A stretch of DNA of 39,139 nucleotides from an uncultured Bacteroidales bacterium (GTDB lineage: Bacteria > Bacteroidota > Bacteroidia > Bacteroidales > Paludibacteraceae): the NCBI GenBank assembly GCA_902799555.1, contig CADCBB010000016.1, positions 1 through 39,139 of the forward strand. The letters are read 5' to 3'. Position 1 is the first letter of the stretch, and each line of letters opens with the position of its first letter. Positions 1 to 39,139 of the stretch are shown here, piece after piece. Made by a program: the position numbers and the translations under genes. The notes beneath the pieces were generated by a model. It was not told the origin of the DNA. It saw only the letters and a program-made list of their open reading frames with translations, and did no database searches.

Positions 1-1
1 A

Positions 2-202
2 GGTCACAAGACCCTCATCCCGCAGGTCATCGAGGAGCTCAAGAAACTCGGCCGTCCGGATATCATGGTCACTGCCGGTGGTGTCATCCCCGCGCAGGAC
101 TACGACTTCCTCTACAAAGCCGGCGTCGCCGCCATCTTCGGCCCCGGCACCCCTGTTGCATACTCCGCTAAAGTGGTAATGCAATTATTGATGCAAGAGT
201 AA
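2..202 (+). CDS. mutB: Methylmalonyl-CoA mutase, C-terminal end (partial, runs off left edge)
   Basis: These are the last 66 codons and the stop of methylmalonyl-CoA mutase, which interconverts methylmalonyl-CoA and succinyl-CoA with adenosylcobalamin in the cytoplasm, part of propionate metabolism. The visible part is the end of the C-terminal B12-binding domain: it begins GHKTLIPQ, continues VTAGGVIP and FGPGTPV, and ends LLMQE. Most of the gene lies left of the window. An intrinsic terminator follows 22 bases after the stop. This 3' end is present again as a clean second copy at 23477-23572 and as degraded inverted copies at about 23210-23430 and 38745-39139, so it is the target or anchor of the two islands. 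Large subunit is assumed from the family, since the N-terminal catalytic part is not visible. Confidence 0.93.
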
Positions 203-224
203 TTCTTGTCTCTCTCGGATAATT

Positions 225-264
225 GAGGGCTGGTTACCTTTGGGTTCCAGCCCTCTTTATTTTT
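225..264 (+). terminator. Intrinsic terminator of mcm (first copy)
   Basis: GAGGGCTGG (225-233) pairs with CCAGCCCTC (247-255), a 9-bp perfect stem followed by TTTATTTTT. It lies just behind the mcm stop. The inverted copy near 23180 replaces this hairpin with a weaker TGCCAAGAATTGGCA stem at the corresponding place. Confidence 0.9.
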
Positions 265-549
265 GCCATTCCTCGTCTCGAAAATGAGTATCTCAACCGA
301 CAAATATTTATTATAAGTCGCTTCGCTCCAAAAAGGGGGAAAGAGAAGCGCTTCGCTTTTAAATAATTACTATCGGTCGGATGTGAACATTTTTGCATAG
401 TAGTTCGCTGTGTTTGTATTCTTTGCCTTTCCTCGTGTTGGCTTGCGGTGTAGGCGGATTACCGCTGCGCCGGTACTCTCTCCGCGTTCGTGCCGTTTGG
501 GTTCTCGTGTACGTCTCTATTTCATATTCGCCCGTCCGTAAACGAGAAC

Positions 550-575
550 GGAGCGACTCTTGTGAGCCGCTCCAA
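550..575 (-). other. Hairpin behind the leftward small-gene module
   Basis: GGAGCG and CGCTCC arms, extended by CTC/GAG with a short loop, form a strong hairpin three bases past the stop of the 579-764 gene on the minus strand. There is no clear T tract, so it may be a weak terminator or an RNA-stabilising stem. Confidence 0.5.
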
Positions 576-578
576 TTC

Positions 579-764
579 TCATTTCTTCACGCCATGGTAC
601 TCCTCGACCGTCTTGGTCGTGATAGTGGTCGTTGTCTTGGTGCTGTCGCCAACCTGCGTGTAGGTCGCGGTCGTGCTGATCGTGCGCCACGCTTTGCAGC
701 TCGTCATGCCCGCGCACACCGCCATGCTAATCAGCATAGCTGATAGTAAGATAAACTTTCTCAT
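579..764 (-). CDS. Small spanin-like lipoprotein
   Basis: A 61-aa protein with a short basic start (MRKF), a hydrophobic stretch and a lipobox-like MTSC near residue 23, so probably a lipoprotein exported to the envelope. The mature part is threonine-rich with TTTTITTKT. An upstream in-frame ATG at 794 exists, but the one at 764 gives a normal signal peptide and overlaps the preceding DUF5675 gene by 38 bases, typical of a packed operon. It is last in the leftward module. Its positional counterpart in island 2 (37888-38259) is longer and has a C-terminal membrane segment. Size, lipobox and neighbours suggest an outer-membrane spanin role in a lysis cassette. That is inference, and no enzyme motif is visible. 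Confidence 0.6.
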   Translation of the reverse strand: MRKFILLSAMLISMAVCAGMTSCKAWRTISTTATYTQVGDSTKTTTTITTKTVEEYHGVKK

Positions 765-1086
765 TTTGTTTGGCTTTTTGGTTAATAAAATCAATGATTT
801 GTTGCTTGCCGAAGGCGCTTACCAGCACGCACCCAGTCGAGTGTTCCGGCTTTGTGCCGGTGTGGATGCGAATGCCGCTTCGTCCACGCACTCCGCACAC
901 CAGCGGCAGTATTTTCTTGAACTTCGGCGACATCGTATTCTTCAGTTCGTACGTCCCTTCGGGGATGATGTATTCGCTGTTTTCGAGTGTCGCGCAAACG
1001 ACTTTATCTGCGCCTATCGGTATGGTGGCGGTGCCGCGTACCGCCTTGTTATCCTTGCTCGTTCTGATTAGGTGGATGGTTGCCAT
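727..1086 (-). CDS. DUF5675 family protein
   Basis: A 119-aa protein starting MATIHLIR. It shares with its island 2 counterpart (37500-37964) the blocks TMSPKF, LPLVCGV / LPVLCYV, and a G-x-RIH-x-G followed ten residues later by GC-(V/I)-LV. The spaced His and Gly-Cys pair resembles the catalytic pattern of YkuD-type L,D-transpeptidases, but no assignment beyond DUF5675 is safe. The start was chosen at the second Met because the longer reading frame (to 1176) runs deep into the upstream gene, and the homologue starts at the equivalent position. Its neighbours (two-TM protein before, lipoprotein after) are the same in both islands. It is probably a phage-type peptidoglycan-acting or lysis-associated protein. 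Confidence 0.75.
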   Translation of the reverse strand: MATIHLIRTSKDNKAVRGTATIPIGADKVVCATLENSEYIIPEGTYELKNTMSPKFKKILPLVCGVRGRSGIRIHTGTKPEHSTGCVLVSAFGKQQIIDFINQKAKQNEKVYLTISYAD

Positions 1087-1276
1087 TTTTATTACGGTAT
1101 TTGTACGTGTAATCAATTCCAAACAGGGCTCCTGCAAAGGTTGCAACCTCGCCAAAACCGATGAGCAGACTCTCATGGATCTGACCTTGTGGCGCTATGA
1201 AGATCCCGCAAAACAGCAACACCAGCCCACCAATGGACATCACCGCCGCCGTTATCAGTTGTATGTTCGGTTTCAT
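1049..1276 (-). CDS. Small two-TM membrane protein (holin-like)
   Basis: A 75-aa protein with two hydrophobic segments (about residues 6-28 and 38-51) separated by a short polar loop, and a charged C-terminal tail. Between the segments it shares a pattern with the island 2 protein at 37310-37495: ESLLIGFGE against SSLLIAYGE, then TFAGALFGIDY against TFAGSLIGIDY. It overlaps the following DUF5675 gene by 38 bases. Size and topology fit a small phage holin or inner-membrane accessory protein. The function is inferred only from topology and neighbours. Confidence 0.65.
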   Translation of the reverse strand: MKPNIQLITAAVMSIGGLVLLFCGIFIAPQGQIHESLLIGFGEVATFAGALFGIDYTYKYRNKNGNHPPNQNEQG

Positions 1277-1340
1277 AATTCCTCCTTTCTACCCGCCCCA
1301 ATTCCCCTCCGTTATGGAGGGGCTGGGAACAGGCTTAAGC

Positions 1341-1760
1341 TCACGGACGCGGGTGCTCCGAATCCCACTCCAGACCGCAGATGTACCAGTAGTACGCCTT
1401 CATGGTCTTCTTACCACGCGGATTGTTGCGCTGAGCCAAGAAGTCCATCTGGTCCTGCGAAATCTTCATGAGGTCTTTGCGACGAGCATCTACCAGTGCC
1501 GCGATGCCTTGGAATCGCTGACGAGCCCAAACAGCATTTGTGCTGCCCGACTTCACGAAGTTCGCCTCGTCGCGCAAGTAAATGCGGTTGCACGAATCAC
1601 TCGTGGTCGCAGCCCTACGGTGCGTCGCAAGCAACATTCGACCATGTTTGTGCGGCTCTTTCTTACCGCACTTGCACAATGCGCCGGATACATAGTCAAT
1701 ACCGGCTTGCCATGCTACTTTTGCCATAAATTCGTTAAGGTTTTTTAGGTTGTTAGACAT
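1341..1760 (-). CDS. Conserved Cys/His-containing small protein of the shared module
   Basis: A protein of about 139 aa (MSNNLKNLNE start; a shorter start at 1727 matches the island 2 copy). Its signature is YVSGALCKCGKKEPHKHGR followed by MLLATHRRAATTS and CNRIYLRDE, nearly identical in the copy at 38311-38817 although the DNA differs at many third positions, so both copies have been under selection for protein sequence. The CxC...H.H cluster could bind a metal. The upstream in-frame extension to 1874 is unlikely because it runs into the preceding gene. Family not recognised. It occurs only inside the module common to both islands. Confidence 0.7.
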   Translation of the reverse strand: MSNNLKNLNEFMAKVAWQAGIDYVSGALCKCGKKEPHKHGRMLLATHRRAATTSDSCNRIYLRDEANFVKSGSTNAVWARQRFQGIAALVDARRKDLMKISQDQMDFLAQRNNPRGKKTMKAYYWYICGLEWDSEHPRP

Positions 1761-1791
1761 AGATTTTTGCTGTTTTGAGCAGAGAAGCGGC

Positions 1792-2094
1792 TTACGCCAA
1801 CTTCTCGTACTCTTTCGCGAACATGTACCCTTGCAGCGAAGAATACTTCTTTTGGTTCGCAAACGCCTCCGCATAAGCGGTTTTCTGCTCCACGGTGAGA
1901 GCCTTCACAGCCGCACGAGCTTGACGGAATTTCTCCTGACGTGCCAGTTCCTCAGCGCTGAACGCTTTGGTACGCGGGTTACAGATTTTGCCGGTGTAAA
2001 GGGTCTTACCCTTCTTCGCGAAATACACATCGCTGTGCTCGCAAATCTTACCGCTGTAAGACTTCACCATCTCAATCGGTTCATACTTTGCCAT
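1792..2094 (-). CDS. Conserved hypothetical protein of the shared module
   Basis: A 100-aa soluble, basic protein. The N-terminal half has a recognisable pattern: SGKICEHSDVYFAKKGK, then GKICNPRTK. The C-terminal half is helical and Ala/Lys/Gln-rich, ending in GYMFAKEYEKL. The island 2 homologue (36993-37304) keeps SGKIC-x-HSD-x-YF, GKICNP-x-TK, and the helical end with NQKKY and FAQEYAKL. No catalytic motif is apparent and I do not recognise a named family. The minus-strand GGGGACCCC end of repeat PE-a lies 53 bases upstream of the start codon. Confidence 0.72.
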   Translation of the reverse strand: MAKYEPIEMVKSYSGKICEHSDVYFAKKGKTLYTGKICNPRTKAFSAEELARQEKFRQARAAVKALTVEQKTAYAEAFANQKKYSSLQGYMFAKEYEKLA

Positions 2095-2146
2095 AATAGT
2101 TAAAGTTTAGAATGTTAATAAAAAGGTTAGCTTGCGTTCTTTTTAT

Positions 2147-2270
2147 GGGGTCCCCAGCGTAAACCGAACGCAGTGTTTGCGATGGGGGAAGCGTAGGTCA
2201 AGGCGAAAATTCATATGAGCGACGGGGTCGCGAATCGTATTGAGCCTTAGACTAAGCGCGGTTAATAAAA
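2147..2270 (-). repeat. PE repeat copy a (degenerate)
   Basis: It begins at GGGGTCCCC (plus strand) and forms a CCCCA/TGGGG stem around an inner hairpin (GTAAAC/GTTTGC arms). The downstream half is diverged from the other copies. It sits between the genes at 1792 and 2574. The noncoding stretch 2095-2573 holds this copy, copy b, and a short CGGCAT/ATGCCG hairpin near 2290, and nothing else I can support. Confidence 0.6.
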
Positions 2271-2355
2271 TAGTTTGTTAATTGTCACGGCATTTTATGC
2301 CGTTTTTATATCATTTCAAGTTCATTTCAACTTCGGTGTAACTCTTTGTAATCTT

Positions 2356-2500
2356 GGGGTCCCCAAACAATTTTAATTTTTGGGGAGTGCCGAGGCATTG
2401 GTCGCCTGTCTATTTAGCGGAGCGGTATAGACCCTTGCGATCCAATTGCCGACAGCACCGGTTACGCTGACCTTGCGCTGCTCTTGCCGACGCGAATGAC
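2356..2500 (-). repeat. PE repeat copy b
   Basis: GGGGTCCCC, then a CCCCAAA/TTTGGGG-type stem, a GGC/GCC hairpin and a GTCTAT/ATAGAC stem enclosing TAGCGGAGCGG, then TTGCCGAC. In copies c and e the same position pairs ACCAA with TTGGT around TAGCGGAGTGG. The stem bases changed on both sides while pairing was kept, which argues for a folded RNA or cruciform. Confidence 0.65.
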
Positions 2501-2573
2501 AATATAAACAGCCAACTCCCATATTGTGGACAACGGTGGGGCACGGATAAATTTTTTCATCATTTTTTGCATT

Positions 2574-3113
2574 TTAATCGTAAAGCGGAATAATAACAGG
2601 CTCTTCCGGTCTCTCATCCTCAGGCAAATCATCAATCAGCACAATCGGTGCGTCTTTCGGATGATAATCTACCTCCGGGTATCCGGGCAAGTCAGGCGTT
2701 GGTTGGCACACCTCTATTCGAATCTCCTCACGACACTCTTGTATCGTTCGCAGATAATCGGTTACCGCTTTTTCTATTTCATCGGGGTCCCCAGAGTAAA
2801 CCGAAGCCGTAGGCTGTTTGCTATGGGGAGAGCGGAGGCACAAGTCGCTTTTACCAATTAGCGGAGTGGTTTGGTCTTCGCGAGCTTGTTGCCGAACGCG
2901 ACTCTCGCTTTTCCACTGCCACCCGCAGTGCCTGCCTTGAATACATATCCCGCGCAAACTAATCGTCACGCGATAGATTAACTCCAACGGCAAGTGCTCA
3001 TTCAGCACAAAGACCTCTCCCAACAACCGATTTCCTGTCAGATGATTTATTTCCCACACTTCGCAGTGGCTGCCCGATATGAACGAGCGCGTTTTTATAA
3101 GTTTTAACAGCAT
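2574..3113 (-). CDS. Hypothetical protein with a PE repeat read in frame
   Basis: A 179-aa open frame. The N-terminal 65 residues (starts MLLKLIKTRS) and the C-terminal 70 residues (acidic, Pro-rich, ends EPVIIPLYD) look like ordinary protein. The middle, about residues 69-110 (SRVRQQAREDQTTPLIG and on to SVYSGDP), is encoded by PE repeat copy c at 2784-2905 without a stop. Either this is a functional protein that tolerated an in-frame repeat insertion, or a gene broken into two parts that happen to stay in frame. No family recognised and no counterpart in the island 2 module. The start lies 62 bases after PE copy d. Confidence 0.5.
   Translation of the reverse strand: MLLKLIKTRSFISGSHCEVWEINHLTGNRLLGEVFVLNEHLPLELIYRVTISLRGICIQGRHCGWQWKSESRVRQQAREDQTTPLIGKSDLCLRSPHSKQPTASVYSGDPDEIEKAVTDYLRTIQECREEIRIEVCQPTPDLPGYPEVDYHPKDAPIVLIDDLPEDERPEEPVIIPLYD
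2784..2905 (-). repeat. PE repeat copy c, inside a coding region
   Basis: A full-length copy. GGGGTCCCC, a CCCCA/TGGGG stem with an inner AAGCC-GTA-GGCT hairpin, GGCACAAGTCGC, ACCAA-TTAGCGGAGTGG-TTTGGT, then TTGTTGCCGAACGCGAC. It is nearly identical to copy e from the TGGGGAGAGCGGAGG block onward. It lies within the 2574-3113 reading frame. Confidence 0.75.
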
Positions 3114-3174
3114 AATTCTGTACTTTCTTTTTTTTGTTGGTTAATCACTCTTGCTTTGCACTATCTCTTTCGCA

Positions 3175-3222
3175 GGGCTCCCAAATAATTTTTAATTTTT
3201 GGGAAGAGGAGGAAGCACGACA
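3175..3222 (-). repeat. PE repeat copy d (partial)
   Basis: GGGCTCCCAAATAATTT followed by AAATTTTTGGGAA makes the same first hairpin as copy b with altered closing pairs (CTCCCAAA/TTTGGGA). The rest of the element is lost. It lies between the HTH gene and the 2574-3113 gene. Confidence 0.5.
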
Positions 3223-3244
3223 ACTACATTTGTTACGCAGTAAC

Positions 3245-3448
3245 TTAATCGTTGATCGTCGGTTCCGACGAAATAACATAGTGCTCTGTGATAATTTGCA
3301 CCGCACGTGGCGGCAGTTTCTTTTGTTGTTTTTTCAGTTTGAGTGGCGCTAATTGCTTTGCGATGAAGTCATCCTTCAACCATCTTCGCAAGGTCTCAGT
3401 ACTAACACCCGCTGCCTTCGCCAACTCCGATTTACTCATCGCTCTCAT
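3245..3448 (-). CDS. Small HTH protein, DUF4248-like
   Basis: A 67-aa protein starting MRAMSKSELAKAAGVS. The N-terminal half is a helix-turn-helix (SELAKAAGVSTETLRRWL), followed by a basic linker and LPPRAVQIITEHY. The island 2 gene at 36521 has the same order: SELADLAGTTTRTFSKWI, then LPPQAVRLVCERL. This is the layout of the DUF4248 group found in many Bacteroidales mobile elements. The chosen ATG follows the stop of the upstream gene by one base (TGATATG), so translation is probably coupled. An alternative start at 3472 would overlap that gene. Likely a DNA-binding regulator of the module. Confidence 0.65.
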   Translation of the reverse strand: MRAMSKSELAKAAGVSTETLRRWLKDDFIAKQLAPLKLKKQQKKLPPRAVQIITEHYVISSEPTIND

Positions 3449-3449
3449 A

Positions 3450-3818
3450 TCAAAAGTTGAATTTCCTTTCAATCTTCAGTCTGAGTGCTCGCGCCTCTTC
3501 CAGCGTGTAAATGCCTGCCAGCCCTTTGTACCACGCCACCACCATCTTCGTGGTTTTCATCACATCGTCAATGAGTGGTGAACCGTTGTAGTTCGTTGGC
3601 TCTGCATCGCGGGCATTCACTATCGCGTACCAAGGGTTAGCTTCCACCGGCTTACCGCATTTCTTTCGGTCTCTAATGAGCCTGTAGATGCGGTGTTGCA
3701 TGTCCAGCGAACAAGCGTTCCAAAGCACGGTCTCGCATTTGTTCCGCATATTCCAGAACTCCTTCGGCGGATTTAGCAACTCCCAAAGATATTCAAATGA
3801 ACTTTTATCCATAATCAT
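3450..3818 (-). CDS. Hypothetical protein of the island 1 module
   Basis: A 122-aa soluble protein (MIMDKSSFEYLWELL start; a Met two codons on is also possible). It is helical and basic with several Trp/Tyr residues, including the segment NPWYAIVNA. It is directly followed by the HTH gene with one base between stop and ATG, so the two are co-translated. No counterpart in island 2 and no family recognised. Confidence 0.6.
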   Translation of the reverse strand: MIMDKSSFEYLWELLNPPKEFWNMRNKCETVLWNACSLDMQHRIYRLIRDRKKCGKPVEANPWYAIVNARDAEPTNYNGSPLIDDVMKTTKMVVAWYKGLAGIYTLEEARALRLKIERKFNF

Positions 3819-3828
3819 TATTTTTTGA

Positions 3829-3932
3829 TGATGAGTACTAACTATGCAGATACATCATCATTATTTTTTCTTTTGATTAGGGGTGCAGGGGGAAAGCATT
3901 TTCTTTTGCCCTCCCCCATAAACCCTACCGCA
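3829..3932 (-). other. Two inverted repeats between genes
   Basis: TGATGATG/CATCATCA arms around the loop 3835-3865, and GGGGGA-GGGCA against TGCTTTCCCCC at about 3887-3922. The second lies behind the stop of the 3933 gene on the minus strand and may stop or slow transcription, but it lacks a T run. Confidence 0.4.
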
Positions 3933-4373
3933 TCAATCAATACATTTGACGGTGTAGTCGATGGAATCCGGTTCAATGTTCGGGTGCGTAATCGGGAACG
4001 CATCCTTGATCGCCTTCAGCGCCTTGGTGATGGCAGACGATTTCGCCTTCAGGTCTTTCTGCTCGGCTGTCTTCTGACGGAACGTCACACCTTCCGGCAT
4101 CGTGTACTTCTGCGGCTTGCCAACGAAATCGTACTCATCCGTGCGCTGTGCCTCGAACTTGTAACCCTCGTGCATGAACTGCCCCTTGGGGATACCGAGT
4201 TTCGCCAGTTCAGCCTTCGCCAATTCCGTCGCTTCCGGCTCCAGTTCCTCGATACGTGCCTTGCACGATTCAATCAGTTGACGCATTGCGCGAGTCTCTA
4301 CCAGTGCATCAGCACCATTCAAATTTACGTTATTTGCCTCTATAAGAGCCTCTCTTAAATTTATCGCTTTCAT
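3933..4373 (-). CDS. Hypothetical helical protein
   Basis: A 146-aa protein starting MKAINLREALIEANN. Residues 20-65 form a charged, probably coiled-coil helix (ARIEELEPEATELAKAEL), followed by a region with EYDFVGKPQKYTMPEG and a lysine-rich helix (KDLKAKSSAITKALKAIKDA). It resembles small structural or accessory proteins of phages in composition, but I cannot name a family. It is the most upstream gene of the packed leftward cluster apart from the HNH gene. PE copy e ends 56 bases before its ATG, and a near-copy of its first codons lies upstream of that repeat. Confidence 0.6.
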   Translation of the reverse strand: MKAINLREALIEANNVNLNGADALVETRAMRQLIESCKARIEELEPEATELAKAELAKLGIPKGQFMHEGYKFEAQRTDEYDFVGKPQKYTMPEGVTFRQKTAEQKDLKAKSSAITKALKAIKDAFPITHPNIEPDSIDYTVKCID

Positions 4374-4428
4374 TTTTGTTTATGTTTTAATCTTTATTTG
4401 TTGTTAGTTATTTTTAATGGGGTCCCCG

Positions 4429-4532
4429 ATGGGCGCTAGCGTAGTGCACCCAGTGGGGAGAGCGGAGGCACAAGTTGCCCCTACCAATTAGCGGAGTGGT
4501 TTGGTTTTTGCAATATTGTTGCCGAACGCGAC
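4429..4532 (-). repeat. PE repeat copy e
   Basis: Full-length copy with the same blocks as copy c: GGGGTCCCC, a stem closed by TGGGGAGAGCGGAGG, GGCACAAGTTGCC, ACCAA-TTAGCGGAGTGG-TTTGGT and TTGTTGCCGAACGCGAC. The gap 4374-4713 contains this copy, the small leader frame below, and two short hairpins near 4603 and 4627-4677. Confidence 0.75.
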
Positions 4533-4559
4533 AGCTTGTCTCAAATCAATTGCTTTCAT
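4488..4559 (-). CDS. Possible 23-aa leader peptide or gene-start remnant
   Basis: On the minus strand ATG at 4559 opens MKAIDLRQA, almost the same as the start MKAINLREA of the gene at 4373. It then reads into PE copy e as VAFGNNIAKTKPLR and stops at TAA inside the repeat. The simplest reading is that the repeat landed after the ninth codon of an ancestral gene and a second start now serves the downstream gene. A translated leader peptide is the alternative. Confidence 0.4.
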   Translation of the reverse strand: MKAIDLRQAVAFGNNIAKTKPLR

Positions 4560-4713
4560 TGTTTTTCTAATTTTAAAGTTTCGTTAATTGTTAGATGGAG
4601 AATTGCCTTGACTTGGCAATTCGAACGGGAAGAGCAGTGGGGAGCGTAGCTCTGACCATAGACAACTATCCCGTTTTCTTTGTTCTGTGCGCGGACCTTT
4701 AGTGCCGCGTTTG

Positions 4714-5124
4714 TCACTTTGTCCTTTGTCCCGACATCCGATGTCGGCGTTTAGTAGCACGTCTGCGATTCTCGTCAGGAGTGACGTACTCGAGGTTGGA
4801 GACAGCGCAATTGCGGATGTTGCCATCTTTGTGGTCGAGTTCGAAGCCCTCGGGGCGTGGTCCTATCCAAGCTTTGGCGACGAGGATGTGGCAGTACGGA
4901 GCTCCGATGAAGTTGCACATCCGCGGGTAGTTGGAATGGACGTTGGGTTTGGAATGGAAGTTCTTGGTCTGGTAGTAATGAACTTCGTTGAGCCCTCTGG
5001 ATGAGAGGGAGAAGAACCTGCCCTGTTCGGAGCAATAGAGTTTGGCGATGCCTACTCGCGGGATTGCGTCCTCGCAGAAGCGGATCTCGGTGCCATCAGG
5101 CAGAAATAATTTTAATTGAATCAT
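4714..5124 (-). CDS. HNH endonuclease (homing-type)
   Basis: A 136-aa protein. The N-terminal part is a small beta-rich region (MIQLKLFLPDGTEIRF). The C-terminal half carries the HNH core seen in phage and intron homing endonucleases: VAKAWIG, then ELDHKDGN with the catalytic His, then N-C-AVSNLEYVTPDEN and a basic tail RRATKRRHR. These enzymes nick or cut DNA with a metal ion. It lies upstream of the small-gene module, after a 247-base gap with two terminators. It may promote spread of the island or be an independent passenger. The motif is complete, so it is probably active. Confidence 0.88.
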   Translation of the reverse strand: MIQLKLFLPDGTEIRFCEDAIPRVGIAKLYCSEQGRFFSLSSRGLNEVHYYQTKNFHSKPNVHSNYPRMCNFIGAPYCHILVAKAWIGPRPEGFELDHKDGNIRNCAVSNLEYVTPDENRRRATKRRHRMSGQRTK

Positions 5125-5238
5125 ATAAGGTGTTGAGGCTGCGGTTTACTGAAATCAACGTTGATTGTCAGTGTGCAACCTACACCCTACGCCGAAACAC
5201 CCCTTTTTTTTCGGCACTAATTTCGGCACTAAACATGG

Positions 5239-5268
5239 AAAAAGCCCATCCGAGAACTCCGAACGGGC
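5239..5268 (-). terminator. Intrinsic terminator (second of a tandem pair)
   Basis: GCCC/GGGC arms at 5244-5247 and 5265-5268 with inner pairing, followed on the minus strand by TTTTT. It lies downstream of the terminator at 5271-5312. Further on are two direct copies of TTTCGGCACTAA (about 5208-5231), and near 5344-5370 inverted TTCGG/CCGAA arms. Confidence 0.6.
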
Positions 5269-5270
5269 AC

Positions 5271-5312
5271 AAAAAGAAAAGCGGGAAACCCTGTAAAATC
5301 AAGGTCTCCCGC
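5271..5312 (-). terminator. Intrinsic terminator behind the 479-aa gene
   Basis: GCGGGA (5281-5286) pairs with TCCCGC (5307-5312), with additional ACC/GGT pairing inside. On the minus strand it runs into TTTTCTTTTT. It ends transcription of the 5372-6811 gene. Confidence 0.8.
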
Positions 5313-5371
5313 ATAAAATGCAAAAAAAAATGATTTTTTTCTTTCGGCTGCCGAAGAAACTGCCGAAATTT

Positions 5372-6811
5372 TTAGTCAAAATCGACGTCTAAATAGAGGA
5401 CGTCAAGGCACTTTTGAATGTTCGGCAAGTGCCTTAGCGCATCCTTTCCTTTGTGTAAACCGGTCAGATATTTGCCATTTTTATCCACAAAGTGCGCTTC
5501 TAATATCGGATTGATGTTGTACGATTGCGGAACTGTTATCTTCTGCTGTTCCTCCATCTTTTTGAATAGATATGCCAGCGTTCCTTTACCGACCTTTCCC
5601 GTCCAAACAATCTTCGTGTTGTTGGGCATACCGCTAAACAGATTACTGAATGCATCGGGCTGCGTGTCTTTCGGAATCCATCCGAACTCGATTAGCTTCT
5701 GTCGTAGCAAATTGACATGCCCCACATTGATGTCGGCCATGCAGAACGTCATATAAACCTTATCAACCTGTACTTCTTGTTTGGGCTTTTTAGCCTTTGT
5801 GGTGGCGGTTGGAGGATAGTTGATAAGAATGGAAGAAAGATGGATAGCGAACACTTGGAACGCGAAATAATCAACTAATGCCTGTTCGTGCATCGTCAAG
5901 TAAAGGCGATAGAGGAACTTACCGGCTTGGGCTGGTTTGTCAAACACAAAGCCGCTATCGCCGTACGAACTAAACTCCAGCAGCAGATGAAAGAACTTGC
6001 GTTGGTGGTCTTTGCTCAGTTCGGGAATGTCGAAATGGATAGTTTGGTTTTTGCACTCATTGTTGGTGCAGTTCTCTTTGAGTGCTTGCATGAACGACGT
6101 TGCCCAGAACGTCTGCGAGGCATTGCCTAAACGATCCATCAGCCAATCGCGGTTAATCGGCAGAATACGTTGGCTTTTCGATGTCTCGTAACGTTTGGAA
6201 ATGTCGTTGATAAGCCGGAGTTGAAATTCGGTGGAGAGCTCTGTGTACCATTGTGCATATTCCTCATCTGTCCGCTCTTGTAGCAAGGCGGCTTGCAGAT
6301 TTTTAAGCGTAGCAATCAGTGCCTCTACCGCTTGATAGAGCGCATAGCGCAATTGATTACTATTGAAATAGACACCTTGAAATAGTTGCAGAAACTGGTT
6401 CAGACCATTTCGCGCCACGCCATCATTATAGTCTTCCATCTTAGGCGCAGCAGGTAGCAGCCCCGTTATGTCATTGGCTAATTTAGTGCCGATATACTCG
6501 CGGTTATTATGGATATTCCATGCCTGCCATAAGTGTGCTTCTTTGAGTTCTTCCGGTGTTAGCCATCCCGGAATGTCCCAATGATTGATATTGGTCCAAT
6601 AATCGAAATCCACGTCCGCTAAGTCACGGATGATAATGGATTTTTCGGCTCTCTTGATTGCATCCTCAAAATGTCGGATGGTGGCTGCAGCATAATACAA
6701 GATACCCATCAGCCGAAAACGCTCCTCAATTTCAGTCAAGGATTCGTCTTCCCATTGGAGTTTGGCTTTTAAGGTCTCCAATGCGCCACTATAGGTAAAT
6801 TGATTTGCCAT
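5372..6811 (-). CDS. Hypothetical 479-aa Bacteroidales accessory protein
   Basis: A full-length soluble protein, largely helical, with no signal peptide or membrane segment. A Lys-rich linker (about residues 341-347, KAKKPKQ) separates an N-terminal part of about 335 residues from a C-terminal domain of about 130. That domain begins VYMTFCMADINVGHV and contains KIVWTGKVGKGTLAYLF, a pattern reminiscent of C-terminal domains in RteC-like and other Bacteroidales element proteins, where a WTG-x-L-(A/T)-x-L-(I/F) strand-helix is common. This resemblance is weak. It stands alone between the type I RM locus and the HNH gene, with its own terminator pair. It could be a regulator or part of a defence locus. 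Function unknown. Confidence 0.75.
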   Translation of the reverse strand: MANQFTYSGALETLKAKLQWEDESLTEIEERFRLMGILYYAAATIRHFEDAIKRAEKSIIIRDLADVDFDYWTNINHWDIPGWLTPEELKEAHLWQAWNIHNNREYIGTKLANDITGLLPAAPKMEDYNDGVARNGLNQFLQLFQGVYFNSNQLRYALYQAVEALIATLKNLQAALLQERTDEEYAQWYTELSTEFQLRLINDISKRYETSKSQRILPINRDWLMDRLGNASQTFWATSFMQALKENCTNNECKNQTIHFDIPELSKDHQRKFFHLLLEFSSYGDSGFVFDKPAQAGKFLYRLYLTMHEQALVDYFAFQVFAIHLSSILINYPPTATTKAKKPKQEVQVDKVYMTFCMADINVGHVNLLRQKLIEFGWIPKDTQPDAFSNLFSGMPNNTKIVWTGKVGKGTLAYLFKKMEEQQKITVPQSYNINPILEAHFVDKNGKYLTGLHKGKDALRHLPNIQKCLDVLYLDVDFD

Positions 6812-6852
6812 ATATTATAAAAAGGACGCAGGCCGTGCAGCCACTATCAGGT

Positions 6853-6947
6853 ACTAGCAAACCCTCCACGAAACTACACGACCCTTGTCCACACAATCGT
6901 TGCGTGGCGCGGTCGCGATAGTTCTTCGTGGAATTCAAAGGTGCTAG
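6853..6947. other. Large imperfect hairpin downstream of hsdR
   Basis: Arms ACTAGCA (6853-6859) / TGCTAGT (6942-6948), CCACGAA-ACTA (6866-6876) / TAGT-TC-TTCGTGG (6919-6931), and CGACC (6879-6883) / GGTCG (6911-6915) nest to give a long folded structure. Together with the hairpin at 6985-7025 it fills most of the 235-base gap between hsdR and the next gene. No promoter is obvious; it could be a small RNA or a recombination-generated palindrome. Confidence 0.55.
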
Positions 6948-6984
6948 TTTTGATAATGAGAAGAATCGGTATCTGCGTTCTTAG

Positions 6985-7025
6985 GCAATCCGTTCGTGAG
7001 TGTCCGCTGACGTGAACGGGATTGC
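6985..7025. other. Hairpin downstream of hsdR
   Basis: GCAATCCGTTC (6985-6995) and GAACGGGATTGC (7014-7025) pair with one extra base. No T tract, so it is not a classical terminator. Confidence 0.5.
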
Positions 7026-7046
7026 GGTATGTCGTTTGGTCGGTGG

Positions 7047-10000
7047 TTAGCCGATATTGAAGAAGCGTAGGAAGAAGGCTTTGAGGCGATCTAATACGCG
7101 TTCTTTGGTTCGTTGTCGTTTGTCGCCTGCTTCGAAGAGCGGCATAGGCGGCAGTATCTTGGTGACTGCTGTTCCCATCTCATTGACGTAGCCATCATGG
7201 AAAGCACGATCGACGAAACGGCGTGTCTCTTTCTCGTTGAGGTTTTCTTCGACGATGATGGTTTGCAGTTCTTGTTCTTTCTGTTGTTCGATGAACTTAC
7301 CCCAATCGCCGTAGATATCGTCGCCGTCGGCAGGAGTCATTCGGTCGATGAACGCCAAGATGAGGTCTTTCTTGTTGCGCAAGTCAGGGCTGGCATCGAT
7401 GGAACGTTGTATCTTGAGGACGATTTCCTTGTCCTTGCAGAGCGTATCGTGGTACTCGCGAACGAGATTGAGGATGTAGTCGATATTGATCTGGATCTGC
7501 TTGACGAGTTCCATCTCGAAGACGACATCATCGACGATTTTCTCCTTGCCTTTGCCATCGTGGGACATGATTTCGTGCAGATGGTTGTACCAACTGAGGT
7601 AGTCCTGTTTGCGTCCTTCTTCAAGAATCTGGATGGCATGCCGTTCTTCCTCGGTCTCGGGGTTGAACTGGTCAAAGGCGGAGAGAAGGTTCTGGGCACG
7701 CAGGATAGCACCGAACTGACGGATGAACTCTTTCTGCTCGGCTTCGGATTCTATGTCTTTGAGTTGCTCTACGGGGAAGCGTTCGAGCAGTTGTTCGACG
7801 AGTTGTTTGTATCCCTTATGTTCCACTCCTTCGGCGTCGGTATAGCCAAAATAGTAGTCGTTAAACGGACGCATGATGACGATACCGCCTGCGTCACGGT
7901 CGCCGAAGATCGCGAAGGAGTCGTTGGTCTGCTTGACGAGGTTTCGGAAGCAAACAATGTTTCCGCAGTCTTTGACGGTGTTGAGGATACGGTTCGTACG
8001 GCTGTATGCCTGGAGCAGACCGTGCATCTTGAGGTTCTTGTCCACCCAAAGGGTGTTGAGGGTCTTGGCATCAAAACCGGTGAGGAACATACCGACGACG
8101 ATGAGCAGGTCAATGTCGCGGTTCTTCATGCGGAGCGATACATCTTTGTAGTAGTTACCGAACTGGTCACCGCTGACGTCGTAGCTGGTACCGAATGTCT
8201 CGTTGTAGGTCTTGATGGCTTGTGCGAGGAAATCCTTGGCGACGGTGGGCATCTTGCTCATATCGTCCGGGTTTTCTTCGGGGATATAGCCGTTTTCGTC
8301 TTCCTCTTCGTTGGCTGCGTAGGTAAAGATAGTGGCTATCTTCATGTCCTCGTTGCCACGCTCTTTGAGTTGACGTTGGAACTCGTTGTAGTAAGCGATT
8401 GCGCTTGGGATGGAATCCACAGCAAAGATGGAGTTGAAACCATGCAGGAGCGATTTGTTTGTCTTCTCCTCGGCATCGCGACGACGCGCTACTTCGCTGA
8501 CGTTAAGCAGCACTTTATGGCGGTACTCGGCTTCGTTGGCTTTGGTCTTCTGGTTGTAGCGATCAAGGATGTACTCCACGACTTTGCGGTAACGTTCCGG
8601 AGCATGGAGCGCAGAGTCTTCTTCGATACCCCATACCTCGGTGTCGGCTATTTGCGCTTTGGCTTTCATCGTGCTGACGTAGTCCACTCGGAAGCGGAGG
8701 ACGTTGCGGTCTTTGATGGCATCGATGATGGTATAAGGATGCAGTTGCTCGCCGAAGGCTTGTTCGGTGGTGGTATAGTCGGAGTCTTTGGAGTGAACGG
8801 CATTCTCGGCAAAGATAGGTGTGCCGGTGAAGCCGAAGATCATGTATTTCTTGAATTTCTGCCGGATGAGACCTCCCATCTTGCCGAACTGCGAACGGTG
8901 GCACTCATCGAAGATCATGACGACATTGGAGTGCAGGACCTTGATGTCTTCAGGTCTGCGACGCAGGAGTGCTGCGAGTTTCTGGATGGTCGTGATGATA
9001 ATATGACAGCGCGGGTCGTTTAGTTGGCGCAGCAGAATCTTGTAGTCGGAGTTGGAGTTGGCACAGTCTTTCTCGAAGTTGTCGTACTCCTTCATCGTTT
9101 GATAGTCCAAGTCGAGACGATCCACCACAAACAGCACTTTCTCTACATCCTTGAGTTGCGTACAGAGTTGTGCGGTTTTGAAGGACGTGAGGGTCTTACC
9201 GGAACCGGTAGTGTGCCAGATATATCCTCCTGCCTTGATGGAGCCTTGCCATTTATTGTTGATGGCAGTCTCAACACGGCGCAGAATCTTCTCCGTGGCG
9301 GCTATTTGGTAGGGACGCATGACAAGCAGGTTCTTGTCGGCGGTGAAGACGCAGTATTTGGTGAGGATATTGAGGATGGTGTGTTTCGCAAAGAACGTTT
9401 CCGTGAAGGCACGCAGGTCGGGCAGTTGGTTGTTCTGCTCATCCGACCACCACGAAGTGAACTCGAAGGAGTTGCTTTCGGTTTTGCGACGGATGGGCTT
9501 CTGCTGAAGGTTCTCGTCTTCCTTGGCAAAACGTGTGGTGTTGGAATAGTATTTGGTGTGCGTACCGTTGGAGATAACAAATATCTGGACGTAGTCAAAG
9601 AGAGCTTTGCCTGCCCAGAAAGATTCGCGTTGGTAGCGTGCTATCTGGTTGAATGCCTGTTTGATGTCCACGCCACGGGCTTTGAGTTCGACATGGACGA
9701 GCGGCAGACCATTGACGAGGATAGTGACATCGTACCGGTTTTTGGCTGTGCCTCCTTCGGGTACGTACTGATTGATGACTTGGAGTCGGTTGTTATGGAT
9801 ATTACGCTTATCGAGGAGACGGATGTTACGGTTCTCGCCGTTGTCGCATGTAAGGAGCAGGACATAATCGCGCTGGATGATTTGGGTCTTCTCGTCAATC
9901 GTCATGTTCTCCCGTGCTATTTCGGACGTGAAGAACGTTTCCCATTCATGATCGGTAAAACGATAGTCGTTGAGCAGTTCGAGTTGCTTGCGGAGGTTAG

Positions 10001-10187
10001 CGATAAGATCGGCTTCGCCGGTCAGTTTGGGCAAGTACTCATAGCCTTGTTCGGTCAATTGCCGAATGAACGAAGCCTCCAGCTTGGCCTCGGACTGATA
10101 GGCGTCGGGCGAAAGGACGGTCGCCTCGTATTTGGCGACGACGGTCGATTGCTCCTGCTCCAGCACTATGTTGTATCTATCGGTCAT
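7047..10187 (-). CDS. hsdR: Type I restriction enzyme, R (nuclease/translocase) subunit
   Basis: A 1046-aa motor and nuclease subunit of the EcoR-type restriction complex. It translocates DNA with ATP and cuts unmethylated DNA at a distance. The N-terminal PD-(D/E)xK nuclease shows YDVTILVNG and VHVELKARG near residues 150-165. The SF2 helicase follows: Walker A HTTGSGKT (about 324-331), DECHRSQFG (about 425), FGFTGTPIF, and the second RecA lobe with GMFLTGFDA and QAYSRTNR. The C-terminal part is helical and binds the modification core. The length is normal and no motif is broken. Its ATG overlaps the hsdS stop (ATGA), so the three subunits are translated together in the order M-S-R. Several long plus-strand open frames inside it are antisense shadows. 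Confidence 0.97.
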   Translation of the reverse strand: MTDRYNIVLEQEQSTVVAKYEATVLSPDAYQSEAKLEASFIRQLTEQGYEYLPKLTGEADLIANLRKQLELLNDYRFTDHEWETFFTSEIARENMTIDEKTQIIQRDYVLLLTCDNGENRNIRLLDKRNIHNNRLQVINQYVPEGGTAKNRYDVTILVNGLPLVHVELKARGVDIKQAFNQIARYQRESFWAGKALFDYVQIFVISNGTHTKYYSNTTRFAKEDENLQQKPIRRKTESNSFEFTSWWSDEQNNQLPDLRAFTETFFAKHTILNILTKYCVFTADKNLLVMRPYQIAATEKILRRVETAINNKWQGSIKAGGYIWHTTGSGKTLTSFKTAQLCTQLKDVEKVLFVVDRLDLDYQTMKEYDNFEKDCANSNSDYKILLRQLNDPRCHIIITTIQKLAALLRRRPEDIKVLHSNVVMIFDECHRSQFGKMGGLIRQKFKKYMIFGFTGTPIFAENAVHSKDSDYTTTEQAFGEQLHPYTIIDAIKDRNVLRFRVDYVSTMKAKAQIADTEVWGIEEDSALHAPERYRKVVEYILDRYNQKTKANEAEYRHKVLLNVSEVARRRDAEEKTNKSLLHGFNSIFAVDSIPSAIAYYNEFQRQLKERGNEDMKIATIFTYAANEEEDENGYIPEENPDDMSKMPTVAKDFLAQAIKTYNETFGTSYDVSGDQFGNYYKDVSLRMKNRDIDLLIVVGMFLTGFDAKTLNTLWVDKNLKMHGLLQAYSRTNRILNTVKDCGNIVCFRNLVKQTNDSFAIFGDRDAGGIVIMRPFNDYYFGYTDAEGVEHKGYKQLVEQLLERFPVEQLKDIESEAEQKEFIRQFGAILRAQNLLSAFDQFNPETEEERHAIQILEEGRKQDYLSWYNHLHEIMSHDGKGKEKIVDDVVFEMELVKQIQINIDYILNLVREYHDTLCKDKEIVLKIQRSIDASPDLRNKKDLILAFIDRMTPADGDDIYGDWGKFIEQQKEQELQTIIVEENLNEKETRRFVDRAFHDGYVNEMGTAVTKILPPMPLFEAGDKRQRTKERVLDRLKAFFLRFFNIG

Positions 10188-11326
10188 TTGAGTAGATTGA
10201 TTAAGTGTTCGCGATAATATTCGTATTGCTGTTGACGTAAGTCACGTTCTGTTTTGAGGTTGTTGATGAAAGCCTCAATGGTGTCGAGTTTCTCGGCGAT
10301 GGCACGTTGCTCGGCGAGGGGAGGGAAAAAGAAACGGAATGAAGCCAAACGATCTCCAGATACCCTCGTTACTTTCGCTCCTGTTGCAGCCATCGCACGT
10401 TGCTCGGAAAATCTTTCGGTTCTAAACAAATATGCCATAAACAATGGATCTTGATTATGGTGCAATATATGAGCATCTCCACTTACAGCAACATCTTCTT
10501 TGCCAAGCCATGCAGTTGCTTTGCAACATGCCGGAACATCTTCACTTGTAGTAGCAATCACCAAATCTCCCGTCTTAGCTTTTTTGCATTTGCTATATAG
10601 TTCTTCAGTTATAAACGATTTCGTTTTTATAGCAGAAGTTCCATAATAAGTATGAATCTGCCCGTAATGAATACATGGACGCCCATATTCCACAAAGTCA
10701 TCTTTTTGTATACCGGAACCTTTAATAACTTGACCTATCTCACCTAATGATTTTTCTGTCCAATCGGCCTGTACACCATTGTACAAGATTTCAATAGAAT
10801 CTTGCAACTGTTTCTGCCGCGCAACTATTTCATCATCGATATTTTTAACTAAATCAGTAAAAGTATCAAGCAATCTCACTATCTCCTCTTGGATAGGCAT
10901 TGGCGGGAATGGGAGTTCCAGCTCTTTTGCTATACTCCAATGTCGATTATAACCTCGGCTCGGTACATCAAGATTTAATAAACTATGGTATAAATATCTC
11001 GGCAATACTCCTTCGCGAGCCTTTAATATCTTCAAGCCATCTGCACCTTGAGCAAAAGCAAAGTTAGCATATTTGACTTCCCTTGAGTGATCTCCAAAAA
11101 TAACGTATTCCGCTTTAGGCATTAAGGCACTCTCGTCATCAGTGTACCCAACGATATATTCTTTACCTTGGTCAATGATAGGATATAAGCCAGTTTCTTG
11201 ATACTCCTGTCTTTTTAACTTCTTAGGAGCATTCAAAACAACACACATATTTTCCAGCGACGTGTAATTAACGCCGTTAGGACATATGTCGTGTAATAGT
11301 TGTTCTATTTGGCTCTTTTTAGGCAT
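10184..11326 (-). CDS. hsdS: Type I restriction-modification specificity subunit
   Basis: A 380-aa DNA-recognition subunit that sets the bipartite target for the methylase and nuclease. Two target-recognition domains are separated by a helical spacer. TRD1 covers roughly residues 1-145, with YIVGYTDDES and the closing PFPPMPIQEEIVRLLDTF. The spacer helix holds DEIVARQKQLQ. TRD2 runs to the end, with PLAEQRAIAEKLDTIE and a final helix LRQQQYEYYREHL. This is the standard HsdS half-repeat plan. The central variable parts are more AT-rich than hsdM and hsdR, as expected for exchanged TRDs. There is one hsdS only and no invertase or second hsdS nearby, so no shufflon is seen here. The start shares bases with the hsdM stop (TAATG). 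Confidence 0.95.
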   Translation of the reverse strand: MPKKSQIEQLLHDICPNGVNYTSLENMCVVLNAPKKLKRQEYQETGLYPIIDQGKEYIVGYTDDESALMPKAEYVIFGDHSREVKYANFAFAQGADGLKILKAREGVLPRYLYHSLLNLDVPSRGYNRHWSIAKELELPFPPMPIQEEIVRLLDTFTDLVKNIDDEIVARQKQLQDSIEILYNGVQADWTEKSLGEIGQVIKGSGIQKDDFVEYGRPCIHYGQIHTYYGTSAIKTKSFITEELYSKCKKAKTGDLVIATTSEDVPACCKATAWLGKEDVAVSGDAHILHHNQDPLFMAYLFRTERFSEQRAMAATGAKVTRVSGDRLASFRFFFPPLAEQRAIAEKLDTIEAFINNLKTERDLRQQQYEYYREHLINLLK

Positions 11327-12885
11327 TATAATGTTGCTATAATTTCATCTACCATTTTCCGGAGTTCCATCCCTTGGGGCACAATCTCATCATTCAAACG
11401 TCTATTCACAGCTTCGATATTTATTACTTCACGAGTGTTTTCTTGTTCTACATATGAAGCTACAGACAAAGTGCTTTTATTTGCTAGTACTATATCATTC
11501 GTCACTAACTTACTAAGATAGGGTACGTCTTTGCGCTGCTTGTAAAGATCGACGATTTGTCGGCGGAAATTAGGCGAAAGCACGTTCTTATTTCCGACTT
11601 TATCGTATAACTCGCTTGCATCGATAAAGAGGATGCTGCTATCTCGCTTTGCACTCTTCTTGAGAACGAGAATACAAGTTGAAATGCCAACTCCGAAGAA
11701 TAAGTTTGACGGAAGTTGGATGATGGTGTCAACGTAGTTGTTAGAAACCAAGTATTGACGAATCTTTTGCTCGTCTCGTCCACGATACAGCACACCTGGG
11801 AACTCGACGATGGCACATGTACCGGTTTCCTTGAGGTGGGATAACATGTGCATTGTAAAGGCGAGATCGGAATATTGCTTAGGAGCGAGGACGCTGGCAG
11901 GCGCATAGCGGTCGTCGTTGATAAGGAGCGGATTCTCCTTGCCAATCCACGGTAGAGAGTACGGCGGATTGGAGACGATAGCATCGAACTTGAGACCTTT
12001 GTGCATGGGCTTGAGGAGCGTGTCGCCAAGCTTGATATCAAAATTCGAGAAGTTGATATTATGCAGGAACATGTTGATGCGGCACAGGTTGTACGTCGTC
12101 GGGTTGATCTCCTGACCGTAGTACTTGAGCTCGGGATTGGTCTTGCCGATGGTCTTGCTGAACTTCATGAGCAGCGAACCCGAGCCGCACGCAGGGTCAT
12201 AGACCGAATCAATATGCTCGTTGTTGATGCTCGCCAACTCCGCCAGCAGTTCGCTTACCTCTTGCGGCGTGTAGAACTCACCGCCGGACTTGCCTGCGTT
12301 GCTCGCGTACATCTTCATCAGGAACTCGTACGTATCGCCGAACGTGTCAATCTCATTATCTTCAAAACGACTGGTGTGCAAGTCCATGTCACGAACAGCC
12401 AACAGCACGTCCGCCAATTTCTGATTACGTATCTGGACGCTCTGACCAAGCTGCGAGTTATTGACCGCAAAATCCGAGAATAGACCGCGCACATCGTCTT
12501 CGCTCGGTGTACCTTGTGCACTCGCCTCTATCTCGCGGAACGTCTTCTGCAAAGCGAGGTTCAGGTTCTCGTTCTGACGGCACGTCTTGCACACGTTGCA
12601 GAACAACTGACTCGGCAGGATGAAATAACCCTTCTCCTGCACCATCTGCGTCCGCACCGTCTCCGCGATGCTGTCGTCCAGCTTCGAGTAGTCGAACCCT
12701 TTCACACCGGCCAACTCCTGCAGGTGGTCGATATAGTGCTGCATGTTCTCGCTGATAAAACGATAGAAGATGGAGCAGAGCACGTAGCTCTTGAACTCCC
12801 ATCCGTCTATGGCTCCGCGCAGGCTGTTGGCTATCGCCCAGATGGTCTTGTGCAACTCCTCGCGTTGTTGGATATTTTGTGGCAT
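11326..12885 (-). CDS. hsdM: Type I restriction-modification methylase subunit
   Basis: A 519-aa N6-adenine methyltransferase of the type I complex. The N-terminal HsdM helical domain (about 1-150) is followed by the methylase fold, with SAM-binding DPACGSGSLL near residue 227 and catalytic NPPYSLPW (NPPY type) near residue 305. The C-terminal helices contact HsdS. The length is typical and all motifs are intact. First gene of the leftward hsdM-hsdS-hsdR operon, driven by the promoter at 12949-12982 with a leader of about 55 bases. Together with hsdS and hsdR this is a complete, apparently functional restriction system. Confidence 0.97.
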   Translation of the reverse strand: MPQNIQQREELHKTIWAIANSLRGAIDGWEFKSYVLCSIFYRFISENMQHYIDHLQELAGVKGFDYSKLDDSIAETVRTQMVQEKGYFILPSQLFCNVCKTCRQNENLNLALQKTFREIEASAQGTPSEDDVRGLFSDFAVNNSQLGQSVQIRNQKLADVLLAVRDMDLHTSRFEDNEIDTFGDTYEFLMKMYASNAGKSGGEFYTPQEVSELLAELASINNEHIDSVYDPACGSGSLLMKFSKTIGKTNPELKYYGQEINPTTYNLCRINMFLHNINFSNFDIKLGDTLLKPMHKGLKFDAIVSNPPYSLPWIGKENPLLINDDRYAPASVLAPKQYSDLAFTMHMLSHLKETGTCAIVEFPGVLYRGRDEQKIRQYLVSNNYVDTIIQLPSNLFFGVGISTCILVLKKSAKRDSSILFIDASELYDKVGNKNVLSPNFRRQIVDLYKQRKDVPYLSKLVTNDIVLANKSTLSVASYVEQENTREVINIEAVNRRLNDEIVPQGMELRKMVDEIIATL

Positions 12886-12948
12886 AAATGTGGTTGTTTA
12901 CTTTTAGTGTTTTGCCTCGCGACTTTTGCGATTTGCGCAAAATCGCGT

Positions 12949-12982
12949 GCAAAGTTACACTTTTTTTTCGACATATGCAAGT
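12949..12982 (-). promoter_or_regulatory. hsdM promoter
   Basis: On the minus strand TAACTTTG (12950-12957) fits the Bacteroidetes -7 element TAnnTTTG, with TTGC (12977-12980) as the -33 element. All 34 bases are identical to the giant-gene promoter at 22908-22941. About 67 bases further upstream, ACTTGCATATGT occurs again before a degenerate copy of the same region (near 13038-13052). Confidence 0.85.
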
Positions 12983-13073
12983 CTTTTGCGGTTTTTGCCA
13001 CCAATTTGCAAATAAAATTTGCATATCTCACTTTTTTTCCTTACATATGCAAGTAAAATGTGCAAAATAAGTA

Positions 13074-13108
13074 CAAAAAAAGCACCGGCTCGGGTGAGGC
13101 GGTGCTTT
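13074..13108 (-). terminator. Intrinsic terminator of the LamG/lipoprotein operon
   Basis: AGCACCG (13081-13087) pairs with CGGTGCT (13100-13106). On the minus strand the hairpin is followed by seven T. It lies 22 bases behind the lipoprotein stop. Confidence 0.92.
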
Positions 13109-13129
13109 CAGAATTATTATGTATGCTAT

Positions 13130-13693
13130 TTACTTGACCACGACGAAGGTGGGGATGAGGGGGTTATCCGCTGTTCCCTGCTGGGTGTCGTTGTGGTACT
13201 CAAAGGCATCCTTGGCTTCGAAGAGGTTCTTGTAGTGGGCGGAGTAATAACGGAGGGTGACCGCTTGATTTGTCATTTGTGATTTATCATTGGTCAATGG
13301 AGCTGCTATATAGAGCCAGTAGGCTTCGGCATCGCTTACCCATTCGGCTACGCCGAGGCAGGTTTCACCGGAGAAGGCTGCCAAGAGGTCATCGTCCGAG
13401 CGGGTCCACTCGGCTGCTGTTTCGGGGTACTGTGCTTTGAGATCCACCTTGACTACGGCAGTCATGGAGGAGGTCAGGTCGGACACTTCGGGAGCGGTCC
13501 ACGTAGGACGGGAAACGTTGCCATTGAACGATTCAGGGGCGTTCTTGTCTTTGCAGCCTGATAGTGCCAAAGCACTGACCGCTAACGCTAAAAGACCGGC
13601 TGCAAGCAGCCTGTAAGACCGTTTTACTGTAAGACCGGTCTTCGACCTGTAAGACTCGTTAGAGCTTTTTGCCGGTAATGTCATATTTTTCAT
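13130..13693 (-). CDS. Lipoprotein partner of the giant LamG protein
   Basis: A 187-aa frame with a hydrophobic segment and a clear lipobox (ALSGC, Cys near residue 47), so probably anchored to the envelope. The signal sequence is preceded by an unusually long polar stretch that contains a GTCTTACAG motif three times. The start (13693, or 13684 at the second Met) overlaps the end of the giant gene in another frame. The original start near VKRSYRLL may have been lost when the repeat expanded. The mature domain, with SGETCLGVAEW and a C-terminal NPLIPTFVV, matches in layout a domain near residues 2645-2740 of the giant protein (SECIGMANV), so the two probably share a fold. A heptanucleotide array (13268-13300) is translated as TNDKSQMTN. 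Function unknown. Confidence 0.75.
   Translation of the reverse strand: MKNMTLPAKSSNESYRSKTGLTVKRSYRLLAAGLLALAVSALALSGCKDKNAPESFNGNVSRPTWTAPEVSDLTSSMTAVVKVDLKAQYPETAAEWTRSDDDLLAAFSGETCLGVAEWVSDAEAYWLYIAAPLTNDKSQMTNQAVTLRYYSAHYKNLFEAKDAFEYHNDTQQGTADNPLIPTFVVVK
13268..13300 (-). repeat. Heptanucleotide array 1 (in lipoprotein gene)
   Basis: Plus-strand units ATTTGTC, ATTTGTG, ATTTATC, ATTGGTC, then AATGG: a 7-base period kept over about 33 bases. It encodes about 11 residues of low complexity (TNDKSQMTN). Confidence 0.8.
13611..13655 (-). repeat. Triplicated CTGTAAGAC motif
   Basis: CTGTAAGAC occurs at 13611-13619, 13627-13635 and 13647-13655 (minus strand GTCTTACAG), within the codons before the lipoprotein signal peptide. 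It likely lengthened the N-terminus. Confidence 0.7.
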
Positions 13694-16600
13694 TGTTGCG
13701 AATAATTATTACGTGGTTATTTTCGATGATCTTGTACGGACGATTATCATCTTGACGAAGGATAATCGGAGCACGTAATGTTCCATGGTGAGCATCAGGA
13801 ACATAATTGATGATTGATGATTGATGATTGATGATTGGCATCAACGCAGTACCATCCTCGGTTTCGAAGCGGAGTTCGGAGCCGAAGGCGTCAGACGAGA
13901 TAGTCAGGAAGTAGAGCGAGTCTATCTTCGTAGCAACACCGACAAGTTCGGAGCCGATGTAAGCATACAGACCGTCCTTCGGACTGACAGAATACAGACC
14001 GGCTTCGCCTGACAGAGTACAGATCATGGTCATGTTGGTCGCAGCACGGCTGCTCCATTGGTCATTGGTCATTGGTGATTGCTCATTTTGTACTTTCTTC
14101 GGCGCGTTAGTGGTTTGATTATAGAACCGGACGGTGACGTCACCGGCGCCCATGCGACGGAAGAAGTATCCTTCACCCGGGCGGAGTGCTTTCAGGTCGC
14201 CAACCCAATGTCCGTCGGCAGAGAAGACCGCAAAGCGGTTCTGCGCCTTGATGAGGTCACCCTGCGTAGCCTTCTGATAGTAGTCGGTGAGCGCCTCGGA
14301 GAGCAGAGTGGCTTGGTCGAACAGGCACGGCAGCGGACTCCACTGACCGTCACCGCGGAGGGTGATGGTTTTGTCGGCCTCTGCGAGAGGTTCGCCGTTG
14401 ATGCGCATCGTGTTACCGTTCTTGCAATAGACCATATAGGTGTAGATATTCCTGAGGTAAGAGAACTGCCCGAGGAAAGCATCTTGCACCTCGCTGTAGG
14501 TGACGAAATGCTGGGTAGCAGGGTTCTTAATCAGGTCTCCTTCGGTCCACGGTTCAGCGCCAGAGAGCACTCTGCTTAATTGCGCTGTAGAGGGTTGCAG
14601 GTCGAGGTTGAACGATACCCACGTCCATCCTGCTTTGAGGTCGATATTCTGCACCTCGCTGCCGGCTGTAGTGAAGACGATAGGTTCCGTTCCGCAGCCC
14701 CATACACGACCGTGCGCAAAGGTGATGGGCGTACTCGGTGTGAGATCCAGCAGTTTGCCGGTCGAAGCCTGCCAGAGCTGGAAGCTGATTTGCTTGTTAG
14801 TCATCGCCTCGCTACCTTGGATAGTAAGGAACACCTCGGAGACGTGGGTCAGTTCATTGTACGCCACGTTCGCCATACCGATGCACTCGCTGCGATAGAG
14901 TGCATAAACTATGTCTTGGTTATCGGTGTCGTACTCATCGCCGATTTTCACTTGTCCACAGAGCGACATGTTGAGCGGATACTTACCTTCATCTATAGTT
15001 TCGTACGGCGGGTTGGCATCCACGGTAAAGATCACTTCGAGCGGTTCACTCAGGCCTTGTTCGTCGGTCAGATAGATGACATCCGTGTACTTGCCAACCG
15101 GTATATTGATGTTGTAATAGATGCGGATTGTCTTATCTTTCATCGGGTCAATGGATCCGTAGGTCGGGCTGATGGTCAGCCAGTCGGGCACGGACTCGAT
15201 GGTGTACTGATGCCGTTTGCCGGAGTTGTTGATGATTTGGAAATCGACATAGGCCGTGCCGCCTAAGTTCTCGCCGTAGGTGGTGGAGAGTTCGAGGTCA
15301 TCGTCCTCCCATTTGAGGCTGTTATGATCGACGAAAGCAGTCCACGTGACAGGTGAGGTCATCGGGTTGCCGTTGAGGTCTTCGACGTCGCGCACGGTGA
15401 CATAGATGGTCTGCTTGTTGATCTCGCGATCCTGCATATTGAGGTTAATCATCAGCTCATCACCGTTGAACGACCAGTCGAAATTGAGTTTGGTCAGTTG
15501 TCCTTGGCTGCGAACGGGAGCGGAGTTGGCTTTGTCAGCCAAATTTGTGATTTGTGATTTGTCATTGATGATTAATGGCACCTCTTTCTCGATAATCGTA
15601 CCGTCCGAGGTCTTGAACTGCCGTTGGTCATTGATCGAGAAGACGCGTTCGATGATGCCGTTGTTGTTCTCTTTGTCTTCCTCAAACGGCAGATAGGCCA
15701 TCAGACCCATCTCGTCGCCGTAGAGCGAGAGATGTGCGAAATCATCGATAAAGTTCTTCGGCAGCGCTTGTTCGAAGACAGCCAGTTCATCGAAATTACC
15801 TTCAAACCCACCTCCACCGAGGAACATCCGTCCGCTGATGCTGACGAAATCGACAGCCGGTGTGGTGAGCAGCAACTGCTGGTCCACAAAAAGTGCCACG
15901 TTATTATGCGTGCGGTCGATGGTGAGGACGAGGTGATGCCAAGCACCGTCGGTGCATTGGTGATTGGTGATTGGTGATAGGTGATTGTTATTCTTCAGCA
16001 CTAACTCTCCATCCTCAATACTTAACCCAAATCCGCTGGCGGAGCGGAACAGATGTCCGTCGCCGTGGGTGCGGAACCAGAACATGAGTGTCTCATCTTG
16101 TATGGACGAGCGCGCCAAGAGGTCGCCTGCCAGTTCGACGGAGTCGGTAGCGGGTACATGGAGCGAGATACCTTTCTCAAACGTCCAGTCGGCACCGTGT
16201 ACGAAGAGTGTGGCTCCGTTCGCCTTGTCGGTGAGTGTCTCGCCTTCGCCTTCGTTCATCGGATAGTAAGCCAGCAGTTCGCGTTCAGCACCCGTGAGGT
16301 ATTTCATATGCGTGTTGGCTATCTCCGCCGGTGTGAGTGCCTTGGTCCACACGCGTGCCTCGAGCAGGTTACCCATGAGTCCCATACCGAAGTTGAGCGG
16401 CGCGGTGATGTTATGCTCGAACGGCTCTTGCTCCGCATCGTAGTTCGTCATATCCTTCGTGCCGGCATAGAAACGAACGGTTCGTGTCTCGATGTCGTAG
16501 GTGACGATGACGCGTGTGAAGTCGGTCATCGGTGCGTCCAGCGGCTTGGAGTAGAACGTCGTGTTACCCACCACGAGGGAAAGACAGTTGTCGTATCCAC

Positions 16601-19600
16601 TGCTGCCGTTTTTGCGGAAGGTATTCTTGCCGAAGAGCAGCAGGTCTTGCCCGTCGCCGTGGAGGAAGAAGACTTCGTCTTGGTCGGTCTCGGTCGGTTT
16701 GACGAGCAGGTCGATAGTGAACGATTTATCGGCGAAACTGCGCCACGCTTTCGACTCGGCGTAGGCTCCCTGTCCGCTGAAGAAGAGGGATGCGCCGGTG
16801 GTGATACCCGTCGAGTTGGTGATACCCATGAGTTGGAAGTTATTGTCCTCATCGAGGTAGTTACCGGCGATGGGTTCGTTGAACCGCAGCAGCAGGTTAT
16901 CTCCTACGCCGAGGATAGCATCTGCCGGTTCAGGTTGTCCGAAGACGCGCGGCGGACGGGTGTCCTTGATACCGGTGAGCACAGCGGACGAACGGGTGAT
17001 GAAGCCGTTTCCGTGGCGGCAGAACGTGACGGCACGCAAGTCGTACTGCTGCTCCATCGGGTCACGCTCGCCGTAGAAACGGATGTTCTCGATGCGACCG
17101 GAAGTGATCATCGCCTTGTTGCCGGAAGCGGCGTTGTAGAGGCTGTCGTCGTAGTAATAACTGCACTGGTTCACCCATGCGTCATCGCTTTGCGTAGCCA
17201 GTTTGTATTGGAACTCGATATGGTCGAAACCGCGGTAGTTGACGTCAAAACCGTCGATAGTCACCGGCAGATACCAGCCTGCGGAGTCTTGCGGCGAAAC
17301 GGTGTTCATCACCCATTTGTCGTGCGGCGTGGTGATGTTCACGGGGCTGGCAACCGGCATATAATGAACCGAGAACGACACTTGAGGATGATTCAGTCGG
17401 TCGCACTCTGATGCCAAAGAGAGCGTCAGGTTCTCGAAGTCGTATCCTTCGCCCGCATAGACGTACAGCGTCTTGGTGATGACCACACCGGGACCTAACT
17501 TCACCTCACGGCCTTCTTCTGTCAACGGTTTGCCGTCCATCTCCAGTCGTGCGCCGTGCGGGTTGGAAGCATCTTTCGCCTTCAGATTGAAAGCCAACGG
17601 AAGGGCATCCACCAAGTAATGATGCTCCGATTCGTTCCGCATCGTGACATGGAAGATAGCCGGTTGGTCCACAGGCACATTGCTGCGCTCATGTACGTCG
17701 AGCGAAATCTTCTGGTCCTCTATCTTCAGGGTCGGTTGCGACAGCGTCAGCTCCGGTTCGTACCATTCGGTCTTGACCTCGGGCTCGTACGGACAGCGCG
17801 ATGCACCACCTTCCGTGAAGAACACATACGAGCCGTACAGGCTGTCCGGATGGAGGTCATTGTAGTTACCACCGCTGTTGTTCTGCTCCATGAAATCGCG
17901 TATGTAGTCGGAACCGGCATTGAAATCTTCTTTCTTGTTCACTACGCGCCAAACGCTTACCGTCTGACTGCCTGCGTCATCCGATTTGAGGACGAAACCC
18001 GCTTTCTTATTGCGACTCGAACCGCCCTCCGGTACATAGTCGAAGTTCATATCCAATATCGGCGTGATGCTGAACGTCCATTGGACACCCGGCGAGCTGG
18101 TGGCGATTGCACTTGGATCAACAGCCTCGTTGTGGCCCTGAGCGTTCTGAAAAGACAGCGATTCATACATATTATTCAATTTGTTGGTAATCGACTGACC
18201 GAACAGACCTCCTACACCTTTAATAGTTTGCGGATTGATTTTCAGCGAGAAGTTCGGATAGTCCACACGCTTGGTGTACGACGAGCCGTAGTCATAGGTC
18301 TCGGTATGGGTGAGCGATGTACCGCCGCTTACCGACCATGTACCTACTTTCGTATGCTGACGGCCGTAGATGGCATTGATTTTTTCCGTCTCGTTCCGGA
18401 GGAACAAGCCGTACCAGTCCGCTATCTGGTTGTTGTAGGATGCCACTTCGTCGTCATACATCTTCGTATCACCGGTCGGTCGGAGCATCCTATAGTACGT
18501 GCTGTCCGCGAAGTGCTCATCATCCGTTGCCACCAGCGACCAATAGACGGGTTTGCCGGTTGCATCGGCTATCGACTGCACCGTCGCGCTGTCGCCGGTG
18601 TAGATCAGGGCATCGCGTTGCTCTTTGAGCTTCGGCAGAAGCGTGTTCTCGATGTACGCGTGCGTATAGATAAAGGTGGCGTCGATGTAAGTTCCCACCT
18701 CCGTCTCTTCACCGATCACCAGATACCATAACTTACCCTGTGCATCACGTCCGCTGGAAACGGTATTCATGGTGCCGTTCGCGTAGCGAGCCTGCATGGT
18801 CGCATACGTCAGCGAGTCTATCGGTTTGACGGCATCGGTCGTTCCGTAATAGATGTTCTGCACCGCACCGATATACACATCCGCGTCCTGACCGTGCGGG
18901 TACGCACCACTATAGGTCTCAATGCGTTCGGAGGTCGTAAACGTGTACGAAGCTGACTGCTTGCACGTATAAGAGGTGGAGATCGGCAGCGAGAAGGTCC
19001 TTACGGTACTGAAGTCGGTCCAGTAACCTGCGTACGTACCGGCACCCGTACCCGCAAACACACCCATATTCAGCTTGGTTGACGAGCCGATGCCCAAGTT
19101 CAAACTCATACCGAACGTAAAGTTGAAGTTATACGTATAGTTATACCGGTAGGTCGTTCCCTCTTCGATGAAGGCGTAGCCCTTTCCGGGAGGATCACGC
19201 AGGATATCAAGCAACACGAGTTTGCCGTGCGTCGAGGCCACAAAATCGCGGCCTTTCTTCTTGTTTCCGGTCACGTAAGCGCGGAACGCCTGTTTCTCTA
19301 CATAAGCGCCTTTGTACTCCACACTCAGGTCGAGCGGGCGTTGTGCGTCCTCGCCCTGCAGCAGGAAGGATACATTATTCGCCTCCACCTCAATCTCCGC
19401 CTGACCGAGGGTGTCCAGCTGATAGGTCTTGATATCCGATTTCTCGCCGCTGAACAAGCCGTTATAGACCTTGAGCGTACCGCCGTTGATGCGCACCTCT
19501 TCGTGCTTGGCGGACAACTCGTCGTTGTTGTAATAATAGTCCTCATGCGCCGTGACGCGGAAGTTATATTTCCTCATGGCGAAGACGGGTGCGCCGAAGA

Positions 19601-22600
19601 GGTACTCGTATGTCCCGTCACTCTTCTTCGTTGCCAGCGGCACCTCCTCCATCACATTGGCGATATTCTGGCGCCTCATCATCACTTCGCCGTAGTACTT
19701 GAGGTCGCGCCCGTAAAGCAGCTGGGTGCAAGTGACGTCAATGGGGCTGTGATAGGTGATGCTGTAGTCCGCGTTATAGCGCACCGTGTCATTGCCAACC
19801 ACCGACTCTTTCTCCGTCGTCGGTGCATTGGTCAGGTCGAGCGTTTCGGAGGTCTTACCTTCGCTGAACAGCGTGGCGTAACCTCTGGCGGTTGCTTGCG
19901 TAATCTTATACTTCACCGGGAACAGATCCACGGCGAACTCACCCGTTGCCACATCCGGCTGGATGGTGATGCGCTTCTTCTCAAAGAGCGTGTTCGTAGC
20001 GTCCACGTGCTGCCAAACGGTATCGCGCTCGTCGTCGTAGTGAACGAACCGCGAGATGTTATCGCCTTCCAGTTCGAACACCATCTTCAGGTCAGCGCCC
20101 AGGTAGTTCGTACTCAGTCCGTGACCGAGCGGTTTCGTGCCTTGTATATCGCCACCGGCGAGACGACCGATGAGACGCACTTTCGTCTGGTCGTAGATAC
20201 GGATGCCGTCCAGCGCCTTTGTGAGCGTCAGCAAACTGTCGCCCTCCATGCGCACAAATCCTTCGCCTGCAAACCAGTGACCATCTTTGATCGCCTGCAG
20301 GGTGAACCCTTCACCCTTCGGCACCATGAACTCGAAGTTACCCGACGCGTCGGATTTATATACATGACCGTTTATCATCACCAACTTGCCGTTGACAAGG
20401 AAGTTGGCGTCGCGCATAGGTATCGTACTATTCTCGTATAGTACACGACCGCTCACGCGTACAGAGGATATGTTCTCAAAGTCGATGTTTTGCGCCACGC
20501 ATCGGTCAAGCGACAGCGTGATGGTGGCGAAGGTGGCACTCGTGTTGTTATATCGGAACTCGGCGTTCTGGCTCACCGGCGTCACTGCGTATTGCGGACT
20601 GCCGCCATAGAGCACGCTGTCCAGTAGGTAATATCCGTTCTCGTCCGTCTGCACGCGCTGAACAACCAAACCGTCACTCACGCGAGAAGCGTTCACCTCG
20701 ATACCCGGACAACCCGTTCCGTCGCTGTACGCGATGCGGCCGCTTATCTTACCGTAAGGGTTACGGCGTCCGGTGGTCTCCGTGCTGCGCGTCAGCGTCG
20801 AACCGTTGCACTCGTAGGTCATCGTCAAGCGGTACTGCCACGAATCGCCTTGCTCCGGATCGGCATACGTGTCGCGATACCAACTGTCCGTGATGCCCGA
20901 TACCAGGTTCTGCCACTGACTCTCCGCGTTAGGACGCGCATCCACGGCATAAGTGCCTGTCTCGCCTTCCGTCGGCTCCCACGTCAGCAGCACGTATTCC
21001 GAATACTCCTTGTCCGTACCGGCAAAGACGTTGATGTTCGCCGCCTCGGTGTAGTAGATAGCCGGACCGTTGAACGGATGGACAGCGGTTGTCCGCTCGT
21101 CCTTGCCGCGCAGGTTCTTCACCGTCACGTCCGTCGTGTCGATATACGTCTCGTATTGATAGTGCACACACGGCGTATTGGCATAGTCCGTGTAATGGAT
21201 ATAGATACGTCCGACGGAGTAAGGGGTGTTGTCTGTATGATAGAACAGACTGTCATAGGCCTTGCGAATCGTCTCTTGCGGCACCTCGATGAGGATCGTG
21301 TCCTCGCGCTCCGTCATGATCTTACGAAGCATCAACCGTTGCTTCGCATCCCAGTAATGGTATGAATAGCCGGGATAGAGGGAGTCACGACCGCTGCTGC
21401 AGTTACCGTTCGCCATCTCCCACGTGAAGTGCACCGCCCGATTGGTCTCAAAATCAGCGTCCACCGTATAGTTGAACGGCGCATTGTCGCGGAAGCAACC
21501 CGGCGTGTACTGCTCGTAGCCGGAGCTTATAGTCATCGAATCGACGGCGTTGTACGGACCCGGGTTCCAGCCCCAGATAGCCGACGAAGCACGGCGGATT
21601 CGGTAGTATATCGTATAACTGTTCTCCACCGGGTTCCACCAAGCCCCTTCTGTCAAATCGACATAGGTATAGGTCTGCATCTGCGTCGCCGCATCCGTCT
21701 TTGTCGAGTCGTAAACCATCGGAATCGCCTCTATCGTCTCGGCGTCCGAGAAGTCCGCACGGTAGGCGCGCTGGATCTCAAACACATCCCCTTCCATCAC
21801 ATCCGCCTCGTTCGGATGCTGTATCTGCCAGCTCAACTGCTTGTACCGATAGTCCACATACCATTTCCCGTTCTCCTCGTGGCGGTACTGATACGGCCGA
21901 ACCGCAAACGCGTGTATCCGGTGATAAGCCGGTACATCCACTTTGTTGGTCCAAACCCAACGCCACGTCGTGTTGTCGCTCGTGCGCTTCTCGTGAAAAC
22001 GTACGCGGAAGCCGCGAATCACCGTGTCCGTCGGCTCGATATATACCATACCCGAACTTGCCGCTAACGCACGCTCCGTCAGGTCCTGAGACGTGTAGTA
22101 CGCGTTCACCTCCGATATCGAGGTATACACCGTCGCTAACTTACCGTAACCCGCTACGCCGTTCTCGTTCGCCGCGTAGATAAACGGCTCGCAGATAGTC
22201 GGCGCCATCTGCTCGTTCGCACCGGTGAACACACCGAAGTCATAGGTCTTCGTCTTGAAGCCCGACTCGTTCCATTTGTGGTGATCCGTCGTCACGTATA
22301 GCTTGAAGTCCTCTTCGTCCAAGTCCTCAGGCGGATACCAGTCGAACTCAAACCACGTCAGGTGATAGCCTTCGTCCTTGCGCTTCACCTCTATCTGCTG
22401 CACCGTGCCGTCAGCCACCACCGTCCGCTTGATGCCGTCGTACGTGTTCGTACACTCGACCACGCCGCCCCATAGCTGCACCCATACAACACCCTTGTCC
22501 TTCGGCCAGTGGTGCTTGTTGGAGGCTCCCGTGTTGTTGTAGTAGTTGTCCGCCCAGTAGTAGAGCTGGATTGTCCGGTCGCCGTTCTTCTTGTCCGTGT

Positions 22601-22868
22601 ACATTCGGCTACCCGTCGCGTCACGCGTCGGATCCGAATTGTTACCCAAATTCTGGTTGTTGCCGCGACCCGCATTGTGGTCGTATCCACGTTCGCTGAA
22701 GAGCAGCACCTTCACGTGGATCTTTCCGTTGCCGGCGCTGTAGGCATCGAAGTTGTTCTCGTTTTCGAAGTCCACATTCGCCTCCGCCGCCTTCAGCGAC
22801 GACAGACTTCCGGCCATCGGTGCCAGCAGCATCACCGCCGCTAACATCCATAGTCTAAATTGCTTCAT
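13659..22868 (-). CDS. Giant secreted LamG-domain surface protein (3069 aa)
   Basis: It begins with a signal peptide (MKQFRLWMLAAVMLLAPMAG, cut near residue 28). A long N-terminal region with Trp/Tyr-rich, Fn3-like beta segments leads to two carboxypeptidase-regulatory-like beta domains (about 704-780 and 799-870: GKISGRIAYSDG, VRVSGRVLYENST). After a large unassigned middle come two LamG jelly-roll domains (about 2026-2206 and 2233-2396; FTIDLLVKP, WHHLVLTIDR), a BACON/Ig-like domain (about 2519-2619; VPDWLTISPTYGSI), a domain shared with the lipoprotein (about 2630-2740) and a tail ending NEKYDITGKKL, like the degenerate sorting tails of Bacteroidales surface proteins. It probably binds glycans or other cells at the surface. 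No enzyme motif seen. Four heptanucleotide arrays are translated within it. First gene of a leftward operon with the lipoprotein. Confidence 0.92.
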   Translation of the reverse strand: MKQFRLWMLAAVMLLAPMAGSLSSLKAAEANVDFENENNFDAYSAGNGKIHVKVLLFSERGYDHNAGRGNNQNLGNNSDPTRDATGSRMYTDKKNGDRTIQLYYWADNYYNNTGASNKHHWPKDKGVVWVQLWGGVVECTNTYDGIKRTVVADGTVQQIEVKRKDEGYHLTWFEFDWYPPEDLDEEDFKLYVTTDHHKWNESGFKTKTYDFGVFTGANEQMAPTICEPFIYAANENGVAGYGKLATVYTSISEVNAYYTSQDLTERALAASSGMVYIEPTDTVIRGFRVRFHEKRTSDNTTWRWVWTNKVDVPAYHRIHAFAVRPYQYRHEENGKWYVDYRYKQLSWQIQHPNEADVMEGDVFEIQRAYRADFSDAETIEAIPMVYDSTKTDAATQMQTYTYVDLTEGAWWNPVENSYTIYYRIRRASSAIWGWNPGPYNAVDSMTISSGYEQYTPGCFRDNAPFNYTVDADFETNRAVHFTWEMANGNCSSGRDSLYPGYSYHYWDAKQRLMLRKIMTEREDTILIEVPQETIRKAYDSLFYHTDNTPYSVGRIYIHYTDYANTPCVHYQYETYIDTTDVTVKNLRGKDERTTAVHPFNGPAIYYTEAANINVFAGTDKEYSEYVLLTWEPTEGETGTYAVDARPNAESQWQNLVSGITDSWYRDTYADPEQGDSWQYRLTMTYECNGSTLTRSTETTGRRNPYGKISGRIAYSDGTGCPGIEVNASRVSDGLVVQRVQTDENGYYLLDSVLYGGSPQYAVTPVSQNAEFRYNNTSATFATITLSLDRCVAQNIDFENISSVRVSGRVLYENSTIPMRDANFLVNGKLVMINGHVYKSDASGNFEFMVPKGEGFTLQAIKDGHWFAGEGFVRMEGDSLLTLTKALDGIRIYDQTKVRLIGRLAGGDIQGTKPLGHGLSTNYLGADLKMVFELEGDNISRFVHYDDERDTVWQHVDATNTLFEKKRITIQPDVATGEFAVDLFPVKYKITQATARGYATLFSEGKTSETLDLTNAPTTEKESVVGNDTVRYNADYSITYHSPIDVTCTQLLYGRDLKYYGEVMMRRQNIANVMEEVPLATKKSDGTYEYLFGAPVFAMRKYNFRVTAHEDYYYNNDELSAKHEEVRINGGTLKVYNGLFSGEKSDIKTYQLDTLGQAEIEVEANNVSFLLQGEDAQRPLDLSVEYKGAYVEKQAFRAYVTGNKKKGRDFVASTHGKLVLLDILRDPPGKGYAFIEEGTTYRYNYTYNFNFTFGMSLNLGIGSSTKLNMGVFAGTGAGTYAGYWTDFSTVRTFSLPISTSYTCKQSASYTFTTSERIETYSGAYPHGQDADVYIGAVQNIYYGTTDAVKPIDSLTYATMQARYANGTMNTVSSGRDAQGKLWYLVIGEETEVGTYIDATFIYTHAYIENTLLPKLKEQRDALIYTGDSATVQSIADATGKPVYWSLVATDDEHFADSTYYRMLRPTGDTKMYDDEVASYNNQIADWYGLFLRNETEKINAIYGRQHTKVGTWSVSGGTSLTHTETYDYGSSYTKRVDYPNFSLKINPQTIKGVGGLFGQSITNKLNNMYESLSFQNAQGHNEAVDPSAIATSSPGVQWTFSITPILDMNFDYVPEGGSSRNKKAGFVLKSDDAGSQTVSVWRVVNKKEDFNAGSDYIRDFMEQNNSGGNYNDLHPDSLYGSYVFFTEGGASRCPYEPEVKTEWYEPELTLSQPTLKIEDQKISLDVHERSNVPVDQPAIFHVTMRNESEHHYLVDALPLAFNLKAKDASNPHGARLEMDGKPLTEEGREVKLGPGVVITKTLYVYAGEGYDFENLTLSLASECDRLNHPQVSFSVHYMPVASPVNITTPHDKWVMNTVSPQDSAGWYLPVTIDGFDVNYRGFDHIEFQYKLATQSDDAWVNQCSYYYDDSLYNAASGNKAMITSGRIENIRFYGERDPMEQQYDLRAVTFCRHGNGFITRSSAVLTGIKDTRPPRVFGQPEPADAILGVGDNLLLRFNEPIAGNYLDEDNNFQLMGITNSTGITTGASLFFSGQGAYAESKAWRSFADKSFTIDLLVKPTETDQDEVFFLHGDGQDLLLFGKNTFRKNGSSGYDNCLSLVVGNTTFYSKPLDAPMTDFTRVIVTYDIETRTVRFYAGTKDMTNYDAEQEPFEHNITAPLNFGMGLMGNLLEARVWTKALTPAEIANTHMKYLTGAERELLAYYPMNEGEGETLTDKANGATLFVHGADWTFEKGISLHVPATDSVELAGDLLARSSIQDETLMFWFRTHGDGHLFRSASGFGLSIEDGELVLKNNNHLSPITNHQCTDGAWHHLVLTIDRTHNNVALFVDQQLLLTTPAVDFVSISGRMFLGGGGFEGNFDELAVFEQALPKNFIDDFAHLSLYGDEMGLMAYLPFEEDKENNNGIIERVFSINDQRQFKTSDGTIIEKEVPLIINDKSQITNLADKANSAPVRSQGQLTKLNFDWSFNGDELMINLNMQDREINKQTIYVTVRDVEDLNGNPMTSPVTWTAFVDHNSLKWEDDDLELSTTYGENLGGTAYVDFQIINNSGKRHQYTIESVPDWLTISPTYGSIDPMKDKTIRIYYNINIPVGKYTDVIYLTDEQGLSEPLEVIFTVDANPPYETIDEGKYPLNMSLCGQVKIGDEYDTDNQDIVYALYRSECIGMANVAYNELTHVSEVFLTIQGSEAMTNKQISFQLWQASTGKLLDLTPSTPITFAHGRVWGCGTEPIVFTTAGSEVQNIDLKAGWTWVSFNLDLQPSTAQLSRVLSGAEPWTEGDLIKNPATQHFVTYSEVQDAFLGQFSYLRNIYTYMVYCKNGNTMRINGEPLAEADKTITLRGDGQWSPLPCLFDQATLLSEALTDYYQKATQGDLIKAQNRFAVFSADGHWVGDLKALRPGEGYFFRRMGAGDVTVRFYNQTTNAPKKVQNEQSPMTNDQWSSRAATNMTMICTLSGEAGLYSVSPKDGLYAYIGSELVGVATKIDSLYFLTISSDAFGSELRFETEDGTALMPIINHQSSIINYVPDAHHGTLRAPIILRQDDNRPYKIIENNHVIIIRNNEKYDITGKKL
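13809..13836 (-). repeat. Heptanucleotide array 2 (giant gene)
   Basis: Four perfect tandem copies of GATGATT on the plus strand, preceded by ATT. Translated on the minus strand as INHQSSIIN near residue 3012. Confidence 0.9.
14057..14084 (-). repeat. Heptanucleotide array 3 (giant gene)
   Basis: ATTGGTC twice, then ATTGGTG and ATTGCTC: four 7-base units, translated as EQSPMTNDQW near residue 2930. Confidence 0.88.
15543..15577 (-). repeat. Heptanucleotide array 4 (giant gene)
   Basis: ATTTGTG twice, ATTTGTC, ATTGATG, ATTAATG: five 7-base units, translated as LIINDKSQITN near residue 2435, between the second LamG domain and the BACON-like domain. Confidence 0.88.
15956..15990 (-). repeat. 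Heptanucleotide array 5 (giant gene)
   Basis: ATTGGTG three times, ATAGGTG, ATTGTTA: five 7-base units inside the second LamG domain, translated as NNHLSPITNHQ near residue 2297, probably a surface loop. Confidence 0.88.
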
Positions 22869-22907
22869 ATTGTATTATTTTTTATTATCTTTGCACACAA
22901 AAAGTGC

Positions 22908-22941
22908 GCAAAGTTACACTTTTTTTTCGACATATGCAAGT
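22908..22941 (-). promoter_or_regulatory. Promoter of the giant LamG operon
   Basis: Minus-strand TAACTTTG (22909-22916) with TTGC (22936-22939) upstream. Identical over 34 bases to the hsdM promoter. The gap 22869-23062 otherwise holds only AT-rich sequence and GCGCG palindromic stretches near 23020. Confidence 0.85.
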
Positions 22942-23062
22942 TTTTCTCCACAATTCATTCAAACTTAATCATTTTGCATCCATTCTCTATATTTTTTCTT
23001 CTTTCCTCCTTATTATTTTCGCGCTCAACGCGCGAGCGTGCGAAGACTTTTTTTTCGATTTT

Positions 23063-23433
23063 TTCTCTTTCCCCCAAATAAGGTGTTCGCTCCGCTCACG
23101 GCTGTGTTGATTATATTTGTCGGTTGAGCTGTTCATTTTCGTTACGCGGTATGGCAAAAACGATGTCTGCCAATTCTTGGCATACCTCTATTATCCGAGA
23201 GAGACTTCTCGAATTACTCTTGCATCATTGCATTACCCACTTTCCCGTATGCCTCTGGGGTGCCTGTGCCCGAAGATGTCTGTGGCGACATCGCCTTTGC
23301 CGAAGTCTGTAGTCCTTGCGCGCGGGGCTGCCCCCACCGTGACCCTGCTATCCGTACGGACGCCCGAATTTCTTTTGTGCTCCTTATATGACCTTGCGCG
23401 ATCTGAGTCTCTTTCTTGCCCTGTCCCCACGCA
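23063..23433 (-). repeat. Right terminal repeat of island 1: inverted degraded copy of its left end
   Basis: Its reverse complement aligns throughout to 1-347: upstream codons (AAGAAATTCGGGCGTCCG against AAGAAACTCGGCCGTCCG), the stop region (ATGCAAGAGTAATTC), the sequence after the stop (TCTCTCTCGGATAAT) and the outer CTCAACCGACAAATAT. Many 1-3 base indels break the reading frame, so it is not a working mcm end. It meets the intact second copy at the shared bases CGCA (23430-23433). Confidence 0.85.
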
Positions 23434-23572
23434 GGACTACGACGTCTTAGCCGCAAGGGCACGATTAACTTCGTTTTTCCTCTACAAAGCCGGCGTTGCC
23501 GCCATCTTCGGCCCCGGCACCCCGGTTGCCTACTCCGCTAAAGTGGTAATGCAACTTTTGATGCAAGAATAA
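23430..23572 (+). pseudogene. Second mcm 3' end (displaced or spare), with 33-base insertion
   Basis: CGCAGGACTACGAC (23430-23443), a 33-base in-frame insertion (23444-23476), then TTCCTCTACAAAGCC to the stop at 23570-23572. From 23477 on the encoded FLYKAG...LLMQE is identical to the real mcm end over 31 residues, while the DNA differs only at synonymous positions (for example Q-L-L as CAA CTT TTG instead of CAA TTA TTG). It therefore descends from a gene end that was under selection, and it is not a fresh duplicate. Without the 5' part of mcm it has no known product. Its own terminator follows. Confidence 0.85.
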
Positions 23573-23576
23573 TTTT

Positions 23577-23593
23577 CTTGTTTTTGCAAGCAA
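23577..23593 (+). repeat. Left end of island 2, 17-bp block shared with its right end
   Basis: CTTGTTTTTGCAAGCAA occurs here and inverted at 38728-38744, in both places just behind the mcm stop position. It ties this end to the right end of island 2, not to either end of island 1. Confidence 0.8.
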
Positions 23594-23595
23594 TG

Positions 23596-23628
23596 AAAGA
23601 GACGGTCTCATATTGATTCCGTCTCTTT
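23596..23628 (+). terminator. Terminator behind the second mcm 3' end
   Basis: AAAGAGACGG (23596-23605) pairs perfectly with CCGTCTCTTT (23619-23628), followed by ATTGTG. The inverted island 2 end keeps a different hairpin (GGAGG/CCTCC) at this place. Confidence 0.8.
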
Positions 23629-24116
23629 ATTGTGCGACTACTGCCACGCTCAAATGAGTATCCCCCAAGAGAGTTTCCATATTCGCTTACTCTCAATTTT
23701 TCTTGGTCGCTTCGCTCCAAAAGGGGGGATAAAAATATGTCCTCTTCTATTTTCCATTCTTCTTCTCATTCACACCGCTCAATTTACCCGTTTGTTACGC
23801 TCTAAACGTATAGGGTTGCTATACCCTTGCTATACCCCTGCGCTTACTTTGTTTATTGTCGCGGCATTCAATGCCGCATTAGTTTCGTTTCTTGTCCCGC
23901 ATACTATGTGGCTCTTCTTTGTATTCCGCCGATTGGCAATCGGCATAGACGTTTGTTGTTTACACGGGATACGATCCCGTATGTGTAACCATTAAGGGGG
24001 ATTCTATCAGGATACCGGAATTCCGCTGTACCTCGATACCGTTTTTGTTCGCTCCTGTGCCTCTTCTTCGAATTAAGTCGGCTAATTGCCGACACTTAGC
24101 CGCTATTTCCCTTTAA
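23629..24116. other. Gene-free stretch with several short palindromes
   Basis: It holds GTCGCTTCGCTCC (23706), matching the motif behind the first mcm end, then GCGGCATT/AATGCCGC (about 23869), CCGATTGGCAATCGG (about 23929), ACGGGATACGATCCCGT (about 23968) and GTCGGCTAATTGCCGAC (about 24077). No open frame here looks coding. It appears to be decayed mobile-element or intergenic repeat sequence. Confidence 0.5.
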
Positions 24117-24153
24117 TTTCCCTGCAAAATCCACTTTCTCCGCACTTTCTCGC
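24117..24153 (+). repeat. Direct repeat flanking the DRT3 cassette, left copy
   Basis: 37 bases beginning TTTCCCTGCAAAAT and ending CGCACTTTCTCGC. It matches 28009-28045 at 35 of 37 positions. In both places a further 31 bases separate the repeat from TAATTTTGC. Confidence 0.85.
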
Positions 24154-24160
24154 TCATTTT

Positions 24161-24192
24161 CTTGCATATCTCGAAAAAAAGTAGTAATTTTG
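24161..24192 (+). promoter_or_regulatory. Promoter of the DRT3 operon
   Basis: TTGCATATCTCGAAAAAAAG then TAATTTTG (24185-24192), matching TAnnTTTG. It closely resembles the hsdM and giant-gene promoters (TTGCATATGTCGAAAAAAAA, TAACTTTG). The start codon is 38 bases on. Confidence 0.8.
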
Positions 24193-24229
24193 CAAGCGAA
24201 AATGTATGGTATAAATAACTATTAGGTAT

Positions 24230-25651
24230 ATGTTGGATCAATCTTTTTCTGCAAAAAATTTGGAGATTATATTTAATCTGTCTAACCGTAAAGGGCAGAT
24301 TAAATTATCCGATATGCCTGATGAATACCAAAATGTTGTAGATAAATTAAAAGAAACTAAAAAACAGAGACTTGACATTATCAAAAAGAAGCGAAGCAAT
24401 TGGACCAAGGATGATAGTCAAAGTTTTAATTTATTAACCGATACGATTAATGAGTTACAAGAGAAGAAGCAGAAATGTTTATGTGAATATTTGACAGGAA
24501 TTGCCACTAAAATAAATAGTGCGCAATTTAAGTTTCAGTTGGAAAAGCATGTAGACATATATTCCGGTAAGGATGTTTATCAAGTAAAAGATGATGATAG
24601 CAAAAATGCGTACTATGCAATTAAACAATTGCAACATAATATTCAAAGGACATTTAAAGTACAGCAAGCCAATAGGCATGCCATTTTAACGAATATCAAA
24701 ATACTATTAAACACGAAATTACCACTATATATCATCCGGTCAGATATCTCTGAATTTTATGAGTCTATTCCACAAAAGCGATTGTTAGAATGCATATCTG
24801 ATAATACATTATTAAGTTCACGGTCAGTGTCTTACATAAAAGGTATCTTGAATGAGTATGATATTGCGACTAAACAAAATTTTAATACGGGGAAAGGTAT
24901 TCCACGAGGTGTTGCTATAAGTCCGTTATTAAGCGAAATATATATGAGAGATGTCGATTCTCAAATAACGGAACGACAAGAAGTTATCTTTTACGCTCGA
25001 TATGTTGACGATATATTTATAGTTTTAACTTCATTAAAAGGAGAAACCTTAGATGGATATTATAATAATCTTAAACAATTATTTAATAACTATGAATTAA
25101 CCCTACATGAAATAGGTGACAAATGCAAACTTATTGATTTATTTCCTGAGGGAAAAACTACAATAGAATCGTTAACTTATCTAGGTTATAAATTATCCAT
25201 TAAAAAGAAAGGGCGAGATATTATTACATCATTTAGTCTATCAGACAATAAGAAACAAAAAATTAAAGATAGAATAGATAGTATTTTCTCATATTTTGAA
25301 CAACAAAGTAAATACAATGTTAAACTGGCTCGAAAGTTCTTATTTGATGCGTTAAAATTTATTGCGGGTAATAATCGTCTTAAAGGAGCAAAATCTGGAA
25401 TAAAGATAGGAGTGTATTATAATAATGATTTATTGGATAATTTAGAAGAATTAGATGCACTCACAACGTATTTACATGATAAGGAGATTAATCCATCTCA
25501 AGACAAATTCAAAACAGAAGAAGAACGAGCCAATTATATTAAGCACATAAAAAAGGCGATTCACAAAATTGATTTTAAAGAAAATTGGCTCAATAAAAAG
25601 ATGTACTCGTTAACTTCTGAGACGATAATAGAGATACAGAATATACTATGA
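24230..25651 (+). CDS. drt3a: Antiviral reverse transcriptase Drt3a (DRT type 3, UG3 group)
   Basis: A 473-aa reverse transcriptase. The fingers/palm show YIIRSDISEFYESIP (about 165-180, first catalytic Asp), GIPRGVAISPLLSEIYM (about 223-239) and FYARYVDDIFIVL (about 254-266, catalytic YVDD). The N-terminal 110 residues are helical and highly charged; the C-terminal 150 form a helical thumb/accessory region. There is no maturase or endonuclease domain, so it is not a group II intron RT. A second, divergent RT follows with a 4-base overlap; this pairing defines type 3 defence-associated RT systems. From general knowledge of the family, Drt3a copies a short repeat in a partner ncRNA into DNA during phage defence. 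GC content is far lower than in the neighbouring island genes, pointing to separate acquisition. Confidence 0.9.
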   Translation: MLDQSFSAKNLEIIFNLSNRKGQIKLSDMPDEYQNVVDKLKETKKQRLDIIKKKRSNWTKDDSQSFNLLTDTINELQEKKQKCLCEYLTGIATKINSAQFKFQLEKHVDIYSGKDVYQVKDDDSKNAYYAIKQLQHNIQRTFKVQQANRHAILTNIKILLNTKLPLYIIRSDISEFYESIPQKRLLECISDNTLLSSRSVSYIKGILNEYDIATKQNFNTGKGIPRGVAISPLLSEIYMRDVDSQITERQEVIFYARYVDDIFIVLTSLKGETLDGYYNNLKQLFNNYELTLHEIGDKCKLIDLFPEGKTTIESLTYLGYKLSIKKKGRDIITSFSLSDNKKQKIKDRIDSIFSYFEQQSKYNVKLARKFLFDALKFIAGNNRLKGAKSGIKIGVYYNNDLLDNLEELDALTTYLHDKEINPSQDKFKTEEERANYIKHIKKAIHKIDFKENWLNKKMYSLTSETIIEIQNIL

Positions 25652-27876
25652 GTAAGAGACGGAAGATAAAATTGAGATATAAGAAAGAGCGAGTTCTCTT
25701 CTCTGATGTACTTCCATACGAAGTACCACTGATTTTCTCAAATCGGTATTTCTATCGCTTTCTTGTGCGAAATCAAATAGCATTAGATACAGATGGTCAT
25801 TTGACATGGAAAGATAATATCAGTAAAGGAGCAAAAGATATTATTTCATTCTTGTTTGGTGATGATTTGAATTGCCAGCACTTTCCACAAACGATACCAT
25901 TCACATACAAGATTTTACATAAACCGAATAAATATCGGGAACTTTCTATTATCCACCCGGCTAATCAAATAGAAATGGTTAGTTTCTATGAGAAATATAA
26001 GAACCTGATTTTATATTATTGCAATCAAGATAGATTCTCACTTCGTCATCCGAATAAAGTGGCGTGTTATTTTTACTATAAAGATAGATTACATCATATA
26101 TTATTAGGGCGCAAGACAGACAAGTTGGAGATGTATTTTAACGAATATGAAAATCTTAGAACATATTTTAGTTATGAACATTATACAAATATATATAAGT
26201 TTTACGAGAGTTACAAATACCAAAGAGCAGAAAAGAAGTTCCAGAAATTAGTTAAGTTTGACATCCAGAGTTGTTTTGATAGTATATATACACATTCTAT
26301 TGCATGGGCTTTAAATGGGGGTAAAGATGTTTATAAAGAACATTTTAAATCCGAAGATAATACTATGGGGTATTTATGGGATAAGATTATGCAAAGAATG
26401 AATTATAATGAAACAAACGGTATTGTAATTGGACCCGAATTTTCCAGAATTTTTGCAGAAGTTATATTACAACAAATAGATAGCAAGGTTCAATCTAAAT
26501 TGCTATCTAAAGGTATGGTTAATAATGTTGATTACCAATGCTTCCGATATGTCGATGATTATTTTTTCTTTTACAATAACGATAACGTGAAAGATGAAGC
26601 ATTAGTTCTATTTATCAATGAGCTGAAAACCTATAAGTTAACAATCAGTAATGAGAAAACCAAATATTATGAAAGACCGTTTATTACAGACATTACGCGT
26701 GCAAAAATAGAAATTGACAAATTAATTGATACTCTCCTCTCGTACAATAAAACAGATAAAAAAGATTTGCCTTGGCAAGAAATGGAGTCGGATGATAATT
26801 ATAACGATATTGAGTTATATCAAGAAGAATCATCTGTAGACGGAGGCACAGAACAAGAATTGTTAAATGCAGCAATATCGAATCAAGATAGTTGGTTCCT
26901 AAAATCTACTGAGTTTAACAAACAATTAAAAGCTTTGCTAGTTACTTATCAAGTAGAAAGCAAAGATGTATATAATTATGCACTAGCTCGAATCGCACGA
27001 AAAATTGAAACAGGTTTAAAGAAATTTGATGGCGTTTTTAAAAGATTATCATTAGCTTTAAATGATGATTCAATAGATGAAGAAACAAAGATTGAATGTC
27101 AAAAGACTAAAGAGCGTATGGAAAATATGCTATGTAAATTTTTGATTGAAGCTATTGATTCTGTGTTTTTTATGCATTCAAATTGTCGGAGAGTAAATAC
27201 AACGCTGAAAATTGTAAGTATTTTAAACTTAATTATTATTACTCTTGACAATGATTATGTTATCAAGAATGGATCTACGCAAATTTCTATACCTAGATTC
27301 TCAAATCAGATGAGAGAACGAGTATTCAAGAAAATCCAAGATGAAATTTCGTTGGTATTTCAAACTTCTCAAATGGACGAAAATGTACAACTTGAGACAT
27401 TGTATTTCTTAATCACATTAAAATCAATGAGAAGCAAATATTACATTAAACCAGTGCAATTACAGAAGTACCTACGACTAAAATTGGATGAAAAAGGTAA
27501 ATACAAAACTATTTGTCCACTAAATTCGTTGGTGATAATTGTTTTATTGTATTTTATGGGAGATATTGAGGCCTATCGTCCGATTCAACATGCCATAATA
27601 GCTTACATTCGAGAAAAGATAAATTTAGTGCCCAAGGAATTACGTAAGAAGCAGGCAGAATTAGTTATATTAACTTTAGACATAATTACCTGTCCTTTTA
27701 TAACTGATGACTACAAACAAAGAATCTGTTCTCCAATGGGCATTGAACCCAAAAACTTTAGAGAAATTACAGATTATTTAAATAGAAGCAAACAGAAGTA
27801 TTTCTTTACTAAATGGAATAAAGTTGATTTGACAAAGGAACTAAATGCGAAAATCTCGCAAGAGGTTTACGCATAA
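25648..27876 (+). CDS. drt3b: Antiviral reverse transcriptase Drt3b (DRT type 3, UG8 group)
   Basis: A 742-aa second reverse transcriptase of the pair. Motifs: VKFDIQSCFDSIYTHSI (about 202-218), NGIVIGPEFSRIFAEVIL (about 257-274, replacing the usual PRG-type primer-grip context) and CFRYVDDYFFFY (about 298-309, catalytic YVDD). A long helical C-terminal half (about 340-742) has no motif I can name and is typical of this group. The ATG overlaps the drt3a stop (ATGA), so expression is coupled. The candidate ncRNA starts about 28 bases after its stop. Both RT active sites look intact. In described DRT3 systems both subunits are needed and make complementary strands of repetitive DNA; whether this homologue does so is untested. 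Confidence 0.9.
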   Translation: MSKRRKIKLRYKKERVLFSDVLPYEVPLIFSNRYFYRFLVRNQIALDTDGHLTWKDNISKGAKDIISFLFGDDLNCQHFPQTIPFTYKILHKPNKYRELSIIHPANQIEMVSFYEKYKNLILYYCNQDRFSLRHPNKVACYFYYKDRLHHILLGRKTDKLEMYFNEYENLRTYFSYEHYTNIYKFYESYKYQRAEKKFQKLVKFDIQSCFDSIYTHSIAWALNGGKDVYKEHFKSEDNTMGYLWDKIMQRMNYNETNGIVIGPEFSRIFAEVILQQIDSKVQSKLLSKGMVNNVDYQCFRYVDDYFFFYNNDNVKDEALVLFINELKTYKLTISNEKTKYYERPFITDITRAKIEIDKLIDTLLSYNKTDKKDLPWQEMESDDNYNDIELYQEESSVDGGTEQELLNAAISNQDSWFLKSTEFNKQLKALLVTYQVESKDVYNYALARIARKIETGLKKFDGVFKRLSLALNDDSIDEETKIECQKTKERMENMLCKFLIEAIDSVFFMHSNCRRVNTTLKIVSILNLIIITLDNDYVIKNGSTQISIPRFSNQMRERVFKKIQDEISLVFQTSQMDENVQLETLYFLITLKSMRSKYYIKPVQLQKYLRLKLDEKGKYKTICPLNSLVIIVLLYFMGDIEAYRPIQHAIIAYIREKINLVPKELRKKQAELVILTLDIITCPFITDDYKQRICSPMGIEPKNFREITDYLNRSKQKYFFTKWNKVDLTKELNAKISQEVYA

Positions 27877-27897
27877 TTTAAGAAAGTTTCTTAAATT
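27875..27897 (+). other. Perfect palindrome at the drt3b stop
   Basis: AATTTAAGAAA (27875-27885), one base, then TTTCTTAAATT (27887-27897). The left arm includes the last two bases of the stop codon. It may be a 3' stem of the mRNA or a processing signal separating mRNA and ncRNA. Confidence 0.6.
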
Positions 27898-27899
27898 TG
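27892..27899 (+). promoter_or_regulatory. Possible -7 element of the DRT3 ncRNA
   Basis: TAAATTTG fits TAnnTTTG, and the expected start site falls at about 27904-27907, exactly where the first ncRNA stem opens. No good -33 TTTG is visible, so the RNA may instead be cut from the operon transcript. Confidence 0.4.
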
Positions 27900-27903
27900 T
27901 TTA

Positions 27904-28003
27904 GGTGCAGTGCACAAATCACATCAATTTTACACACATAGTGCTGCACTACCGACACGGTTGGTATTTGAAGGGGTTTAGTGATTTGGACCCCTTCTTT
28001 TTT
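27904..28003 (+). ncRNA. Candidate DRT3 template ncRNA with ACACAC loop
   Basis: A stem of GTGCAG-(TG)-CAC (27905-27915) with GTGCTGCAC (27941-27949) closes a 25-base unpaired region carrying ACACACA (27932-27938). A small ACC/GGT hairpin and a strong terminator follow. From general knowledge, DRT3 systems encode an ncRNA in which a short AC-repeat is copied by Drt3a into GT-repeat DNA. Position right behind drt3b, length of about 100 bases, the loop motif and the terminator all fit. Ends are inferred. Confidence 0.7.
27971..28003 (+). terminator. Terminator of the DRT3 ncRNA/operon
   Basis: AAGGGG (27971-27976) pairs with CCCCTT (27991-27996), then CTTTTTT. A classical intrinsic terminator. 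Confidence 0.88.
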
Positions 28004-28008
28004 CGTAT

Positions 28009-28045
28009 TTTCCCTGCAAAATATACTTTCTCCGCACTTTCTCGC
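28009..28045 (+). repeat. Direct repeat flanking the DRT3 cassette, right copy
   Basis: 35 of 37 positions match 24117-24153; the two differences are adjacent (CC against AT). It sits six bases behind the ncRNA terminator and 31 bases before the next TAATTTTGC. Confidence 0.85.
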
Positions 28046-28055
28046 CCCAAAATTT

Positions 28056-28084
28056 GCCTACGTCAATATTTTTTTGTAATTTTG
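28056..28084 (+). promoter_or_regulatory. Promoter of the MBOAT operon and its leader RNA
   Basis: TTTGCC near 28054 and TAATTTTG (28077-28084), matching TAnnTTTG. Transcription should start near 28090, giving a leader of about 300 bases. Confidence 0.75.
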
Positions 28085-28089
28085 CAGTC

Positions 28090-28350
28090 GATTTTGAAAT
28101 AAGCGCAAAGAGTTGCGCTACAACATTAAATATTAAGCAGACTATTATTTCGCGCAAACCGAAAAGCGTCAGAAACTTACAAGGAATAATTGCACAGAAA
28201 TAATATGTGGCAGCATATCGTATGGATATGCCCTGCCTGTTCGTAATAGATGCTTGCACGTTTGTGTGGGTTTCTTAGAACAGGCAAAGGCTCCTTATTC
28301 TGACGCTGCCTTGGTTGCGCGATAAGAAACTCGCACTTTTCTTATCGCTT
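28090..28350 (+). ncRNA. Highly structured leader or small RNA before the MBOAT operon
   Basis: Nested perfect stems. AGCGCAA/TTGCGCT (28102-28119). An outer stem CGCGCAAACC/GGTTGCGCG (28151-28160 with 28313-28321). AGCGTCAGAA/TTCTGACGCT (28165-28174 with 28298-28307). AAGGA/TCCTT. Inside are two arms, GCATATC/GATATGC (28213-28231) and GCCTGTTC/GAACAGGC (28235-28242 with 28278-28285). A last hairpin GCGATAAGAAA/TTTCTTATCGC (28319-28348) reuses bases of the outer stem, so the two could be alternative folds. This pattern suits a cis-regulatory RNA, or a stable sRNA such as a 6S-like RNA. I cannot match it to a known class. It explains most of the gene-free stretch 28046-28393. Confidence 0.65.
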
Positions 28351-28393
28351 ACGGATTGATAGTATGCGTAACATAAGTTATTACTATCAATCG

Positions 28394-29860
28394 ATGTTAT
28401 TTAACTCTATCGAATTTGCGTTCTTTTTGCCCATCGTGTTCCTTATTTATTGGGCAATCGGGTACGCACACATAAATGACAATCTCAAACTGCGATTGCA
28501 AAACGCGTTTGTTATCCTTGCCAGTTACGTCTTTTACGGCTGGTGGGATTGGCGCTTCTTATTACTCATCGCATTTACCTCGTTTTGTTCTTGGGGGAGC
28601 GGATTGCTTATCGCCAGATCGTCAACTCCCAAAGCAGCGAAAGCATGGACAGCAGCCAACATTGTCCATAATCTCGCTATCCTTGCGGTCTTCAAATACT
28701 ACGATTTCTTTGTACGCGAGTTTGGTCAGTTATTTGGTGTTTCAACGGATAGTCTATTGCTGAAAATCATCCTTCCGGTAGGTATATCGTTCTATACATT
28801 CCAAGCACTCAGTTATTCCATCGATGTGTATCGTAAGAAGATAGAACCCACGCGCGACATCGTTGCCTTCTTTGCGTACGTAGCATTCTTCCCGCAACTT
28901 GTCGCAGGTCCGATTGAGCGTGCAACTAACCTCTTGCCGCAATTCCAAGCCAACCGCAAATTCAATTACGACCAAGCCGTGGATGGAATGCGCCAAATTC
29001 TGTGGGGTTTATTCAAAAAGATAGTAGTAGCCGACAACTGTGCGACTTATGTGGATCAAGTTTGGGCAACCTACGACACCCAAACAGGTAGTACATTGCT
29101 CCTTGCTGCCATACTCTTTACATTCCAGATTTACGGTGACTTCTCCGGCTATTCGGACATTGCCATCGGTACTGCCAAACTCTTTGGTATCAAACTGATG
29201 CGTAACTTCAACAATCCCTATTTCTCGCGTGACATAGCGGAGTTTTGGCGGAAATGGCACATCTCCCTTACAACATGGTTCAGAGATTATGTCTATATCC
29301 CTCTCGGTGGTAGTCGTGTTGGCAAATGGAAAATAGTCCGCAACACTTTCGTCATTTTCTTGCTCTCCGGCTTTTGGCATGGCGCCAACTGGACGTTTAT
29401 AGCTTGGGGCGCGTACCACGCAATCCTCTTCTTGCCACTCATCCTCCTCGGCATGAACCGCAAATACACCAACCAAGTCGCCGAGGGTTGCCTCCTTCCC
29501 ACATGGAAAGAAGCCGTGCAAATCCTTTTCACATTCTTCCTCGCCGTCCTCGGCTGGATTATTTTCCGAGCCGAAACAATCACGCAAGCATGGAATTATA
29601 TCTGCGGAATGATGCAATTTGGTACGTTACGAGCCTGTTACCGCTTCTTCTTACCGAACGAATATATTGTGTACCCGACCAATCTATACATTATAGTAAT
29701 GATTGTTATTGAATGGATACAACGCAATAAGCAACATGGACTTGAGGTCCTAAACGCAAGCAAATACAAATGGATTCGAATAGCTTTCAATTATGTGCTT
29801 GTGTGGATGATTATTCAGAATGCAGGAACAGAACAAACCTTTATTTATTTCCAATTCTAA
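28394..29860 (+). CDS. MBOAT family O-acyltransferase (AlgI/DltB-like)
   Basis: A 488-aa polytopic inner-membrane protein that moves acyl (usually acetyl) groups across the membrane for O-acylation of surface polysaccharide. Start MLFNSIEFAFFLPIVFLIYW is the family's usual N-terminus; the ATG at 28364, ten codons earlier, adds only a polar tail. Family features: FSGYSDIAIGTAKLFG, the NFNNPYFSRDIAEFWRKWHI block, and the catalytic-His motif SGFWHGANWTFIAWG near residue 320. The length is typical and around eleven hydrophobic segments are visible. The next gene starts three bases after the stop and encodes the usual SGNH partner. A structured leader RNA precedes it. Confidence 0.93.
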   Translation: MLFNSIEFAFFLPIVFLIYWAIGYAHINDNLKLRLQNAFVILASYVFYGWWDWRFLLLIAFTSFCSWGSGLLIARSSTPKAAKAWTAANIVHNLAILAVFKYYDFFVREFGQLFGVSTDSLLLKIILPVGISFYTFQALSYSIDVYRKKIEPTRDIVAFFAYVAFFPQLVAGPIERATNLLPQFQANRKFNYDQAVDGMRQILWGLFKKIVVADNCATYVDQVWATYDTQTGSTLLLAAILFTFQIYGDFSGYSDIAIGTAKLFGIKLMRNFNNPYFSRDIAEFWRKWHISLTTWFRDYVYIPLGGSRVGKWKIVRNTFVIFLLSGFWHGANWTFIAWGAYHAILFLPLILLGMNRKYTNQVAEGCLLPTWKEAVQILFTFFLAVLGWIIFRAETITQAWNYICGMMQFGTLRACYRFFLPNEYIVYPTNLYIIVMIVIEWIQRNKQHGLEVLNASKYKWIRIAFNYVLVWMIIQNAGTEQTFIYFQF

Positions 29861-29863
29861 ACT

Positions 29864-30805
29864 ATGAAACGATTCGCAAAAACGATATTTTGCTTTTTCC
29901 TGCCAATATTCTTGGGAGTATTAGCACTTGAAATTGGTATGAGAAGTGTACCGAATGATTATACCTTTAAGAATAAATGGCTAACAGAGAATATAAGTCA
30001 CGTACGTATTTGGACGTTTGGCTCGTCACATGGTCTTTATGGTATAAGTCCACGATATTTCTCTAAACCAGCATTCAACTCTGCACATGTCTCACAACCG
30101 TTGAAATACGACGCTTTTATATTTGATAAATTTATTGGTGGAGCGGATTCTTTGGAATGGATAGTTCTACCTGTCTCGTACTTTACGCTCACGAATAAGA
30201 TGGAAGATGGAGAGGAATGGTGGAGAATAAAGAACTACTGCATATATTACGATTGTCCATACCACCAATGGGAACCAAGATATAATATTGAAGTAGTTGG
30301 AAATCCGCTTTCTTTGTACAAACAAATCAAACGAGTTGGCAGATATTGGATAAAAGGAGTGGACGATAATAGTTGTGATTCTTTGGGTTTAGATCTGGGT
30401 TATTCAAAAGCGCATCGTGGAGAGAATTGGTATATGGATGGTCCACAAAGAGCAAAATACCATACAAAAGACCTTGCCAAATCACAGCCTAATATTAAAG
30501 AGAATATTGGCTACATAGAGTCAATTATAAAGACTTGCGCTGAAAAACAGGTGAAAGTGTTAATAATTACGACACCTGTTTGCAGCACGTATTATGATTG
30601 CGTAGATTCGGCTCAATACGCATTAATGATAGAGACATGTGAAAGTTTTGCTCGCCAATACAATCACGTTCAATACTTGAATCTATTTAAGGATTCCCGA
30701 TTTGTAGAGGATGACTTTCATGATTCAGACCATTTAGCTACTGAAGGAGCAGAAAAGCTCACGAAGATTTTAGATGAGTATATATTAACTATTGAACATA
30801 AATAA
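29864..30805 (+). CDS. SGNH/GDSL-like acyltransferase partner of MBOAT
   Basis: A 313-aa protein with an N-terminal signal anchor (about residues 5-25) and a periplasmic domain. FGSSHGLYG (about 52-60) is the Ser block of the SGNH fold. DSDHLATEGAEKL near residues 286-298 supplies the C-terminal Asp-x-x-His-type pair. Such proteins take acetyl groups delivered by the MBOAT and attach them to glycan. Gene spacing of three bases to the MBOAT gene shows a two-gene operon. The target polysaccharide is not evident here. Composition is more AT-rich than the MBOAT gene. Confidence 0.85.
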   Translation: MKRFAKTIFCFFLPIFLGVLALEIGMRSVPNDYTFKNKWLTENISHVRIWTFGSSHGLYGISPRYFSKPAFNSAHVSQPLKYDAFIFDKFIGGADSLEWIVLPVSYFTLTNKMEDGEEWWRIKNYCIYYDCPYHQWEPRYNIEVVGNPLSLYKQIKRVGRYWIKGVDDNSCDSLGLDLGYSKAHRGENWYMDGPQRAKYHTKDLAKSQPNIKENIGYIESIIKTCAEKQVKVLIITTPVCSTYYDCVDSAQYALMIETCESFARQYNHVQYLNLFKDSRFVEDDFHDSDHLATEGAEKLTKILDEYILTIEHK

Positions 30806-30811
30806 CCTCCT

Positions 30812-31060
30812 ATGCTCTTAGCCGTCAGATTCCGATATTACACAGCCACAACTCCATCGTTTGATATAGTGGAGCTGAACGACAAACAATGGCGCGAGTT
30901 CTTCCTATTGGAGCGCAGTTTTATGCGCATGGAGTGGATGATCAATTTCCTCAACCGTCAACACCTTCGTCATAAGATCAAAAAACTCTGGTGGATTCCC
31001 CTCGACGACCAATCCTCCCTTCATGTCGATCCTTCCTCTGTCATACACAAGCACGATTAA
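30812..31060 (+). CDS. Hypothetical small protein (82 aa), possibly a remnant
   Basis: Starts MLLAVRFRYYTATT, directly behind the SGNH gene (six bases after the stop). Basic and Trp-rich at the end (KIKKLWWIPLDDQSSLH). Adjacent frames continue open just past its stop, as in a decayed longer gene. No family recognised; may not be expressed. The following stretch to 31140 shows nothing else I can support. Confidence 0.3.
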   Translation: MLLAVRFRYYTATTPSFDIVELNDKQWREFFLLERSFMRMEWMINFLNRQHLRHKIKKLWWIPLDDQSSLHVDPSSVIHKHD

Positions 31061-31140
31061 AGATTCTTCCTTTGCACCGACTATCAGTCGGTTATTACAT
31101 CGTTCATTGTGTCGGATGTCATCCAACAAAGGGACATTAA

Positions 31141-31416
31141 GCAAATTTTACGCTCAGAGTAAATTTCGCTCCTACCAATTTTACGCTCAGTGCATATCTT
31201 GCCTCGAAACATTTTGGGGATAGTGCATGTTTTGGCTCCAAAAATTTGCGGGATAGTGCTCATGAGACCTATTCCTGTAGCTTATTTAGTATAATAATAT
31301 GGAGTGTATTTATTGCTTTAAAATACTAGAGAACCGCTAAAATTGGAAAAATTTGCGGGATAGTGCAAGTTTTTGCTTCTAAAATTTGCGGGATAGGAAA
31401 ATTTTTTGTATCTTTG
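31141..31416 (+). repeat. Degenerate tandem repeats derived from a promoter
   Basis: Units of about 32-37 bases. AATTTTACGCTCAG-type units (about 31145 and 31179) grade into AAATTTGCGGGATAGTGC (31243, 31350) and AAATTTGCGGGATAGGAAAA (31382), each followed by a GTTTT(G/T)GCT or CTTTGC-like end. Only the last unit has a full -33/-7 pair. This looks like successive duplications of the promoter region. Confidence 0.6.
31385..31416 (+). promoter_or_regulatory. Promoter of the ATPase/TcmP operon
   Basis: TTTGC (31385-31389) and TATCTTTG (31409-31416), matching TTTG/TAnnTTTG with normal spacing, 22 bases before the ATG. Confidence 0.82.
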
Positions 31417-31438
31417 CAGCGTTTTTTAAGATGAGTAT

Positions 31439-32773
31439 ATGGAACGAGTATTTAAGCGCAAGATTTATCAGCAATTGTTAGAGTGGAAGCAGACAGCAAA
31501 TGGTAGTACTGCCATTTTGGTGGAGGGTGCGCGCCGCGTAGGCAAGTCTACAATTGTAGAGTTGTTCGCACGGCAAGAGTACGAATCGTATATACTCATT
31601 GATTTCAACGAAGCAGATCAAGAGATATTGGATTTATGGAATAATTTAATGAATCTGGATCGGATATTTGTAAAGTTGCAGCAACATTATAATGTGACAC
31701 TCCACACTCGTAAATCCGTAATCATTTTTGATGAAGTACAGAATTGTCCCCGTGCGCGTCAGGCAATCAAATACCTTGTCAAAGACGGACGGTATGACTA
31801 TATAGAGACAGGATCACTCATCAGTATCAAAAAGAACACCCAAAAGATTACTATTCCGAGTGAGGAAAATCGTATTGCGATGTTGCCAATGGACTATGAA
31901 GAGTTCCGTTGGGCATTGGGAGATACAGCAACCATTCCGCTACTGAAACAACAGTTTGATGCCCGTATGTCTATAGGAGACGGAGTCACTCGCAAGCAAA
32001 TGCGTGAGCTGCGATTATACATGCTTGTTGGTGGAATGCCTCAGGCAGTAAACACTTTTCTTGACACGAATAATTTGAGCCTGGTAGATAAGACAAAACG
32101 CAATATAATCCAATTATATCTGGATGATTTCCAGAAATTAGATGCCAGCGGGAATGCAGAACGCCTATTCAAGAACATCCCTGCGCAATTAAGCAATAAT
32201 GAGTCGCGTTACCAGCCATATACTGTTATTGGCCGACAGACTGAAACAAAGATGAATGAATTGCTGCAAGATTTGGAACAAAGTAAGACAGTGTTATTCA
32301 GTTATCATTGTACAGACCCCAATGTAGGTATGTCCTTGAATAAAGATCCGGAACGATATAAAATGTTTGTAGCTGATACAGGGCTATTTGTAACGCTCTG
32401 CTTCTGGGATAAAGAATACACGGAAAATGTTATTTATGATAAACTGTTGAGCGACAAACTAGAAGCAAATCTTGGTTATATATACGAAAATCTTATTGCA
32501 CAGATGCTTACTGCAGCTGGGAATGAGTTGTTCTATTACACATTTCCGAAAGACAAAAAGCATAACTATGAGATTGATTTTATGTTGTCTCGTGGGAAGA
32601 AAATTTGTCCGGTTGAAGTAAAATCATCTGGATATAAAACGCACGCATCATTGGACGCATTTTGTGAAAAATATTCATCAAGAATTAGTAATAGGTACTT
32701 GTTATATACGAAAGATCTCCGCAAGGACGGAGACACTATGTTGGTGCCAGTTTATATGGCAGGACTATTATAG
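31439..32773 (+). CDS. AAA ATPase with DUF4143 domain
   Basis: A 444-aa protein common in Bacteroidales accessory DNA. The N-terminal ATPase (AAA_14 type) has Walker A GARRVGKS (30-37), Walker B VIIFDEVQ (94-101) and a sensor segment ETGSLIS. A middle winged-helix-like part leads to DUF4143, which ends in a PD-(D/E)xK-like core: EIDFML, then CPVEVKSS (about 378-398). Role unknown; such proteins are frequent in defence islands. First gene of an operon with the TcmP/DUF5131 pair, 46 bases before the next start. The chosen start fits the promoter at 31409. Complete, with no missing motif. Confidence 0.9.
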   Translation: MERVFKRKIYQQLLEWKQTANGSTAILVEGARRVGKSTIVELFARQEYESYILIDFNEADQEILDLWNNLMNLDRIFVKLQQHYNVTLHTRKSVIIFDEVQNCPRARQAIKYLVKDGRYDYIETGSLISIKKNTQKITIPSEENRIAMLPMDYEEFRWALGDTATIPLLKQQFDARMSIGDGVTRKQMRELRLYMLVGGMPQAVNTFLDTNNLSLVDKTKRNIIQLYLDDFQKLDASGNAERLFKNIPAQLSNNESRYQPYTVIGRQTETKMNELLQDLEQSKTVLFSYHCTDPNVGMSLNKDPERYKMFVADTGLFVTLCFWDKEYTENVIYDKLLSDKLEANLGYIYENLIAQMLTAAGNELFYYTFPKDKKHNYEIDFMLSRGKKICPVEVKSSGYKTHASLDAFCEKYSSRISNRYLLYTKDLRKDGDTMLVPVYMAGLL

Positions 32774-32819
32774 ATTTGGGTAAAAGTCATCTCTACTATT
32801 GAATAATTGCATAGAATTT

Positions 32820-33980
32820 ATGGCAACTGACAATAAGGACTTTTTTAAGACGCAAACAGATTCTTCGAGAGTAAAAGCGACTATCATCTCGGAGTATTTC
32901 CCTTCCTATTGTAAGATAATAGGTAGGCATCATGTGCCCAAGAAATTCGGGTACTATGATATGTTTGCCGGTCCCGGTATGTACGAAGATGGCGGTTTGT
33001 CAACTCCATTGCTTGTGGCTGGTAAGTGTGCCAATGATTCATATTTGAAAGATAGAGTTTGGATGGTGTTTAATGACATGATGTATGGCGACACGCTCAA
33101 AGAAAATTTTGAGGCCAACTATCCGGACGGGACATTCCGCTATAAACCATTCTTTGCCAACCGAGTCTTTGGTGAATGGCCGAAGATAGATGAGTTCTTA
33201 ACAAAAAACACCATGGAGGGATTCTATAACGAATGTCCTTCATTGCTATTTATAGACCCGTTTGGATACAAACATATTAACACAAGTGTCCTTGCTAAAT
33301 TTCTAACTTATTGGGGGAATGAAGTATTTATCTTCGTGAACACTAAGCGTTTAAATGCAGCGTTTGAGAATGAAATGTTTCAGGATGATCTAAAGACTAT
33401 ATTCCCATTAACATATCAAACTATAAAAGACAACAAGAAATTAATATCTGGACCGGTTGAGGAACGCCATAAGTTTATTATTGATAACTTAGGCGCAGAA
33501 TTCCAAAAGGTATTAAATGGTAGAGTATTTTTTTCTGCATTTCTTTTTAGAGAAGAGGAACAACCAACTCCAAGCCATTATTTGCTTCATATCACGAAAG
33601 GAGCAAAAGGATTTGATTTAATTAAGCAAGTATATAGCAGGTTTGCTAATGTTGAACGCTCGTTTACTACCGGCGATTATGTTACGTACACGTTTGATCC
33701 GCAAACGGTCATTCATGCAGATATGTTTGGCGATGACTTTAAACAAGAGAATCTGGATGCGCTTAAAGCAGAGTTATTAAAATGCTTTGCAGGAAGGACC
33801 CTTGACGCCGAATCTTTGTTTAGCCAGCATCAAACGGAGAATATGTTTGCTCGTACACACTATACTGCTGCGTTGCGTCAACTATACAATGAGGAAAAGA
33901 TCACGGCAGTGATAAAAGACAACAAGAATCACAGAGAAAAAGTGCTTCTTATTAAAGAATGTATTATTACTTTTAAATAG
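32820..33980 (+). CDS. tcmP: Three-Cys-motif partner protein TcmP
   Basis: A 386-aa protein (MATDNKDFFKT). An upstream TTG frame to 32799 is possible but has no reason to be used. Family hallmarks: the early RVKATIISEYFPSYCKII and KFGYYDMFAGPGMYEDG, where DMFAGPG is a methylase-like first strand and loop, and SLLFIDPFGYKHI further on, typical of TcmP. From established knowledge, TcmP genes travel with a three-Cys-motif protein of the Gp37/Gp68 group (DUF5131), which is exactly the next gene, one base after the stop. The biochemical role is unknown; a Rossmann-like fold acting on nucleic acid is plausible, and the setting suggests defence or modification. Confidence 0.85.
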   Translation: MATDNKDFFKTQTDSSRVKATIISEYFPSYCKIIGRHHVPKKFGYYDMFAGPGMYEDGGLSTPLLVAGKCANDSYLKDRVWMVFNDMMYGDTLKENFEANYPDGTFRYKPFFANRVFGEWPKIDEFLTKNTMEGFYNECPSLLFIDPFGYKHINTSVLAKFLTYWGNEVFIFVNTKRLNAAFENEMFQDDLKTIFPLTYQTIKDNKKLISGPVEERHKFIIDNLGAEFQKVLNGRVFFSAFLFREEEQPTPSHYLLHITKGAKGFDLIKQVYSRFANVERSFTTGDYVTYTFDPQTVIHADMFGDDFKQENLDALKAELLKCFAGRTLDAESLFSQHQTENMFARTHYTAALRQLYNEEKITAVIKDNKNHREKVLLIKECIITFK

Positions 33981-33981
33981 C

Positions 33982-34716
33982 ATGGCAGAGACAAAAATTG
34001 AATGGACAGATAAGACGTGGAATCCAGTAACCGGCTGCACCAAGAAGTCGGAAGGATGTTTGCATTGCTATGCTGAAGTCATGGCTCGCAGATTAAAGGG
34101 CATGGGACAAGTCAAGTACAAGAATGCCTTTAAGTTAACAGTCCATCCCGAATCATTAGACGAACCGAAGACTTGGACAAAACCGCATAACATATTTGTG
34201 TGCTCAATGGGCGATCTGTTCCATGAGAAAGTGCCGTTTGACTTCATCGACCGCGTGATGGAAACCATTGCGGCAACACCGCAACATCGGTATCAGATCT
34301 TGACCAAACGTCCGGAACGCTTGCACGAGTACTTTACTACACATGACGTTCCGCAGAATGTGTGGTTGGGAACTACGGTGGAGTCGCAACGAAACAAATT
34401 CAGAATCGACTATCTGCGTGGATTGCATGCACCGGTTCGATTCCTGAGTTGCGAACCGCTGATAGAAGATTTAGGCGAGATGGATTTGACCGGCATCAAT
34501 TGGGTGATTGTCGGTGGCGAAAGCGGAATGCAAGCGCGTCCGATCAAAGAAGATTGGATCATTCGTATCAAGGACCAGTGCGAGCAACATCATATCGCAT
34601 TCTTCTTCAAGCAATGGGGAACTTGGGGACAGGACGGGATTAAACGTAACAAACACGCTAATGGAAAACTGCTACAAGGCGAAATAATACAACAAATGCC
34701 AACTGAATGGTCATAA
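33982..34716 (+). CDS. DUF5131 three-Cys-motif protein (phage Gp37/Gp68 family)
   Basis: A 244-aa protein. IEWTDKTWNPVTGC, then C19-x6-C26-x2-C29 (GCTKKSEGCLHCYA), the family's metal or Fe-S ligand set, reminiscent of radical-SAM proteins but with different spacing. Other conserved blocks: FVCSMGDLFHE, YQILTKRPERL, VWLGTTVESQ, PVRFLSCEPLIEDL, WVIVGGESG, and C-terminal FFFKQWGTWG. All blocks are intact. It forms a translationally tight operon with tcmP before it and a hypothetical gene after it (10-base overlap). A modification enzyme acting on nucleic acid or nucleotides is a reasonable guess only. Confidence 0.9.
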   Translation: MAETKIEWTDKTWNPVTGCTKKSEGCLHCYAEVMARRLKGMGQVKYKNAFKLTVHPESLDEPKTWTKPHNIFVCSMGDLFHEKVPFDFIDRVMETIAATPQHRYQILTKRPERLHEYFTTHDVPQNVWLGTTVESQRNKFRIDYLRGLHAPVRFLSCEPLIEDLGEMDLTGINWVIVGGESGMQARPIKEDWIIRIKDQCEQHHIAFFFKQWGTWGQDGIKRNKHANGKLLQGEIIQQMPTEWS

Positions 34717-36245
34717 CCGCAGAACATATTGCTACTACTATCGAGCGTATCGGTACCTTGTGCAATGAATTGAGAGATACCAATTCATCTGCTTTGCCGT
34801 TCGTAGATAGATTGCATGGAGTGATGCTGGCATCCGAGTTGTACGACATAGCCGGTCAGTTAGACGCACAGCGTGAAGAAACATTATCGTCCTATTTTGG
34901 CGAAAACTCGTTGCGCCAGAACTTACAAAATATCGTGCTTATAGAAGATATGCAGCGCGAACTGAGCGATGTTTGCTTCTTTGTCAATGCCGAGAATGCG
35001 GACGCATATGCGCAGAAGATAAAAGATGCGTATTCCTCTAAACAGTTGTTATCGAAGTTGCCGGTAATAGAAGGAGTATGGGGCGCAGATCGCGCCAAAC
35101 CTAATGGCAGATATAAATTCAAAACTGTCTTCAATGCGGCACATGAAGATTTGGCAGAACCACAAAAGTTGGCTACACTATCTGTCGATCCTTCTGATAG
35201 GATATACAACACATCTATCCGTCAGAATCTACTGGAATATCGTTTGGCTCTGAGAGTGAATAATGAGTTGATAGAAAATACGAAGGATGGCTTTGTCTCT
35301 TCTCTATCGCAGATATACAAGATTGTCAATCAGTATTCAGCATGCGATATCATCAACGAACTTCAGAGAGCATTGGAGATGTTACGTGTTGCTCTAATGC
35401 GAGACGCGCAAGATATCCATTTCATAAGGACAGGTAACTTCTCGGAAATACTAACGGACGAGAATAAGCAAGATATAGAGCATTACTATACGGAACTGCC
35501 GTTACACGAGTATTTCGCTATCCGTGAGGAGATACAAGAAGAAATACAAAGTACGATTGATATAGAGATTGATCAATGGCGTATAAAGAAAGGGTACACC
35601 GGTCGTAAGTTGACGCAGCGGGAATATCTTGATTTTCTGAATGAACAAGAAGAAGATGTGCTTGGACAAATGAAAAACGGTTATCCAGAATTATGGGTTA
35701 TACGCGAGCACAGCGGTGGGCTTAATGAGGATGTAACGCCGGAGAATTTTGCGCGTATGTTCTTCCGTAGGAAAGATGTTGATCGTCAGTTCCTTGAACT
35801 ACAATGGAAGCACGAACTGATTTTGGATTTGATTAAGAAAACGGAACAGCAGAAGCCAAGTGTTAAGATTCAGTTCTCTCCGGAAGAAGCCGCTGTTAAA
35901 CAACTGATAGATAATGCCAATTGCTTGGCGCAAGTGCTGTACGAGGAATGGCACGGCAAGAAAGTTCTGACCGGTGTACATCAGCCGGAAGTACTCATAG
36001 AAATCAAACAAAGCGAATTATCCGATTACTTGGATGATATGAAGAAGAACCATTTTGAGGAGCTGTCTCAATGGTGCTATCCTTCTACGGCTAATAACAA
36101 ACAGAACTTTGTTAAGTTTGTGGCAGACTTACGAGACAAGGGATTCTTTGGAAGATTACCGAACAATCTGATTGCACCTCAATTAGCACCGATTATTGGT
36201 CTTGCTGTAGGTACGGCGACCAATTATTTGAGCGTAAAAGACTAA
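34707..36245 (+). CDS. Hypothetical 512-aa third member of the TcmP/DUF5131 operon
   Basis: A soluble, mostly helical acidic protein starting MVITAEHIATTIERIG. The ATG lies ten bases inside the DUF5131 gene, so translation is coupled and the product probably works with that pair. Charged helices around residues 265-330 (EEIQEEIQSTIDIEIDQ) are followed by Trp-rich segments and a hydrophobic C-terminal tail LAPIIGLAVGTATNYL that could insert in or touch a membrane. No family recognised. A strong terminator follows about 30 bases downstream, closing the four-gene operon. Confidence 0.75.
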   Translation: MVITAEHIATTIERIGTLCNELRDTNSSALPFVDRLHGVMLASELYDIAGQLDAQREETLSSYFGENSLRQNLQNIVLIEDMQRELSDVCFFVNAENADAYAQKIKDAYSSKQLLSKLPVIEGVWGADRAKPNGRYKFKTVFNAAHEDLAEPQKLATLSVDPSDRIYNTSIRQNLLEYRLALRVNNELIENTKDGFVSSLSQIYKIVNQYSACDIINELQRALEMLRVALMRDAQDIHFIRTGNFSEILTDENKQDIEHYYTELPLHEYFAIREEIQEEIQSTIDIEIDQWRIKKGYTGRKLTQREYLDFLNEQEEDVLGQMKNGYPELWVIREHSGGLNEDVTPENFARMFFRRKDVDRQFLELQWKHELILDLIKKTEQQKPSVKIQFSPEEAAVKQLIDNANCLAQVLYEEWHGKKVLTGVHQPEVLIEIKQSELSDYLDDMKKNHFEELSQWCYPSTANNKQNFVKFVADLRDKGFFGRLPNNLIAPQLAPIIGLAVGTATNYLSVKD

Positions 36246-36272
36246 TTTTATTCTCTTTTTTGACTCCATATT

Positions 36273-36316
36273 GGATGGATCACATGGATTAAATTCTGTG
36301 ATTCATCCTTTTTCTT
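36273..36316 (+). terminator. Terminator of the ATPase/TcmP operon
   Basis: GGATGGATCAC (36273-36283) pairs with GTGATTCATCC (36298-36308) with one internal mismatch, followed by TTTTTCTTTT. The rest of 36317-36520 is AT-rich with a weak promoter-like AACTTTGC near 36398. Confidence 0.88.
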
Positions 36317-36520
36317 TTTATCTTGCTCTATTTCAGCATGTTACATGAGAGTAAATTAAATTGAATAATATTTGCACAACTTAGAAATTATACAGAACTT
36401 TGCACCAGATTTCAAAAATGAAGTCTGCGTATTTTTATTTATTAACCGCGAGGTTTTGTCTGGCTTGGATATCCATGAATGCGCATTCACTTTCAAAGCC
36501 GAGCATAAATCCTTTCGGTT

Positions 36521-36823
36521 ATGAAAGCAACAACTTTGACATCCGAGCAACTAGGCGAGTTGCGGCAGCATCTTTTATCCATTTATGCAATATTGGGTAT
36601 CCCATCCCCTGTATTGTCTGCTTCCTCTGTAAATTACACTTCTAAGACCAAATCCGAACTGGCAGATTTGGCTGGTACAACAACAAGAACATTCTCTAAA
36701 TGGATACGTCCCTTCCGAGACGAATTGCTACAAATGGGAGTAACAGATAGAACGAAACTCCTACCTCCTCAGGCAGTCCGGCTTGTTTGTGAGCGATTGG
36801 ATATTGAATTGCCCATAGAATAA
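36521..36823 (+). CDS. HTH protein, DUF4248-like (island 2 module)
   Basis: A 100-aa protein. After an N-terminal helix comes the HTH KSELADLAGTTTRTFSKWI, then LPPQAVRLVCERLDI. It shares this order with the smaller protein at 3245-3448. Probably the regulator of the module. It stands apart from the following genes, which have their own promoter at 36905. A leader of about 120 bases precedes it. Confidence 0.65.
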   Translation: MKATTLTSEQLGELRQHLLSIYAILGIPSPVLSASSVNYTSKTKSELADLAGTTTRTFSKWIRPFRDELLQMGVTDRTKLLPPQAVRLVCERLDIELPIE

Positions 36824-36884
36824 AAAAATGACGGAGGAAAGCGAAATAAACAGAACTCTCTTGAGTAAACTGCACGAAACGGAA

Positions 36885-36912
36885 AGTGCGCTTTCAAAAT
36901 GTCGTACCTTTG
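36885..36912 (+). promoter_or_regulatory. Promoter of the island 2 small-gene module
   Basis: TACCTTTG (36905-36912) fits TAnnTTTG. The upstream -33 is weak (CTTTC near 36890). It precedes the operon beginning at 36993. Confidence 0.65.
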
Positions 36913-36992
36913 CACTCGATTTCAAAATCAATCTATTTGTTTAATCCTATTAACCCCTCGCATGGCACGAGACTAAATAACGCCGAAAAGTA

Positions 36993-37304
36993 ATGAGTCA
37001 AATCAAACCTATGGGACTGGTAGAGTCCATGAGCGGTAAAATCTGTGGTCATTCTGACATGTATTTCTTCCGTAAGAATGGGAAAGTATTCAGCGGAAAG
37101 ATCTGTAACCCATCCACCAAAGAACCCACCGCAACCCAACTGGCGGCACAAGCAAAGTTCAAGACCGCACGTACCAACGCCAAAGCTGCTCTCGCAGATG
37201 CAACGCAACGTGCAGCCTACGAAGAAGCCTTCAAAAATCAAAAGAAGTACTATTCCCTCTATGGCTTCGTCTTCGCACAAGAGTATGCCAAATTAGGAGA
37301 CTAA
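36993..37304 (+). CDS. Conserved hypothetical protein of the shared module
   Basis: A 103-aa homologue of the 1792-2094 gene: MSGKICGHSDMYFFRKNGK, then GKICNPSTKEPT and the helical tail ending FVFAQEYAKLGD. Protein identity over the two conserved blocks is high while the DNA is clearly diverged, so the gene has been kept under selection. Soluble, basic, function unknown. First gene of the rightward module operon; the next gene starts five bases after its stop. Confidence 0.72.
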   Translation: MSQIKPMGLVESMSGKICGHSDMYFFRKNGKVFSGKICNPSTKEPTATQLAAQAKFKTARTNAKAALADATQRAAYEEAFKNQKKYYSLYGFVFAQEYAKLGD

Positions 37305-37309
37305 CCGTT

Positions 37310-37495
37310 ATGAGACGTCTTCAAATTCTCCTCGCTACGGCAATGTGCATCTTCGGATGCGCCTTGCTTGTAGCAGGGCTGGCACTCCCGCCCGCAGGAA
37401 CCATTGATTCCTCACTCCTCATAGCCTACGGTGAAACACTCACCTTCGCTGGTTCATTAATTGGAATAGATTATCATTACCGTTATAAAAAATAA
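37310..37495 (+). CDS. Small two-TM membrane protein (holin-like)
   Basis: A 61-aa protein with two hydrophobic segments (about residues 6-27 and 37-54), the motif SSLLIAYGETLTFAGS and a basic end HYRYKK. Counterpart of 1049-1276. It sits four bases before the DUF5675 gene. Holin-like by size and topology only. Confidence 0.65.
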   Translation: MRRLQILLATAMCIFGCALLVAGLALPPAGTIDSSLLIAYGETLTFAGSLIGIDYHYRYKK

Positions 37496-37499
37496 GAAT

Positions 37500-37964
37500 A
37501 TGGTTATCACTTTAATCCGTGACAAGTTCACAGCCGCCGAGACGCTCGGCAAAATGCTTATCAACCGTGTGCCTTTTTGTGGCACGCTTGAACCGCCTAC
37601 CATTCCCAACGCTACGCACCCGAAAGGTTGCATCCCTGTTGGTTGGTACAAACTGCAAGTCACTATGTCACCCAAGTTCGGCAGATTGTTACCCGTCCTC
37701 TGCTACGTACCCGGCTTTGAAGGCGTACGCATCCACGCAGGGAACACACGCGACCATACTGCCGGTTGCATACTGGTAGGCGAACGCTCCGAGTGGTCAC
37801 TCACATTGTCGCAATCCAAAGACACAGAACAAACCCTTGTTGAACAACTCTTAAAAGCGCAGAAAGCCCATGAAGAATTGTATATCAATGTTACCACCGC
37901 TGACCGCTATCCTTCTGAGCGCAATGCTATTGACAGTGTGCCGGACTACACAGACAATGACTGA
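37500..37964 (+). CDS. DUF5675 family protein
   Basis: A 154-aa protein. Core blocks: GCIPVGWYKLQVTMSPKF, LLPVLCYVPGFEGVRIHAGN, and TAGCILVGE. It aligns with 727-1086 but carries a longer C-terminal tail that overlaps the start of the next gene in another frame. His (in RIHAGN) and Cys (in AGCILVG) are placed as in L,D-transpeptidase-like active sites; this is an observation, not a proven activity. The gene order two-TM, DUF5675, spanin-like is the same as in island 1. Confidence 0.78.
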   Translation: MVITLIRDKFTAAETLGKMLINRVPFCGTLEPPTIPNATHPKGCIPVGWYKLQVTMSPKFGRLLPVLCYVPGFEGVRIHAGNTRDHTAGCILVGERSEWSLTLSQSKDTEQTLVEQLLKAQKAHEELYINVTTADRYPSERNAIDSVPDYTDND

Positions 37965-38259
37965 CACCAACACCAACCACGTCTCGAACAACATCCAACG
38001 TGACAGCATCTATCTGCATGATAGTATCTTCGTCCATATACGCGCAGACACGGTCTATCTGGAGAAATGGCACACACGTTGGCGTAACCGCGAGACCGTC
38101 AAGACAGACACTATTACCTTGACGGAAACCAAGACAGAAACGGTCGAGAAACCTTATGTGCCCTCGTTCTACAAGTATTGTGCAGCCTTCGCTATCCTGT
38201 TTGCACTGTACTGGCTTGTCAAACTGGCACTATACATTAAGAAACAATTTTATATATGA
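37888..38259 (+). CDS. Spanin-like envelope protein with C-terminal TM segment
   Basis: A 123-aa protein (start MLPPLTAILLSAMLL; a Met six codons earlier is also in frame). The N-terminal hydrophobic segment ends in LLTVC, a possible lipobox. The middle is the Thr/Asp-rich pattern RDSIYLHDSIFVHIRADTVY with WRNRETVKTDTITLTE, common in Bacteroidetes phage lysis regions. A C-terminal TM helix (about 100-117) and basic end follow. A protein with both a lipid anchor and a TM helix could span the periplasm, as unimolecular spanins do. It overlaps the DUF5675 gene. Confidence 0.65.
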   Translation: MLPPLTAILLSAMLLTVCRTTQTMTDTNTNHVSNNIQRDSIYLHDSIFVHIRADTVYLEKWHTRWRNRETVKTDTITLTETKTETVEKPYVPSFYKYCAAFAILFALYWLVKLALYIKKQFYI

Positions 38260-38310
38260 CAACTTTTAACCCCTCTACGCAGACCGGAGGTAAAGCATGG
38301 TCTGCATTAA

Positions 38311-38817
38311 ATGGCTAAGGTGGTATGGCAATCCGGTATCGAATATGTATCCGGCGCCTTGTGTAAGTGTGGTAAGAAAGAGCCGCACAAGCACGGTCGA
38401 ATGTTGTTGGCTACGCACCGTCGTGCTGCAACCACAAGTGATTCTTGCAACCGTATCTATTTACGTGACGAATCGAACTTTACGAAGTCGAATACTTCAA
38501 ATGCTGTTTGGACTCGTCAGCGATTCAAAGCGGTTGCAGAAATGGTTCACCAGCGTAGTATGGACTTGTCGAAGATTACCCAAGACCAGATGAACTTTAT
38601 TGCACAGCGCAACAACCCACGCGGTATCAAGACGATGCGTGCATATTATTGGCACATCTGCGGTCAGGAGTACGATGCACAACAAGCAGTTCCACAATGG
38701 GAGGTTGCAGAGTGCAGCCTCCTTCCGTTGCTTGCAAAAACAAGTATTATTCTTCTGCATCCTTTCCATTACCCACTTTTCCGTAGCCAACCTTGTGTGC
38801 CCTGTGCCCGAATCTGA
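38311..38817 (+). CDS. Conserved Cys/His small protein, C-terminus altered by the island end
   Basis: A 168-aa frame starting MAKVVWQSGIEYV. The first 127 or so residues match 1341-1760 very closely (GALCKCGKKEPHKHGR, HRRAATTSDSCNRIYLRDE). Past about 38690 the homology stops and the frame runs through the inverted terminal repeat, adding about 40 residues of unrelated sequence before a stop at 38815-38817. The conserved core is under protein-level selection. The altered tail may be tolerated. In island 1 the gene sits mid-operon, here it is last. Confidence 0.7.
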   Translation: MAKVVWQSGIEYVSGALCKCGKKEPHKHGRMLLATHRRAATTSDSCNRIYLRDESNFTKSNTSNAVWTRQRFKAVAEMVHQRSMDLSKITQDQMNFIAQRNNPRGIKTMRAYYWHICGQEYDAQQAVPQWEVAECSLLPLLAKTSIILLHPFHYPLFRSQPCVPCARI

Positions 38818-39139
38818 GCGGCGACACCGCCTTTGCTGAAGTCTGTAGTCCTGCGCGCGGGGCTGCCTCCACCGTGACCCTGCTATCCGTACGGACGCCC
38901 GAGTTTCTTTTGTGCTCCTTCTATGCCCTTGCGCGGGATGAGTCTCTTTTGTGACCTGTCCCCACGCATACACCCGTCCATGTCCATCGTCCCGCCTGTT
39001 TTGTGCTGCCTCTGCTCGAAGTCTGTACCTTTCCCATATACCTCTAAGCCTTTTTATTAAAGCCGCCAAACAAGTTGTCGGCATGACGGCTTAGAGACCC
39101 TGCTACGCTCGGCATAGGATATATACAAGTGCATATCCT
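38690..39139 (-). repeat. Right end of island 2: inverted degraded mcm copy (runs off window)
   Basis: The reverse complement reads AGGTCACAAAAGAGACTC, then AAGAAACTCGGGCGTCCG, CCCCGCGCGCAGGACTAC and a decayed stop region, then the 17-base block CTTGTTTTTGCAAGCAA shared with 23577-23593. Beyond the part matched by window position 1 it continues with CAGACTTCGAGCAGAGGCAG and GGTATATGGGAAAGGT. These fit degraded codons for the preceding part of the B12 domain (roughly the PLFQT-x-EEAA-x-QAV and DVDIVGVS regions of the family). It is therefore longer than the copy at 23063-23433. Frames are broken; no gene is called here. Confidence 0.8.

Follow-up and report, generated by a model that had tools for sequence, protein, structure and literature searches.

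In some Bacteroidales, islands whose cargo often includes anti-phage defence genes lie behind mcm, the methylmalonyl-CoA mutase gene, and the locus analysed here raises the question of how such islands come to be there and why each of them finishes in an inverted, degraded copy of the end of that very gene. The window, that is the whole stretch of 39,139 nucleotides that was analysed, holds two such islands built on one plan, with the 3' end of mcm at the start and an inverted degenerate mcm copy at the finish, as the earlier note had described. The four mcm-like ends are A (positions 1–202, + strand), B (23113–23433, inverted), C (23477–23572, + strand) and D (about 38722–39139, inverted). 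In BLAST comparisons within the window, identity was 72% over 319 nt between A and B (E 6e-33), 74.5% over 157 nt between A and D (E 2e-14), 92% over 105 nt between A and C (E 3e-36) and 85% over 227 nt between B and D (E 8e-63). The strings cited in the earlier note were all recovered where it had located them: the change CGTCCGTACGGATAGCAGGG, shared by the degraded copies, in B and D only, and the flanks of islands 1 and 2, TCTCTCTCGGATAAT and CTTGTTTTTGCAAGCAA, only in A and B and only in C and D, respectively.

End A is the left end (LE) of island 1; it was recognised by translation and by a match to the Mcm C-terminus, the family being named through the homologous gene of genome G188 (NCBIfam NF006944, 1030 bits). 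It is followed at 203–375 (+ strand) by the type-1 inner segment, with a paired box, a terminator-like hairpin and a GTCGCTTCGCTCC box, for which 99–100% identity over 221 nt was seen in G069, G180 and G089. End B (− strand), the right end (RE) of island 1, joins an inverted, degenerate mcm-end mirror to a type-1 inner segment and lacks the outer part. End C is a displaced direct mcm end and at the same time the LE of island 2 (23477–39139). It corresponds to the usual fragment minus its first ~190 nt, plus a 33-nt insert at 23444–23476 (no strand assigned), related copies of which exist at other places in the genome, in three cases at the start of a gene; the type-2 inner segment follows at 23573–23745 (+ strand). 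End D (− strand), the RE of island 2, is an inverted mcm mirror with the mirror core TCCCATATACC at 39032–39042. When the assembly was searched with the 66 C-terminal residues of Mcm, only A and C were matched.

The cargo of island 1, all on the − strand, comprises a module of small genes (727–5124; lysis-like small genes and an HNH-like ORF by our reading of the sequences), type I restriction-modification genes for HsdR, HsdS and HsdM (7047–12885; Pfam) and a surface-protein-like gene of 3069 aa (13659–22868; Pfam Laminin_G_3). Island 2, all on the + strand, carries the DRT3 antiviral reverse transcriptases Drt3a and Drt3b (24230–27876; NCBIfam and PADLOC), an MBOAT acyltransferase with a DltD-like/DUF1574 protein (28364–30805; Pfam, the second protein under the curated cut-off), candidate defence genes (31439–36245; PDC-S01 AAA/DUF4143, TcmP, DUF5131 and a 512-aa unknown protein) and its own small-gene module (36521–38694; DUF5675 at 37500–37964). 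One protein of the island 1 module has 21 matches in the assembly, some of them fragments, and 19 of the 21 sit on other contigs, for which reason the module was rejected as an end-forming part.

This right end is carried by at least 19 of the 178 genomes of the genus, a count of the matches read as the RE itself, the search tallies also including cross-matches to mcm. Where the RE is complete, another mcm fragment in direct orientation adjoins it, always from the same core, TCGATATGGG, about 297 nt upstream of the mcm stop, the duplicated target being about 297 nt long. All 15 loci with an RE terminus continue with GATCGATATGGG and mcm, some via insertions, and the right junction falls at one base. 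The third direct mcm end that the earlier note had suggested looking for is thus present in relatives, while the present contig ends 30 bp short of its expected start, just before the core junction. Restored mcm stands on the left of the islands and a displaced fragment beginning at the core on the right, the junction being lost in 4 of the 11 islands, in which the RE is truncated (island 1 of the window, G061, G191 and G133). The mirror is present at 11 of the 12 RE-terminus loci that could be judged; three of the 15 (L124, L130 and L134) have too little upstream DNA. At the exception, L128, the RE terminus stands without a detectable mirror, and at the second G161 junction the mirror is also absent, apparently deleted; islands can therefore persist without it. 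The 15 genome contigs with the terminus are all titled as Bacteroidales or Paludibacteraceae MAGs, with a ruminant stomach named in five; the terminus was found in none of the viral contigs, and a virus origin was rejected. A search of 1.58 Mb of the ~2.2 Mb of G188 for inverted pairs (at least 80 nt, 1.5–60 kb apart, E 1e-4) found no mirrored islands at other genes, and at these settings the mcm pair was the only one longer than 124 nt.

Both ends are known for 11 islands. These represent five end types, and past the mcm stop each RE mirrors the LE of its own type, with local scores of 34–94 within types and 11–22 across them. The claim that each right end matches its own left end is therefore true of an end type shared among species and not of the individual island. 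Since this pairing extends over five types and all 11 islands, one ancient rearrangement, which in the earlier note would have made a repeated mechanism superfluous, is insufficient. A repeated relation of left and right is thus upheld, but the coding part of the RE is not copied from its own LE, and the copying of the left end to the right could not be sustained as worded: at sites where the left ends differ, the coding part matches its own LE 470 times and another LE 475 times (counts over pairs, which are not independent). Because the two counts are nearly equal, the coding part is an inherited mirror, and the idea that the entire RE is renewed from its own LE was rejected. Only the final ~20 nt of mcm and ~170 nt beyond the stop look paired by type.

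The differences between the RE and the mcm end follow a rule that the earlier note had missed and that we take to be the strongest clue to the mechanism: the RE departs from the mcm end almost only at mcm pyrimidines, where it mostly has a purine instead (Y>R). In G069 the RE is changed at 38 of 129 mcm pyrimidines versus 3 of 140 purines. The rule was tested on the coding part of seven islands, past the stop in all 11 and on displaced-copy controls from four genomes. In the coding part, Fisher p values were between 6e-6 and 3e-13 in the six islands compared over more than 180 nt and 1.5e-5 over 86 nt in island 2 of the window, and substitutions, insertions and deletions all run in the same direction. 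With one island taken for each type, the 170 nt beyond the stop gave 110 Y>R, 8 R>Y and 33 transitions, type 2 being represented in this pool by G192 and not by island 2 of the window, which has 13 Y>R, 5 R>Y and 11 transitions; beyond the stop the Y/R test alone was not significant in 6 of the 11 islands. The mcm pair was also the only skewed one of five inverted pairs in G188 (47 Y>R, 1 R>Y). Mirror-matched RE columns varied in 39 of 175 cases versus 42 of 111 for mismatched columns, and matched columns at purines and pyrimidines varied alike (22% and 23%). Spacing of the mismatches could not be distinguished from random in four of five islands, one test for G192 reaching 0.04, so regular spacing is not supported, and neither is a coding function of the RE, its open stretches varying in place and length among seven right ends.

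A single ancient inverted duplication that has simply been rotting would agree with a right end that is degenerate, apparently non-coding and inherited across species. Ordinary decay as seen in the displaced direct copies, however, consists mostly of transitions (65 of 106 changes pooled over four genomes, with 25 Y>R and 16 R>Y; one control, G132, leans the same way as the right ends, with 12 Y>R, 1 R>Y, 19 transitions and p 1e-3), whereas the right ends of five relatives have 4–8 transitions among 41–47 changes, and decay does not yield five type-specific mirrored inner ends. As judged from the sequences, this very improbable explanation is already contradicted by the type-specific pairing and the substitution pattern. 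Whatever the mechanism, a nearly transversion-only, one-strand pattern between island ends is not a product of ordinary mutation.

The one-directional changes in the coding part could be understood if an error-prone polymerase or reverse transcriptase switched strands and repeatedly copied the LE into the RE, failing to insert purines opposite template pyrimidines; read in the mcm sense, the result would be Y>R changes together with inserted purines and deleted pyrimidines. The changed positions look random along the pyrimidines, and the inner ends differ by type, each of them skewed, both of which would be expected of such templated copying. The inherited coding mirror, which was not recopied, speaks against it, as does the lack of a common enzyme: the Pfam scan covered 37 island proteins out of 220 ORFs, and the only reverse transcriptase match among them came from island 2. 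Transversion-only errors at both C and T are not a known polymerase signature. Both bases change in the mcm sense, for which reason adenine-only mutagenesis of the DGR type was rejected, and we regard templated copying as unlikely.

Among the same 37 proteins no recombinase and no transposase family was found, and six-frame searches for tyrosine and serine recombinases (PF00589 and PF00239) in 10 genomes gave no match inside any of the 11 islands; the searches of this type also covered PF01797, and an HUH-like ORF is present in G061 and G132. The inverted ends of ~400 nt, the duplicated target of ~297 nt and the lack of a transposase match do not describe a TIR transposon. No convincing dif-like site was found, the best matches to a dif consensus in 1.58 Mb of G188 having two mismatches, and by eye the core does not look dif-like. 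The absence of a recombinase from the islands would be natural if they were homologous-recombination cassettes, with the mcm repeats as homology arms, spreading by transformation or Campbell-type crossover without any site-specific enzyme, and with the mirror as a by-product of an old inverted duplication. The same end types, with near-identical ends, enclose different cargo, and ten same-type pairs (G089, which could not be placed, being left out) share 95.6–99.6% identity past the stop versus 87.5–95.8% in the mcm coding end, where they are no more alike than cross-type pairs (mean 91.9%). In three further same-type pairs, with G151b, identity past the stop is ~82% and the similarity stops after ~139 nt. 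Such unshared coding ends would be unexpected if the element always brought its own 297 nt. Recombination of this kind, however, leaves unexplained the pairwise mirrored inner ends of five types, the Y>R changes and a right junction that falls on the same base at all 15 loci with the terminus, and the LE and the displaced copy of one genome are only 88–94% identical (four genomes). As the whole account of the islands it seems to us possible but rather doubtful.

The partner of an RE would be the LE of its own island, to which it is adjacent only in a circle or a panhandle. When the two were joined as in a circle for five of the 11 islands (G188, G069, G158, G132 and G192) and folded with DNA parameters, the mcm-antisense strand was predicted at −286 to −321 kcal/mol and the sense strand at −243 to −267 kcal/mol, the former being the more stable by 39–54 kcal/mol at all five junctions. 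The antisense strand would fold better because its mismatches are purine–purine, while those of the sense strand are pyrimidine–pyrimidine. Purine–purine internal loops are typical of structured RNA, and the strand favoured by the rule is the same at all five folded junctions, so an antisense transcript over RE and LE might fold into an extended stem interrupted by purine-rich internal loops, or an RNA from the RE might regulate mcm. The two ends, however, would share a transcript only in a circle, the small-gene module reads leftward in some end types and rightward in others, and Rfam gave no match in the window or in the RE region of G188, which leaves no known RNA family as the identity of the ends; RNA ends are accordingly quite improbable. 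Sequestration of the displaced copy by the RE was rejected by reasoning, the type-specific inner part pairing with the LE, unlike what sequestration needs.

We tentatively prefer an explanation in which integrase-less islands sit at one fixed mcm core and their RE and LE together form a strand-selective folded attachment site used by a recombinase acting in trans. An island would insert at the core, leaving a whole mcm on its left and the displaced 3' fragment on its right. In the excised circle or a single-stranded island, RE and LE would adjoin or anneal into an imperfect hairpin with arms of ~400 nt, the core near its tip and the inverted mirror core ~130 nt off. The antisense-strand hairpin might then be read as a folded attachment site by the recombinase from trans, by analogy with integron attC and the attP of CTX phage, and homologous recombination through the mcm repeats would subsequently reshuffle the cargo and the mcm coding ends. 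The mirror end may thus be a one-strand DNA hairpin for moving or rebuilding the islands. On our reading, the islands would be moved by a trans-acting recombinase or by homologous recombination, and their giant fold-back end would be strand-selective, its strand use and function being inferred. Neither a circle nor a single-stranded form nor a recombinase was observed, and the two junctions without a mirror, the four truncated right ends and a coding part that is inherited rather than renewed speak against this explanation. Less confidently, we suggest as a possibility that the site is a giant split quasi-palindrome made of the 3' end of a host gene and its purine-converted mirror, with one recombination-competent strand and an inner mirror rebuilt or co-selected with each new left end. 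If true, an attachment site would be made strand-specific over hundreds of bases by purine–purine versus pyrimidine–pyrimidine mismatches, and there would be an explanation for how defence cargo can accrete behind a metabolic gene although the island has no integrase; being simple and quantitative, the rule lends itself to direct tests.

The accessible portions of the literature on related elements describe no such ends, which is no proof of their absence. One prophage that restores the gene into which it integrates is e14 in icd. The tRNA genomic islands behave in this way as well (PMC4383910). The mcm islands resemble gene-restoring islands and prophages in their fixed target gene, with the restored gene on one side and the displaced fragment on the other, and in their tandem accretion; they differ in that no integrase was found, in that an inverted mirror of the target, skewed towards purines, forms the second end and in that mcm coding end and end type do not travel together. 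Strand-biased circularizing elements (SEs), which have a median of 15.7 kb and were found in Gammaproteobacteria, are integrative elements of similar size with strand bias in circularization; unlike them, with their intA, tfp, intB and srap at the left end, the mcm islands yielded no tyrosine recombinase. Xer-exploiting elements of the CTX-phage type (IMEX) have no integrase of their own and two inverted site copies 90 nt apart (PMC5357621). The mcm islands differ from these in targeting mcm and not dif, with no convincing dif-like sequence and far longer arms, but share the missing integrase and the two inverted site copies, here ~130 nt apart, which could pair on one strand. The attC sites of integron cassettes are strand-selective imperfect hairpins served by a recombinase in trans (PMC2727003). 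The islands of 9–23 kb considered here depart from them in having ~400-nt arms derived from the target gene's own end, in the apparently random spacing of the mismatches, with no R/L boxes seen, and in that no IntI was shown; what the two would have in common are the strand-selective imperfect hairpins, the recombinase in trans, the arrays behind one site and the swapping of cargo behind fixed ends.

The window is the complete contig C16 of an assembly of 2.34 Mb in 82 contigs (86% complete); it begins within mcm, identified as the methylmalonyl-CoA mutase gene by NCBIfam through the homologue in G188, a genome of the same genus, and it carries two islands. The four mcm-like ends described in the earlier note were borne out by alignment and BLAST, and the three sequence strings it cited lie where it placed them. 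The right end of the islands, an inverted degenerate mirror of the mcm end, is a conserved unit that recurs across the genus and not a one-off. With window 38690-38985 as the query, and presence taken from our reading of the matches, it was found in 16 of 178 genus genomes, its own included (≥85% identity over ≥77 nt). A longer query added three genomes having only the outer part (G018, G083, G152), giving at least 19 of 178; the 128 of 358 family genomes in that tally mostly reflect the mirror or the core, the fixed junction site in mcm, matching mcm itself, and none of the matches listed for the 358 places the right end in another genus of the family. The relatives sharing it are MAGs; their titles give uncultured Bacteroidales or Paludibacteraceae, and 5 of 15 name a ruminant stomach.

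In these relatives the order is mcm, island, right end and then a displaced direct mcm fragment starting at the same core. In all 15 contigs possessing the 23-nt terminus of the right end, GATCGATATGGG and mcm follow it, with insertions intervening in some. The mirror extends from about 150–170 nt beyond the mcm stop back through the core, where the right end reads TCCCATATACC; in island 2 the core junction is expected 30 bp beyond the window end. The right end is truncated and lacks the core junction in 4 of 11 islands (island 1, G061, G191 and G133). In G024 the insertion at mcm comprises one gene only, Fic-like by our reading of the sequence, which separates mcm from a displaced 3' fragment (L046 6469-7762).

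The strand rule is that, with the right end read in the mcm sense, the altered letters are pyrimidines of mcm, which become purines. In G069, 38 of 129 pyrimidines were altered against 3 of 140 purines; the substitutions comprise 36 pyrimidine-to-purine changes, one purine-to-pyrimidine change and four transitions, insertions were of 18 purines versus 5 pyrimidines, and deletions of 10 purines versus 18 pyrimidines. The coding part agrees in all seven islands tested (p from 1.5e-5 to 3e-13), and T>G plus C>A predominate there over T>A plus C>G (22–29 versus 9–14 in five relatives). Past the stop the two balance (54 versus 56 across five types), and the test gave p > 0.05 in island 2, G158, G061, G180, G191 and G133; pyrimidine-to-purine changes outnumber the reverse there in 11 of 11 islands. 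When the displaced direct copies from four genomes are pooled, 65 of 106 changes are transitions, with 25 pyrimidine-to-purine and 16 reverse changes; the G132 copy alone leans to the former (12 versus 1, plus 19 transitions). None of four other inverted pairs in G188 was skewed. We are highly confident of the layout and the strand rule.

The 11 islands with both ends fall into five end types: type 1 (island 1, G069, G180), type 2 (island 2, G061, G192, G191), type 3 (G188), type 4 (G158, G133) and type 5 (G132). Local scores between the 130 nt that follow the stop and the reverse complement of the inner 130 nt of the right end were 34–94 within a type and 11–22 across types. Cargo may differ widely between islands of one type despite their similar ends, so the type describes the ends; G069 and island 1, both of type 1, are 95% identical over the first 350 nt and 97% over the last 154 nt, but 73% for a stretch between. 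The islands are very probably mobile or exchangeable.

If the two ends of an island met on one strand, each pyrimidine-to-purine change would be a mismatch of two pyrimidines on the mcm-sense strand and of two purines on the other. For 980-nt junctions joined in silico, the predicted folds (DNA parameters) were −286 to −321 kcal/mol for the antisense and −243 to −267 kcal/mol for the sense strand in five of five cases. A folded single-strand site may be tentatively envisaged; nevertheless, the spacing of mismatches looks random, the coding part of the right end does not track its own left end, and the mirror is not detectable at L128, where the terminus is present, and is absent, apparently deleted, from the second G161 junction. 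Also against it, the mcm coding end varies within a type (87.5–95.8% identity, with a mean of 91.9% across types) and is not common to the islands of one type. Such variation points to separation of the coding end from the island by recombination in mcm, and it adds weight to the rival account, homologous recombination. The folded site and homologous recombination can both be true, with islands born site-specifically and spread homologously.

The displaced direct mcm end at window 23477-23572 (+), between the islands, serves as both the left mcm end of island 2 and the displaced fragment of island 1, and island 1 therefore probably arrived after island 2, the DNA between its right end and this copy, core included, presumably having been lost. 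The region of the copy includes a 33-nt insert, at window 23444-23476. Another tandem occurs in G151, where a type-3 right end is followed by a type-1 left end. A dispersed repeat of about 33 bp lies at window 23444-23476 and at C1:97017, C7:110059, C67:1605, C65:5376, C29:7852 and C64:563 of the assembly, reading about MKNEVNRALVAKK at three gene starts; it has two copies within 1.58 Mb of G188 and recurs at the same spot in the displaced fragment of L135, a spot with a different insert in G191. Another non-coding repeat, around GAAGCGCGACAACTACATTTGTTACG..AGTAACTTAATC (window about 3206-3275), was noticed by eye and is inserted in the right ends of G081 and G084, in the second G161 junction and in the displaced copies of G192 and G161. 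A MITE-like insertion of about 150–170 bp with terminal inverted repeats (GGAGTATGTTTTTGCTAC..) occupies the same place in the displaced copies of L126, L128 and L133.

Cargo was surveyed by Pfam scans of 37 proteins from 11 islands and by BLAST clusters, and defence-like genes were found in 7 of the 11. In island 1 a type I restriction system, counted as defence-like, accompanies a surface-like protein of 3069 aa. In island 2 the defence-like genes are DRT3 and a set of PDC-S01 (an AAA protein), TcmP and DUF5131, alongside MBOAT and DltD-like genes; the PDC-S01/TcmP/DUF5131 set recurs in G061 and G192. The remaining defence-like genes are type III RM and AbiEii (G191), two GmrSD (G180) and a NACHT-associated iREase2 (G132). 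The four islands outside these seven gave LRR proteins in G188, HNH in G158, TonB-type in G069 and repeat or ATPase proteins in G133. A small-gene module recurs at window 36521-38694 and 727-5124 and in L011-L020, with a 'MAKVVWQSGIEYVSG...' protein, a two-TM protein, DUF5675 and a spanin-like protein (labels partly our own); one of its proteins has 21 matches in the assembly, some being fragments and several at contig ends, as if the module were a multi-copy phage-lysis-like cassette.

A 345-aa protein in the islands of G061 (L106:14183-15220) and G132 (L115:13216-14253) bears MPNHLH, the HUH signature that marks REP-associated Y1 transposases, and could act on hairpins; it gave no Pfam match at E 0.001, and PF01797 matched at neither place. 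No tyrosine or serine recombinase match fell inside the islands of ten island-bearing genomes. G188 (95% complete) and G180 (98% complete) encode only two tyrosine recombinases apiece, presumably XerC and XerD. We claim no membership of these islands among integrons, IMEX or SEs because the defining enzymes were not found among those looked for; our comparison is with attC (PMC2727003), with the CTX phage (PMC5357621) and with SEs (PMC10214605).
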